Shown: piece after piece, positions 1 to 64,000 of the stretch
Numbering within the stretch: position 1 is the first letter of the stretch
Layout of the letters: each line of letters begins with the position of its first letter
Assembly: GCA_943736015.1 (NCBI GenBank)
Contig: OX031059.1
Coordinates: 20,274,001-20,338,000 of the forward strand
DNA length: 64,000 bases
Origin: Tridacna crocea
Lineage: Eukaryota; Mollusca; Bivalvia; Cardiida; Cardiidae
Reading direction: 5' to 3'
Made by a program: the position numbers and the translations under genes
Notes under the pieces: generated by a model
What the model was told of the DNA's origin: nothing
The model's input: the letters and a program-made list of their open reading frames with translations, nothing else
Databases searched by the model: none

Positions 1-165
1 AAACATTGCTGGAAAAGGAGAAAATGCTGGTAACCAGCATTTTCTCCCTTTCCCACAATGTTTTCTCCCCCCCCCTCCTTCCTAAAATTTCAATTTTTGA
101 GTTTGTCGTCTGCAAATGTTTCCAAGTTGAACTAGTCTAAAATTTTGTCCTTTGGTAAGTTTGCG
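1..165 (-). mobile_element. Family A MITE, cut by window start
   Basis: Family A layout: short flank, 70-bp hairpin with GCTGGTAACCAGC at its tip, then a long flank ending TTTGTCGTTTGGTAAAGGG at TTAA. A - orientation means the long flank lies on the right. This copy begins inside the left hairpin arm. Confidence 0.75.
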
Positions 166-369
166 GGTCAATATATTACACTAGTAGTAGAGCAAGCAAC
201 AAACGCTGCATTGAAGTAAACAGCATTCTGGTATCCATTCTGAAACTACAGTCTAACATTTTAACAGCTTTCTTTCTTTTTTTATAAACAGACAAAATTC
301 GATTTTAGTACATGGTTCTATAACATAGATTAATTGGAATCAACAATCGATCATTTATAATCAATTACA

Positions 370-575
370 TGCTCCCGTGACCCTTAAAGACCCCTGGGAA
401 AGAAGCCTTTTGAGAAAAGGAGAAAATGCTGATAACCAACATTTTTTCTCCTTTCTTCCCAATGTTTTCGACCCTATCAAAGAAAATAAAATGCACTATC
501 TCAGCCACTTTGAAATTGTCGTCTGCAAAAGTTTTCGATCTGGACAACACTAAAATTTTGTCGTCTGATAAAGAG
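370..575 (-). mobile_element. Family A MITE
   Basis: Its right end meets TTAA at 576-579, which is also the left boundary of the next copy. The hairpin tip is diverged (CTGATAACCAAC). Confidence 0.75.
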
Positions 576-579
576 TTAA

Positions 580-798
580 CCCATTCCCACACAATCCCTA
601 CTACGCACCTGAGAAAGAAGCCTTTAGAAAACATTGTGGGAAAGAAGAAAATGCTAGTAACCAGCATTTTCTCCTTTTCCCGCAGTGTTTTTTACCCTTC
701 ACAAAACAAATTTCAAATTTTCAGTCAGTTTAATTTTGTCGTCTGCAAATGCTTTCACTTTGAACCAGTCTAAAATATTGTCGTCTGATGATAATGAG
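580..798 (-). mobile_element. Family A MITE, full length, TTAA on both sides
   Basis: A 219-bp copy between TTAA 576-579 and TTAA 799-802. It starts CCCATTCCCACACAATCCC and ends with the TCGTCTGATGATAATGAG variant. Confidence 0.85.
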
Positions 799-819
799 TT
801 AAAGCTGTCAGCGTGATCA

Positions 820-1021
820 GGGTCCGTACTCACCAACTATTATTAAGAACATTCTTAGTCTTATTCTTCAGAATTTCGTCAGTGTGAAAGTAACAGAACC
901 TCTGATTGGCTAAACCATATAGTTTAGCCAATCAAAAATTTTGTTTCTTTCACTGTCAGAAAATCTTGAAGAATAAGACAAAGGGCGTACGTTCTTCAGA
1001 ATGATCGGTGAATACGAACCC
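820..1021. mobile_element. Family D fold-back element
   Basis: A roughly 200-bp inverted repeat bounded by GGTCCGTACTCACCAAC and its complement near 1005-1021. The central stem is GATTGGCTAAACCAT / GTTTAGCCAATC. Other copies: 18698, 33367, 47118, and a partial one near 12950. Confidence 0.85.
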
Positions 1022-1283
1022 AGATGACAAAGGGGTAGAAATTACAATCATAGTTAAAATATTTCATTTCCATGGTGGCTGGTAAATGGTGACCACAACA
1101 CTGCAGTGCAATGCTCCAATAAAATGCATTTTTGTCTGCATAATATATTATTTGAGACTTCAAATCACACACTCATGGTGAAAAAAACGAGTTCACTTTG
1201 TTTACAAGACATTATATTGCTATCCTTGACACGTAGGTAACAGTGATAGATTCAGTCTTCTACCAGACGAAAGCACTTACTCA

Positions 1284-1514
1284 GCCCTTTCCCAAACAAT
1301 CGCTGGTTTTTACGACCTTGGGCTAGAAGCCTTTTGAAAACATAGTGGGAAAAGGAGAAAATGCTGGTAACCAGCATTTTCTCCTTTTCCCACAATGTTT
1401 TCTATCCTGCCGGAGACAAATTTCATTTTTTGAGTTGCGTTTAATTTGTCGTCTGCAAGAGCAGTGAATTTGGACCAGTCTATTTTTTTTTTTTTTTTTT
1501 CGTTTGGTAAAGAG
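1284..1514 (-). mobile_element. Family A MITE with T-tract expansion
   Basis: The hairpin is at 1335-1402. The long flank contains an 18-base T run (1483-1500) where other copies read AAAATTTTG. TTAA follows at 1515-1518. Confidence 0.8.
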
Positions 1515-1984
1515 TTAACAAAGCACTTGCAGGCGACAACTTAAGTAGAGACTCAAATGATAGAATACCCTTTGAAATGGTTGCAAACAGTATGGGGAAC
1601 AGGAGATAAATCTGGTTATGAGCGTTTTTACTCCTTTCTAGGACGATTTTGAAAGCGCCGTTTACACACACAGAGCCCCCCCCCCCCCCCCACACACACA
1701 CACACAAATGATTTTTTTTATATAGAAAATTGGCTAGTGACGTATTGCAGGCACCTTTTGGTGGCAATAGAAGACTTTATAAAAGATTGTAGCAAAACGA
1801 AAATTGGATTGTAACGAGAAAGTTTTTCGAGCAGGTAATAAGCTAGTTTTCTTTTTCTCCACAATGGTTTAACGTATACAGGTACTAAACTGTAATTCGT
1901 GTTCATGACTAATATTAAGAGTACTTAAGGTAATCTTTAAGAAATTCATTTCAGGGGCCTATGAGACCCCTTATATAAAATCCC

Positions 1985-2120
1985 TCACCAGACAATCATC
2001 TGTATTTCCCCGGCCGGAAATAAAGAAAACATTCGGAAACATTACTGGAAAAGGAGGCTTTGCCTGTAACTCAGCATTATTTCTTTTCTCCGCAGTGTTT
2101 CTTTTATTTCGGACACAGTT
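1985..2120 (-). mobile_element. Decayed family A copy
   Basis: A diverged hairpin (AACATTACTGGAAAAGGAGG and its loosely paired arm) directly left of the next full copy. Confidence 0.5.
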
Positions 2121-2130
2121 CTTCATTTAA

Positions 2131-2352
2131 CCCTTTTTCCACACAATGACGACATTTGTCGACCCTTAGGTAGAAGCCTTTTGAAAACATTGTGGGAAAA
2201 GGAGAAAATGCTGGTAACCAGCATTTTCTCCTTTTCCCACAATGTTTTCTACCTTTCTCAAATCAAGTTTGGATTCTTCAGTCACATTTATTTTGTCGTC
2301 TGCAAATGCTTTCAATTTGGACCAGTCTGTAAATTTGTCGTTTGGTAAGGAG
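2131..2352 (-). mobile_element. Family A MITE
   Basis: It starts CCCTTTTTCCACACAATG after TTAA 2127-2130 and carries a perfect hairpin. The right-hand target has decayed to TTGA. Confidence 0.82.
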
Positions 2353-2411
2353 TTGAGCCACAGTTTATTTTGGCCGCTGCAAAACGCTTTCATTGGAGAG
2401 GTCATCAGACA

Positions 2412-2875
2412 GTGGTGAGTTCAAAAGGCAGACTGTCACAGATTTTGCTATCTAAATCCATTTTTCTTGCAAAATTGTACTGATGCACAGTCTGTTTCGT
2501 CATGGTTTTGTAAATAAAGCGAAATCAAAAAACCGAAACAGGAAATATGCGTGGTTTATTTTTATATGACGAATATCAGAGAAATATTTGTTAAATCAAT
2601 TTGCCATGTCTGCAATTGACCCCTCATATAATTGTAATTTTTCATTTAGCAAAAGAATCTAAGCAGTAGAAAAAAGAAAAGAAAATTTCGTTAAAAAAGA
2701 AAAAGAAGACTGCTGGACAAGATCATGCGACTTTAAAAAAAGCGAAAAGAATGACCGTCATGTAAAGCAGAATTATGTTTCTACGCGGCGGCTTTTTTAC
2801 TTCTTTGTTTACATGTACAAAAAATGTATTGAAATTAACCTCTCCTGGCTTCTTTTTTAAAGAAGCGAACTTGTA
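2412..2875. repeat. Dispersed repeat X, copy 1
   Basis: From GGCAGACTGTCACAGA onward it matches 54843-55215 closely, including AAATAAAGCGAAATCAAAAA and TTTATTTTTATAT. This copy has an extra purine-rich insert at about 2650-2740. No protein is recognised. It may be an unclassified transposon fragment. Confidence 0.7.
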
Positions 2876-2884
2876 ATATGGTTT

Positions 2885-2916
2885 AAGAGTCTAAAGTTTT
2901 GTCGTTGGATAAAGAG
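2885..2916 (-). mobile_element. Family A right-end remnant
   Basis: Only the terminal AAAGTTTTGTCGTTGGATAA remains, left of TTAA 2917-2920. A second TTAA (2925-2928) opens the next full copy. Confidence 0.6.
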
Positions 2917-2928
2917 TTAACCCTTTAA

Positions 2929-3149
2929 CCCATTACCACACAGTCCCTACTTTTGACCCCATTGAAAAAGACGCCTTTAGAAAACATTGTGGGAAAAGGA
3001 GAAAATGCTGGTAACCAGCATTTTCTCCTTTTCCCACAATGTTTTCTACCCTTCACAAAACAAATTTCAAATTTTCAGTCACTTTTATTTTGTTGTCTCC
3101 AAATGTTTTCGATTTGGACAAGTCTACAATTTTGTCGTTTGGTAATTGG
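2929..3149 (-). mobile_element. Family A MITE, full length
   Basis: 221 bp between TTAA 2925-2928 and TTAA 3150-3153. It starts CCCATTACCACACAGTCCC and has a perfect hairpin. Confidence 0.88.
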
Positions 3150-3186
3150 TTAAGCTATGCAGGCGAAAACACTGGCTTTTGCGGGC

Positions 3187-3245
3187 AGCAAGGATCAAGA
3201 TCAGACTGCATAGAACGTGCCGTCTGATTTTGAATCTTTGAAGCC
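3187..3245. repeat. Family B half or decayed hairpin
   Basis: It has GATCAAGATCAGACTGCATA with a weakened complement (CGTGCCGTCTGATTTTG). Confidence 0.5.
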
Positions 3246-3378
3246 CACTTATTCATATAACCAAGCTTTTAACCTTAGTCAGGCTAAATATTTGGAATGA
3301 GACATTCAAATCGATAGTAAAAACTTAACATATGCCATTTCATATATACTTTTTTTTAAGGGGGCGAGGAGATATACC

Positions 3379-3452
3379 TTCATCGGACAATGTAGATCCA
3401 AGATCAGACTGCACGTTCTGTGCAGTCTGATCTTGATCTGCATTGTCCGTAA
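3379..3452. repeat. Family B hairpin
   Basis: Arms TCGGACAATGTAGATCC and GATCTGCATTGTCCG enclose the core GATCAGACTGCAC / GTGCAGTCTGATC. Confidence 0.82.
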
Positions 3453-3776
3453 ATGGTCCCGTTTTCTCGCTTAGCAGCCTGAGGATTGAATTAAAAGAGC
3501 TGCCTTTGTAAGAATGGATTATTTCAATCATGGAAAAGGTAAAAGTTTATCATACCGGGAGCTGAAGGGGTTTTTCGATGTCGGTGTGCGTGGTTTTTAT
3601 TATCTCTTCCGTCTACCCGACGTGAATCAAAATGCATGCAGCAAGGATAGGCTTGTAGTTTCCTGTGCATCATGCCACAACAAATCCACCAGTGGTTGCT
3701 GGTAAAGTGAAAAATCCTAATCACATCGATGACGTGGTACACTTTCAATTAGAGGCGGAGCGTCGACCCTTCATGT

Positions 3777-3866
3777 TGGCCAGCCCTTATGGTTCAGTTG
3801 GACCCGTGAACATGACGTTTCGGCTCACTTGAGGGCGTGGGTCCGATTCCCACGGCTAGCCATCTC
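3777..3866 (+). tRNA. tRNA-like sequence (pseudogene or SINE head)
   Basis: A T-arm-like GTGGG-TCCGATT-CCCAC is followed by GGCTAGCCA, which pairs with one mismatch to TGGCCAGCC near 3777. An A-box-like TGGTTCAGTTGG lies between them. The anticodon region does not fold convincingly, so a functional tRNA is unlikely. Confidence 0.35.
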
Positions 3867-3883
3867 AATCTAAAATTACTTAA

Positions 3884-4104
3884 CCCTTTTCCAAATGGCA
3901 AATTTTGGATCAGATCAAATTGAAAGCATTTTGCAGATGACAAAATAACAGTTGCTAAAAAGATGATTTTTCTATATGATAGGGTAGAAAACATTGTAGA
4001 AAAAGGAGAAAATGCTGGTCACCAGCATTTTCTCCTTTTCCCATAATGTTTTCAAAGGGCTTCTATTCCTGACCCGTAAAAACCAGGGATTGTTTGGGAA
4101 AGGA
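3884..4104 (+). mobile_element. Family A MITE, full length
   Basis: 221 bp between TTAA 3880-3883 and TTAA 4105-4108. The long flank comes first (CCCTTTTCCAAATGGCAAA), and the right end reads GGGATTGTTTGGGAAAGGA. Confidence 0.86.
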
Positions 4105-4591
4105 TTAAAGACTTTCGGATTATACGTTTACTTGAGGTCCGGCGTGGCTGTGCTAAATACCGAGCAAATGAAGGAACCAGGCAACTTCGGATGGGTTTCG
4201 TCCTGTACCTACACTATGCTCTCTTCAAGCTAACTTTCATTTCGAAGGTCCCGGGTACAAATCTCCTAATGAACGAGATCAAACTTTGGAAGTACCCACA
4301 ACATGGGGCGAGTACTCGTCAATGTTTCTAGGAAGCAATGATTGAGTTATAAATGGAAACTGTATGAGAACTTGTTTCACAACCGATGTAACATAAAGAG
4401 GACTGAAAACGATGTTTGAAAAAGAGAAACTATTGTCTGTTCTGAGGGAAAGAAAATGTCCTTTTTTCCAACAATATTTTCCATTTTATTGAAAAAAGCG
4501 TCTCCCAGTTTTGAGTTTAACGGTGTGATGTACATTACAGTCTGTCAAAGTTCAAATCATGTTTTAGTGTTTTTACCAGCGATTTAAAAAC

Positions 4592-4668
4592 CTTTTTCGG
4601 ACAATGTAGATCAAAGATCAGACTGCACAGAACGTGCAGTCTGATCTTTGATCTACATTGTCCGATAA
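4592..4668. repeat. Family B hairpin
   Basis: A near-perfect stem: TTTTCGGACAATGTAGATC against GATCTACATTGTCCGATAA, loop GAACG. Confidence 0.85.
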
Positions 4669-4854
4669 GGAGATACCTACCGCCCCTTCCAAAATAAAAA
4701 TAAGATCCTTTGTAAAAGCAAGTTTCATTTTGCTTTTTAGAAGTTAAAGTTAAACTTGCCAAAATTTTGACACCCGTACTGTTCTATTTTGCTGCTGGTG
4801 GACCTCTAACCTAATTTTTTACAAATAATCTCGTGATTAAACGACCTCAAAGAT

Positions 4855-4985
4855 AAACGCTTTTTAAAAAGTTGTGAGAAAAGGAGAAAATGCGGTTGAT
4901 TAACATTTTCCAGTTTATATCTAAAGTATTTGGCATTATTCTCTAGATGACTGTTTTCCAACGTTTTAGCCGATATTTTTCTGTT
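4855..4985. mobile_element. Decayed family A copy
   Basis: GTTGTGAGAAAAGGAGAAAATG survives, with only part of the second arm. Confidence 0.45.
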
Positions 4986-5016
4986 CAAAAGCAGCTTTAC
5001 ATTTTAGACAAGTCTT

Positions 5017-5078
5017 AATTTTTGTTTGTTTGTTTGTTTGTTTGTTTGTCTGTTTGATCGTTCGTTTGTTTGTTTGGG
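5017..5078. repeat. (TTTG)n microsatellite
   Basis: A TTTG tetramer run with a few interruptions (CTG, ATCG). Confidence 0.9.
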
Positions 5079-5100
5079 GGAAACTATCCCCTGGTCGAAC

Positions 5101-5305
5101 AGAGTAGCTCCAGGATCTGACTGTGCATTTTGTGCAATCTAATTTTGGTCTACACTGTCCGCCGAAGAATCTTGTAGTCGAATTCAGTATAGCCAAAGGT
5201 TTGAAGATTAATTTTCGTCATATTTAAGCCACAGGTGGCAGACGGTGTCGATCAAAGATCAGACTGCACGTTTTGTGTAGTCTGATCTTGATCTACGCCA
5301 TCCGG
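5101..5305. repeat. Two decayed family B hairpins
   Basis: Cores lie at 5101-5162 (GATCTGACTGTGC...) and 5240-5305 (GATCAAAGATCAGACTGCAC...GATCTACGCCATCCGG). The second is the better preserved. Confidence 0.65.
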
Positions 5306-5461
5306 AAAAGTCATCTCATGCATTCTGATAGGCCAAGGGAAGCCATTGACTTAATTAGATATGCATTTGGTATTCCCATTGGACAAAATCATTTCCGATC
5401 CCACTTGAAGCAACTCGAACCCTTTACATTAATTGTGTTTTCCTGTTAGTTTATCATTAAA

Positions 5462-5684
5462 AACCATGTACCATGCAGTCCCGACTTTTAACGAACCTGA
5501 GGAAGAAGGCATTTGAAAACATTTTGGGAAAAGGAGAAAATGCTGGTAACCAGCATTTTCTCCTTTTCCCAAAATGTTTTCTACCCTTTCGAAACAAATT
5601 TCAATATCTAAGTCATAATTATTTTTGTCGTCTGCTAATGCTTCCAATTTGGACTAGTCTAAAATTTTGTCGTTTGATAAAGAG
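5462..5684 (-). mobile_element. Family A MITE with paired arm substitution
   Basis: One arm reads AACATTTTGGG and the other CCCAAAATGTT. The usual GTG/CAC has thus changed on both sides and pairing is kept. TTAA is at 5685-5688. Confidence 0.85.
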
Positions 5685-5792
5685 TTAATTAAATAAGACA
5701 TCAGTTAAGATTTGTCTATATTTAGAGCATTTTCTAACGACAAATTAAACTTTGCCCAAATTACGACATTTGATTTGGATAGAGTAGGAAGT

Positions 5793-5882
5793 GTTTGATT
5801 GATTGTATGATTGATTGTATAATTGTTTGTATGATTGATTGTATGATTGATTGTATAATTGTTTGTATGATTGATTGTATGG
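5793..5882. repeat. Degenerate TTGATTGTATGA repeat
   Basis: Repeated GATTGATTGTAT / AATTGTTTGTAT units lie beside the SINE tail, probably an expanded SINE 3' end. Confidence 0.75.
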
Positions 5883-6172
5883 TGTTTAACGCCGTTTTCA
5901 ACATTATTTCATTTACATCGCAGCGGCCAGTGCACCCAACAAAGCTTTCCTGGAGTTCCGGTCACCGTGCCCAGCACAATATTCTTTCCAAGCCACTGGC
6001 TGCTTTCCCACATAACCACCGTCGAAACAATGGTCAGTGATGGGAGAGGAATGAATCCTGTCGCAATGACTATCATCAATCCTCGGAAAGAAATTGGCCG
6101 AGCCCGGGATCGAACTCATGACCCCCTGATCTCTAGTCCTATACCCTATCGACTGAGCTACCGGGGCTTGGC
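5883..6172 (-). mobile_element. tRNA-derived SINE
   Basis: On the - strand it begins GCCCCGGTAGCTCAGTCGAT (A box) and has GAGTTCGATCCCGGGC (B box). A conserved body follows (complement of CCAAGCCACTGGCTGC) and a tail complementary to GTGTTTAACGCCG. Related copies: 42255, 43718, 45030, 45660. Confidence 0.82.
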
Positions 6173-6189
6173 TGGATAGTTCAGAAGGT

Positions 6190-6262
6190 GTTGGGGGGAT
6201 AAGGGGAAAGGAGAAAATGCTGGAAACCAGAACGTTAAAATGCTTCTCCCACAATGTTAAAT
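6190..6262. mobile_element. Family A fragment
   Basis: GGAGAAAATGCTGGAAACCAG and TTCTCCCACAATGTT remain; the right arm is rearranged. Confidence 0.5.
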
Positions 6263-6404
6263 TAAAAAGCCTGTTTTTTTTCCAGTACGGTTAAACCAAG
6301 AGCTTATGAGGTAAAAAGTTAAGTAAGACTGGGCCATACAGATTTCCAGTCTGATCTTTATCTAAAGCATGCACCTTCCTTTTTATACATGTAAAAGTAG
6401 TAGC

Positions 6405-6455
6405 AGAAGTAGTAGTAGTAGTAGTAGTTGTTGTTGTTGTTGTTGTTGTTTGTTA
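6405..6455. repeat. (GTA)n / (GTT)n microsatellite
   Basis: GTA triplets switch to GTT triplets, and a short AAT run lies at 6545-6562. Confidence 0.9.
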
Positions 6456-6837
6456 CAATAAAACAAAGGAAGTTGAAATATCCAGGGGAAAACTTCAAAC
6501 GGATATGACAAAGACCAACGCTTTATACAACTAACCTGTATTTAATAATAATAATAATAATAGCTTTATTATGCACACAAGTATACATTGTACAATGAAT
6601 ACGTAGTAAAACATGCATGTCGTTGAAAATTGTAGTCAAAAAGTAATGAAACAAAAAGCTGAGTGAGAGTGCAATACTTACTGTAACATGAACTGGTTTC
6701 TTTTTAAAAAAGCGTGTTTACAATAAAGGGCAAGGTTTGTCAAATGTTTCTTTTGGTCTGAATTAATTAATTTCGTAAATTTGAATACACTTGGTTTAAT
6801 TCTATAGTATTTATCTATGAACTTTTGTCTTAAATCA

Positions 6838-7035
6838 TGAAAATCACCTCAAAGAAAATGATCATCGAAAAATATCGCGGGAAATGAGAAAAATGCTGGT
6901 GCACTGCATTTTTCCCCTTTTTTTCCCACAATGTTTTCAATTCTTTCAAAGACAAGCTTCTTTTCCGCTGTGTCAACCGATTCATTTTCGTCCTCCAACG
7001 TAACAAACAATTTGTAAAATGGACGAGTAGGAAGA
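6838..7035. mobile_element. Decayed family A copy
   Basis: A diverged hairpin (GCTGGTGCACTGC tip) with CCCACAATGTTTTC. No intact ends are visible. Confidence 0.5.
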
Positions 7036-7110
7036 TAACATTGTCATTTTTAAAAAGTTTGGACTCCAAGGAAGAACTCTTTCCATTACCATAGACTACA
7101 CCAGGATCTT

Positions 7111-7184
7111 TTGTGGACCTTGTAGATCATAGATCAGACTGCATAGATCGTGCAGTCTGATCTGTGATCGACACTGTCCACAAT
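7111..7184. repeat. Family B hairpin
   Basis: Stem TTGTGGACCTTGTAGATC / GATCGACACTGTCCACAA. The outer arms read TTGTGGAC / GTCCACAA where other copies read CGGAC / GTCCG, so both arms changed together. Confidence 0.8.
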
Positions 7185-7325
7185 TTTATTCTGGATTATA
7201 AACGAACTGTCTATAGATTGACCGTGCAGCGGAACTGTATTTTCAGCCACTGAGAACATGCAATTTATCTATCCAGTAATGAAAAGGTTTGCCCTTACAG
7301 CTGCTAGGTGCGACTCACTGACCTT

Positions 7326-7399
7326 TTGCGGACCGTGAAGATCAAGATCAGACTGCACAGAACGTGCAGTCTGATCTTTGATCTACACTGTCCGATAAA
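7326..7399. repeat. Family B hairpin
   Basis: GCGGACCGTGAAGATCAAG pairs with CTTTGATCTACACTGTCCG. It lies 140 bp from the previous family B hairpin. Confidence 0.8.
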
Positions 7400-7511
7400 G
7401 ACAACTTTTCTACCTCAAAAGGTATCCTTGAGATAGCAATTTTTTGTTTGTTTGTTTCTGTAATAAACCGGCTGATAAGTTTCATTTTACTTTTTCAGCG
7501 GAATAAAGTTC

Positions 7512-7734
7512 AACCCTTTACCAAACGACAAAATTTCAGAACGGTCCAAATTGAAAGCGTTTGCAGACGACAAAATAAATGTGGCTGAAAAATTGAAACT
7601 CGGTTTGAGAAGTGTAGAAAACATTGTGGGAAAAGGAGAAAATGCTGGTTACCAGCATTTTCTCCTTTTCCCACAATGTTTTCTAATGGCTTCTTTCTCA
7701 GGGGCGTCAAAAGTAGGGATTGTGTGGTAATGGG
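7512..7734 (+). mobile_element. Family A MITE, full length, upstream of the lipid kinase ATG
   Basis: It starts CAACCCTTTACCAAACGAC and ends GTGTGGTAATGGGTTTGG. The hairpin is perfect. It lies 290 bp upstream of the predicted start codon, so it could sit in or near the promoter. Confidence 0.85.
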
Positions 7735-8023
7735 TTTGGGAAGGCGGAGTAATACTTAAAGCAAATCCGCCTTGCTAATAATAACTCAAGCGAGATTGAA
7801 TTCGATTGGATAAATACAACCCACCGTTGTTGTATATATACTGGACCGTTTTTATCTTCGGACGAAAAACCCATTCAGTTATCAAACGATAAACGGGGGA
7901 GATAAAAGTCATCTAAAAAATCGAGATAACAATTTGAAACGAAATTTTAAAAAAAGTGTCGCCGACATACAGACAACAGATTTTTGCCTATATTTGCATT
8001 TAAAAAAAATCGAAAACAGGGTG

Positions 8024-8123
8024 ATGGAAGGACAATTTGTAATTGATTCTAAGAGATGTGAGGTGGATTATCACAACGGGAGTTTACATATAAAACAATT
8101 AGAGGGCGATCTTAGTGAAAATA
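8024..8123 (+). CDS. Lipid kinase exon 1 (start codon, PH-like region)
   Basis: The ATG at 8024 opens MEGQFVIDSKRCEV, which resembles the QQRCAV segment at the start of the CERK PH region. The exon ends in phase 1 at a GTACGT donor (8124). The frame is open upstream of the ATG but has no earlier ATG, so 8024 is the best start. A further 5' exon remains possible. Confidence 0.65.
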
Positions 8124-11100
8124 GTACGTATTTTGTCGCAAGTTTCTAACGCTGTTCTCAACTGCTTTACTATGCGACAACACTTAGGGCTTTTCCAAAT
8201 TGGAAGAATTTGCAGACGACAATTAAAGTACGGCTAAAATGATTGGGTAGTCTCTCAAAGAGCAAAAGACCGTTGCAGGAAAAAAGAGAAAATGCTGGTG
8301 ACTAGCATTTCCCTCTTTTCTAACAAAATTTTCACATATAATCTTACATAAGTTCGGCCATGTTAGAAGACCAACCGGTAACAAAACTATTCTCAGAAAT
8401 TGCAGCAAAGGATAGAAAGTATCTATGACAGCGAAGAAAACATTGTACGAAAAGGAAAAAAAAAAAAACTGCTGGTTAATCATCAGTTTAGATAGTTCTG
8501 ATTGTAAGCGTTTTCGCCTTTTCACACAGTGTTTCCAATATTATTCTACCACATGGCAGTTTAAAGCCGGGTTTGTTTGTAAAAAAAGTCCAATCTGTAC
8601 TAGGCTGCGATGTTTTAGTCTAGTTTACAACAGATTTATTTTACATTGATTGAGAAAAAGTTCTACAAGAGAATGTAAACAATGTATTGTATCATTTTTT
8701 TGCGTTTGAATTCCTTCAGTGCATGCTACAATGAGGTATACTCTGTGAAAAGGAGGCTTGATGCATCTGGAAAAAGTTTCGACCCAGGTCAGCCTGCGCA
8801 GTCCTGGGTCGAAACTTTTTGCTTTTGCTATTTTTTCTGCATGTCAAAATATCAGTTTACCTTATGATTTAGTAGTTTGATAGAAAAAGAAGTGTATTTC
8901 ATAGATCTATTAGTGTGTGCTGACTTGCTTGGTATTATGGATAACGATTTTGTTTTAAATCCTCTTTTGACAGAGCATGGTTCAAGGAAACTCGATCTAT
9001 TTAACTCTTTACCAAACGACAAAATTTCGGACTAGTCCAGATTTCAAGCATTTGCAGACAACAAAATAAATGTGGTTCAAAAGTTGAAATTAAATTTAGG
9101 AAGGGTAGATAACATTGTGGGAAAAGAAGAAACTGCTGGTTACAAGCATTTTTCTCCTTTTCCTATAATGTTTTCGAAAGCTTTTCTTTCACAAAGTCAT
9201 TAAAAGTCGGTATTGTATAGTAAAGTGTGAAACGGCTTCAAAATCATACGATCCTCTAAAACTTAGAAACATTGTTACCTTGCATCCATGATAAAACAAG
9301 CGGGGTTATAGATCAAAGATCACACTGCACGTGTCCGGAGGCGCTGAAAGGACCAAACCCGGGCGCTGTACGGGTAACGCACAAAGCTTGAAATATGGGT
9401 TTCCCTGGTTCGAATTCCGGCTCAGCCATATTCTTTTATAGGATCAATGAGTCACCTCGACAGAAAAACAATTCTTACTCACTGATGATGGTTGCTTTGC
9501 CGTTGTCTTTGTTGGGAAACCAGATTATAATTTGATAAAAAGAGAGGGAAAAAATGTAACCCGAACTAGGGCGTCGTCTTGAAAGACATTTCAGAACCCA
9601 AATGTTCGCCGTGAACTCACCCAAATAATGTTAAAAACGGCGTTATAGGCCTATATGACTCAGTATCACAAATATTATTACCATGTCTTGCATTATCGTG
9701 ATAATTTCAATTATCCTACAATGATTATCTTTATTTACAGGAACCATCGAAAACAAACAAATACTAAAAGTGGTTTACAAGGAAGATGTTCGTCCGACCG
9801 TACTGATTGATCACGTGATTTCTCAGCCAGACAAACAATTACGGACGGAAACCCTAGCTTTATGTGGGGACAAGGAGCAATGTAGACAGTTCGCATCTAA
9901 CATGGACAAAGATATACACGGTAAGCCGTTATTGCTAACGAAATGCAGTATGTACAATTTAGGAAAGGGCACTTCAATGGAATTCGTGTAACATCGTATT
10001 TCACCGCCGAAATCGTGCAGATTCGGCTAGATTCGGGTAAACCGTAATAATTGCGGTGAACCAGCTTCTTTCGGCCAATCGGTTAGATCTACGGATTTCC
10101 CGAGCTTTAGCCGAATTCCTAGGTATATTACACGTATCCCATCAAGGTGCCCTAACCTTGAAATATAGCACGACACCTTTCAGTACAGTACGGCACAGTT
10201 TCATTTCACTTGATTAGCAGAATGTTTGACTTATTTAGGTATAAGGTCATGTACACTGAATCTGTCCAGTTTCATAAAATGTTTGGTTGCGCTCTATTCT
10301 ATTCTGTTGTCAACAAGAAATATCTTTAAAAAGATACACGGCGTAATTTTGCAAGCAAAAAGGCAGGGGCCATCAACGTACACACACCAACATTTTTGAC
10401 CAATCACGAAATTCTATTTATTCATTTGTAATCAGTACCAAACAGGAGGTCAAAAGCTAACGCATTTAGTTTAACCGATAAAACGATAACTTCAGGGAGA
10501 TATTTTTGTCTGCGCGACAAGAATTGAACGTGTTGTGATTCACTAACCGAGCACAAAATTCCAAATTGCTATAAATAGATGGGGATTTTTTTATTCGATG
10601 TAACATACATAAAAACCCACACTTGACCTGGATAATGGATGCGATCCTCTGTAACCTTTAACTTTTTCCTTAGCCTAGACTGCTTATGATGCTTTATGAC
10701 AAGTGTAGATCAAGATCGGACTGCACAGAACGTGCAGTCGGATTTGTAATCGACACCGTCAATTTTTCTACTCTAAACTGTCCGCTACTGGCATTCTGTG
10801 AAATAATTTATTTTCCTAAAGGCTACTGTACAGTTCCACTGAAAGGCAGTCAGCCTTTCAGTGGAACTGTAGAGTAGCCTTTAGGAAAAAAAAGTATTTA
10901 TTTCACAGAATGCCTGTAGCGGACAGTGTGGAAGAAGATAAAGACTGCATCAAACCTGCAGTCTGATCTTGCACATACACTATCCACTTCATATTCTCGC
11001 AAAGTCACCCATAGACCTGCAAAAGTTTGGTGTGTGTTTAGTGTGTGTTCATGATATAAAAAGTCCATTTGATGTTTCTTGCTGAGAAAGAGCCAGCCAT

Positions 11101-14100
11101 TTTGATCGTATCTCAGACTGCAGTAAATCCTGGATCAGACTGCACGTTCTGTGCAGTATGATCTTCATCTACAACGTCTACAAAAGCTGAAACAATTAAT
11201 GTAGCTGTGGAAAGTTACAAAAAAAAAACATGATATATTCTTTTTTCTCCAGATCTACCTCGACCAAAACGATTGCTGGTATTTGTTAATCCCAAATCCG
11301 GACATAAAAAGGGAGTGAAAATCTACTCAAGGAAAGTTTTACCGTTGCTGCAGAAATATGGCGTGAACATTGTGGATTTAATTGGTATGTACTGGACTAA
11401 GCAATGTTGGTTTTTTTTTTTTTAGTAACTGTGCGTAGATCAAGATCAGACCACCTTTTGCTGACAGTGTAGATGAAAGATCAAACTGTGCGATATGAGC
11501 AGTCCGATTTCAATCTACCTTGCCTGCTATAAAACACATTGAATGTTGCAAGACTCTTTCACTCATTACCAAACGATGAAATTTTCGGTTTGTCTAAATC
11601 GAAAGCATTTGCAGACGACAAAATAAAAGTGACCCAAAATTTGAAATTTGTTTCGTGAAAGGTAGAAAACATTGTGGGGAAAGGAGAAAATGCTGGTTAC
11701 CAGCATTTTCTCCTTTTCCCGCAATGTTTTCTAAAGGCTTCTTTCTCAGCAGCGTCAAAAGTAGGGATTGTGTGGTAATGGGTTAATTAATACGGGACAT
11801 AAAAAACTGATTTATGTAAATTAAAAGTATTTGCAGATGACACATTTATTAAATACACCTCAATTTATTGAATTTGTCTTTGACAAATTGACATTGTAAA
11901 AAATGTCTTTGTTAGCTTTTAAAAACGTCTTTGGAAAAGGAGAAAATGCTGATTACCAGCATTTTCTCCTTTTCCGACAATGTTTTCAAAAAGTTTCTTC
12001 CCATTGGTCCCTGCCTAGGGATTGCGTGGTAAAGTTGTTTGAAGATGACTTTTTAAATATAATTCATAATCATGATGAAATTTATGGTCGATAGGGTGAA
12101 CAAAAAACAGTGCCGGAAAAGGAGAAAACATTGATAAGCAACATTTTCTCCTTTTCCCATAATCTTTACAAAAGGTCAGTTGAACCAAGGGATTGCGTAG
12201 CAAGGTATTTAAACAAATGTTTGATATCAAAACAAAAAACCCCGAAAAGATGAAGGGATGCGAATTTCACAATGTTTCATACCTTGACGTAAGAATAAGT
12301 GAGTCTGACAGCGAATTAATTAACATTTCGGTACACTTCGGACAAGATTTGGACACTTTTAGAGTGGTTTGTGAGAACGCAAGATCAGAATAGAACAGAC
12401 AAAAAGCAGGACTTTTCTTTTCCCCTCCGTGTAAAATTTTTGTCTCCAATTCTGCGGTGAAAAGTAGTACCAGCGATCAGTATGTTCAATTTCAATTTCT
12501 TTCATTTATCTCTGTAGCAGACGACAAATTTTTAAACTAGTCCAAAGTAAAAGCATTTACTGACGACGAATAAGGTGTGTCTGAAAGGATTTGCTTTGAT
12601 TGTGAAATGGTAGAAAACATTGTGGGAAAAGGAGAAAATGCTGGTAACCAGCATTTTCTCCTTTTCTTACAATGTTATCAAAAGTCTCCTTTTTAAGGTT
12701 TGTAGGACTAGAGTTTGTGTGAAAATGGGTTAAAGCTCATTTTTTTACATAGCCTGTACTTAAATGTACTAATATATTATTGGTTTACTTCAAAAACCTT
12801 GTAACTACAGCTTGTTTTAAGCTGCAGTTACGACGTTTTTGAAGTAAACCGGAAATATATGTAATTATCTTGTACGTCGCCGACCGCACAATTTATACAC
12901 CAATAAAACAAAAAAAGTGAAAAGTTTACGCACTCTTTACATCTCAGAGCCATTTTGATTAAAATTCTTAAATAGCATTCTAGATCTTAAACATTCTAAT
13001 ACATTTCAATGAAAAGCAATGTCTGATTGGCTAAGTCGAATGGTTTAGCCAATCAGAAAGAGTGTTTCTAGATATAGAATAAGACTAAGAATGTCATCTG
13101 AAACAGTCGGTGTATACAGGCGCTGACATACGTTGACTAAGACAATGAAAATCACAAATATTCCGGTGAAAAAAAAAAAAACGGGAGGATAAGTAAGGGA
13201 TAGTAACTGACCAGAATAAATCTTGGTTAGAATAGAGAAAGGTGTGACAAAGTCACTACAGGCAAAACAAAACACGTGACGTACATTTAGGCTATCCTTC
13301 GAAACCGGTTATTTTCAGTAATATTCCAATCATTGCCGTACTTAGACATTAAAAGCTGCATAAAACCAGATTTTTGCACATGGATCTTTTTTATTGAAAG
13401 TAAAAGAAGAAAAAAAGGATGTTTGGCTTCAACGGAATTTTTAGGATGGGACTATTTAACCTTGATAAAGGGAAAACACGAAAATATAGCGAACATTAAG
13501 TCTAGACTGGGGTTCGAATCTGCTACAGTCAAATCCATAACCCTACCGACTGATGAATCTGCAAAGAAACTGTTCGAAACGCATTTAGATCTTGTTACAG
13601 GATAACTACACCACCCACACACCCCATTTGAAACGTAGTCAGTCTCGTGGTTTCTATAGTCGTTGCTTAACCCTTTACCAGACGACAAAATTTAAGCCTT
13701 GTCCAAATTGAAAGCATTTGCAGCCGACAATTTCAATGTGGCTCAAATAGTGCAATCATTTTTTTTTCGATGGAGTAGAAAACATTTTGGGAAAGGAGAA
13801 AATACTGATCACCAGCATTTTCTTCTTTTCCCAAAATGTTTTCAAAAAGCTTCTTTTCCAGGATCGTTAAAAGCCTTTCTTGTATGGTAAAGGGTTAACC
13901 AAGGAATTTTGTCTGTATAGAGGACTGAAAGCGGAGAGTTCGGGGCATATAAAATGCTGGTAATCAGCATTTTCTTTTTCATATTCCACATCGTTTTCAA
14001 AGGCCGTATGGGACAGGATGGAAAACCAAGGGATTGCTTTATGAATCTATGTCAATTAATTTTGAAAATTTCTTTTTCCTTCATATTTCAGTTACAGAAA

Positions 14101-17100
14101 AAGCTGGCCAACCGCTGGACTACCTCCGAACTTGCGATCTTCGACTTATACATGGGTATGTCAAACCTTGTCCCGGAATTCTTTTTACTATGTCGTAACG
14201 TTTTACATGTATTGAAAATTGACACTTGATTTTTGTAAGCTAAACTGCAGGATGTATATCCATTTACCAAGGAGTGATACCTGCTAAGGGTATCGGTTAC
14301 TTCAGAATAGACAAAAACAAGATGAAGAGGGTATTTGATTTTTTTTTCGGTGAACGATCGAAATTTATCGAGTGAACATCATCGGTAATATATTCACTTG
14401 TGGCTGTCGAAATTTATTTCATCGAGTGAACACCATCGGTGGTATCTTCACGAGTGGCACACCCACGAGTGAAAATATTACCGATGGTGTTAACTCGATG
14501 AAATAAATTTTTATCTTTCACCGAAAAAAACAACAAATATTCAATTTATTGCATGGTTTTTATCCTTTCTGGGAGGAGCTTTATCAAAATCCAGTACAGT
14601 TCTTTTGCGTTATTCCGCGTGGCGTATCCCTCCCGCATAGCAACGCATTACAATATTACGTCATGCGCGAAAAATGTAAGGTAAATGACGTCATATTTAC
14701 ATCTGCTTGTGAGGCAGGCGCAATTTACCTAGGCAACAAGAACATGAAAATCGGTATTTTCACTGGTCGCATCCGTGTAATATTGAAGAATATTTTCACT
14801 GGTATTTCTCGATATTGTACCGGAAAGCATGAAATAATTAGTGAGCTTTCGTTGTGATATGAGATATTGATTAAAGCGATGTAAAATACCATATTAAGAA
14901 CATGGCCCACATTTTTGTTACAGGATCGTATCTGTGGGAGGTGACGGCATGTTTTCAGAATGTGTTAACGGGCTGTTGAGACGGCTACAAGACGACTCGC
15001 ATGTCAACTACAATGATCCAGAGGCCGTCATATCCGCCTCGAAAATACCAATAGGTATTGTGCCCGCCGGTAAGTTTAATTTACGCTGATGTGAAATTGA
15101 TGTAATAAAACAAATTGTTGAAATTGATAATACTACCAAAATTATAATTATGTTTTATTTCTCCGTTAAATCGCTTCGACTAGAGCACCAAAAATGCTTT
15201 CCCAGAGCTTGTTGTCCAAGTATATCAATCAACATTTCAATGTCATTATCCTCTGGAAGCCTTTAACTGCTAAACAACACAATTATAGTCTAGACCAGAG
15301 CTCCAGATAAGAGGGAGTGATGGTATTCTAAATCCATTATTTCTCTTTTAAACCCTATGTTGTGGGTACTCATTAGAATCGTCTCGATGAGACGATTCTA
15401 ATGAGTACCCATAACATAGGATTTAGTGGAGAATGATAAATATTTTTCAATTTTGAAATCAAAATCGCTCCCTCTATCTAGAGCTCTGGTCTACACCATG
15501 ATCAAAAGTGAGAAAAGGGAAAAATCTTGTCGCAATGACTATCATCATTTCTCGAAAGGAAAAAAAAAAGATATGTCGCCAAATAGAAAATCGAACCCGC
15601 TACTCTAAGATAGCAAGCAGGGCAAGTTACGCGCTGACCTACTGGGCTCACAAAACATCATGGACCAAGTAAAAAGCAACCGACGTAAAACAATGTAAAA
15701 GATATGTTGCCAAAATAGAAAATCGAACCCTATATGATAGCAAGCAATGCATGTTACACGCTGACCTACTGGGCTTACAAAACATCACGATCCAAGCAAA
15801 AGGCAACCGACGTAAAACAATGTATACTGAATCACGTGACGATATTTTTACATCCCTACAAATGTATTACAGTTGTATTTTTCTTTAAAACTGTGTTAAA
15901 AGTTTCTTTTATAACCGTGTCAAAATAATAAATCATGACATAAAAACCGGATGTTACCTCAATTAGCTACCGTCACGGCCCGGAGTGCCCTTGAACAAGA
16001 CACACCTTTTGAAAGGCATGTACATCCTCGCAAAATGATGGATAAGGTGGATAATTATCATGAATTAAGTATTAACCAATGAATACAGCTGAAAAATCAT
16101 TGTAGCAAAAGGGGAAATTGCTCGTACCGAGCAATTTCTTCTTTTGCGACAACGTTTTTCAAAAAGCAGTCTGTTCGAAGATCGAAAGAATCGTTTGCAA
16201 AACTAAAAAAGTTAAACCCTTCTTTTTATCTAAAATTTATTATTAATTTTATTAATAATTTTATTATTTATGACAGGTTCTGGTAACTATCTAGTCAACT
16301 ATATTCACGGAACAAAAGATATCGAAACTGCCGTCCTGAAGATCATACTGGGTAAGCTCGTTATTATAAAATACTTGTAATTCTTTCTGGAAAGAATTGT
16401 TTATATTTTTTTTTTCTTTTTAGTGTGTGTGTGAGAATTTTTAATGTTTCAGTTATAAAACGGAGATTGGTCCACCTTACAAGTCATTCCTGTCTATTTC
16501 ATTTTTTGTATACAGTGCTTCGCGCAACATTTTTTCCAAACCTCTGACGAAAAAATGTTCGGCACTGAGAGAGGAACAGTTCTTGTCGCAAAGACTTATC
16601 GCATTCATTCTTCCGAAATGATATTTGAACGCACTGTTAATTTATAGTCCCATTCGTTAGCAAAGATTTTGGCTTAATTCGACTCCACTCGGGTCGGCCC
16701 GGACCGGCCCTGCCCTGCCCTGCCCTGCCCAATCGGGCCCAGTCCGGCCCGATCTGGCCGACCCGGCCCGGCCCAGCTCGGCTTTGCTCGGCAGACCCGG
16801 TCCGGCCATGCTGGACTCGGTTCGGCTCAGCTCGAATCAGATCGGATCATTTGGTATGAAATTGTGGTATTACTCATGAAAACATCAACAACGTTTTCAA
16901 ATTTTGTCATTGACAACTAAATTCGAAATAATCCGATAAACCTCCCCCAATTAGTTTGGATTACATTTACAATGAACACTTGTTTTCTTGCCACGATATT
17001 TTTCAACCACAAAAGAGAAACATGATAATTATTTAGAACTCCAGTGGCGAAATACAATCTGGATCAACAGCTTTTGCGTTTTGATAGAGTTATCAAAAAG

Positions 17101-18086
17101 TTATTTCGGTGCGTTCCTTTGACGAATACCAGTGTGTCGCATTTTTTGATCACCCACCAATTCGAATTCATAAACTGTGTGTAATAATGAAAGCGGAAGC
17201 TGACTCGATAGAAGGAGAAAACCTTTCTAGCCACAGATTCCTATCAATGAAAACACGAATAAGTGTAAGCAAAACTCGTATTTAACCAAAGTGCACTAAA
17301 TTATTATCCCTTTACCACGCAATCCCGACTTTTAACACCCCCTGTGAAAAAACCCTTTTGAAAGCATTGTGGGAAAAGGAGAAAATGCTGGTAACCAGCA
17401 TTTTCTCCTTTTCCCACAATGCTTTCTTTCCTTTCCTTAAACAAATTCTAATTCCTTAGTGACAGTTATTTTGTCGTCTGCAAATGCTTTCAATTTGGAC
17501 CAGTCTAAAACTTTGTCGTTTGGTAAAGAGTTAAAAGAGACCATTCAAAGCCCAAAATCTGGCAGCAGCAGAGTTACCTAGGCTGGAATATACATTCATA
17601 ACAACTTAGAGCATTGTAGATCAGGCTGCAGGCTCTTTGCAGTCTGATTTGATTTCACACTGTCCCTAAAAATCAACATATTAGTTAATGAATAAGAAGC
17701 CGCAGATTCGCATGATCTAAATTCTTAAGTCGATAAAAAGCCACAAGGTAAAATCAACAGATAGATATCAAAGATTGTATGATCAAGTCCTTGACAGTTT
17801 AACAATGTAGCACCTGCGCGGATAAACGTAACTGAGCAGATGGTGCCTTCAGAAGAGCTGAATTCACGAATTAATGAATTCGCGAAATCAAATATGATTG
17901 GAATCTTGCAATATTTTCCTTATTTCAATCTCTCAACCGCTTAATAAATAGAATAGACATTCTTTTTTTTTTTTCCTTATCTACGAAATGAGCTCTGATA
18001 TTGCAAGTACAGTTGATATTATCGTTTAAAAGAATGAAAAAAAGGAAGGAAGGAAGGAAGGAAGAAGGAAAGAAAGAAATAAATGA

Positions 18087-18134
<48 letters not shown>

Positions 18135-18141
18135 AAGGAAA

Positions 18142-18174
<33 letters not shown>

Positions 18175-21100
18175 GAGAACCAATTAGCCACAGAAATGCT
18201 TAAAGCCTGCATCAGTCTGGGTTCGTTATGACGAGAATGTTACTAATGTAACCGCAATACTTTCACCTTGGTTGTAAAAAACGCTGTGAGTTTTACAATA
18301 ATTAGTCATTAAAAAGTTTGAAAGGAAGAGTTAAATCGCTACTTGATAACAAAGGCTGGTGAATCATTTTAAACTTATCTGATGCGAAATGACTATATTG
18401 TGGTGCAGTATGCCATGATTTAAAGCATTGTGGTAGATGGAGGATGAGCAAATTTCTCCCTTTGCTGCATTTTTCATTTCATGTTACTATTTTACAAGGG
18501 TGTTTCTGTTTTCAAGATTGTCATTTGAACAAGTTGGAAGAGAAGATAACGAGTTATAAAGTTTATAAAGTTGCGTGGTATACATCAAACTCTAAGAACT
18601 TTGATGTCGAGAAAGCAAGAAATTTGAGATATCAGTATTTACACGGCTTTCTGTCACCCCACCTCCCCAGCATACGCTTCTAGCTGCTTGAAAATCTGGG
18701 TCTGTATTCACCAGCCATTCTGAAGAAATTTTTTTGTCTTATTTTTCAAGATTTCCCGACTGTGAAAGTAAAAGAACTTCCGATTGGCTAAACCATTTGG
18801 TTTAGCCAATCAGAAGTTCTTTTACTTTCACATCGACAGAATTTTAAAGAATAAAACTAAGAATGTTCTTAAGAATGGTCGGTGAATACGGACTCTGGTT
18901 ATCATCAATTAGGCCTCGAAAATCCATTTTAAATCCTAATTTTTAAAACGTTATCTTATTGCTCAAAAGTTCCGACATGTTATCATTACGGAACCAATGA
19001 AATACTTAATCAACTATTCAAAGTAACGAGACTTTGTTTGTATAATTTCCAAAGTCTATACTTAACATGTACTAATTTTTAAATCATATTATGATTATCA
19101 AACCTTTTTAATATATCATTTTTTTTTATTAGGAGACCACCATTTATCCAACGTCGTCAGTGTTCATGAGGGGCGCCATCTCACCTGCTATGCCAGCTTA
19201 CTTGTAGGGTTTGGGCTTATTGGTTCCATGATGCACGACTGTGAGAAGTTCCGATGGATGGGACCCAGCCGCTATAGTGGTAAATGTTGAATTATTCTTG
19301 GTCTCTTTGACCTTTCATTATCAAAGGGCTGACGGTCATGAAGAGCGGATTTGTGTCACAAAAAATTGATTGTGCTTCTAACCCGTTTGCCGACCAATCC
19401 CGTGTTTTATTAGATTCTGCTATAGACAGCTTTAGAAAGTATTGTGCGAAAATAAGAAAATGCTGATATAGCCTGTCTTTTTAGCTTTACTGACAATGAT
19501 TCCTAATCTTTCAGTAACAGATTCCAACATTTGAATAGTATTTCGTTGTCTACACATGCTTTTAGTTTGAAACCAATTGGAATTTTGTCTCTGATCGAGT
19601 AAACATTGTGGAAAAAGGAGAAAATGCTGGTAACCAGCATTTTCTCCTTTTTCCACGATGTTTTCAAATTTTTTAAGAAAGTATAGGTAGAAAACACGGC
19701 TTGTTTCGGTTTATGAGGGGATAATGTCATACAACAACGAGTTCAACAGAATGTCATTTTTTTTTTGTCGTTTTATGTCGAAATATCTAATAAACCCCCA
19801 TTTAAATTTCACGGCTGATAAAAGACCATTATAAACGATATTATATATCCCACGGTAGTATGAATAATACCTTTGTAAGATTTAACTCCTTACAGTACAT
19901 CAAAAGCTAGCCTACATCAATACTGTTTGCAGATGACAAATTAAACATGCCTTTAATTTCCAAAATGCATTGATAAAAGTTTGAACTCTTTAGCAGAAGA
20001 CAAAAGTCTCAACTCAAAAATTGAAAGCTTTAGCAGACGACCAATGAATTTGTTTCGAATGGTAGCTCTTGTATTTGAAATCGTAGACTCAAATTGCATG
20101 GAAAAGGGGAAAAAGATGGCAACCAGTCGATTGAAACAAAAAGAAAAAAACTCAGGAATGAGTGTTTATGGGTTGAATTAAAACCCCTTATCTTAGTTAT
20201 AGAACAACGATGTATCTACTATTGTATAAATTATGGCTCATCATGATAAAGCAAAAAAAGGCATGAGAAGGAAATAACAGCTGGATTAGGCCGATTGGTC
20301 ATCTGTACTCTTTGTGTAACGCGGCCGAAGCTTGAATCAAAATTTCGTTTTAACCCCTCACATCTTATACCTTTTATCAAACAATACCTACTTTTTACGA
20401 AAAAGATGTCATTTTGCAAGCCCGGTGAGAAAAATGAGACAGTGCTGGTGACCAACATTTTCGCATTTTCTACCTTTTTCAAAGGCAAATCTCACCATTT
20501 TAACTACAATAATTATCGTGTAATCTACAAAACTTTTAAACTTTCGCAGATAAGTCAAATGTTGTTTAAAATATAGGGGCTTGTCTCCGAAAGGATAGAA
20601 ATTATTTTGAGAAAAGGTAAACGTGATGATTATCAATATTTTCTTCGATTTACTTCAAAAAGCCTCGTAAGTACAGCTTGAAACAAGTTGTAGTTACGAG
20701 GTTTTTGAAGTAAACCGACGACTTGCTGAATATCCTTCAATGTTGCCAAAAGCATCTTTTTATCAAGTTCGGAATTGTTTGGTAAATAGTTAATCCTTTA
20801 CTACATAGATACTCATTTCTACGCATTGGTTGTAGGAACCTTTGGAAAACATTGTGGCAAAAGGTGAAATTGCTCGTGACGAGCAATTTCACCTTTTGTC
20901 TCAATGTTTTCTATGCTATAAAAAGGTGTCATAATATTATACACATAAGAAACGGTTTCATCCTTGCTATTATTAAGGGTCAGTTAGAGATACCGTAGAA
21001 ATGCCTTATGGGGTGAAAGGTTAAAGAGTACAAAGCTTCGTTTGCAAGGGAAAAATACTTCTGTCCTGTTTTTTTTTTTTCACCTTTATCTACAGTTGTT

Positions 21101-24100
21101 TTTTCCCAAAAAACTTTTATCCTCGGCGTCCGTAAAATAAGGGGTTATCTAAAAGAGGGTCATTACAGGTCATTGTATACCTAATATAATGCACTGGACT
21201 CATTGTGTCCATTGTCAGATATTCGTCACACGCAAATTTTGTCCTCTTTTGACTCGGCGCTGTATGTTTGAACCATGCCCTGTGAAAAGGATGGTTAAAG
21301 GCGTCTGCATGTAAACCTGCGCAATCTGCACAGGGGCAAATTTTCTACAGATCCAAGGACTACTCTACCTAATGATTCAGTTGGGGTTAAACAAAATACG
21401 TTTTATGGATGCAAAATTATAAATAAGCCTACAACACGCGAAAAGGGGCATTCGGACATTTTCCGTAAAGTGTCGTCTTCTTGACGATATTATTAGATTT
21501 TCTGCCACAGTAAAATTGCCCAAAACAGAAAATTTGATAAATAAGGAAAGTGCCGTTTCGGATTAGCCTGCGTGGACTGCTCAGGCTGATCCGAGACGAC
21601 ACTTTGCGCACATGTCCGATGCCCCCTTTCGCGTGCTGCAGGCCAGTGATATTTTCTTACCCATTCAAAAGTATTTTCTTTAAATCTTTTAATCGGACAG
21701 CATAGAAACATGATCAGACTATACGTTCTGTGCAGTCTGATCATGGTCTAAACTGTCCACAAAAGCTCTAAGTTGCGCCTAGCAACTTCAGTGTTAAACC
21801 CCTTTTTGCCATAACACGGTTTATTATTATAAATCTGATTCTTTTCAACTTGCTAAAAAATCGAATGAATACAGGATATAGTTGGCAAAAGTGTAACTTA
21901 TACGAGTTAAATCCTACTCCTATAAAGTTATAATGACTTGCAGTACAGCTCGAGCCGAATATTTGTGGTTGCTCATTAGAAATATAAATTGACTTGCTCA
22001 GGTGAAATGCACAGAGAATTTTTATGGACACGCGATAAAGAAAATTACCTAATACGTCACACGAGTACCTGTGGTTTTGACTATCGTATATCGGGGTAAT
22101 CGAGTGAAACATTTTTAGACAATGACTTTTGAGATTCGAGGAAAAAAGATTGGCACATAGATAAAAGCTTTAAGTTTTACTTCCTCTATTCGATTGGTCT
22201 GCCTATCTATCTGACCATTCGTCGGTCCGTCCGTCTGTCTGTCTGCCGATCTGAATTGAAAGTGTTTACAGATCAAACTCAAACTGTGGCTTTGATCTTA
22301 AGTCAATTTAGCAAGGGTTGTGAACACTGGAGGAAAAGAGAAAAATACTGGCTACAAGCGTTTTCTCCATTTGTCTCACAGTGATTTTCAATCTTCCCTG
22401 GGGTGGTAAAAACACGGGTTCAAGTGAGAACAGGGTTCAAAAGAAGAAGCAGGGCATGGATAAGGTCACTGTCCACAGTGACAGAAAACAAACACGCTAT
22501 CTAGATAGAGGGAGTTATTTTGATTTCAAAATTGAAATATCAATTATTTTCCACTAAACCCTATGTTGTGGGTACTCATTAGAATCGTCTCATCGAGACG
22601 ATTCTAATGAGTACCCATAACATAGGGTTTCAAACAGAAATAATGGATTTAGAATACTATCACGCCCTCATAACTGCATGAAGCTCTGGACTCTATGTAG
22701 AGGATATAGATAAAGAACTAACAAAACCGCGATTGCATTGTTAAGTTTTTTCTTTTTCATTTCAGTTGTGCCGTTCACCAGTTTAATCAGACGAAAGCCA
22801 ATAGACGTTACAATCGAATATTTGCCGGAAGAACGCACAAAACGTAGTTCCTATACGACAAATTACCTCCGCCAAGTTTCAGTTCCGGCGAAGAACTTTT
22901 CTAGTGGACAGTTCCGAAGCAGGCTGAGTTCTAGTTCGCAATACGAACTGACAAAAACGAACAAAAAAGGTTAGTGTACATTTTAAGCTTAAAACTGACA
23001 AAAATGAATGAATACGACATTCTCTTTAAAGATAGAGCACCCTAGTGTGGATTCCTGTAATATCACCTTCTATTGGCGAAAAACGTACAGATTTGACGAG
23101 GAATCGGATAATCCGTAAGCGTCTAATCTCCTTTTCCTACAATGTTTTCAAAAGGCCTTAAATTTTGTATGCAAAATGATACCCTTTCATCACATAACTC
23201 TCCTTGTTTTAAATGTAATACAGCCATTACGAGTTTTCTTGTCTCACATGTGTAGGTGTGAGATATGAAAATAGTGTTGTCTTTGGTCAACACTCTGTTA
23301 TTAAACGATTCATTTCTAAACACTGCTGACCTAGGTTTATGAAGGAAATTAAAGGTCAAGATTCTTATTATGATAAAATTGTTAATTTAATCATTTTTAG
23401 ACGTAAACAAAAATCAATATATGCAAGTATTTTGGAACCATTTTCGTTCGTAATATACCTGTCAAAGTAAGCGCACAGGCTTCATGTAAATTTCACTACA
23501 CGTTATACGTGTATGCCTCTAATTTGACACATTTTGGACAATAATTCTTGTTATACAGTAAGGTGGTAAAAAGAATCTGACACTCGTTGGCTTTTGAGAT
23601 AAAATATATATTGAAGTCGTCCATAAAAATAATGTTATTAAGCTCGCCCAAGGTTCGCTTAATAAGTACATTTTTGTAGACTCGCTTAATAATGTTTTAC
23701 CGGTATTTCAAAACCAACTCATGTCAGATTCTATATATATCTCATGCTTATTTTCTCTTCTTTCCCACAGGTTGGGAGACAGTTGAAAGTCGACTCTACG
23801 GAGTGGACACTTACGTCGTTACACAGAAAGAAAAAGACGAGAAACTGGTCCCAAAGTTCGGCGATAACGCTCTGACCATGTGGTTGACAGAGAAGTGTAG
23901 TCTAGGCAACCATATTGAACAGCTTACAAAGTTACAGAAAGCCGAGGCTGGATATGTAAGTTCATCACATAACCATGTTTGTTTTCACATAATTACGAAT
24001 TTTTTCACATAACTACGTATGCTTGTTTTGACAGAAATGAATCTAAGCTTGTTCTCGTAAGCTTTGACAGACTGGCTTTTCGTAATGCAGCCAAAAGGAG

Positions 24101-24856
24101 TTTCCTGCATAATACAAGTTTGAATTTTGGAGTTTTCTCGGTCCGACAGGTTTTTGACGCTGTTCTAATATTTCAGTTACACCATGGCTTCAAGTGCACT
24201 TTTCTGTGCTTTCTAGGATCTTCTGTTGTCAGTACTTACACGTATCAGTATACAGGCTGTTTTCGCACATAAAACATTAACTCTTTACCAAACAATCCCT
24301 GGTTGTTACGACCCAAAGGAAGAAACCTTCTGAAAACATTGTGGGAAAAGGAGAAAATGCTGGTAACCAGCATTTTCTCCGTTTCCCACAATGTTTTCTA
24401 CTTTTCTATAGTCAAGTTACAGTTCTTGAGTCATGTTTATTTTGTCGTCTGCAAATGCTCTCAATTTTGACAACTCTAATATGTTGTCTTTTAGGTAAAG
24501 TTTAAAGGATGTGTAAATAAGAAAGTTATGCGAACAATAGAAGATATTATGTGAACATGAATTCATTGATGTGAAGTTTATTAGGTATTTGGGCTTTTTT
24601 TCTCTTATATTATTACTAACCTATTTTTATTCTCGTTTTTTTTTTTCAGCTGGACTTTGATTTCATCAAACGAATTCGAACGACGCATTATCGAGTCAAA
24701 CTGTCGTCTGCTAAAGTCACGTTGGATGAGAATGGCAACAGACAAAACCTATCAAAATTCTATGTAAACGCAGACGGTGAGGCCATTCGTCTGGAAACCC
24801 CAGAATTCGAGGTGAAGTTACACCCATCGGCGATGCCAATCTACGGGAAACTGTAG
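8024..24856 (+). CDS. Ceramide kinase-like lipid kinase (DAGK catalytic family), complete 10-exon CDS
   Basis: Ten exons: 8024-8123, 9741-9920, 11253-11384, 14092-14155, 14924-15069, 16277-16351, 19133-19279, 22766-22969, 23771-23955, 24650-24856. They sum to 1440 nt (479 aa plus stop), and every junction keeps phase with GT-AG sites. The family phosphorylates ceramide or sphingoid lipids with ATP at membranes. Residues 1-94 match the position of the CERK N-terminal PH-like region. The DAGK domain starts near residue 97 with LLVFVNPKSG (101-110). The nucleotide-binding loop VGGDGMFSE is at 163-171; D166 aligns with the catalytic Asp of sphingosine kinases. PAGSGN (206-211) is sphingosine-kinase-like where CERK usually has GSTD. 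EKFRWMGPSRY (270-280) is CERK-like. The C-terminal lobe is divergent (KFGDNALTMWL, 378-388, where HLxDG is expected). Human CERK is 537 aa, so this one is shorter. The exact lipid substrate cannot be assigned. Confidence 0.85.
8180..8345. mobile_element. Decayed family A copy, intron 1
   Basis: It has GCAGACGACAATTAAAG and a diverged hairpin AAAATGCTGGTGACTAGCATTT. Confidence 0.6.
8738..8830. repeat. Fold-back with GCCTGCGCAG core
   Basis: AAAAAGTTTCGACCCAGG pairs with CCTGGGTCGAAACTTTTT around GTCAGCCTGCGCAGT. A related, decayed core lies at 21253-21350. Confidence 0.75.
9005..9229 (+). mobile_element. Family A MITE, intron 1
   Basis: It starts CTCTTTACCAAACGAC after TTAA and ends GTATAGTAAAGTG. 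The hairpin is slightly decayed (GGTTACAAGC). Confidence 0.78.
9355..9430 (+). tRNA. tRNA-like sequence (probable SINE or tRNA pseudogene)
   Basis: A perfect B box (GGTTCGAATTCC) is followed by GGCTCAGCCA, with an A-box-like GTACGGGTAACGC upstream. No complete cloverleaf is seen. A half family B hairpin abuts it at 9310-9340. Confidence 0.35.
9741..9920 (+). CDS. Lipid kinase exon 2
   Basis: The exon has acceptor TTTATTTACAG and donor GTAAGC, and is 180 nt with phase 1 at both ends. It encodes residues 34-94, finishing the N-terminal PH-like region with DKEQCRQFASNMDKDIH. These residues lead directly into the kinase core in exon 3. Confidence 0.8.
10018..10130. repeat. Imperfect inverted repeat, intron 2
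   Basis: AGATTCGGCTAGATTCGGG and CCCGAGCTTTAGCCGAAT face each other with several mismatches. Its family is unknown. Confidence 0.5.
10703..10988. repeat. Composite fold-back in intron 2 (family B flanks, 75-bp palindrome)
   Basis: At 10775-10930 two arms of about 75 bp pair almost perfectly (ACTGTCCGCTACTGGCATTC / complement GAATGCCTGTAGCGGACAGT). A family B core sits on each side (10703-10760 and 10922-10988). Confidence 0.8.
11110..11182. repeat. Family B hairpin, intron 2
   Basis: GGATCAGACTGCACG...GTGCAGTATGATCTTCATC, about 70 bp before exon 3. The outer arms are decayed. Confidence 0.65.
11253..11384 (+). CDS. Lipid kinase exon 3 (first DAGK motif)
   Basis: The exon follows a TTTTTTCTCCAG acceptor and ends at a GTATGT donor. 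It encodes LLVFVNPKSGHKKGVKIYSR (101-120), the typical first conserved block of CERK/SphK, where the family reads LLVFxNPxxGxxxG. The block contributes to nucleotide binding. Confidence 0.92.
11430..11520. repeat. Decayed family B, intron 3
   Basis: GATCAAGATCAGACCACC and GATGAAAGATCAAACTGTGC with a weak second arm (CAGTCCGATTTCAATC). Confidence 0.5.
11565..11782 (+). mobile_element. Family A MITE, intron 3
   Basis: From CATTACCAAACGATGAAATT to GTGTGGTAATGGG, then TTAA 11783-11786. The hairpin is intact. Confidence 0.86.
11885..12033 (+). mobile_element. Family A MITE, left flank lost
   Basis: The hairpin and right flank survive (CCTAGGGATTGCGTGGTAAAG). The hairpin stem reads GGAAAAGG / CCTTTTCC followed by TTTGG / CGACAA, so the outer pairing is weakened. 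Confidence 0.7.
12095..12210 (+). mobile_element. Family A fragment
   Basis: The hairpin with loop ACATTGATAAGCAACATT and the right flank AAGGGATTGCGTAGCAAGG. Confidence 0.65.
12515..12730 (+). mobile_element. Family A MITE, intron 3
   Basis: The long flank is present (GCAGACGACAAATTTTTAAA), the hairpin is perfect near the tip, and the right end is GTGTGAAAATGGG before TTAA. Confidence 0.8.
12782..12850. repeat. Family G palindrome, intron 3
   Basis: GGTTTACTTCAAAAACCTTG pairs with its complement ending GAAGTAAACC, with the core AACTACAGCTTG. Copies also at 20648 and 39700. Confidence 0.8.
12950..13120. mobile_element. Decayed family D fold-back
   Basis: The core GATTGGCTAAGTCGAATGG / TTTAGCCAATC and the right arm ATAGAATAAGACTAAGAATG survive. 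Confidence 0.65.
13480..13605 (-). mobile_element. SINE fragment (tRNA-like head)
   Basis: The - strand reads TCAGTCGGTAGGGTTATGG (A-box region) and AGATTCGAACCCC (B box). The body is missing. Confidence 0.55.
13671..13894 (+). mobile_element. Family A MITE, full length, intron 3
   Basis: 224 bp between TTAA 13667-13670 and TTAA 13895-13898. The ends are exact inverted repeats CCCTTTACCA / TGGTAAAGGG. The arms carry the paired change AACATTTTGGG / CCCAAAATGTT. Confidence 0.9.
13940..14025. mobile_element. Family A fragment just before exon 4
   Basis: AAAATGCTGGTAATCAGCATTTTC plus a short right-flank remnant, 65 bp before the exon 4 acceptor. Confidence 0.6.
14092..14155 (+). CDS. Lipid kinase exon 4
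   Basis: A 64-nt exon with acceptor TCATATTTCAG and donor GGTATGT. It encodes VTEKAGQPLDYLRTCDLRLI. This corresponds to the CERK segment VTEHANQAKETLYEI just before the GGDG loop. Its phases (1 in, 2 out) fit both neighbours. Confidence 0.88.
14346..14524. mobile_element. Family H fold-back, intron 4
   Basis: Arms TTTCATCGAGTGAACACCAT and ATGGTGTTAACTCGATGAAA flank the tip CACGAGTGGCACACCCACGAGTG. The ends CGGTGAA / TTCACCG lie at 14346 and 14524. An extra left half-arm (14358-14398) suggests a duplicated arm. Confidence 0.75.
14530..14860 (+). repeat. Probable transposon remnant, intron 4
   Basis: An open stretch follows the fold-back and holds short repeats (ATTTTCACTGGTCGC, ATTTTCACTGGTATT) and CGTCA motifs. 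It is probably part of a longer element with the fold-back. No protein homology is recognised. Confidence 0.35.
14924..15069 (+). CDS. Lipid kinase exon 5 (GGDG nucleotide-binding loop)
   Basis: The acceptor is TTTTTGTTACAG and the donor GTAAGT. It encodes IVSVGGDGMFSECVNGLLRR followed by an acidic insert and IPIGIVPA. GGDGMFSE is the signature of the CERK branch. D166 is the presumed catalytic Asp by analogy with sphingosine kinase. Confidence 0.95.
15291..15493. mobile_element. Family E2 long fold-back, intron 5
   Basis: Ends TAGACCAGAGCTC / GAGCTCTGGTCTA. The central 67-bp palindrome (15354-15420) has tip GTCTCGATGAGAC and one A/C mismatch (GTTGTGGGT / ACCCATAAC). The second copy, at 22496, is in opposite orientation. 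Confidence 0.85.
15567..15822 (-). repeat. Tandem pair of about 128 bp containing tRNA-like heads
   Basis: Units 15567-15697 and 15698-15822 share AAAATCGAACCC, GCTGACCTACTGGGC and CAACCGACGTAAAACAATG. The complement of ATCGAACCC is a B box, so this looks like a duplicated SINE head. SINE-body remains lie at 15530-15560. Confidence 0.7.
16100..16172. mobile_element. Family A hairpin, GCTCG loop subtype
   Basis: The tip is AAATTGCTCGTACCGAGCAATTT instead of the GCTGG type. The arms also carry the paired change GCAAAAG / CTTTTGC. It lies about 105 bp before exon 6. Confidence 0.8.
16277..16351 (+). CDS. Lipid kinase exon 6 (GSGN motif)
   Basis: A 75-nt exon with acceptor TTATTTATGACAG and donor GTAAGC. 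It encodes SGNYLVNYIHGTKDIETAVL. The alignment to the CERK segment GSTDCVCYSTVGTSDAETSA is clear, but the TD pair is GN, as in sphingosine kinases. Confidence 0.9.
16690..16835. repeat. GC-rich degenerate CCGGCCC repeat, intron 6
   Basis: Runs of GGCCCGGACCGGCCC, CTGCCCTGCCCTGCCC and CCGGCCCGGCCC stand out in an AT-rich intron. Composition grades into TCGGCT repeats on the right. Confidence 0.8.
17308..17530 (-). mobile_element. Family A MITE, full length, intron 6
   Basis: It starts CCCTTTACCACGCAATCCC and ends CGTTTGGTAAAGAG before TTAA 17531-17534. The left target is ATTAT, so that duplication has decayed. The arms carry the paired change AAGCATTG / CAATGCTT. Confidence 0.87.
17610..17672. 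repeat. Decayed family B hairpin
   Basis: GATCAGGCTGCAGGCTC / TTGCAGTCTGATTTGATTTC with only the right arm CACTGTCC. Confidence 0.55.
18030..18178. repeat. GGAA/GAAA/GA purine microsatellite, intron 6
   Basis: A continuous run of AAGG, AAAG and GAGA units over about 145 bp. Confidence 0.95.
18698..18896. mobile_element. Family D fold-back, intron 6
   Basis: GGGTCTGTATTCACC... pairs with ...GGTGAATACGGACTC. The central stem GATTGGCTAAACCATTTGG / TTTAGCCAATCAG is nearly perfect over about 40 bp per arm. Confidence 0.88.
19133..19279 (+). CDS. Lipid kinase exon 7
   Basis: The exon follows a T-rich acceptor (TTTTTTATTAG) and ends at GTAAAT. It encodes DHHLSNVVSVHEGRHLTCYA and onward to EKFRWMGPSRY. 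The last motif is diagnostic of the CERK/CERKL branch (EKKRWLGLARY in human CERK). Confidence 0.92.
19430..19680 (-). mobile_element. Two overlapping family A remnants, intron 7
   Basis: A decayed copy (19438-19500) lies next to a good hairpin (19600-19672). The hairpin stem has GTGGAAAAAGG / CCTTTTTCCAC, so both arms share the extra A/T. Confidence 0.7.
20420..20490. mobile_element. Decayed family A hairpin, intron 7
   Basis: AGTGCTGGTGACCAACATTTTC with weak outer arms. Confidence 0.45.
20648..20717. repeat. Family G palindrome, intron 7
   Basis: TTTACTTCAAAAAGCCTCG pairs with its complement ending TTTTTGAAGTAAA; tip GTACAGCTTGAAACAAGTTG. Confidence 0.8.
20795..20935 (-). mobile_element. 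Family A hairpin, GCTCG loop subtype, intron 7
   Basis: Tip GAAATTGCTCGTGACGAGCA. The stem GCAAAAGGTG / CACCTTTTG is paired except at one position. A recognisable left end (CCTTTACTACATAG) is present. Confidence 0.78.
21430..21640. mobile_element. Family C fold-back, intron 7
   Basis: Ends CAACACGCGAAAAGG / CCTTTCGCGTGCTG. Internal AAAGTGTCGTC and GGATTAGCCTGCGTGG / CAGGCTGATCC blocks match 31214-31487. Confidence 0.78.
21691..21765. repeat. Family B hairpin, intron 7
   Basis: GATCAGACTATACGTTCTG / GCAGTCTGATCATGG. The flanking ATGATCAGAC / GTCTGATCAT replaces the usual AAGATC pair in both arms. Confidence 0.75.
22200..22250. repeat. CTAT/TCTG short repeats
   Basis: Runs of TGCCTATCTATCTG and GTCCGTCCGTCTGTCTGTCTG. 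Confidence 0.8.
22315..22400. mobile_element. Decayed family A hairpin, intron 7
   Basis: AACACTGGAGGAAAAGAGAAA and TTTTCTCCATTTGTCTCACAGT with tip ACTGGCTACAAGC. Confidence 0.55.
22496..22691. mobile_element. Family E2 long fold-back, intron 7
   Basis: The same element as 15291-15493, inverted. The central palindrome is at 22559-22627 with tip GTCTCATCGAGAC. The left flank TTTTGATTTCAAAATTGAAA is the complement of 15448-15467. Confidence 0.85.
22766..22969 (+). CDS. Lipid kinase exon 8
   Basis: The acceptor is CTTTTTCATTTCAG and the donor GTTAGT; 204 nt, phase 1 to phase 1. It encodes VVPFTSLIRRKPIDVTIEYL, matching the strand that in CERK reads EGTVSFLP. A Ser-rich linker with little expected conservation follows. 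Confidence 0.88.
23771..23955 (+). CDS. Lipid kinase exon 9 (divergent C-lobe)
   Basis: The acceptor is TTCTTTCCCACAG and the donor GTAAGT. It encodes residues from W351 through KFGDNALTMWLTEKCSLG to EAGY. The segment aligns with the CERK block around LSPAAHLGDGSSDLILIRKC. Only D381 remains of the Asp-Gly pair, because Gly is replaced by Asn. Confidence 0.85.
24281..24501 (-). mobile_element. Family A MITE, full length, intron 9
   Basis: Between TTAA 24277-24280 and TTAA 24502-24505. It starts CTCTTTACCAAACAATCCC, and the hairpin has a single mismatch (CCGTTTCCC). Confidence 0.87.
24650..24856 (+). CDS. Lipid kinase exon 10 (stop codon)
   Basis: The exon follows a long T tract and TTTTTTCAG. 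It encodes LDFDFIKRIRTTHYRVKLSS and ends with AMPIYGKL and TAG at 24854-24856. LDFDFI..IRTTHYRV corresponds to the CERK segment QFDFTFVEVYRVKKF. A possible AATAAA poly(A) signal lies at 24997-25002. Confidence 0.88.
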   Translation: MDFDFIKRIRTTHYRVKLSSAKVTLDENGNRQNLSKFYVNADGEAIRLETPEFEVKLHPSAMPIYGKL

Positions 24857-24996
24857 TGCTCCTGGCAGCAATAGTTTTACGTGTTCTCCTTTTTCCACAG
24901 TATTTTAGATACCCTTTCTGATACAGTTTTTTTTTTTTCGTTTGAAGCCCCTTTTTAGCCATCGTCAACAAGCAGTTTTCTATTTTGGCAAGTAAA

Positions 24997-25002
24997 AATA
25001 AA
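24997..25002 (+). promoter_or_regulatory. Possible poly(A) signal of the lipid kinase gene
   Basis: AATAAA lies 141 bp after the TAG of the last exon. The hexamer is common by chance in AT-rich DNA, so this is only a plausible 3' end. Confidence 0.35.
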
Positions 25003-25124
25003 TATCGGCTGCTATTAGCAATAATGTCATTCATGTCAACGCTTCAGTGCAACACCATGAGGCTAAGATTTAGACTTGCAGAATTAGAAAAATACCCGGA
25101 GACGACAGATCTAACACAGTTTAA

Positions 25125-25344
25125 TTCTTTACCAAACAACACAAATATAATCTTGTCAAAATTGAAGGCATTTGCAGACAGTAATCTACATGTAACCTAG
25201 ATAGTGGAATATGCCCTGTATATGGTATAAAACATTGTCGGAAAAGGAGAAAATGCTGGTTACCAGCATTTTCTCCTTTTACCTCAATTTTTTCCAAAGG
25301 CTTCTTTCTCGGGATTTTTAAAGTCGGCATTGTGTGTTAAAGGG
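25125..25344 (+). mobile_element. Family A MITE, full length, 3' of the lipid kinase
   Basis: 220 bp between TTAA 25121-25124 and TTAA 25345-25348. It begins 268 bp after the kinase stop codon. The right arm is partly decayed (TTACCTCAATTTTTT). Confidence 0.86.
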
Positions 25345-26335
25345 TTAAATGTTAGAAATTCTCATCAAAAACATTATGGGAAAAAGAGGCCATGCTTTTT
25401 TTCTAAGGGGGGGGGGGGTGTGAAGAGTATTTATTTTAATTTATTTTAAAGTCCAATGGACTCTAAATCACTCACGTTACAAATGATACGTACTTGAGAA
25501 GTACAGCATGAGTTGTGTTTTGATGTTATAGGAGTGTATCCTAATTTACTCGGCCTTCAAAATCTTTTGTCTGTAACCCAGATCTTCAAATTGTTCCTGT
25601 CTACTAAATTCAAAAGAAATTGTGAAAGTTGATAGTCATGAGATAAAATGAATAGAACAGAATCGAGCAGTTCTACACTGCAAAACTTCTAAACGGCTAC
25701 TTTTGTTTGTCATATAAATTTGAACAAGTAATGGACAAGTTGAAAGATATAAATTCCAACATATATCTGGACGTTAGACATGGTGTGGTAATGAAAATAT
25801 CCTGGATTTCGCTTACAGAAGGCATCTCCTTTTCATAAAAGGGAAAGAACATGGTTTGCGCATGCGTGGTATCTATTAGCCAAAACGGGTTAAAAAAGGA
25901 ATCAATAATTACCGAAACTTTGTCAGCAATATGAAAAATACAGGAAAATTATTTCCCGTGCAAAAGTATAAACTAAGAGTAGGGGCATGAAGATTTATAA
26001 TTAAAAAAATAAAAAAAAGATTTTTCAATTTTCAGTGTTCAGTGAATGAATGTTAAATAAGATCCTTTCAAAATGACAAGTCAAAAAAATCTTTTCATAC
26101 TTTTAGGGTGAGGTATGCTTAAGTTCCACTAGTCAACTATTCTCAAAAAAATACCCCAAACCAAATAAACTTCCTCTTTCGCGAACAATGGATGCAAAAA
26201 TAAAATCTACGGGGAATTCCAGCTTAACCTTTATCCTGCTAGATCTAGATAACTATAAACTAAAATTCTTGAGTCGATAGTAATGATCTAAATATCATTT
26301 TTTCAAAGTTATGCGTCAGGAAGTATAATTTCCTT

Positions 26336-26408
26336 ATCGGACAGTTTATATCAAGATCAGACTGCACGTTCTGTGCAGTCTGATCTTGATCTAAACTGTC
26401 CGCAAAAG
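26336..26408. repeat. Family B hairpin, near-perfect
   Basis: CGGACAGTTTATATCAAGATC pairs with GATCTTGATCTAAACTGTCCG, loop GTTCT. The paired change AGTTTA / TAAACT is present in both arms. Confidence 0.87.
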
Positions 26409-26629
26409 GTCAGTGAATCCCGCTTAGCAACCTAGGGATTAAAAGAAGCCGTTTAAAAGTTTTATTTAGTGTATTCTATTGAAGAGAATGGCATCGGCGA
26501 TCTAAGTATGAGTTACAGCGCCGAATATAGATCTATAAAAAAAACTTGACATCTTTCGACGGATGACAGTACGCTCCACTGACTAGCAGAACGATTTTTT
26601 TTTTTATCTTTTAACCTTGACTAAATGAG

Positions 26630-26700
26630 CAGACAGTATAGGCGCAATATCAGACTGCACGTTTAGTGCAGCCTGATCTGAATCTATGCTGTATGCAAAG
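26630..26700. repeat. Family B hairpin
   Basis: CAGACAGTATAGGCGCAATATC with right arm CTGATCTGAATCTATGCTGT; partly decayed. Confidence 0.65.
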
Positions 26701-27292
26701 GATTCTGTTCTCGCCTAACGCTGAAACAGTAAATAAGAAAAAATAGTTTCAAGAACTAAAACAAGAATGCTCAACTCATCCTAGTACTTTCAAAGACAGA
26801 TTTCATGCTTATTTCACAGTTTTAAGCACACGTGACATAGAGTGTATACAGCCATGCACAGTCAAGTTTACGATATGCATATATGTACAGGAAACAGTAC
26901 TTTGCTTCAACCAAAGCAAGTACACTTACTAAGTAGAAGAATGCACAGTCAAGTAGATTTCTATATGAGTTTGTATAATACTGCGCAGCTTAGTATATGA
27001 TAGTTACTTGTATATATGCAACCATGTGCAATCTAATATAACTGGTATGACATGATTGTTTACACTCGAAGAATCACTTTATTTGAATTATCAAGGCACA
27101 TGCACTTATGGGACAGAATGATGGTATAATCATGGCCATGCAGTCAAGTATGCGACAATCACTCGAAGAATCACTGTTTTAATTATTGGAGCACCCACAC
27201 ATTTTCGACATAGATTGTGCACAATCAAGTATGTAGTCAAATAAATGACATACATGTGTACAGTCGAACAATCACTTTGTTTTAACCCTTAA

Positions 27293-27512
27293 CCCTTTCC
27301 CAAACGATAAATTTTAGATTCTTCCAAACTCAAAGGGTTTGCAGACGACAATTTCAAATTCGATAAAAATGGCAGAAAGTTCTCTAAATGGGTAGAAAAC
27401 ACTGTGAGAAAAGGGGAAATTGCTCGTTACGAGCAATTTCTCCTTTTCCCACAGTGTTTTCAAAAGACTTGTGCTGCAGACACATAAAAACAAGGGCTTG
27501 TTTGGGAAAGGG
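27293..27512 (+). mobile_element. Family A MITE, GCTCG loop subtype, full length
   Basis: 220 bp between TTAA 27289-27292 and TTAA 27513-27516. Exact terminal inverted repeats CCCTTTCCCAAAC / GTTTGGGAAAGGG. Tip AAATTGCTCGTTACGAGCAA. The arms carry the paired change AACACTGTG / CACAGTGTT. Confidence 0.92.
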
Positions 27513-27720
27513 TTAACCTGCAAAAGAAATAAAATGAAACTTTCCAGCTAACAGTAAAAAGAAAACCCCTAAATTTTACTATTTCATAGTTATTTTCTTT
27601 TTGAAAAGATACCTCCTTATCGGACAGTGTAGATCAAAGATCAGACTGCACGTTATGTGCAGTCTGATCTTGATCTACACTGTCCGCAAAAGACTCTCGC
27701 TTGGCAGCCTAAGGGTTAGG
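27513..27720. mobile_element. Family B element, sharing TTAA with the family A copy
   Basis: It starts TTAACCTGCAAAAG and ends near GCAGCCTAAGGGTTAGG. The internal hairpin 27617-27690 is nearly perfect (CGGACAGTGTAGATCAAAG / CTTGATCTACACTGTCCG). Confidence 0.8.
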
Positions 27721-27919
27721 TAACAAACCACACACTCAGACATGACAGAAGGGATTGCACACAATCCTTCAACGAATGCTTCACTTGTTATTGATTGTTT
27801 TCTGATTCCAAGAATGTCACAGATTTATTTTTTATTTTTATACTTTTTGTTTTGTTTATGTATTTTGTTGTTTTTATGTTGACATATCGAAATTTTGATA
27901 CCTGTTTTATGATTTGTTT

Positions 27920-28139
27920 GTTTGTCTTTTTCTTTTTTTTTTCTTTGTTTGTTTGTTTGTTTCTTTCTTTCTTTCTTTCTTTCTTCCTTTCTTTCTTTCT
28001 TTCAAAAATGCATAATACAGATAGATTTTATTCATTACTTATGCCATGTAGATGAATTTCACTTTGGAATTTGTATGTACGTATTCAGAGAATGTGGCTT
28101 TCTTTCTTTCTTGCTTTCTTTCTGTTTTTCTTTCTGTCT

Positions 28140-28171
<32 letters not shown>

Positions 28172-28250
28172 TCAAAATGCATAATACAGATATATTTTAT
28201 TCAGTATTTATGCCATATAGATGAATTTCACTTTGGAATTTGTATGTGGC
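27920..28250. repeat. TTTC/TTTG microsatellites in a larger duplication
   Basis: Two TTTC tracts (27960-28002 and 28100-28172) are each followed by the same 75-bp sequence starting AAAATGCATAATACAGATA. A unit of about 165 bp was therefore duplicated. Confidence 0.88.
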
Positions 28251-28439
28251 TTTTCTATCAGTTATACTGATACTGTAAGCAAACGGGCTGTTTGTTTTAC
28301 CATCCTCACAGGCACCCTTTAACAGGCCGTCCAATTACTTCCTCTTTACGTTTACATTTTCGTAATACCTTGTAAAATGTAAGGGAAAATATGAAACGAG
28401 AATGAGAACGGACGGTTTAAATATAAGTATCATATGCGA

Positions 28440-28525
28440 GTTCATCGTAGATGGAAGGGGTAAAAAATATTGGATATCATCATTTTCTCCTTTTACCACA
28501 CTGTTTTCTAAAGCTTCCCTCCCTA
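28440..28525. mobile_element. Decayed family A hairpin
   Basis: ATTTTCTCCTTTTACCACACTGTTTTC is clear; the left arm is reduced to GGTAAAAAATATTGG. Confidence 0.5.
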
Positions 28526-28641
28526 CAGGTTTGGCAAATGCTACATTTATCATGTCTGTTTAATAATGTTGTAAATACTGTTATTTTACGAGAAGTGCTT
28601 AGAAAAATATTGTTTTGAATTTATTTCTATGTTGAAATATA

Positions 28642-28888
28642 GGTGACCCGTCACGCAGAGATTTTGTACATCAATTAGATGAAAAAAGATCAACGATTGT
28701 GCAGGTCAATTTAAGTCGATAGTTTAAAAATAATTGTATAACAAAGTACAATGACCACTTCTCATACAGAAAATATCATAAACCCGAAAAGTGTCAACCC
28801 TGGTCAGACTGCGCAATTCGCGCAGTCTGACCAGAGTTGATACTTTTCGCAGTTCCCAGAAGGTCTCCCTTTGCGTGATGGGTTACAT
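28642..28888. mobile_element. Family F1 MITE with 16-bp terminal inverted repeats
   Basis: Ends GTGACCCGTCACGCA and TGCGTGATGGGTTACA. An internal hairpin GTCAGACTGCGCA / TGCGCAGTCTGAC is framed by GAAAAGTGTCAACC / GGTTGATACTTTTC-like arms. The second copy is at 41524-41777. Confidence 0.85.
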
Positions 28889-28894
28889 ACATGA

Positions 28895-29110
28895 GCTGTG
28901 CTCTGGGAAAATGGCGCTGAATGCATCTCTGTGATGCTTTGTATCCAGCAAGACATTACATAAATATGGATCCATCAAAAATTAAGTTTGTTTAACAACC
29001 GAACATATCATGAGATAGACTGGTCCTTGACTTACAGAAAATACATCAATAGTGAAAGGTTTCAGACCAGGTTAGCCTTTGTTGGACTGCTCAGACAGAC
29101 ATGAGTCGTT
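28895..29110. repeat. Family F2 repeat
   Basis: Shares GATGCATCTCTGTGAT-like text, CACATAATTATGGATCCAT-like text and CATGAGATAGA with 40530-40740, 41265-41400 and 41990-42220. Ends not resolved. Confidence 0.65.
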
Positions 29111-29194
29111 AGATGCACTAAGCCTATTTTTCACCGAGCCTGGCTCATATTTCTTTAAATATGATTTCCGAAAAAAAGGTTGTATTAACCAAAA

Positions 29195-29295
29195 TTTATC
29201 TATTTATTTATTTTTATTTATTTATTTATTTATTTTATTTATATTTTCATTTTTTTTTTTGCATTTAATCATTTATTTATTTATCGGATTATTTA
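29195..29295. repeat. (ATTT)n microsatellite
   Basis: A TTTATTTATTTA run with short interruptions. Confidence 0.92.
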
Positions 29296-29654
29296 TTTTC
29301 AACCATTTTATTAATTCATGTATTGATGTATTTCTCTACCATACTATTTTACCCTTTTTTCAAGGGAAACGTGTTAAATCCAATACTTACGTAGAATGAC
29401 TTTCACAACTGATTTTACTGAGAGTGCGTTCAGAAAATTTATCCCGATTACGCCAGAATTATATTTATATACATTTTAATTATTCTTGATTTTGCTTTAT
29501 TTCAAATGTTTTGAATAAAGATTATTTTTTTAAACAAATGAAGAGTTCGTAATATTTTCCGCTATTATTATCACAATGCTTTGTTCTTTCCCTTTCTGTC
29601 TTTGTCATTTTAGCTGGTTTTTTTTGTCTTTTGTCTTGCTCCTTTTTTTGCATG

Positions 29655-29740
29655 TCTTCCTTTTTGTCTGTCTGTCTGTCTTTTTGTCTGTCTGTCTGCC
29701 TGCTTGCCTGCTTGCCTGCCTGTCTGCCGGTCGGTCAGTT
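29655..29740. repeat. (TCTG)/(CCTG)n microsatellite
   Basis: CTGTCTGTCTG changes to CCTGCTTGCCTGC. Confidence 0.92.
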
Positions 29741-29787
29741 TCTTCCTCTGTGTCAGTCGAAGAAGGCTCGGGGCGACATGATTCACC

Positions 29788-29980
29788 ACAGCCGTGAACA
29801 AGTTTCCAAGTGCCCTGCCACCTGACCGTAGAACGAATTCATTTTACTGCAAAGGTTTACCCTTTACCCAGCATTATACCCAATATAATAAGGAAATAGC
29901 TGTGGTGAATCATGTCAAGGAAGACATGTTTCACCACAGCTGTGAACAAGTTTCCAAGTCCCCTGCCCCCTGACCGTACA
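29788..29980. repeat. Direct repeat pair, 44 bp
   Basis: CACAGCCGTGAACAAGTTTCC... at 29788-29831 recurs at 29937-29980 (CACAGCTGTGAACAAG...), each ending CCTGACCGTA. The lead-in GACATGATTCACCA / GACATGTTTCACCA is also shared. Confidence 0.8.
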
Positions 29981-30329
29981 ACTAATACTATATAGTATAT
30001 AGTAAAGGAAGCAACTTCATATCATATGGATAGGTGCACTGCTGCGATGTAAACATAATACTGTAGATTAAATGAATGGGAGTTTAAAATGGTATTAACA
30101 GCTTATGTCATTTCAGTATGAGGCTAGTGAACCTACACATGTATTGCCTGGCTTTCTCATACCAGTACTAACAAAACTTTTTTTTAAATCATTGACTACT
30201 TTACTCAGATGCAACAGAGGTGAAAATCGCTGGAAAGAAAGTTTGCCTCAACCGGAAATTGGACTCACAACCACCATGTCACTAGAGCAGGCAAAAATAC
30301 TGTAGCAAATAATCTTCTTTTCCAATTAA

Positions 30330-30560
30330 CTCATTACCAAACGACAAAATTTTAGGTTTGTCCAGATCGAAAGCATTTGCAGACGACAAAATAAAAGTGA
30401 CTGAAAATTTGAAATTTGTTTTGTAAAGGGTAGAAAACGTTGTGGGAAAAGGAGAAAATGCTGGTTACCAGCATTTTCTCCTTTTCCCACGATGTTTTTA
30501 AGGGCTTCCTACTTTTAACGGCTTCAGGGTCGTCAAAAGTAGGAATCGTGTGGTAAAGGG
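30330..30560 (+). mobile_element. Family A MITE, full length
   Basis: Between TTAA 30326-30329 and TTAA 30561-30564. The right flank holds a small duplication (CTACTTTTAACGGC before CAGGGTCG), making it 231 bp. Confidence 0.87.
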
Positions 30561-30753
30561 TTAAGGGCCCAGTGAAGACCAAAATATCAAAACTGGTAAA
30601 TGTAAATCAAATCATTTAAAAGAAAGGAAAAATATTGTGGAGATGACAGTTTGTTATCGTGTGGTCGGGCCATATATCAGTCGCTTGGAGAAAAAAGAAT
30701 TATAACATCAGACAAAATGTAAACAAAAGACAAAGCTACCTAGCATGTTTTAA

Positions 30754-30974
30754 CCCTTTCCAAAACAATCCCTGGTTTTGACGACCCTGATATAAAAGCC
30801 TTTTGAAAACATTGTGGGAAAAGGAGAAAATGCTGGTAACCAGCATTTTCTCCTTTTCCCACAATGTTTTCAACCATTCTGGAAACAAATTTCAATTTTT
30901 GTGTAACGTTTATTTTGACGTCTGCATGTGCTTTCAAATTGGACCAGTCTAAAATTTTGTCGTTTGGTAATGGG
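30754..30974 (-). mobile_element. Family A MITE, full length
   Basis: 221 bp between TTAA 30750-30753 and TTAA 30975-30978. Perfect hairpin; ends CCCTTTCCAAAACA / GTTTGGTAATGGG. Confidence 0.9.
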
Positions 30975-31213
30975 TTAATCTAGTTTAAAAATCAATTTCT
31001 CTTTCGGCAGCTAACTTTTGGAGCGACCTTACCATGACGGATTGTCATCTTCACAATAATTTCCATATTTTAAATGGTATGATTTAAATTCAAATACATT
31101 TAGACATCGACTTTGTGTACGTTTGGGCTTTATTGTTACCTTTAACAAAATAGGATTCTAATGAAAAATGTATGTAGCAAACATTGGTAAGGGAAGTAAC
31201 TCAAGCGACAAAG

Positions 31214-31487
31214 ATTATATGGAGTGCAACACGCGAAAAGGTGCATTCGGACATTTGCGTAAAGTGTCGTCCCGGATTAGCCTGCGCAGTCCGCGCAGGC
31301 TAATCCGAGACGGCACTTTACGACTACATTAGATTTTGTGCTTCAGTAGAGTTACATACAACAGAAAATCACATAAAATTGGAAAGTGTCGTTTCGGATT
31401 AGCCTGTGCGGAGTGAACACGCTGATCAGAGACGACACTTTACGCAAATGTCCGAATGACCCTTTTCGCGTGTTGCACTCCATATAA
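31214..31487. mobile_element. Family C fold-back, intact ends
   Basis: A perfect terminal inverted repeat of about 25 bp: TATATGGAGTGCAACACGCG at left, its complement at 31463-31487. A hairpin GATTAGCCTGCGCAGTCCG / complement and AAAGTGTCGT blocks lie inside. The second half repeats the first with an insert. Confidence 0.88.
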
Positions 31488-31664
31488 GGATAAGGGTAAG
31501 GTCCCCTGCCTTGTTAATAACTATTGTGACGTCATTTACTTCATTATTTGTTGACACTTTCCGACTTCCTCCTTCAGCATGACAAATTCTATCTATTACA
31601 AACTACACTCAGGCGATACACGTACTAGTCTAAAGGGAGAGTTTGCGGCGTAACCCGTTGTAAC

Positions 31665-31850
31665 CCCTTACAAAAATATAACACGTTCTGACAACCATGA
31701 AAAATTAGGCTTTTGAAAACATTGTCGGAAAAGGAGAAAATACATCTTCTCCTTATCCCACAATGTTTTCTACCATTTCAAAAGTAAAAAAGAAATCTCA
31801 TCATTCGAGCCACATCTAAGTAGTCCTCTGCAAATACCTTCAATGCATTA
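31665..31850 (-). mobile_element. Family A MITE lacking its hairpin tip
   Basis: GGAGAAAATA is followed at once by CATCTTCTCC: the GCTGGTAACCAGC tip is deleted while both outer arms remain. Confidence 0.75.
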
Positions 31851-32159
31851 CAATGTCCGAGTCTGTGTGTATGTGTGCTACACGGTTAATCCACATGATG
31901 CTAGTTGAAAATCCAAGAGTTCAGAACGCTGAAGTGGTATTTGTCAAGGCAGCCGTGGTGTGAAATTAGTTTTAACTTTATTTATTTCAAACATTTTATT
32001 CACAGTACCATTTTACATGAACAAGTAAAGTTTTGGGATTGGAAAACAAGCTTGTGGCTTATATTGATTCCTTTCCCGATAATTTTTACAAAAAAAGTTT
32101 TACCTTTGTATAAGGTCCCCGACTAATACCACGAGAATTAGCCAAAAGCCCAAGAATCC

Positions 32160-32222
32160 CCCCCCATCCCACCCACCCACCCACCCACACACTCTTCCCC
32201 CCCCCCCCACACACACACATAA
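32160..32222. repeat. C-rich CCCA / CA tract
   Basis: Runs of C, then CCCA repeats and (CA)n, just 3' of the hillarin-like stop codon. Confidence 0.88.
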
Positions 32223-32427
32223 TAAAAATCGTCAGAAATAAGCTATGATATTGTTAAAGTACATCGGATATCTCCATACCGCATCACTGTCTTCAAAATT
32301 TTTAGAAAGGGATTGGTGTCGTGTCTCCCACTCTTCTGGCTCAACTATGAGCACGCGTAAACAAGAATTCATACATAACTAATACGACGATGACGATAAA
32401 AATTGCGATTAATAGTTGACCAAAACG

Positions 32428-32582
32428 TTAGGCCCGACCAGTTGACTGCGCAGGAAGCTCTCCATACTTGAGGCGAAGTTCGTCTCTTTTCAATTTCATT
32501 TCTTCCACTTTCTTTCGAAGATCGTCAATTTCTTCATCTATATCCGACGTGCCATCGGATGAATCGTAATATTCGTCCTCCA
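32428..32582 (-). CDS. Hillarin-like gene, last exon (coiled coil, stop)
   Basis: The acceptor is CATTATTTTCAG. It encodes VEDEYYDSSDGTSDIDEEID, then a Lys/Glu/Leu heptad-like helix (DLRKKVEEMKLKRDELRLKY), and ends GELPAQSTGRA with TAA at 32430-32428. The acidic start and coiled coil suggest a protein-interaction tail. Confidence 0.78.
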
Positions 32583-32744
32583 CTGAAAATAATGGAGAAA
32601 AAAAGAAAAAAATAGATAATCCTGTACTACATAATCCAGAGTTTTAACAAACATGAAGAAAAAAAAAACTTTTGAAAATATCTGGAAAAAATAAGAAGAT
32701 ACAATTAACCAGTGAATGTCTCTTTTGGACACGGGGAAAAGGGG

Positions 32745-32775
<31 letters not shown>

Positions 32776-35700
32776 GAGGCAGACAGACAGACAGACAGTC
32801 GGACGGACGGACAGAAAAGCTGTGGCAGACTAAGAGATGGTGTTAAACATAATCCTGCTATAATAATATATAAGTGAAAAAAACAAACTCTCAAGCCAAT
32901 AATAGAAACCAAAACAATGTTTTTTCTATTTTTTCTTTTTTAAGAAAAAAGCATCTTTATATAGGACAGAATAGATCCAAGATAAGATGGCACGTACTGT
33001 GTAGTGTGATCTTTATCTACACCGTACACAAAAGGTCAGTGAGTCGTGCTTAAAATCTTAAAGCTTAAAGAAAAGATAAAATCAAAGATTCAGTAAATGT
33101 CAGTTTTTGACAGGTCACTCACTTTGCGGTTTCAAATGCAGCCATACAAGTTTGACATATTTGAACAAAATGTATCATTAAATTGATTTTTTTGCCAGGC
33201 ATTGGATATTTTTCTTATATATATTTGTAATCCCATTGCAGGTCCAGTGTCGGTTGTTTGTTTGTCCTTGTTGCTGTTTTTCGTAGTATTTTGTTGTTGT
33301 TGTTGTTGTTGTTGTTGTTTTCACTGCTATTGCTGTTGTTTGCAGTATAATGTTTTTGTATTAACTGGGCCCGTATTCACCAACGATTCTTAAGAGCCTT
33401 CTTTGTCTTATTCTCCAGAATTTTCTACATTTGTAAGTAATACAACTTCTGATAGGCTAAACCATTCGGTTTAGCCAATCATTCGGTTTAGCCAATCAGA
33501 AGTTGTATTACTTACAAAATTATGAAATTAGAAACCCTTGGCGAATAAGATCAAGAATATTCTCAAGAATGGTTGGTGAATACGGGCCTTGGTTGTTTTT
33601 GCTGTTGTTTTAGTCTGTACCAAATTGCTCTTGCTTTTGTTGTATGTTTTTATTGTTGTATTATTTTGTTGCTGTTGCATGTCGATGTTGTATGTTTTGT
33701 TATTCTATCTTTTGTTGCTGCTGCATGGTGCTGTCATTGCTATTATTCTTTTTGCCTTTTTCTTTCATTTTGTCTTTGTATGTTTTTATGGTCAGCATCT
33801 TGTTGTTGCTTCTCTTGTCGTATATTTAGTCATTGTATGTTTTTGTTGCTGCTAAACGTTGTTGGTTCTGCTATTGCTTTCTGTTTTGTCAATGTATGTT
33901 TTTATTGTCTGCATCTTGTTGTTGCAGCTCTTGCTGTATGTTCTGTCTTTGTATGTTTTGTTGCTGCTGCATGTTGTTGTTGCTCTTGTTGTTTTCTGTC
34001 TTGTAATTGGATGTTTTTGTTGTCTGCATGTTGTTGTTGCTCTTGCTTTTCTTTTGTCATTGTATGCTTTTGTTGCTGCTGGCATGTTGCCGTTGCTTTT
34101 TTATTTTTATTTTGTCGTTGTATGTTTTTATTGTCTGCTACACGTTGTTGCTGCTGCTGTGTTTTTTGTATTTTTTGTAATTGAATGTTTTTGTTGTCTG
34201 CATCCTGTTGTTGCTACTGTTGCTTTCTGTTTCGTCATTGTATGTTTTGTATTGTATGTTTTTCTTGCTGCTGCATGTTGTTATTGCTGCTCTTGTAGTT
34301 GTATGTTGCTAGTAGTTTGTTGTTACTGTATGTTTTTTTTTTTTTGTTTTTGTGTGTTGTTGTTTGTTGTTCTTGCTCATGCTGCATATTGTTATTGCTC
34401 TTTTGCTGTTATATACTTATAAAGACTGTTGTTGTTGTTGTATGTTGATGCTCTATGTTTTTGTTGTTGTTTTTGGTTCTTCTTGTTGATGTCGTTGCAT
34501 TCTCCTTATTGTTTCTCAAGTTATTGTGTGTTGCTAGCAGTATGTTGTTGCGGTTGTGTGTCTTTTTTGTTGTTGTGTTATTTTTTCTGCTGCAGGATGA
34601 TTTTGTGCTCTTGTTCTTGTGTGTTGTTTGTAGTATGTTGTTGCCGTTTAATGGTGTTCTCCTTTTCCCACAACATTTTCTACCCTACTAGAAACAAGTT
34701 TCAATTTTTAAGTTACGTTAATTTTGTCGTCAGCAAGTGCTTACAATTTGGACCAGTCTGAAATTTTGTCTTCTGGTAAAAGGTTAGATAGTCGAACTTG
34801 TCTTTGCAATGGAAGGAATTTGTCCTCGAATAACGTGCCTGTCCAAGTAATGACTCGTTCTTTGAATTTGCTTTCAACCGTCTACAAACCAATTTTGTGA
34901 TGTTTCATTAATCCATTACAAAACAACAATATTTTAGACTGGTCCAAATTTGAAAGCATTTGCAGACGACAAAATAGAAGTGATTGAAAACTTGATTGTT
35001 TTTTTTTTTTTTTTTTTTTGTGAAGGGCAGAAAACATTGTGGGAAAGGAGAAAATGCTGGTTACCAGCATTTTCTCATTTTCCCACAATGCTTTCTAAAG
35101 GCTTCTTTCTCAGGGGCGTCAAAAGAAGGGATTGTGTGGTAAAGGGTTAATCTAACCCGACTGCTGTTGATTATACTCTTTTAGAAAAAATCATTTGTTG
35201 TCTAGACATTCATCAAGAGACCTGTAATGATAAACAATCAAGATAATTGTAATAAACTTATGGATCAAGGTATTTTCTTGTCTTCCAAATTAAGTTATAG
35301 GCTGCTAAGACAAGCACGAACTAATATCCATTTTGCGTGCACTGTAGATCAAGATCAGGCTGCACAGACCGTGTACCTTGCACATGGCCATAAAGTAAAT
35401 GCAAATGACTACATACAGATGATAAATTGGTTTGTTGGTTGGTTGGTTGGTTGGTTGGCTGGTTGGTTGATCGGTCAGTTGGTCGGTCGGTCGGTCAACT
35501 GGCTGCACCACTCACTCACTACCTCATTCACTCACTGTCTGACCTACTCAAAGTCTGACTCGTTAACTTACTTGTTCACTCTCTCACATACTCACTCGCT
35601 TACTCACTCGTTCACTCACTTGTCCTCTCATTCGTCCTCTCATTCGTCTACTCACTTGTTCACTCACTCGATCCATCACTCACTCGATCCATCACTCACT

Positions 35701-38700
35701 CATTCTCTCATTCACTCACTCACTCATTATCATTCAGGACAGACGCCGCATTCAACACATACTTACCCGTCTCTTCGTCCAGATAAGTAGTCAAGAGGAA
35801 GTAGCAGACCGGTTTAAAATTGTTTTCCCCAATGTCAGCCGCTTGTATCCGCAAAGCAAACTCGCCTTCCCTCGGCACTCCGGCTCTGATCTTCATTTTA
35901 GAGGCACTTTTGTCGATTTCAGTTTCCAAGCAAGCTGGAAATAACAGAACATTGCATAACATGACATGGCCCGACATAAAAATGACACATCATAATATAA
36001 CATAACATAATATGGCATGCAACACGAGGAAAGAAGTATTGGGACATTTGCGTAAAGTGTCGTCTCGGATCAAAAAATTGTCGTTTCGGAAGGGTTAAAT
36101 CTTTGTCAAACAATCTCTTAATTTAAAGTTACAATGAAGTCCAAAAGTAAACAAAACTTGTGTTGTGTTTAAATGCATTTGAATTTATATCATATCATTT
36201 AAAAGTATAGAAATTATTATTGAGAAGACAGTCTGTCACTGTACGATCGGCCCAAGTGTAAGTTGCTGACAGAAATTAATTTCAAAACTAGGATAAAACC
36301 TGCCAGATTGCGGTACCTGTAATTAACTTTTTGTATGATTTTAGATTCTTTTTTCTTCTGCCAGCGACTAACATGATTGTGGGACGACCACAAGAGAACA
36401 GACTGTCATCTCCACAATATTTTTGATACTTTTTACCCTTTACCGCACAATCCCAAGTTTTAACGATCCTGAGGAAGAAAGCTTTTGAAAACACTGTGGG
36501 AAAAGAAGAAAATGCTGGTAACCAGCATTTTCTTCTTTTCCCACACTGTTTTCTACCATTCCCAAAACAAATTTAGATTCTTGAATTAAATTCATTTTAG
36601 TCGTCTGCAAATAAATTTACTTTCAAAATGGACTGGTCTAACAATGTGTCGTTTGGTAAAGAGATAAACGGTATGATTTAATTCTTTACCATACGACAAA
36701 ATTTTAGACTGGTTCAAATTGAAAGCATTTGCAGACGACAAAATAAACATGACTGAAACATTGAAATTTGATCTAGGAAAGGCAGAAAACACTGTGGGAA
36801 AAGGAGAAAATGCTGGTTACCAGTATTTTCTCCTTTTCCCACAGTGTTTTCAAAAGGCTTCTTTCTCAGGGGCGTCAAAAGTAGGGATTGTGTGGTAATG
36901 GGTTAAAGTAAGACCCGTGTAATGGAAAACAGCTATTTCCACTAAAATATCATCGGGCAAAATTAGCCATAATTAAAAATGAGTATTATTGAACTACTTT
37001 CACCGATTCATCTTTTTTTTTTACATTTTTTTCTTCTTTGAATTATCATCTATAAATCTAAAACCACTATATTCTCAATTCAAAAGGAGGTAATAATTAC
37101 CCCCTTTTCAGAAAACTAACAAAAGTATCAAAAAATAATTTCAAGATGGACATAAACGGAATTTCTGATCCGTCAGAAATGTGCAAAAATATCATTTCTG
37201 CATAAATCCCTCTTCATCCTTATTAACCAATTAGAAATTTTTGCCATATGTTCACCGGAAATTATTATTATATCTAGTATTTAAAAACATAGCAGGAAAA
37301 GGAGAAACTGCTGGGGCACAGTGTCCCCCCCCCCCATTTCACTGTTTTAACCCCTATCAAAATCATTTGAGACATTTAATTTGTCGTCTGCTTTCCTAGT
37401 TAAGAGCTTAATATTTTTTGTCGTCTGGTTGTTAAGTCAATCTGATATTTCAATCAGTAGCTTTCGTAATTCCGAAAGCTAATTATCAGCGAAATTTCCG
37501 CTTCTTCACTTGAAAGGACCCGGTTTTCAGGTTATAAGGTGTACTTTTCTTGTTCTAGTCCTATTTGTCTAGCTTTCATGCAAAAGAAAAAGACGAAAAG
37601 GATTTGATTCACTTTTATGCACTCAGCGTGGCCTCGAGAAGTACATGATCACGTTTAGAACTCCAAATGTAGGGTAGCATATTCCTGCCACAAGATACGA
37701 GGTAAGCTGTTGTGATAATTCAACAGAACTATCGCGATAAAAAAAAAAGTGTTTTCTTGAAAAATACTATCTAGATAATGAAAGTTTTCATGATAAAAAT
37801 ATCGAGATAATTCCAACTATTATCACGATTTCTTTTTGCTTTCGTGCCCACAACACACGCCGCGAGATACGAGGTATATAGCTATTGCTATAATTCAACA
37901 GAACTATCGTGATAACATTTCTTTTTTAAATACTATCTAGATAATAAAAATTTTCATGATAACAATATCGCGATGATTCTAACTGTAATCATGATTTCTT
38001 TCTGCTTGCGTGCCCACAACACAAGCCGCGGGATATGAGGTAGGTACTACGATAATTTAACAGAGGAACTATCGTGATAAAATAAAGTTTACAAGAAATA
38101 CTATCTAGATAATAAAAGTTTTCACGATAAATATATCGCGATAATTCCAACTTTTATCATCATTTCTTTTTGCTTTCGTGCCCACAACACAAGCCGCGAG
38201 ATAAGACGTAGCTATTTTGTACAATTAAGTAAATTTTAGTTTTTGATACATATTTACTTTGTCGTCTACAAATGCTTTCGATTTGTAAAGTCCATAATTT
38301 TGTTGTTACGTAAAAGCTGATCCACTTTAACCCATTACCACACAATCTCTACTTTTGACGACCCTGGGAAAGAAGCCTTTAGAAAACAGTGTGGGAAAAA
38401 GAGAATGTTTTCTACCTTTTCCAATTCAAAATTCATTTTTCGATTCACATTTATTTTGTCGTCTGCAAATACTTTTAATTTGGACTAGACCAAAATTTTG
38501 TCGTTTGGTAAAGAGATAAAAAAAAAAGACAGATAAAATATTGTGTCGTTTGATAAAGAGTTAAAAGAAAGTAAAGAAAGCCGCTCTAACCTTCAAGGTC
38601 CCCGTTGCAACTATTCTCATGTTGTACCATGTCCACCTTGTACTCCTTTTTTCTGACGACATTTTTGTCTATCTTTATGTCAAAATGTACTTTCTTTCCA

Positions 38701-41700
38701 CCAGCTACCATCGCAATCTTTGGAGCACAGATGTTGGACTTCTCAAGGCCTGCCTCGATGGCGTAAGGTCCATGTCCCCAACCAACATGTTCTGGGTCCA
38801 GTGGAAGCGGTAAGACACTGGGTAGTTTTTCACGACAAATAATCTTGGTCACCATGTAAACTTTCTTCTGATCCGACGCAACTGGTCCTCCGATTATTTC
38901 TAAAGTATAGTCCGCAACCTCGGGACATCTGACTTCAAAAATAAAGTTCCCTTTATTTCTGGAATTAAGCACAAGGCGGGGAATGTCAAAATTTGCCGAA
39001 ATGTCCATTGGTCCGTTACGTTCTCGGATTGTAAGTTTGTATTTAAACGCAAGCTTCTTGGATGGAATCTTGTCCGTCTTAAAATGAACTTTTCCGACGC
39101 CATTTTCCGCATCTATCACACAGGAGTCTTCACTGATGAGGTTCAAGTTATCTTTGAAGAAATGAAGAGTCAAATAAGGAAGGCGGAAGAATTTCTTCAG
39201 ACTTTTCACTTGTTTAGATTTGGGCAGCATTTGATCTTCGACGTCATAGGGAAAGCATTTGGAAATAAACAATTCGGGGTCCGTCAAAAACCAGAATTCT
39301 TTGAAACCCGCTCTCTTACTTTCTTGTTCCGTTGTTGTTTTCTCAGTTTCAGAATCCGTAGTAGCTCGTGGAGCACTCTTCAGCGTTTTGACGATCCATC
39401 TGGGATAGACCGGCCACCATTTTCCTTCTATAAATACCTTATTCCAGATGGCGCTCATTTTCTCCTTGGCTTCATCTAAACTAACCGGTGTATCCCCCGG
39501 TTGATAACTTCCGGATTTCGATATACCTTTCACGATTCCACACTTGATCCCAAATTTTCTGTAATTAATTTGTATTACATGTCAAAATGAAGTAAACCCT
39601 ATCTTTTCGCCTATGTTTTATAAGAAAGTCGGATTAACTTAACTCTACATATACGACAAATTTTCTGATTTGTCCGAACTGAACTCATTTGCAGATGACA
39701 TATCGTCGATTAGCTTCAAAACCCTAATAACTACAGCTTTCTTCAAGCTCTAGTTACGAGGTTTTTGAAGTAATCCGACGATATTAGATATGTCTCAAAA
39801 ATTAAAATTGTATGTCAAATGATACAAAAAATTGTTGGAAAAGGGTATAATGCTAGTTACCAGCGCATTCTTCTTGTCCAACGAGTTTTTTTCAAAAGTA
39901 GATTTCCTCTGAGTAGTTTTGCAGATGGTGCTTTTATTCGCCTCGGCTTTCTGCTCAATAAACGGTGTATATTCAAGATGAAACTTCCGGGATTCAATGT
40001 AATGTTCACAGCGACTTTCTTGTACTCTATATCCGGAAGTTCTTTTTACGTAATATGATAAAATATTGGTTGCAAGAAAAGTCCTAACCTTACCCTATAT
40101 TTCTTTGGCAGAATAGAAAACCTAAAAAGGATTACATTAGATTTCCGACTGATTTATTGTTTGTACAACGAACTAAAATAGGAGGGAAGGTCTGTGTGGC
40201 TAAGTAATGACGGTGAATGAATAGTAATCCAGAAGCCCCTGTCTAGATTCTCACTCGAGGTTACGGGCCTTCAAGTCGTCGGCATTTCTTGGGCAAGACT
40301 TTCGAAAGCCCTAACCTAGTGCTATGTCTTCAGGGTACATAAATTAGGTTTTTCCATGATATCACAGAAAAGTTAAAGCTGTGTAAACTACCATTATTTG
40401 ATTCAGTCACGACATTTTACGCGAAAACAACTGAAAGGTGATAATGAAAGCTTTACTGTGTAAAGATTCAGTAAGGGAACGGAAAATTGTGAAATAGTAA
40501 AAACAACCAGAGAAAACTATATAAGCCATTCCCCCTAGCAAAAGGGGATTAAATGCATCTCGGTGATGTTTTATACCCAGCAGCTCATCACATAATTATG
40601 GATCCATAAAATCCATTTTGTATCACAACCGTCATGAGATAGAACGATCCTTTGACATGCAAAGAAAAATGACTGCGGACTGCGGACTGCGCAGGCTGAC
40701 ATGGGTTGATACTTTTCGCAAATGCATCACTCCCCCCCCCCCTTTCACAGGGTTCATATAAATATATACGACATATTTACGTGCACAGCTTTTCGTAAGC
40801 AACGGCATACGACATTCGTTCATGGTGCAGCTCTGACAGAAGTTTCAGCGGGCAGCCATCACCTAACCCTTCGTCGGGAATGTCTCGACTTTCGTAACAG
40901 TACATCCAGTAAGTTATCGCTCTGTAATTAGATATTTTACAAATTAAACATGAGAAAAGTTATAATCAACTCATTAGCGACGCCTTTCTACGTGTGATGG
41001 GGACAAATATCTGACTGCCTTTTTTCAGAAAGCACAGATCCAAGATCTTGGATATACATCGTCAGTCTTTAATTGTTTGTTTTATTTCTTTAATTATTCT
41101 GACCAAAAAACCACCTCCTAGAAAGGGGTACTGGCCTGAGATATGCATCTTTTTTTTTCCTCATTTCCCTGTAATTTTGTCAGAAGTCCTTTTGCTCAGA
41201 ACTGTCAAAACAAAGAAGTGTTTCAAAAAGGGTTCATGATAATATATGAGCCATGCTCTAGAAAAAGGGTGCTTATAGCATCTCTGTGATCAATGGCATC
41301 AAGTAAGTCATCAGATGATCACGGATCATTGGGAGGCTTTTTTTAAGCAACCGACCGAATCATGAGGTAACACGGTTCTTTGCAAACAAAAATTTACTGA
41401 AAGCAATATAGGTCCCAGGTTTCAGTTTCACTGTATCTACTTGGTTTTTCGTGGGGGGTATCCTTGGGCAAGACGATTCAGGTCCCTGGCCAAGTACTGG
41501 TGGAACCCAGGAAATGCATAAATGTGACCCATCACGCAAAAAGAGACCATCTGGGAATTCTGTACATCAATTAGATGAAAAAGGCTAAACAGCTAAACGA
41601 TAGTGCAGGTTAGTTTAAGTTGATAATTTCATAACAAGGTACGATGACCACTTTTCATACAGAAAATGACGTTGCAGCGAAAAGTGTCAACCATGGTCAG

Positions 41701-41963
41701 CCTGCGCAATTCGCGCAGTCTGACCAGGGTTGACACATTTTCTCAGTTCCCAGAGGTCCCTATTTGCGTGGTGGGTCACAAATATATAACCTGTCGCCTT
41801 TATATGATACTTTTGGAAGCACTGATACCATTCAATGCAATTCAATCTGGTACACTGATGGAACTCACCTGACCATGTTGATATCCCGATCTATATCGTT
41901 CGGTATAACTTTCTGGAAATACGACAGTAAACTGTCGAATGTTGCCCCATCTTCGTCCGTTGC
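32428..41963 (-). CDS. Hillarin / kyphoscoliosis-peptidase-like protein, 5'-incomplete, probable pseudo-transglutaminase
   Basis: Five - strand exons in transcription order: 41963-41869, 40921-40781, 39558-38591, 35934-35767, 32582-32428. All phases agree, giving 508 residues and a TAA. Order of parts: a helical lead (ATDEDGATFDSLLSYFQKVI), a transglutaminase-like core (RMSYAVAYEKLC, GIKCGIVKGISKSG, AIWNKVFIEGKWWPVYPRW), the family block FWFLTDPELFISKCFP, two KY-type beta-sandwich repeats (one with VGWGHGPYAIEAGL), and a charged C-terminal coiled coil. KY/hillarin proteins are cytoskeletal scaffolds in muscle or cytokinesis. The usual catalytic Cys, His and Asp positions appear to be Arg, Ala and Tyr. 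The N-terminal exons upstream of 41963 were not found. Confidence 0.8.
32745..32822. repeat. (GA)n-(GACA)n-(GGAC)n microsatellite
   Basis: Located in the last intron of the hillarin-like gene. Confidence 0.93.
32965..33038. repeat. Decayed family B hairpin
   Basis: GGACAGAATAGATCCAAGAT against GATCTTTATCTACACCGT. Confidence 0.65.
33367..33588. mobile_element. Family D fold-back with duplicated centre
   Basis: GGGCCCGTATTCACC / GGTGAATACGGGCC ends. The centre has TTCGGTTTAGCCAATCA twice in a row (33462-33499), so one arm is longer by one unit. Confidence 0.87.
33590..34645. repeat. Degenerate TG-rich minisatellite (GTTGTTGCTGCTGCATGTTG)
   Basis: Units of about 50-60 bp built from TTTTGTCATTGTATGTTTTTGTTGCTGC-like text recur some 15-20 times, preceded by a (GTT)n run at 33290-33320. 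Long open frames rich in Cys, Phe, Val and Leu are a by-product. Confidence 0.85.
34648..34780 (-). mobile_element. Family A right half
   Basis: It begins at the right hairpin arm (TTCTCCTTTTCCCACAACAT) and runs to TTCTGGTAAAAGGTTAG. The left half is replaced by the TG-rich repeat. Confidence 0.75.
34912..35146 (+). mobile_element. Family A MITE with T-tract expansion
   Basis: Between TTAA 34908-34911 and TTAA 35147-35150. A 21-base T run (34999-35019) sits in the long flank. Confidence 0.86.
35336..35385. repeat. Family B fragment
   Basis: CACTGTAGATCAAGATCAGG then a truncated second arm. Confidence 0.5.
35428..35735. repeat. (GGTT)n / (GGTC)n and degenerate (ACTC)n tract
   Basis: GGTTGGTT at 35432-35475 and GGTCGGTC to 35500 are followed by about 230 bp of TCACTCAC / TCATTCGTCC units. 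The tract ends about 30 bp from the penultimate hillarin-like exon (low edge 35767). Confidence 0.92.
35767..35934 (-). CDS. Hillarin-like gene, penultimate exon
   Basis: The acceptor is TGTTATTTCCAG and the donor GTAAGT. The 168 nt encode MKIRAGVPREGEFALRIQAA, the usual closing strand pattern of a KY repeat (REGEFALRIxA). CYFLLTTYLDEETG follows. Phase 1 enters and leaves. Confidence 0.82.
36014..36100. mobile_element. Truncated family C element
   Basis: GCAACACGAGGAAAG then ACATTTGCGTAAAGTGTCGT; ends soon after GTCGTTTCGG. Confidence 0.65.
36436..36663 (-). mobile_element. Family A MITE with paired change in arms
   Basis: The stem has GAAAAGAAGAAAATG / CATTTTCTTCTTTTC where other copies have GGAG / CTCC, so both arms changed. 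CACTGTG faces CACACTG, one mismatch. Confidence 0.85.
36682..36902 (+). mobile_element. Family A MITE, full length
   Basis: 221 bp between TTAA 36678-36681 and TTAA 36903-36906. Paired AACACTGTGGG / CCCACAGTGTT, and one tip mismatch (CCAGTATT). Confidence 0.88.
37280..37440 (-). mobile_element. Decayed family A copy
   Basis: AACATAGCAGGAAAAGGAGAA, a C run, then ATTTGTCGTCTGC and TTTTGTCGTCTGG. Confidence 0.5.
37690..38205. repeat. Minisatellite of about 165 bp, three units
   Basis: Units share CGTGCCCACAACACAAGCCG, AACTATCGTGATAA, ACTATCTAGATAATAAAAG and ATATCGCGATAATTC. Boundaries near 37690, 37850, 38010 and 38180. Many internal motifs are short palindromes. Confidence 0.85.
38225..38313 (-). 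mobile_element. Family A right-end remnant
   Basis: TTACTTTGTCGTCTACAAATGC to TTGTTGTTACGTAAAAG. Confidence 0.6.
38331..38514 (-). mobile_element. Family A MITE with hairpin deletion
   Basis: TTAA 38327-38330 then CCCATTACCACACAATC. The arm GTGGGAAAAAGAGAATG is followed by TTTTCTACC, so tip and most of the right arm are missing (184 bp in all). It lies 75 bp from the main hillarin-like exon. Confidence 0.82.
38591..39558 (-). CDS. Hillarin-like gene, main exon (transglutaminase-like core and KY repeats)
   Basis: A 968-nt exon with acceptor AATTAATTACAG and donor GTTAGA. It starts KFGIKCGIVKGISKSGSYQP, continues through AIWNKVFIEGKWWPVYPRW and FWFLTDPELFISKCFPYDV, and then one KY-type repeat ending YTLEIIGG. 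A second repeat starts VGWGHGPYAIEAGL. An acidic/Thr-rich spacer (TTDSETEKTTTEQESK) lies between the core and the FLTDP block. Confidence 0.88.
39648..39895 (+). mobile_element. Decayed family A copy with nested family G palindrome
   Basis: The long flank reads TCTGATTTGTCCGAACTG and TTTGCAGATGACA. A family G palindrome (39700-39785, ends ATATCGTCGATTA / TAATCCGACGATAT) interrupts it, then AAAATTGTTGGAAAAGGG resumes. Confidence 0.65.
40530..40740. repeat. Family F2 repeat, in hillarin-like intron
   Basis: GGGGATTAAATGCATCTCGG, CATAATTATGGATCCAT, GGCTGACATGGGTTGATAC; a C run ends it. Confidence 0.65.
40781..40921 (-). CDS. Hillarin-like gene, exon with the 'catalytic Cys' region
   Basis: The acceptor is TCTAATTACAG and the donor GTAAAT; 141 nt. 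It encodes AITYWMYCYESRDIPDEGLG through LSELHHERMSYAVAYEKLC. In active relatives the nucleophile sits about three residues before the Tyr-Ala pair (GVCQGYAxLF). Here that stretch reads HERMSYAVAY, with Arg at the Cys position. The last two bases pair with the first base of the next exon to encode Thr. Confidence 0.72.
41265..41400. repeat. Family F2 repeat, decayed
   Basis: GCATCTCTGTGATC, GATCACGGATCATTGG, GAATCATGAGGTAACACGG. Confidence 0.55.
41524..41777. mobile_element. Family F1 MITE
   Basis: Ends GTGACCCATCACGCA / TTGCGTGGTGGGTCAC. Hairpin GTCAGCCTGCGCAATTCG framed by GCGAAAAGTGTCAACC. It ends about 90 bp before the 41869-41963 exon. Confidence 0.85.
41869..41963 (-). CDS. Hillarin-like gene, most 5' exon found
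   Basis: The acceptor is TTTGTTTCCAG and the donor GTGAGT. The exon starts in phase 0 and ends with two bases (AG) that join the A of the next exon. It encodes ATDEDGATFDSLLSYFQKVI then PNDIDRDINMV. Earlier exons must exist because there is no start codon. Confidence 0.72.
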
Positions 41964-41989
41964 CTGGAAACAAAAGTTTTGATGAGCAT

Positions 41990-42225
41990 TGCTCTGATAA
42001 AATGGGGTTAAATGCATCTTTGTGATCCATTATACAACATAGGTCATCATATATTTATGGATGTTTTAAACTTATTTTGTCCCACATCCGGCTAAGTCAT
42101 GACGTAAAATGGTCCTGGGATCTAAATAAAAATTGATCGGTAGCAAAGAGTTTTGACTCTGGTCAGTCTGCCTGCTCCACTCAAGCTGACATGAGTCAAT
42201 AATTTTTGGCAAATCTATGTATTAA
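41990..42225. repeat. Family F2 repeat
   Basis: GGGGTTAAATGCATCTTTGTG, ATATTTATGGATG, TTTTGACTCTGGTCAGTC, CTGACATGAGTCAATA. Confidence 0.65.
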
Positions 42226-42254
42226 TCCCCTTTCAACAGAGCATTATCATTTTG

Positions 42255-42440
42255 CAGATTGTTTGGTGTTTAACACCATTTCTAACACTATTTTATTCAA
42301 ATCGAGGCGATGAATATACCTATCTCTTCGTAACATGGAGCTTCTATTACCAGTACTTTGCACATTTTTTTCCAAGCCACTGGCTGCTTTCCCCTGCTCT
42401 CTATGCCTTTCAAGGGTTTCTTTATCAGTACTTCAATTAA
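42255..42440 (-). mobile_element. SINE, head truncated
   Basis: GGTGTTTAACACCATTTCTA is the tail complement; CCAAGCCACTGGCTGCTTTC is the body. Confidence 0.7.
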
Positions 42441-42533
42441 CAATCTCTTGCTGCTCCCCAACATATTGTCTCAGACTCAACATTATGCTGCATATCCCGG
42501 TACCTATGTTTGAAAGATGGAATGCAAAAACAT

Positions 42534-42768
42534 GACGATGATGATGATGATGATGATCATCATCATCACCATCATTATCATCATCATCTTCTTCTTCTTC
42601 TTCTTCTTCTTCTTCTTCTTCTTCTTCTTCTTCGTCGTCGTCGTCTCTTTCAGCATCATCACCATCATCATCAGCATCATCATCAATATAAGCAACATTA
42701 CAGTTGTAGTTTTCACCATCATCATTATTATCATCATCATCATCACTATCATCACCACCAGTATTAGC
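42534..42768. repeat. (GAT)/(CAT)/(CTT)/(CGT) trinucleotide tract
   Basis: GATGATGATCATCATCATC, then CTTCTTCTT over about 50 bp, then CATCATCACCATCAT. Confidence 0.95.
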
Positions 42769-42836
42769 ACTGTTATCAACATTGTTATAAATACTTTTTC
42801 AACCAACTGACCCTGCCCACCCATGATCTGTATTAA

Positions 42837-43047
42837 CCCTTAACCAGCTCTGTAAGTTGTAAGAAACTGTTCAACCTACAGTACAAAGAAACCCTGAAAT
42901 ATTGCAATTTCAAAGTTATTTTTGGAAGAAAATGTCTCCATATCGGGCAGTGTAGATCCAAGATCAGACTGCACGTTCTGTGCAGCCTGATCTTGATATT
43001 CATTGGCCCAAAGGCACATTGAGTCGGTCTTTGCGGCCTCAGGGTAA
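42837..43047. mobile_element. Family B element with ends
   Basis: It starts TTAACCCTTAACCAGC, its hairpin is 42946-43016, and it ends CGGCCTCAGGGTAAA. The hairpin right arm is partly decayed (TTGATATTCATTGGCCC). Confidence 0.78.
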
Positions 43048-43189
43048 AAGACGATATTTGCACACAGTAGAACGTTTCATAACGATCAATTCTGTTAAGA
43101 AAACAGCTCTGTATTAAGTAAGCATATTTTCTGGTGCCCGGCAGAGGCAAATCTATAAAGTAAGAAAAACCGTGTTAAATGACCTCTAG

Positions 43190-43290
43190 AAGAAATACTT
43201 TTGAAAACTTTGTGGGAAAAAAGGAAGAAAATGCTGGTAACCAGCATTTTCTCCCTTTTTCCCACGGTGTTTTCTATCCTTTCAAAAGAA
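43190..43290 (-). mobile_element. Family A hairpin, long flank replaced
   Basis: GTGGGAAAAAAGGAAGAAAATG pairs with CATTTTCTCCCTTTTTCCCAC; inserted A's are mirrored by T's. Confidence 0.75.
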
Positions 43291-43469
43291 GATTCAGTTA
43301 TGTAGATAGCCTACATCCGAATCGATGCTTACCTTTTCAGCATGTCTGTCAATTGTTTCCCAATTTCTTTTAAACATATTGAATGTTGTTATTTATAGTC
43401 GATTTCGTCCTTTCCTGTTATGACTTGTGTTATGTTAAACCCTGTAAAATAAAGAGATGTATTTTTAAA

Positions 43470-43690
43470 TCTGTACCAAACGACAAAATTTTAGATTGGC
43501 CCAAATTGAAAGCACTTGCAGACGACAAAATAAACACAACTCAAAAATTGAAATTTGTTTCCAGGAGGGAAGAAAACATTTTGGGAAAAGGAGAAAATGC
43601 TGGTTACCAGCATTTTCTCCTTTTATCAGAATGTTTTGAAAAAGGTTTCTATCTCAGGGTCGTAAAAACCAGGGATTGTTTGGGAAAGGG
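43470..43690 (+). mobile_element. Family A MITE
   Basis: Starts TACCAAACGACAAAATTTTA and ends GTTTGGGAAAGGG at TTAA 43691-43694. The left terminal CCCTT is lost. Confidence 0.86.
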
Positions 43691-43717
43691 TTAACAAATG
43701 AACAGTCATAATTAACT

Positions 43718-43905
43718 AAATGGTGTTTTACACTGCTTTTAACATGATTTCAGTCATGTCACGGAGTCAGTTTACATATTCATGTATGTCAAAGGTTTCA
43801 CCAGTGCTACTAAGGACACTCCCGTAAAGAAGAAAGTGCTTCTAGTAAGGATCGAACCGCCTACCTTCAGGTCACGTGTCTCATATTTTACCTTTGAGCC
43901 ATGCA
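43718..43905 (-). mobile_element. SINE
   Basis: Tail complement TGGTGTTTTACACTGC, body, then the tRNA-like head on the - strand: CTGCATGGCTCAAAGG and AGGCGGTTCGATCC. Confidence 0.75.
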
Positions 43906-43985
43906 GGAGACCCTTGTATCTTTTAACACGAAATATCCGTAAGAGGCACTGGGATGTGAATAAGTGAAACTCTGTTATAGTTTAA

Positions 43986-44206
43986 CCCTTTACCAAACAA
44001 TCCCTACTTTTGACTACCCTGAGCGAGAAGTCTTTAGTAAATATTGTGAGAAAAGGAGAAAATGCCGGTAACCAGCATTTTCTCCTTTACCTACAATGTT
44101 TTATACCCTTCACAAAACAAAGTTCAAATTTTCAGTCACTTTTATTTTGTCGTCTGCAAATGCTTTGGATTTGGACAAATCTAACTTTTTGTCGTTTGGT
44201 AATGAG
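43986..44206 (-). mobile_element. Family A MITE, full length
   Basis: 221 bp between TTAA 43982-43985 and TTAA 44207-44210. Ends CCCTTTACCAAACAATCCC / GTTTGGTAATGAG. The last TTAA also opens a family B element. Confidence 0.89.
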
Positions 44207-44210
44207 TTAA

Positions 44211-44417
44211 CCCCCCTTCCCTGCTAAATGAGTGAAATTACGCTATTTAGACAAAAGTAAAATGTTTAGAATTCTTATTCAAAAGATGATTTTTTTCTCG
44301 AGAAAAATATCTCCTTTCGGACAATGTAGATCCAAGATCAGACTGCATGTCCTGTGCAGTCTGATCTTAATCTAACCTGTCTGCAAAAGGCGATAGTAAA
44401 ATCTTTAAAAGTGCTAT
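44211..44417. mobile_element. Family B element between two family A copies
   Basis: Bounded by TTAA 44207-44210 and TTAA 44418-44421. It starts CCCCCCTTCCCTGCTAAATG. Hairpin 44318-44392 (CGGACAATGTAGATCC ... GATCTTAATCTAACCTGTCTG). Confidence 0.8.
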
Positions 44418-44421
44418 TTAA

Positions 44422-44634
44422 CCCATTACCACACAATCCCTACTTTTGACGCCCCTGCGAAAGAGGCCTTTTGAAAATACAGTGGGAAAAGGAGAAAATG
44501 CTAGTAACCAGCATTTTCTCCTTTTCCCACAGTGTTTTCTACCCTTCCCAGAACAAATTTCAGTCACCTTTATTTTGTCGTCTGCAAATGCTTTTAATTT
44601 GGACCAGTATAAATTTTTCTTGTGTGGTAAAGAC
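44422..44634 (-). mobile_element. Family A MITE, full length
   Basis: 213 bp between TTAA 44418-44421 and TTAA 44635-44638. Left end CCCATTACCACACAATCCC; 10-bp deletion near TTTCAGTCACC. Confidence 0.87.
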
Positions 44635-44638
44635 TTAA

Positions 44639-44780
44639 AGATGTTTTTTTTCTTGAGAAAAATATCTCCTTATCAGACAATGTAGAACAAAGATCAGACT
44701 GCATGTTCTGTGCAGCCTGATCTTGATCCAGACTGTCCGCAAAAGGTCTTTGAGTTGTGCTTGGCAGTACAAGGGTACAT
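44639..44780. mobile_element. Family B element abutting the family A copy
   Basis: It begins at TTAA 44635-44638. Hairpin 44676-44750: AGACAATGTAGAACAAAGATC / GATCTTGATCCAGACTGTC. Ends near TTGGCAGTACAAGGG. Confidence 0.7.
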
Positions 44781-45029
44781 ATGTACAGAAATATAATTAT
44801 GTACGTCAATAACAACCATATAGGTCAAAAGCAAAACACGGTAAACTATGCTGAAAAATATTTGCTCGATCTTTACAAAGAAAAGAATCGATTACTTCCT
44901 TGTTGCTAACCTGACTTTATCTTTCATCAGCCGACATAATTTGGGACTTGTCCAAATTGAAAACATTAACAGACGACAAAACTCAAAACCGTGAATCATT
45001 TGATGGTATTTGTCGTGGATAGGGTAGTA

Positions 45030-45215
45030 ACCTTGTCAAGCCACCGGCTGCTTTTCCACCTGATCACTGTTATATATATTCAGCGGTGAGAAAGGGATGG
45101 ATCCTGCCACAATCAATGACTATCATTAATTCTCGAAAAGAAACTGACCGAGCTGGTAACTCGAGCCCGTGACTTTCTGATTTTTAAGCTCTGTACATTT
45201 TGCTGACTGACTTGC
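45030..45215 (-). mobile_element. SINE, tail missing
   Basis: AAGCCACCGGCTGCTTTTCC body; - strand head has GGGCTCGAGTTACCAGC as a decayed B box. Confidence 0.65.
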
Positions 45216-45359
45216 AGTGTTTGGCCTCGAAGAGAGAGTAACTCGACCCGTAAGATGTAGTACTTGCGGCTGGGATGTCCGACTTTTTATTTCCCACAAT
45301 GTTTTCAGAGACCCTTTTCCACCGGATTGTGTTTACGGAATCATTCCATATTGAGTAAA

Positions 45360-45560
45360 ACTTTTACGACACAATTAACGAACCTGGTGAAATTGTCTTT
45401 TGAAAACATTGTGGGAAAAGGAGAAAATGCTGGTAACCAGCATTTTCTCCTTTCCCCGCAATATTTTCTATCCCTCTCAACACAAATTTTGACCTTGTGA
45501 GTAGCATTTTTTTTTCTCCAAACATTATTTATTTAGACATTTCGTCGTTAGATATAGAGT
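45360..45560 (-). mobile_element. Family A MITE
   Basis: Left flank CTTTTACGACACAATTAACG, then a good hairpin. The right flank is diverged (CATTTCGTCGTTAGATATAG). Confidence 0.75.
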
Positions 45561-45659
45561 TAGGTCTTTAATGTATAAATACGAGCTCTTTTGCGACAAT
45601 GAAATATATTTACTCTCAAGCTCAGAAAGACTCCTTTTTCATACAAGCTTGGCTAAACA

Positions 45660-45905
45660 AGCAGACAACACAGATGAAATCAACACGATTTCTTTTGCAG
45701 TATTTCGCGCGAAGTTATTTCAAAACAGTTGGCTGCTTTCCCACGTTAACATCGCCTGCAGAAACAATGTTTTGGTGGCGACAGAGGAGTTATTCCTCAA
45801 AGAGGACAATAGAAAGTCCTCGGAAAGAATTCGGCCGAGGTAGATTATCGAACTTGTAACCCTTTGGTTCCAAGTCCTGTACTTCATCGACTGAGCTAAC
45901 AGGCT
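45660..45905 (-). mobile_element. SINE
   Basis: The - strand head is GTTAGCTCAGTCGATGAAG with B-box-like AAGTTCGATAATC; the body contains GTTGGCTGCTTTCCCACG on +. Confidence 0.78.
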
Positions 45906-45921
45906 CAACAAAACCGCTCCT

Positions 45922-46130
45922 TTACCCTTACCCTGCTAAAATAGATAAATGAAACGATTTTTTTCAAACTGAAACAAAATACTCAAAATTTGGCAGTTTT
46001 GGAGAAAAGATATCCCATCAGCGGATGGTGTGGATCCAATATCAGACTGCACGTTCTGAGCAGTCTGATCTTGATCTACACTGTCCGAAAAAGTTTTTGA
46101 GTTGCGCTTAATAGCCTAGGGGTTTATAAA
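45922..46130. mobile_element. Family B element with ends
   Basis: Starts TTTACCCTTACCCTGCTAAA and ends TTAATAGCCTAGGGGTTTA; hairpin 46022-46090. Confidence 0.78.
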
Positions 46131-46274
46131 AATTTAAATCGAACCTTGTCTAACGCTTGTTGAATAATCCTCCTATATGCCACAAGTCCTATCTCAGTTT
46201 CGACACCCGAGCTAACTGCATGTTTCTAAATGATTACACAGATAGTTGTATTGATTTTAAAATTTTACCTTAAC

Positions 46275-46495
46275 TCTTCACTCGATAAAAAGACTTTTCA
46301 AGTCTATATCGACAAATCTACAAAGAACAAAGGTAAATAAGCGTGACACACGGGATTCTTCTTTGAAATAGAAAGAAAACATTGTGGGTAAAGGGAGAAA
46401 ATGCTGGTTACCACCATTTTCTGCCTTTTCCCCCAAGATGTTAACCAAAGCTTTTCTTTCTGGAATTCGTAAATAGAGTAGGGGCATCTAACAAA
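46275..46495 (+). mobile_element. Decayed family A copy
   Basis: Starts CTCTTCACTCGATAAAAAG; hairpin GTGGGTAAAGGGAGAAAATG with several right-arm changes. Confidence 0.6.
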
Positions 46496-46567
46496 TAGTT
46501 AAGTCAGAAAAAAAGTCCCTCACTTTTATATCGTTGAGACTGTTTTTCTAGAATTTCGAACATAATA

Positions 46568-46640
46568 TAGGACAATCTGGGATCCAAGATTAGACTGTAG
46601 ACCTTTTGCAGCCTGATCTTGGTCGACAGTACCTGCAAAA
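46568..46640. repeat. Decayed family B hairpin
   Basis: GGGATCCAAGATTAGACTG against CAGCCTGATCTTGGTCGAC. Confidence 0.6.
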
Positions 46641-46716
46641 GCGCTTTACTTTGCTTTTGACACACTAGGAGTAAGGGTTTGCCTTTTTATGTAATCCAAC
46701 TTTGTTTGAATGTTAA

Positions 46717-46937
46717 CTTTATACCAAACGACAAATTTATAGACTGGTCCAATTTGAAAGCATTTGCAAACGATAAAATAAATGTGACTGAAAAGGTAGA
46801 AATTACCATGGAAAGGGTAGAAAACATTATGGGAAAAGGAGAAAATGCTGGTTACCAGCATTTTCTCCTTTTTCCACAATGTTTTCTAAAGGCTTCATTC
46901 TCAGGGTCGTCAAAAGTAGGGATTGTTTGGTAAAGGG
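46717..46937 (+). mobile_element. Family A MITE, full length
   Basis: 221 bp between TTAA 46713-46716 and TTAA 46938-46941. The right end GTTTGGTAAAGGG is intact; the left is CTTTATACCAAACGAC. Confidence 0.89.
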
Positions 46938-47009
46938 TTAAAATGGCATATAGAATTACACAATCTATCGGTAGAATGTTTACCTGCATTCGGGTATTCC
47001 AATTATAAA

Positions 47010-47360
47010 CTCTTTACCCGCCCCCCTCCCCCCCCCAAAAAAAAATCTCGATTCTTAACGACTCTGAAGAAGAATGGAAAACGTTTTCGGGAAAGCAGAA
47101 ATTGCTGGTAACCAGCAGGGCCCGTATTTATCAACCATTCTTAATAACGTTCTTTGTCTTATTCTTCAAGATTTTCTGATATTGAAAGTAACAGAACTTC
47201 TGATTGGCTAAAACATTATGGTTTAGCCAATCAGAAGTTCTGTTACTTTCACACTGACGAAATTATGAAGAATTAGATGAATAATGTTCTTCAGAATGGT
47301 TGGTGAATACGAGCACAGGACGTTCTCCTTTTCCCATGTGGTTTTTGAGTCGCCTGGTTG
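47010..47360 (-). mobile_element. Family A copy split by a family D insertion
   Basis: The left part (47010-47117) runs through GAAATTGCTGGTAACCAGCA, exactly to the hairpin tip. The right arm resumes after 47315 as GTTCTCCTTTTCCCATG. Confidence 0.75.
47118..47315. mobile_element. Family D fold-back nested in family A
   Basis: GGGCCCGTATTTATCAACC / GGTTGGTGAATACGAGC ends with a near-perfect stem GAACTTCTGATTGGCTAAA. Confidence 0.87.
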
Positions 47361-47859
47361 CGGAGCAACTAGGCTCTCATTGTTATCGTACTGATCCATG
47401 GAGTGACGTAAGCATACTTCAGGCCTTGTACTGCTTCCTGCCCAAGTTCCGGTTTGCGAGACGAAATATAGTTTTGTAATTATTCGTCAGTTTTTGTTAT
47501 TTTTCTGTGGAAGATAACGTATAAATTGCACCTTTGTGATAATGAATATGTCTATTAAGACTAAAGTATCTAACGATTCTGTCAGAAATAATCTGTAAAG
47601 AATAGACAGTGCAGCATTGCGAGGACCGGGAGTACTTTGATCATTTGATGCGTCATTACTATTTTTGGAATACGTATTCTCAATTGAATAAATCATAGAT
47701 TTAATTTTCAATCAGTGTTTTAGTTGTCTTAAATATATGCAGTTTTCTTTTGTTATATTTTGAAATAAGTACATTGTAATTTTACGTTTAAAGTCGCTTT
47801 ACATTTATCTGGTCAAGAAATCATAACGTTTTTTGCAAGGTCTCCGTAACCTGTTTCAG

Positions 47860-47993
47860 AGGACCACCCTTTTCACGCTGGAGATCTAGGCGGAACAGAA
47901 TGGAGTAGCTCAAAACAAATACAAGAAAAAGTTGATGCAAAGCATCAAAGTCGCCGCAAAAAAATGTTTAATGCTTCAAGAAAGCCAGGGCAA
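47860..47993 (+). CDS. Unrecognised gene, exon a
   Basis: The acceptor is TAACCTGTTTCAG and the donor GTAGGT. The 134 nt encode HAGDLGGTEWSSSKQIQEKV then DAKHQSRRKKMFNASRKPGQ. The sequence is hydrophilic and strongly basic toward the end. It is the most convincing of the four exons. Confidence 0.6.
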
Positions 47994-50900
47994 GTAGGTA
48001 AATGTCAGTTTTCATTAGCAGATTTTTTAACAAATTATGAAATTGATGTGAATGTGAACCTATATCAAAAGTTGTCTTCTGTTACAGTATCTAATACCCT
48101 AGCACAGCGCTCTCTTAGCTCTTTTCCAAACGACAAATATCAGACTCTTCCAAATTCAAAGAGTTGGCAGATGATATTGTAAAAAGCTGCAAAAATGGTG
48201 GAAAATTCTCTAGTAGTAGGAAAAAGTATTTAATAAAGAAGAAGTTGCTTATACCGAGCAATTTCTCCTTATCCAACATGTTTTTCCAAAAGAATTTGAC
48301 AACACATGTGATAACCAGTGTTTGTTTGGGAAAGTGTTGAAAGCAGGGCTAAGTTACTAAAACGTTGCTGTCCTAGGAGAGTATGATTCAAGAGGACGTA
48401 AGTTTGCAAGGCATGCTTTCAATTTAAACAAGTCTAAGACTGTACTGTTTTTTTGAACGGTGTTGATAAAGAATCGTGGTTTTGCATCGCGCTTTATGAA
48501 CAACATAGCGAAAGAGTGGCCTCTCTCCAGTTTTTTTTTCCACAAATTAAATTTATGCAGAGCTCGTTGAGAAATAAACAAAGGAGTTCTAAAGTATCTT
48601 TGTTTTAAAAATTAAACTTAGAAAGAACTAACCAATGATGGTCAGATACAATCATAACCATAATACCCGTTCTTCGGCGGATTTTAGCAGAGGTCATTCA
48701 ACAAAAAAAAACACACACACACACAAATAGTAAGAAAAACTATCTATTAAATATCAAAATGATAATTAAACCTGTGTACGAAGTTTGTACGAAATGACCA
48801 AATTAGAAAGTAATAGTAGGTACGAAATGACCAAAGTCGCACGAAATGACATAGGTACGAAATTAACAAGGTACGAAATGACTGGAAAACTGTACAGCCT
48901 TGACCAATGGAAACAAGGCATTTATGTGGACGAGTCCATTTCTCACGAATAACGAAAATAAAAGTAAAAAGTGGGCGGGTTTTTTGATGTTGTAACTATT
49001 TACAGAACAAAAATAGTATCGTATTGTAATTTCGTAGTTTAAGAATGAATTAAAAAGCCAGTTTAAGGCGAAGTAGAAAGATTCCTTGTTAACCTAACAC
49101 CCCTATAAAAATGAAATTCCCACTATCCATGTCCTAACTCAAAAAACTATTAAAAATATAGTCGCGCGCTTCTGCGCGGCGACTAATGACATTGGCTCAG
49201 TGTCTTCCTATTAATAATGCTTAGGATTAAACGACGTCCGTGTACATTTGAAAAGACTTGCTTTAAAATAGAGAGATCCAGACTCATTCCTAACACAACA
49301 GGCTGGATTGGAGAGGCTCTTGAACAGACCATCTTCAAGCAGCCTAGCTTCGGAGAGGCTCAGACTAAATTCCAAGCCCGATAGGCTGACTCGGGGAGCT
49401 GCTTCAACACGTCCATTGCAGACCTAGCCTCAAACGGATACGTTCCAAGCAGCTCGAAGCTGAGAAGTTTTGTCTTACAAGTCCAGCAGGAGGGTTGAAC
49501 AGCTCGGTCTGAAACAGAGACCGACTGCGGTTCACATGACACCGTTCCTCGCCTGCTTCATGCAGATTTGAAGTAACCAGCTTGTTCTCTTTTTCCAACA
49601 ATGTTTTCTACCCTCTATAAAACAAATTTCAAATTTTCAGTCACGTTTGCAAATGTCTGCAAATGCTTTCGATTTGGACAAGCCTAAGATATTGTCGTTT
49701 GGTAAAGAGTTAAGCAAGGTTCATATCCGTCTGTTTAAACCAATGACAGAAGTCTGAGTTGGGCACTTTGTCTTCATAGACTGTATTAGTCAGTAGTTTG
49801 TCGTCCGACGGATAATCTATTAAGACAGTATTTTGATGCTTTGTAGACTGTATTAGTCAGTAGTTTGTCGTCCGACGGATAATTTATTAAGACAGTATTT
49901 TGATGCTTTTGTGATTTTAGTTTCAAATCAGTTGAGGCCAGATAGCCTGAGGAAAATTCTATATATCACCAGAACTGTACATATTCCCTGGTAAGACATT
50001 GGCACCTGAAAAACAAACCCACTCATCATCATCATCATTATTATCATCATCAACAACAACAACATATCTCTTGACAGATTCAAATCTTTGAAACAAATAT
50101 TTTGTACACAAGAGCACGTGATAAAAAAAAATTCGTACTTCGATCCTATTAACCCTTTACCAGATGACAAAATTTTAGACTGGTTCAAATTGAAAGCACT
50201 TGCAGATCACAAAATAAACTTAACTCAAAAATTGAAATTTGTGTCCGGCAGGGCGGAAAACATTGCGGGAAAAGGAGAAAATGCTGCATGGTTATCAGCA
50301 TTTTCTTCTTTTCCCACAATGTTTTCAAAAGTTTTCTCTTGTAGGGGCGTTAAAAGTCGTCATTGTGTGGAAAAAGGTTAAAGACGCGGTGCAGTAGGTG
50401 GGAATGCCTTTGCATATTACCCGACTGAAATTACACGTCCTATCCCGAACGCAACCCCTTTTACGACTTTGTTTTACGGGGTAATTAAGACTTTCTTAGA
50501 ACAGGTTTGGTGAGACAGGGGATTCAGACATTATCAGGCAAAAACAACACGTTCTACCCCGACCGCAACACATTTTCCGATCATATCAGAACGGGGTAAG
50601 ACGCTCTAAGATCTAGTTTGGTGTGACGGGGGCTTTACACCGAGGGATCAAATGTAGTTTGCCTGAGATAAGTGTTCGTGAACTGAATAAGTTTGTGGAC
50701 ATGCTTAACAGTACTTTCAACTAAAAGCGTCTTTTCTACTGGACACTTAGACCATTTGTTGAGAATACTTAGTGAGAATTGTTTGATAATTACCTATTAG
50801 CGCCATGGACCGACGTACAGTCTCGCAAATAAGAAGCTACCGTCACTGTACGCCCGAAATCAGCTGCGGTAAATAAATATGATAAGACAGGCTGGTACGT

Positions 50901-53900
50901 CAGTTCTAGCAAATATAAACTCTTTGAACTTTTCAAAGATGTTACTTGGCATAAATTTTTATTCTCACCACACATTTTTATTTTTTCGTGTGAATTTTCA
51001 TATTTATGTGAGTGATTTTAGGATTAGAGCCTTCCACAACTCAGAAATTATGCTTGCATAATACTATCATATGGTTAACTCATCTTGTATCTTGAACGTT
51101 TGTAATATATCACCTTTGGAAATTTGATAAGAATTAAAACTTCTAACACATTATCCACCAGGCGACTCTCAGAACTATCAGTCCTTTGATTCCATTTTGT
51201 TTTCAAAACCCTCTTCCTCAGAGACTTAAATCAAAATGTAACAACAGAAACCAGAGTTTTAGCAGTCCCCTTCCCTCCAACACCGAGATCAGGGCCTTTG
51301 AAACATCATGGGAAAAGGAACTAAAGGCCCAGAAAGGACCTGAAATTGGTCTACTGGCAAATCTTTGCTTTTATGGCAGCAAACATTATGAAACCATGAT
51401 GCAAAAAGAAGAAAAAAAAACAAAAAAACACACACAGATTAAAACAGGGAACGCCCACTATCACATAAACAAGAAATCAAAATTTTAAACTTGAAATGGC
51501 TACTCTTCCTATACTGTTTGTTGGATTTTTTTTTTTTTTTTTTTTCAAAATCAATAGGGTTGAAGCTATTGATGAGATAAACTGTGCAAGTCTCACTAAA
51601 ATCTGACCACAAATGCAGACTTTATCATATAAACAAGAAATGAAGATTTTTAACGTTAAATGGCTACTTTTTGCATATTGTTTGTTGGAATCAATAGGGT
51701 TTAAGCTATTGAGGAGATAAACAGTGCATGTTTCATGGAAATCTGACCACAAATGCGGACTTTATAGCATAAACAAGAAAGGAAAACTTTCAACTTGAAA
51801 TGTCTACTTTTCCAATGCTGATAGTTGGATGTTTCTCAAAATCAATACAGTTGAACCTATTGATAATATAAAAAAAACTGCAAGTGTCATGGAAATGGGA
51901 TAAAAAATGCAGGCTTTATCACATAAACAAGAAAAAGAATAACAGATGGACAAACAGACAGACGGAGAGATACACGGACAGACACACGAAATGCTGGTAA
52001 CCAACATTTTCTCCTTTTCCCACAACATTTTCTACCATTCCAAAATCAAATTATAATTCTTGAGTCACTTTTGTTGTCTGTAAATGCTTTTAATTTGGAC
52101 TAGTCCAAAGTTTTGTCATTTGGTAAAGAGTTGAGTGTACTCCGTTAGCCTTTAGAATGAAATGACAGTTTCAAGTATACAGTACAGCCCATAATTTTGT
52201 TTTTTAACCCATTACCACACAATCCCTACTTTTGACGACCATGAAAAAGAAGCCTTTAGAAAACATTGTGGGAAAAGGAGAAAATGCTGGTTACCAGCAT
52301 TTTCTCCTTTTCCCCACAATGTTTTCTACCTTTCACAAAACAAATTTCAAATTTTCAGTCACATTTATTTTGTCGTCTGCAAATGCTTTCAATTTGAACA
52401 AGTCTGTAATATTGTCGTTTGGTAATGAGTTAAGGTAACATTTTTGGGAAATAAAACATTCGTAATTTGACAGTGTGGATCCACGATCAGACTGTACATT
52501 CTTTGCAGTCTGTTCCTGATCTACGTTGTATGCGAGTGATGTGTGTCTTGACTTGCATTTAGCTGCCTGGGGCTGGATACACTTTAGCAAAGTGTACTAC
52601 TCTACAGTGTTTCTGGGTATATAATCCTTTTCTCATGCACAAGAGTATGGCTCTGCTGTAGGATCCGGCAAATACCCACTTTCCCGCATGGCTCCTGTTA
52701 CTTGAACTGCGTTAATCCATAACAAGAGACATGGAAAATTAGATTGTAGAAATGTTAGTTAAAGGCGGCTCTTCAGATTTTGGGACAAACATTTTACAAA
52801 AATGCAAAAAAATCATCTTTAATGGAATTTAAGCGTTTTGAGTCATGTGCTAGTCACTTGACATTCCCAAAATGCTTTATTGATTTTTGGTGCGAAATCT
52901 AAAAATACCTTAAGAGGCTACGTAGCCATTTAAGGGAACACCATCATTTTTTTTTTTTTTTTTTTTTTCTTGTAATTTTATAGATCTTAATTATTTATGA
53001 TTTGTATTTTTTCATACGAATTGCAGTGATATATATATTTTTTAATTTGGTGAGATGTAAAAATTCTAAATAACCACCTTTAACCTGCAGACAAATGAAG
53101 GGTTGCCGTTTGACAATGCAAGTAGACAGTAGCACTGCCCAGCATCACAACAATTCTGTCAATAACAGGGGTTGCTACATACACAAGGACCTCAGATCTT
53201 CACCATATAGGGGCAAAACACCTGAAGTTCCATGAGTTTGCCAAAGTTAATCATAAAGGATCATTCAGACAGATGGCTTACCGTTATATATTTTCACAAG
53301 TACAATTACAAGGTAGTGACAATATTTGGTGGAAATTATTGACAAAGATGGGCGCGCACATCCCTGTAGTCTCATCTTTGTCAGCACCTCCTGGTCAGTT
53401 GTTCAAATATTCAAGACAAACCTGCAGAATGTACAGGCTAATCTTGCATCTACACAGTCCAATAAGGAATATATCTTTTTAATAAAATTAACATTTAAAA
53501 TATGCTCACAAAAAGTGCTTAGTTTTTCGTGGGGATATTTTTGACACAGACATTTTTCTTTACCAGGTGACAAAATTGTAGCTTTGTCCAAACTGAAAGG
53601 TCTTGCAGACGACAACTCCAATGTGGCTCAAATGGTGCAATTTCTCTTCTTTATGGCTGAAAACATTGTGGGAAAAGGAGAAAACGCTGTTTATCAGCAT
53701 TTTTCCTTTTCCCACAATGTTTTCAAAAGGCTTCTTTTCCAGGGTGTTACAAGTCCTCAATATGTGGTAAGGGGTTAATAAGCACAAAAATTAGCCCAGT
53801 CTTGATGGAACCAAGAAGCAGTGCTTGTGATGTGACTGAAATCGTGTTGAAGGCGGCATAAAACACCATCAATCTATCAATAAATCAACCTATCAGTCTT

Positions 53901-56900
53901 TGTGGTATCTGAATATAGTTAAGTTTACAAAATTGTAAATAGTCAAACCATCTTAGATCGACAAAGGGCAAAGTGAATGAAAAAGGTGTGTCTGTGAGGT
54001 GATTGAAATAATGTAGAAAGTGGCGTAAAGCATCAATCGGTCAATGTTTGCTGTTTTTTAATTGCAGTTATGTTTAAAAAGTTGGATCTAGTCTAAATAT
54101 TTCATTTGGATAAAAGGTGAAGTATATCAGTGTTTTCATTGTGAGTATTGGGTGTGAAATGTTTCCATATGTTTTGGGTCTTGATTACTCGTTGTTGTGC
54201 AATTTGATTAGACTGTGACCACAATTCATGGAAAACATACACACAGTTTATGGTGATCAGTTGAGCTGTGATAACTTGGCATTCTAAATATCCATTACAA
54301 CAGGGTCTTAAACTGGTAGCACTAGGAACTTGTGGGCAAGTAAGTTCAGCAGAATTATTTTCAACCTGTTCTTTTTTACTAACATATAACAATAAATCAC
54401 TATTCTTTTTTACTGACATTATAACAATAAATCACATCTTCTTTGGCAGAAATCATTATTACTTTGCTATTTAGTCATTTCTGTTTATCCGCATACCCAT
54501 CATTAATATTGAAGTATAGTTGCTAAATAATTAAAATTGGTTCTAGCATGGATCAGCAAGAAAGTGTACGGTAGGTCTAGTAACCTGGAGGCCCTTAGCC
54601 TGAATTAAAGCACTGAACTTTTCGCAAGATTGTCCATAGGCAAAGCATTTCAGGGTCCTGGCCTAGAACTAAAAAAAAGATTGTGTGCACTAGAGGCCAC
54701 ATTTTCAGCCCGATACTCAAGATCTAGGTCAGAAAGGTATTTTGAAAATCTCAGACATCAAAAAGAAGGTCACTGAGCCAAATCCTAGTAAAAATTTGTG
54801 TGCAGTCTAGATGCCTAAGTTATCAGACCTATCCAACAGTGGTGAGTTTAAAAGGCAGACTGTCACAGAATTTGCTGTTTAAATCCATTTTTCTTGCGCA
54901 ATTCTACTGATAAACAGTCTGTTTCGTCTTGGTTTTGTAAATAAAGCGAAATCAAAAAACCGAAACAGGAAGAAGACATGGTTTATTTTTATATCACGAA
55001 TATCAGAAAAATATTTGTTAAATCAATTTGCCATGCAAATGACCCCTCAAAATGACCATCATGTAAAGCATAATTATGAGGTTGAGAACGTGGTGGCTTT
55101 TTTACTTGTTTGTTTACATGTACCAAAATGTATTGAAACTAAAAGCCAATAAACTATTTGAAAATACTGATGCTGACCTCTCCTGGAAAAAAAGAAGCCA
55201 ACTTGTTTCATGAAACTTGGCCCTGGCCTTTGGCAGACGATATACTTGTATAAATGTGTATAACACAAGAGGTCCATTTGTTTTGTTTTTCATCAAGGCA
55301 TTTCCTGGGTGATGAATAACAAATTCTTAAAGTTGCACTATGACAAGCTGTTCTACAAAACTTGACAACATGTCAAAAGAGGAGGAAACTTCTGTTTCTC
55401 CACAAGAGGCCTTCTACTGAAATTTTTAATTTCATTCTTAATGTTGCTTTCATTTGGGTGTAAATATTAAAGGCATGGTTGGTTGCAAAATTTAGAGCAT
55501 CTCATGATATTGTGAAAATCAATATACCATTTATGTATAACCATGGATCAGGCGGAAAAAATGGGGGAAAAGTATTCAGTAATGGACATTATATAGTTGA
55601 TGTATTCCTTTGACTAATGAACATTTTTGTTTTTGAATATATTAAGGGAAAACTACTACATTCTTAGAACTAGACATCAAAATAGTTGGTGTATGTGATT
55701 AGTATATATTGTATTCATTGACCGTAAATTGAAAGTAAAGAAAGGAAATCTTTTATTAAGTAGGCGATGACCTTCGGAGGAAAAGGACAAACAGACCACT
55801 GGAGACACAGACTACCAAAGAGGCCAGAGGGTAATGGTTACCTGATAATGGTGAAGTTGTTTCAAATTATTTTTTTTATGTTTTTCTCCACCATGCAAGC
55901 TCCTAATGAATGAATGAATGAATGACTGTTGTTTTATGGCGCATCGATGCATGCTCCTGTAGGGAGATGTTTACACCTGCAAGTTTAAGAAATTAGTTAA
56001 ATGAAGAATCAGATTTGCAGAAAAGCTTTCATTTTTTTAAATCACCTTCTTTTGCATTGGCATTGTTTACACAAGAAGTATGGAGTGGACTCTTCAAAAC
56101 TTCTTCCTGGTCAGTTGTTTTTAGTGGGGTTCATCTACCATCCTTGCTGGCCTTGGGTGTTCCATACTTTCTCGTGTCTTCAAATGTTTGCCCCGGAAAT
56201 AACTGCAGTCACTATGGATAAGTCAACAGATGCTGAGAGATAAAATATCAGTTGAATATTGCATCTAGTCCACAATTTGTGTTTCAAATTCATATTGTTA
56301 GGATCCACACATCATATTACTCTTTTAGTTTCTCAGTCTGAAAATAACTGCAGTCTTAATGATTAAGTGAATAGATACTGAGAGATGAATAAAAATTTGC
56401 TAGAACACACATACAGTGTAATTGCTTGGCAAAGGTGGTGGCGTTTGTACTTTGTTGACTTACTGGTTGACCACAGAGCCTGGTCTGTAAAACTGCTTAT
56501 TTCAAGGGTTTATCAGCAAAGAAAGGGGTATAGGGCATTTCACTCTTTCTTTTAAGTTTCCAACAATGTAGACTTATGTTGTGCTACAATTCTACTGCAT
56601 GGATATGCACCAATTCATGAAGTCAGTCCGGATTGTTATGCAACCTCCTCATACAGAAACCCAGTAAAGTCTAATGTCTTCTATGTTCAAATGACAAGAC
56701 GGTACATTTTTTCCCTTTATTTACATTTGTGTGTAGAAGGGGACAAAGGGGGGAGTGGGGGATTCTTTTTCTTTCTACCTACAGATCTCATGAACAATAA
56801 CAACAGATTTGATGAACAAAGTAGGATTGTGTGTGAACAGACTTGCATTATACTTGAAAAATGCTCTACTCACGAAGATGTGGAGAGACGGCTATGAAAT

Positions 56901-59900
56901 TGAAAATCAGCAAAGACTGCCACTGGCGAAGATAATAAAAAGTTTATTTCATCTACCCTTAACTTTTTCATATAATGTATATGTGTGTGTATATGTGCGT
57001 CTTAAGATTTGTAAAGGCAAATTTCTCCTTGTTTCAAGTTACCAACATTATTTAAACAAATAATTTTTGCTTCTTATTTGGTTACAGAAGCTAGCCTACA
57101 GAATGACGCCCAAACACAGTGCTTTTTCTTGATTGGATTGAACATGTTAATACTTTCTCCCAAAATATTGTATCTCTCATACAGTTTAAAAAGAAAAAAA
57201 AAACAATCTGTTTTACTATTAGTGAGCGGAATACACAATTACGAAAAAATATAAGTGGTGTGAAATAGAAATAACTCATGAATTCCTTCCTGCTCAGACA
57301 GAAAAGCTGTTCTACAAAACTTGACATGTCAAAGGAGGAGGAAACTTCTGTTTCTCCAAACGAGGCCTTCAATGGAAATCTTTTAATTTCATTCTTAATG
57401 TTGTTTTCATTTGGGTGTAAATATTAAAGGCATGGTTGTTTGCAAGATTTAGAGCATCTCATGATATTGTGAAAATCAATATGCCATTTATGTATAACCA
57501 TGGATCAGGCGGAAAAATTGGGGGAAAAGTATTCACTAATGGACATATGAAGTATATAGTTGATGTATTCCTTTGTAATGGACATTTTGTTTTTGAATAT
57601 ATTGAGGAAAAACTACGATATTTTTAGAACTAGACATCAAAATAGTTGGTGTATGTGATTAGTATATATTGTATTCATTGACCGTAAAGAAAGGAAATCT
57701 TGTTTCTTAATTTAAGTAGGTGACGAACTTCCGAGGAAGAGGACAAACAGACCCCTGGAGACACAGATTACCAAAGAAGAGGCCAGAGGGTAATGGTTAC
57801 CTGATAATGGGTGAAGCCGTTTCAAATAATTTTTATATATTTTTCTCCATCATGCATGCTCCTGTAGGGAGATGTTTACACTTGTAATTTAAAGAAATTA
57901 GTTACATGAAGAATCAGCTTTGCAGAGAAGCTTTCAATTTTTTGATAACCTTCTATTGCAATGGCATTGTTCACGCAAGAAGTATGGAGTGGACTCTTCA
58001 AAACTTCTTCCTGGTCAGTTGTTTTTAGTGGGGTTCATCTACCATCCTTGCTGGCTTTGGGTGTTCCATACTTTCTTGTGTTTTCAAATGCTTTCCTCCG
58101 AAAATAACTGCAGGCACTATGGATAAGTCAACGAATGCTGAGAGATTAAATTTCAGTTGAATACTGCATTTAGTCAACAATCTGTGTGTTTCAAATTCAT
58201 ATTGTCAGAGCCCACTCATCATATTACTCTTGCGTTTCTCGGTCTGAAAATGACTGCAGTCTTGATGATTAAGTGAACAGATATTGAGACGAATAAGACT
58301 TTGGATAAAAACTGTGTTACGTCTACAATGTGTGTATATGAAAATCTAGTTGTCAAAATCCTCACATCCTATTAATTTTGAGTTTCTTGGTTGGAAAATT
58401 ACTGAAGTATTCATGTTTAAGTCAACAGGTACTGAGAGATGAAGGATACGGATAAGAAATGTGTTAAGTCCATACTTTTTGCATGTCAAATTTATTATAA
58501 CCAAGACCCACACATCCTTAAGGTCCTCAGTTTTTCAATTCTAAAATGATTACGGTCTCAACATATCCAATTGTTTTGAAGCACATTCTTTTCTCAAAAG
58601 TAGGGATGAAATCAATGCAAAAAGCTTAGTATGGCTATATGTTTTCAGCCAGAACACACATATTTGCTTAGCGAAGGTGGTTAAGTTTGTACTTTGTTAA
58701 CTCACTGGTTGACCACAGAACCTGGTCTGTAAAATTGCTCATTTCAAGGGTTTATCAGTAAAGAAAGGGATATATGGCCTTATGCTCTTTAAGTTTCCAA
58801 CAATGTAGACTTACGTTGTGCTTCAAATCTACTGCATGGATATGCACCCATGCATGAAGTCAGTCAGGAGTGTTATGCAACCTCCTCGAACAGAAACCCA
58901 GCAGTAAAGTCTGGTGAGTTGTCTTCTATGCTCAAATGGCAATACTGTAAATAGCTTCCCTTTATTTGCATTTGAGTCTGGAAGGGGACAACTGGGGGGG
59001 GGGGAAGATTCCTTTTCTTTCTACCTACAGATTTGATATGCAATCACTACAGATTTGATGAACAATGTAGGACTGTGTGTGAAGAGACTCCTAAACCATT
59101 GTGTTTCTCATTATAGATCTACAATTTTAAAATCATTTCATCCTTTTTGCTATGAAAGATACCCTACTCATGAAGGTGTGGAGACACAGCTAAGAAATTG
59201 AAAATAAGCAAAGACTGCCACTGGGGAAGGTAATAAACAGTTTATTTCATCTACCCTTTCCTTTTTCATACCTAATGTGTATGTGGGTATATATGTGTGT
59301 CTAAAGATTTGTATATAGGCAAATCTCTCCTCAATCCAAGTTTCCAATATTATGGAAACAAAAAAATTTGCCTTCTAATTTGGTTACAGAAGCTAGCCTA
59401 GAGAATGACGCCCAAACACTGGGCTTTTTCTTATTTGGTTAGGTACACATGTTGATAATTTCTCCCATACTATTGTATTTCTCATTATGCAATTAAAAAA
59501 ACTAATCTGTTTTGCTATTACTGTGCTGAATACACAGTTACAAAAAGATATCAGTGGTTGGAAATACAGATAACTCACAAATTCCTACCCGCTAAGACAG
59601 AAAAGCTGTTCTACAAAACTTGAAAACATGTCAAAGGAGAAGGAAACTTCTGTTTCTCCACACGAAGCCTTCTATGGAAATCTTTCAATTTCATTCTTAA
59701 TGTTGCTTTCATTTGGGTGTAAATATCAAAGGCATGGTTGTTTGAACAACTTGGAGTATCTCATGATATTATGAAAATCGATTAGCCATTTATGTATTAA
59801 CATTGATCAGGCGGAAAAACTTGGAAAAAAATATTCAAAAGTGGACAAATGAAGTAGATCTGTATAGTTGATGTATTCCTTTGACTAATGAACATTTTGT

Positions 59901-62900
59901 TTTTGAATATATTAACTCATTACCGAATGACAAAGCTTTGGATTTGTCCAAATCGAAAGCTTTTGCAGACGACAAAATAAAAGTGACTGAAAATTTGAAA
60001 TTTGTTTTATGAAGGGTACAAAACATTGTGGGAAAAGAAAAAAAATGATGGTTACCAGCATTTTCTCCTTTTCCCACAATGTTCTCTAAAGGCTTTTTTC
60101 TAAGGGGTGTCAAAAGTAGGAATTGTGTGGTAATGGGTTAAGGAAACACTACTACATTCTTAGAACTAGACATCAAAATAGTTGGTGTATGTGATTAGTA
60201 TATATTGTATTCATTGACCGTAAATTGAAAGTAAAGAAAGGAAATCTTGTTTTAATTTAAGTAGGTGATGACCTTCCGAGGAAGAGGACAAACAGACCAC
60301 TGGAGACACGACTACCAAAGAAGAGGCCAGAGGGTAATGGTTACCTGATAATGGGTGAAGATGTTTCAAATAAGTTTTATTGTTTTTCTCCACCATATAC
60401 ATGCTTCTGTAGGGAGATGTTTACACCTGTAAGTTTAAGAAATTAGTTAAATGAAGAGTCAGATTTGCATAAAAGCTTTCAATTTTTAAACAACCTTCTT
60501 TTGCATTGGCATTGTTTACACAAGAAGTATGGAGTGGACTCTTCAAAACTTCTTCCTGGTCAGTTGTTTTAAGTGGGGTTCATTTACCATCCTTGCTGGT
60601 TTTGGGTGTTCCATACTTTCTTGTGTTTCCAAATGCTTTCCTCCGAAAATAACTGCAATCACTATGGATAAGTCAACGAATGCTGAGAGATGAAATATCA
60701 GTCAAATACTGCATTTATTCCACCATGTGTGTGTTTCAATTTCATATTGTGAGGACCTACACATTATATTACATTGAGTTTCTCGGTCATGTATAAGTAT
60801 TCATGTTTAAGTCAACAGCTGCTGAAAGATAAAGAAGGAGTTTGCTGAAAACTATGTTAAGTCCATATTTGTGTATGTCAAATACATTATAGCCAAGACC
60901 CACACATGATTAACTTCCTCCATTCTTCAGGTTTTAAATGATTGCAGTCTCTTGGGTTTGATTTTAACAGTTGCTTAGAGATAAAGAAGGGTTTGGAAAA
61001 CTCTGTTGAGTCCATAATTATGTTTGTAACACTGCTCATTTCAAGGGTTTATCAGTAAAGAAAGGGATGTAAAGGCCTTCTTATGCTCTTTAAGTTTCCA
61101 ATTCATGAAGTCAGCCAGGACTGTTATGCAACCTCCTCAAACAAAAACCCAGTAAAGTCTGATGAGATGTCTTCTAAGCTGGCAAGGCTGTAAATTTTTT
61201 CCCTTTATTTGCATTTGTGTGTGGAAGGGGACACTTGGGGGAGTAGGGGGGGAGGGGGTGGCAGAGATTCTTTTTCTTTCTACCTACAGATTTGATGAAC
61301 AATAAGTACAGACTTGAGGAACAATGTACGATTGTGTGTGAACAAACTTGCGTTATACTTGACAAATGCACTACTCATGAAGGTGTGGAAAGACAGCTAA
61401 AAAACTGAAAATCAGAAAAGACTGCCACTGGCGAAGGTAATGAACAGTATATCAACCCTTTACTTTTTCATATACTGTATATGTGGATACATATGTGCGT
61501 CAAAAGATTTGTGAATCTTTGCTTATGGATATTTGCTTTGGGAAATTTGTTTTCACATTTAATACGCTGATTTTTTTTTTTTTTTTTTTTTCGGGGGTGA
61601 GGGGGGGGAGTGGGGTATAGTTGGGTTAAAATACCCTAAAAGAAAAGTTTGCCAAAGTTTAAAATATGAGAAATCACAAAAATTTCCATGTCACAAAAAT
61701 TTCCACTTACATAATATAATATATCTATCTCTTGTAAAGGTTCTATACTGTAGCTAAGTTACAATAGAAAACTTACCTTAACTGATGTAACATGATTCCC
61801 CCCCCCACTTCCACTCACCACCACGGCTTTGACAGAAACAGTCAATTAATAAAAACTTTTCTAAGTTCAAGGGAAGATTACACTTGAATTATATTGAGTA
61901 GATGATTGAAAACTGCATCTTGTACAACTTCAGTATACGATCAACAAATCAAGAAACTTTCAATACAATAGCAGCTAAATTGTAGGAGTCTGTGACACAA
62001 AAATACTTCTATTTCCTACATAGACAGACACACAGATGGACGTCCAGACAGATTGATTCCAGAATACTTCCGAAAACATGTTTTGCGGGAGGTATGATTA
62101 AAGTCCAGGTTGTTAACAGTATCTTTTATCCTTCTTAACACTGAATTTCAAATAGCATAGTTCGAAATATTAATCCAGGGGTCTCAAACCTAAATTCCAG
62201 CTCTGCCAACCTCTTTTCTGGAGTGTTTTCTTTCATTATTTTCAACTAATTTCATTCCTCTAATAATGCTTATTACTGTTGCCATGATATTCATGTTTAT
62301 TTTACGATGTTTTCAACATGATTTCAAATATAATATGTGAGCCACTGTATCTATCCATGGTTCTCTGGACTTTCTTTTACTATAGTACTCTGCACAATAC
62401 TTCACGAGTCACTGACTTCAATCTGATATGACCATTGTGGAAACAAGGATAGGCAGTAAGAGAGAAAGGAATCCTGCTATCAATTCAAGGTAAGACACTG
62501 GTAACAAGTGGATTTCTTTTTTCCTCATGATACAATTTGAAAACTAATATGTTTTGCTATTACTGCACTGAATACACACATACGAAAAGCTATAAAGTGT
62601 TTGGAAATAAGAGAAAACTCACACATTCTTTGCCACGAAGACAGAAAACCTGTTCTATACAATTTGAAAACTGACAGAGTATTTCAGAATATTAACCCTT
62701 TCCAAAATCCTGAATTTTTACGACCCAGAGGAGGAAGCCTTCTGAAAACATAGTGGGAAAAAGATAAAACGCTAGTAACCAGTATTTTCTCCTTTTCTCA
62801 CAATCTTTTCTGCTCTACTAGAGTCAAGTTTATATTTTTGAGTCAAGTTTAATTTGTTCTCTCCAAATGCTTTTAATCTGGACAAGTCTAAAATTTTAGC

Positions 62901-63978
62901 GTTTGATAACAACTTGACCTTGGCAACATTACGCATGCTATTTTTCAGATTAGATGACCAACACACTGATAAAGCCGGGCTACCAAGACAAGCACTAAGA
63001 TGCCCCAAAACAAGGAAGTGTGCAAATGGGAAAGGTACATACTTTACCAGATTTTCAACAGTATTTAAGTTTTGTAGCTGCTACACCTATCTATGCATTC
63101 TTGGAGTTTCTGGAATTATGCTGTTCTACATTCTGCTCTTGATACCCATTCTGTATATTGAGCAGGTCAGATTTATTCTGCAACTAGCCATGGGCATTCT
63201 TAGCTGAGATACCTACCTGTGGAAATTTACAGGTTTTTCACCATGTCCCTCACAGTGCTATGGTTTGAGTTTTCTTAAATCTAACAGTCTACTTTAATCT
63301 TGCTTAGAATATCAAATATCATCATCAATCCAATAAGTGACAAAAACAGCAAAACGCACATATTAAATTTTGGTAAAAAAGGTCATTGGTGCTACAAGTA
63401 CAGAGTTGTGGAAAGCCAGAGTTTCCCAACATACAGCAAATAGCAAAGTCCAGACTGCAATTTTTGCGACCTCTGATCTCTAGGCAAAAATAAAGAGCCA
63501 ACAGTGATAGGTATTCAGAAGTTAGTTGTAGAATAATGAAACGTTCTCCGTCTTCAACAGGTACATGTACTCATGGAAGAAAGCTTTAAGTTTCTTTGTA
63601 AAGTTTCTGTCACATATTATTTTGCCCCAAATTCCAGAATTTTAAGAAACCCAGGAAGGAAACTATTAGATATAATCTGGGACAGAGAGAAAATACTGTA
63701 AACCAGCATTTTCTCCTTTGTCTACATTGTTTGCTACACTTCCAAAAGCAAATTTCATTTTTCAAGAGACTTATTGAGTCATCTGAAAGTGTTTTAAAAT
63801 TGGACAAGATTTTTAGAAATGTATAGGCCATCTTACTAGTTATGTCAAGTAAAAAAGGTATGTGAAACATTTTCCTTACATCTTTGTTCCATTAGTTGAC
63901 CCACAGACAGAAGTGAGGGACTTAGCTATTATCCTTTCCACCAAGTGGCCCCAAACCACCTTGCAGTTTGCCACATGA
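47860..63978 (+). CDS. Unrecognised + strand gene, 3' part (four exons)
   Basis: Exons 47860-47993, 50801-50868, 62949-63034 and 63896-63978 splice in phase: two entry bases, then phase 0, then CG|A, then G|TT. Together they encode about 122 residues. The pieces read DHPFHAGDLGGTEWSSSKQI, RHGPTYSLANKKLPSLYARN, LDDQHTDKAGLPRQALRCPK and DPQTEVRDLAIILSTKWPQT, then a TGA. The protein is basic with no membrane segment. I do not recognise a family. The 5' exons were not found, and further exons could hide in the 12-kb third intron. The chance of four phase-compatible exon-like ORFs is low but not negligible. Confidence 0.5.
48118..48335 (+). mobile_element. Decayed family A copy, GCTCG-like loop
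   Basis: CTCTTTTCCAAACGACAAAT at left, right end GTTTGTTTGGGAAAGTG. Tip GAAGTTGCTTATACCGAGCAATTTC. Confidence 0.68.
48777..48892. repeat. GTACGAAATGACC interspersed tandem motif
   Basis: GTACGAAATGACC or close variants occur five to six times in about 110 bp with uneven spacing. Confidence 0.8.
49575..49712 (-). mobile_element. Family A right half
   Basis: Starts AACCAGCTTGTTCTC and runs to CGTTTGGTAAAGAGTTAA. Confidence 0.7.
49777..49910. repeat. 67-bp tandem duplication
   Basis: TAGACTGTATTAGTCAGTAG... at 49777-49843 is repeated at 49844-49910 with one substitution (ATCTATT / ATTTATT) in the stretch compared. A recent event. Confidence 0.93.
50020..50062. repeat. (CAT)n / (CAA)n microsatellite
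   Basis: CATCATCATCATTATTATC then CAACAACAACAAC. Confidence 0.92.
50153..50377 (+). mobile_element. Family A MITE, full length
   Basis: 225 bp between TTAA 50149-50152 and TTAA 50378-50381. The tip carries a 4-base asymmetric insert (GCTGCATGGTTATCAGC). Confidence 0.87.
50400..50645. repeat. Imperfect direct repeat, about 120 bp
   Basis: ACACGTCCTATCCCGAACGC / ACACGTTCTACCCCGACCGC, and AACAGGTTTGGTGAGACAGG / ATCTAGTTTGGTGTGACGGG recur in order. Confidence 0.7.
50801..50868 (+). CDS. Unrecognised gene, exon b
   Basis: The acceptor is ATTACCTATTAG and the donor GTAAAT. The phase-0 frame reads RHGPTYSLANKKLPSLYARN then QL and two bases CG. These complete Arg with the A that starts the next exon. 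The reverse strand here also has an exon-like structure (50863-50794), so the strand is inferred from phase agreement with its neighbours. Confidence 0.45.
51440..51935. repeat. Tandem repeat of about 140-160 bp, four units
   Basis: Each unit holds CATAAACAAGAAA, a TTGAAATGGCTAC-like block, AATCAATAGGGTTGAAGC and ACTGTGCAAGT. Microsatellite-like T and A runs cause length variation. Confidence 0.85.
51988..52133 (-). mobile_element. Family A right half
   Basis: Starts at the hairpin tip (GCTGGTAACCAACATTTTC) and runs to ATTTGGTAAAGAGTTGA. The 51.4-51.9 kb tandem repeat replaces the left half. Confidence 0.75.
52208..52429 (-). mobile_element. Family A MITE, full length
   Basis: 222 bp between TTAA 52204-52207 and TTAA 52430-52433. 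Ends CCCATTACCACACAATCCC / GTTTGGTAATGAG. Confidence 0.9.
52434..52590. mobile_element. Family B element abutting the family A copy
   Basis: Begins at TTAA 52430-52433. Decayed hairpin 52470-52532 (GATCCACGATCAGACTG ... CAGTCTGTTCCTGATC). Confidence 0.65.
52595..53555. other. Intronic stretch without recognised features
   Basis: A T run at 52948-52970 is the only simple repeat. No exon-like ORF with good splice sites and no fold-back is seen. Confidence 0.5.
53560..53774 (+). mobile_element. Family A MITE
   Basis: Starts TTTACCAGGTGACAAAATTG and ends ATATGTGGTAAGGGG at TTAA 53775-53778. Tip GCTGTTTATCAGC. Confidence 0.82.
53790..54040 (+). mobile_element. Two SINE tails
   Basis: GAAATCGTGTTGAAGGCGGC with AAAACACCATCAATC (53835-53880) and GAAATAATGTAGAAAGTGGC (54005-54040). 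These are complements of the tail seen in the other SINEs. Confidence 0.65.
54843..55215. repeat. Dispersed repeat X, copy 2
   Basis: Matches 2412-2875 from AAAAGGCAGACTGTCACAGA through CTTTTTTACTTGTTTGTTTAC. It ends where the tandem array begins. Confidence 0.7.
59916..60137 (+). mobile_element. Family A MITE with verified TTAA target duplication
   Basis: 222 bp between TTAA 59912-59915 and TTAA 60138-60141. The paralogous empty site at 55642-55645 reads GAATATATTAAGGGAAAAC with a single TTAA. Removing the element and one TTAA from this copy restores that sequence apart from point changes. Confidence 0.95.
61565..61620. repeat. T run followed by G-rich tract
   Basis: About 22 T's then GGGGGTGAGGGGGGGGAG. 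Confidence 0.9.
62696..62911 (-). mobile_element. Decayed family A copy just upstream of exon c
   Basis: Starts CCCTTTCCAAAATCCTG after TTAA 62692-62695; right end AGCGTTTGATAACAAC. The acceptor of exon 62949 lies about 35 bp beyond. Confidence 0.75.
62949..63034 (+). CDS. Unrecognised gene, exon c
   Basis: The acceptor is GCTATTTTTCAG and the donor GTACAT. Only one frame is open; it encodes LDDQHTDKAGLPRQALRCPK then TRKCANGK. It has phase 2 in and phase 1 out, which fits exons b and d. Confidence 0.5.
63035..63600 (+). other. Intron without recognised repeats
   Basis: Lies between exons c and d of the unrecognised gene. An open hydrophobic read-through follows exon c, but the GTACAT donor and phase fit favour splicing. 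No hairpin is seen until 63630. Confidence 0.4.
63630..63850 (-). mobile_element. Decayed family A copy
   Basis: Hairpin AGAGAAAATACTGTAAACCAGCATTTTCTCC with diverged outer arms; long flank AGTCATCTGAAAGTG. Confidence 0.6.
63896..63978 (+). CDS. Unrecognised gene, last exon
   Basis: It follows a good polypyrimidine acceptor (TCTTTGTTCCATTAG). Only one frame is open; it encodes VDPQTEVRDLAIILSTKWPQ then TTLQFAT and TGA at 63976-63978. The window ends 22 bp later. Confidence 0.5.
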
Positions 63979-64000
63979 AAAGGTACTTTTTAATGTTTCT

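Follow-up and report, generated by a model that had tools for sequence, protein, structure and literature searches.

Family A and the other repeats of the window

The window, a stretch of 64,000 nucleotides from the giant clam Tridacna crocea (contig OX031059.1, positions 20,274,001 to 20,338,000), carries copies of a small repeat, here called family A, of which the copies central to this study are collected in Table 1. The element is ~225 bp long and reads, in order, TTAA, CCCTTTACCA..., left flank, 67-bp palindrome, right flank and ...TGGTAAAGAGTTAA, the model comprising 53 left-flank, 67 palindrome and 104 right-flank columns. Its consensus stem forms 33 perfect pairs around one base, and the stem at 30804-30870, folded as DNA, reaches -36.5 kcal/mol (z -15). 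A previous reading made from the sequence alone (the sequence-only reading) had pointed to seven copies altered on both arms of this stem. All seven show the two-armed changes described, at coordinates that mark element starts, with the stems lying ~50-105 bases further in and the copy at 16100 being a fragment.

Table 1. Family A copies and hairpins of the window discussed in the text (pairs are numbered as in the family A stem).
Feature	Position	Strand	Remarks
Family A copy, young subfamily	27289..27516	-	TTAA ends, CCCTTTCCCAA inverted terminal repeats; set consensus has paired changes at pairs 3, 8, 26
Hairpin of the 27289 copy, 67 bp	27395..27461	-	two-armed CACTGTG/CACAGTG, GAAATT/AATTTC, GCTCG/CGAGC; two one-sided changes
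Family A copy with GAAG/CTTC (pair 14)	36431..36661	+	both arms in 19/20 fetched sisters
Hairpin of the 36431 copy	36487..36553	+	pair 26 is a C.C mismatch and thus uncompensated
Family A copy with AAGCATTG/CAATGCTT (pair 29)	17304..17534	+	both arms in 1/20 fetched sisters (L033)
Family A copy with TTTTGGG/CCCAAAA (pair 24)	5459..5689	+	common to 0/20 fetched sisters
Second copy with TTTTGGG/CCCAAAA (pair 24)	13668..13898	-	flanks not close to those of 5459
Family A copy with CACTGTG/CACAGTG (pair 26)	36679..36906	-	two-armed change
Subfamily E copy	20790..20925	+	two-armed changes at pairs 3, 8, 13, 20; G.T mismatch at pair 21
Degraded E-like hairpin with GCAAAAG/CTTTTGC	16091..16186	-	fragment
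Representative consensus hairpin	30805..30871	+	33/33 pairs
Another consensus hairpin	2183..2249	+	inside copy 2128-2355

Judged by its sequence, family A is a putative MITE, a non-autonomous DNA transposon, that belongs to the TTAA/piggyBac type and has the 67-bp palindrome at its centre. TTAA is present at both ends in 41 of the 59 copies with complete ends (window plus loci L002-L028) and in 18/20 copies of the young 27289 subfamily, where the bases outside the flanking TTAA are without consensus. PiggyBac-type MITEs have been defined by terminal inverted repeats with a CC[C/T]T motif (PMC2872659), and in the 27289 subfamily both ends carry CCCTTTCCCAA. In the main family the left end is CCCTTTACCA but the right end mostly (64 %) CTCTTTACC, so that one end deviates. 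Furthermore, the piggyBac transposase domain PF13843 has 118 genome matches over the cut-off, many without stops, which supply a transposase source of this superfamily in the same genome. Inspection of the flanks at 10 of these 118 loci revealed four with paired TTAA-CCC ends (CCCATTTATGCC, CCCTTTATATAC, CCCTAGTCATGC and CCCTTTCAGTGC), a fifth with a left CCCTTTATATACG alone, and nothing clear at the other five; no autonomous partner with ends equal to those of family A past the first 7 bases was among these ten. The family A hairpin pattern had 0 matches in viral contigs.

Within the 1.05-Gb genome (31 contigs), 20 stretches of 10 kb placed at round positions on contigs C1-C4, and hence not a random draw (L009-L028; 200 kb), contained 87 near-full family A elements and 111 near-full hairpins, six of the latter belonging to one tandem array. 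If the rest of the genome is similar, family A would extrapolate to some hundreds of thousands of copies. In the tandem array at L011 (1279-9690), whose unit includes a family A element, six hairpins of the same sequence recur every ~1,670 bases. Two further loci, L088 (G000:C16:25988040-25988510) and G000:C16:7521344-7521783, each have two like-oriented copies with matches that overlap slightly, by a few bases, which would fit a terminal TTAA common to both; the arrangement resembles the tandem arrays reported for the CMITEs of corals.

A second repeat, family B, has TTAACCCTTATCC-type ends (also described as TTAACCCTT-type) and the core palindrome GGACAGTGTAGATC..., and lies at 3374-3459, 27611-27696 and 44308-44393 among other places (65 hits in 287 kb), so that the design recurs in the same window. 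Family C (883-953, 18761-18831 and 47182-47252), with 14 hits over the 287 kb, seems to form a single palindrome from end to end. Long palindromes that differ from these in sequence (AACCCTATGTTGTGGG..., GCGCAGGCTAATCC... and others) occur in addition at 15386, 22592, 28816, 31289 and 41709, so that small palindromic repeats are common in the window. The window also contains, at 38586-39581 on the minus strand, an open frame that resembles an exon and encodes a KY-like immunoglobulin-like domain (PF23265).

Compensatory changes among copies

In the 38 window copies, the changed pairs comprised 159 one-sided, 12 compensatory and 14 two-sided non-complementary ones; the corresponding counts for 131 copies (window plus L002-L028) were 613, 54 and 47. 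From this larger set the query-hit copies of L002-L008, being ascertained, and copies with <60 stem letters were left out, and L001 was dropped as the same DNA as the window; copies covering <80 % of the columns were likewise dropped (85 % in the first tree). When right arms were shuffled among copies of like age, the 54 compensatory cells compared with 32 +/- 5, and 0 of 500 shuffles were as high. Counting pairs in the 77 gap-free stems of the 131 gave 36 compensatory cells versus 9.3, with 6-19 for slid pairings. Compensation thus exceeds chance, although the statement of the sequence-only reading that changes often occur on both arms was too strong, one-sided changes being the majority.

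The excess at the level of copies resides mostly in a few subfamily pairs. Without pairs 3, 8 and 26, 35 compensatory cells stood against 24.6 in shuffles (15 of 1000 as high), and without pairs 13 and 20 as well, 27 against 21.7 (129 of 1000 as high). In all three counts the two-sided unpaired cells also exceeded the shuffles (43 versus 26.4 in the last), and therefore hot spots, shared variants or misalignment may inflate both the unpaired and the compensatory kind; moreover, the shuffles pool shared one-sided variants with other one-sided changes. Family B, taken as a replicate, gave a weak signal in 42 copies (25 compensatory versus 18.6 in shuffles; 17/500 as high).

Origin of the paired variants

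Seven copies chosen for carrying paired changes, four from the window and three from fetched loci, were traced genome-wide to 20 related loci each. Each search scored 40 places, of which 20 were fetched as sisters; these were not in every case the top-scoring 20, since four places for 5459 and eight for E entered on account of their hairpin match. The sets of L043 and L158 consist of newly fetched places only, with loci already in the data left aside, and L088, containing two adjacent copies, was left out of the 27289 set.

For five of the seven, the paired variants were common to relatives. The consensus of the 27289 set, whose query has its closest other place at 96 % (among the 40 places scored genome-wide), is itself altered on both arms at pairs 3, 8 and 26, and a few members differ at single positions. 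Likewise, the E set (query L002:2571) shares two-armed changes at pairs 3, 8, 13 and 20 along with a one-sided G.T at pair 21 in 15/21 copies. In the 36431 set, the single sister without the pair 14 change on both arms, L060, has a gap in the left arm, and the pair 2 change of L043 is common to its closest relative L149. The two-armed change of 17304 at pair 29 (AAG/CTT) was common to L033 only among the 20 fetched sisters, two others, L037 and L038, having the right arm alone changed. The remaining two variants are those of 5459, whose sisters showed the right-arm change alone in two cases and came no closer than 0.147 in the flanks, and of L158, whose two paired changes occurred in 0/20 newly fetched sisters. 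Most of the two-armed changes traced are therefore diagnostic of subfamilies or sub-lineages and were inherited whole from a source copy. The earlier suggestion of separate sub-lineages fixed before their spread thus holds for five of the seven variants traced, and suffices for most of the copy-level excess.

Stem evolution in source lineages

Grouping by flanks yielded seven clusters of at least 4 members (123/235 copies, of which 77 came from targeted fetches; E not among them). Between these clusters, 6-49 of the 157 flank columns differ; every stem consensus is 33/33 paired, and the fixed stem differences between clusters amount to 4 paired and 0 unpaired ones. The stem consensus of subfamily E has 32/33 pairs and one unpaired difference. 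Its hairpin departs from that of A at 10/67 positions, namely the unpaired centre, eight positions forming four complementary pairs, and one one-sided change. Only 10/20 E sisters were kept in the first alignment to A because their right half does not align to it, and they were realigned as a set of their own; this right half matches that of A over no more than 11 bases. In these modest numbers, subfamily E has thus retained the same hairpin next to a right half without detectable similarity to that of A. In 200,000 trials with randomly placed changes, 6 changes never formed 3 complementary pairs and 9 never formed 4, and 2 changes formed 1 such pair in 1,068 trials.

A first tree had been built on all flank columns, which favours internal flank changes, and was redone with held-out columns: trees built on half of the flank columns were tested on the other half. 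Over 6 such replicates, internal branches carried 0.85 changes per column in the stem versus 3.15 in the held-out non-CpG flank (3.7-fold fewer), and terminal branches 14.6 versus 23.2 (1.6-fold fewer). Compensatory versus one-sided events numbered 6-10 versus 27-50 on internal branches and 34-38 versus 736-754 on terminal ones. The Fisher p for internal versus terminal compensation was 0.0002 in replicate 0, 0.0005 in the all-flank tree and 0.057 in replicate 5, the least favourable, with the proviso that the events of a single tree partly depend on one another. One-sided internal events outnumbered compensatory ones in every tree, and as several trees count one pair change twice, the founder events that are truly independent may number six or seven.

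Hence, within the modest numbers available, the stem changed less than the flanks in the lineages that founded subfamilies, and its changes were often compensated. Sources with mismatches did amplify, for instance those with the G.T at pair 21 found in 15/21 E copies (eight E places having been picked for better self-match), or with A.C at pair 2 and G.T at pair 21, each in 3/20 copies of the 27289 set; pairing is therefore not strictly required. The proposal that the arms are selected for as hairpins finds partial support, at the level of source lineages only, where stem changes are rarer and more often paired. As for the counter-case that the sequence-only reading had itself named, i.e. paired changes no commoner than a few subfamilies would explain, it nearly describes the copy counts but not the founder changes.

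Decay of settled copies

In the two youngest bursts (queries left out), 38/38 changed pairs were one-sided, with 0 compensatory and 0 other; settled copies in young bursts decay by one-sided mutation only. Non-CpG changes confined to one copy affected 14/1260 and 9/1323 stem positions and 33/3099 and 25/3365 flank positions in the two sets, which sum to 23/2583 (0.0089) for the stem versus 58/6464 (0.0090) for the flank. Homogenisation of the arms in place, one of the options raised by the sequence-only reading, was tested in these young copies and is supported by neither result. Two-armed changes arising in resident copies, as a hairpin maintained by template switching should display, did not appear among the 38 changed pairs of the young sets.

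With all changes counted, the young stems were hit less often, at 19/1260 (0.0151) versus 61/3099 (0.0197) in the flanks of one set and 17/1323 (0.0128) versus 77/3365 (0.0229) in the other, and in five older-type sets the single-copy changes were also fewer in the stem. These lower stem counts and the older-type deficit probably reflect lineage structure in the flanks. Together with the 1.6-fold terminal deficit, they also mean that the stem may have a lower substitution rate in settled copies.

Across 139 sisters, queries left out, there were 203 one-sided, 8 compensatory and 7 other changed pairs, where shuffles gave 2.2 compensatory and 0/1000 reached 8. Three of these eight compensatory cells (L033, L043 and L149) were common to a known relative. 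The other five (L060, L091, L158 twice, and L183), all from older-type sets, are not known to be shared with a relative and may stem from rare template switching or from sub-lineages outside the sample.

Discussion

We favour, with a probability of roughly 0.7, a reading in which intact hairpins are advantageous in the transposing source lineages, pairing is inherited from the founders, and one-sided decay follows in the settled copies. An intact hairpin would favour the mobilisation or amplification of its source copy, and sources with a broken hairpin would leave fewer descendants until the partner base also changes. The hairpin-dependent step might be cruciform extrusion, the bringing together of the ends, or hairpin formation in single strands. 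Selection on source-lineage hairpins accounts for the low rate of stem changes as well as for their pairing, whereas unbiased conversion from arm to arm accounts for the pairing alone. The low stem change could also reflect selection on the sequence itself instead of on pairing.

A mutational origin of the pairing seems to us unlikely. Template switching or cruciform repair, in the sources or in the course of transposition, would here transfer a mutation to the opposite arm. Two-armed events in hairpins have been reported (PMC8794818; PMC8604942; PMC3820800), and the five compensatory cells without known sharing, including those of L158, would fit such a process. Against it, no changed pair in the two youngest sets is compensatory, and unbiased conversion should leave the rate of change unaltered, yet the stems fall 3.7-fold below the held-out flank on internal branches. 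Intermediates with one arm changed do exist (L037, L038), and the terminal branches of the first tree show 1 pair restored versus 629 broken, a comparison of little weight, as few of the inferred ancestors offered a mismatch to restore.

That a few subfamilies merely began with paired variants by chance, without any force on the hairpin at any stage, agrees with the largely subfamily-specific excess among copies. This account is disfavoured and quite improbable, because the founder changes are paired far beyond random placement and the subfamily stems remain paired as the flanks diverge, so that ancestry alone is insufficient. About equally improbable is selection on a hairpin in RNA transcribed from family A, be it a small-RNA precursor or a protected transcript. 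The stem would indeed yield a long RNA hairpin, but a wobble bias, sought in the 131 copies and in the sister sets, was absent: G.T and A.C mismatches numbered 168 versus 191 in the former, without G.T preference, and 59 versus 72 in the latter, the shared G.T of the E set included. This comparison is a weak test, as the mismatches mostly arose after insertion. Furthermore, no Rfam family reached its gathering score in the window.

Palindromic MITEs are known from zebrafish, where the Angel fold-back elements have been proposed to amplify through hairpins. In a survey by listings of the open-access literature on compensatory change in MITE hairpins and on palindromic MITEs, we found no paper on such change.

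Closest in design, by description, is a MITE-like repeat of the clam Lucina pectinata (consensus sequence 1), which resembles family A in its size (210 bp), its terminal inverted repeats (30 bp, imperfect) and its central self-complementary segment (77 bp, 96 %), and of which similar fragments occur in other molluscs (PMC4732748). It differs in that its target-site repeats were unidentified by its authors and, in the excerpted account, no analysis of arm changes is given (PMC4732748). Closest in kind are the CMITEs of Acropora corals, small TTAA-flanked piggyBac-type MITEs with CCCTTT-like ends, tandem arrays and an internal region more conserved between families than the ends (PMC2872659); like family A, they combine TTAA and piggyBac-type ends with an internal region conserved across families whose ends differ. 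By the same kind of comparison, the CMITEs are ~100 bp long with a 75-base internal region, and the excerpted description names no palindrome and describes no compensatory change (PMC2872659). For the two-armed changes as such, the closest known process is quasipalindrome correction or short-range template switching, which predicts two-armed changes in hairpins (PMC8794818). Unlike that expectation, young settled family A copies show none, and the changes traced are mostly those of founders.

In the usual view, a MITE requires little more than its termini. Founder changes are often compensated and those of young settled copies one-sided, a contrast that points to an internal part of the element that matters for amplification. 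Tentatively, and at somewhat less than even odds, we propose that the 67-bp palindrome might be a portable module that promotes transposition: selection for pairing of the DNA in source lineages would maintain it, TTAA MITE families with unrelated other halves would have it in common, and it would account in part for the enormous copy number. As a natural experiment, the same contrast allows selection acting at transposition to be told apart from in-place repair, and with 87 near-full copies per 200 kb sampled, the same test can be scaled up.
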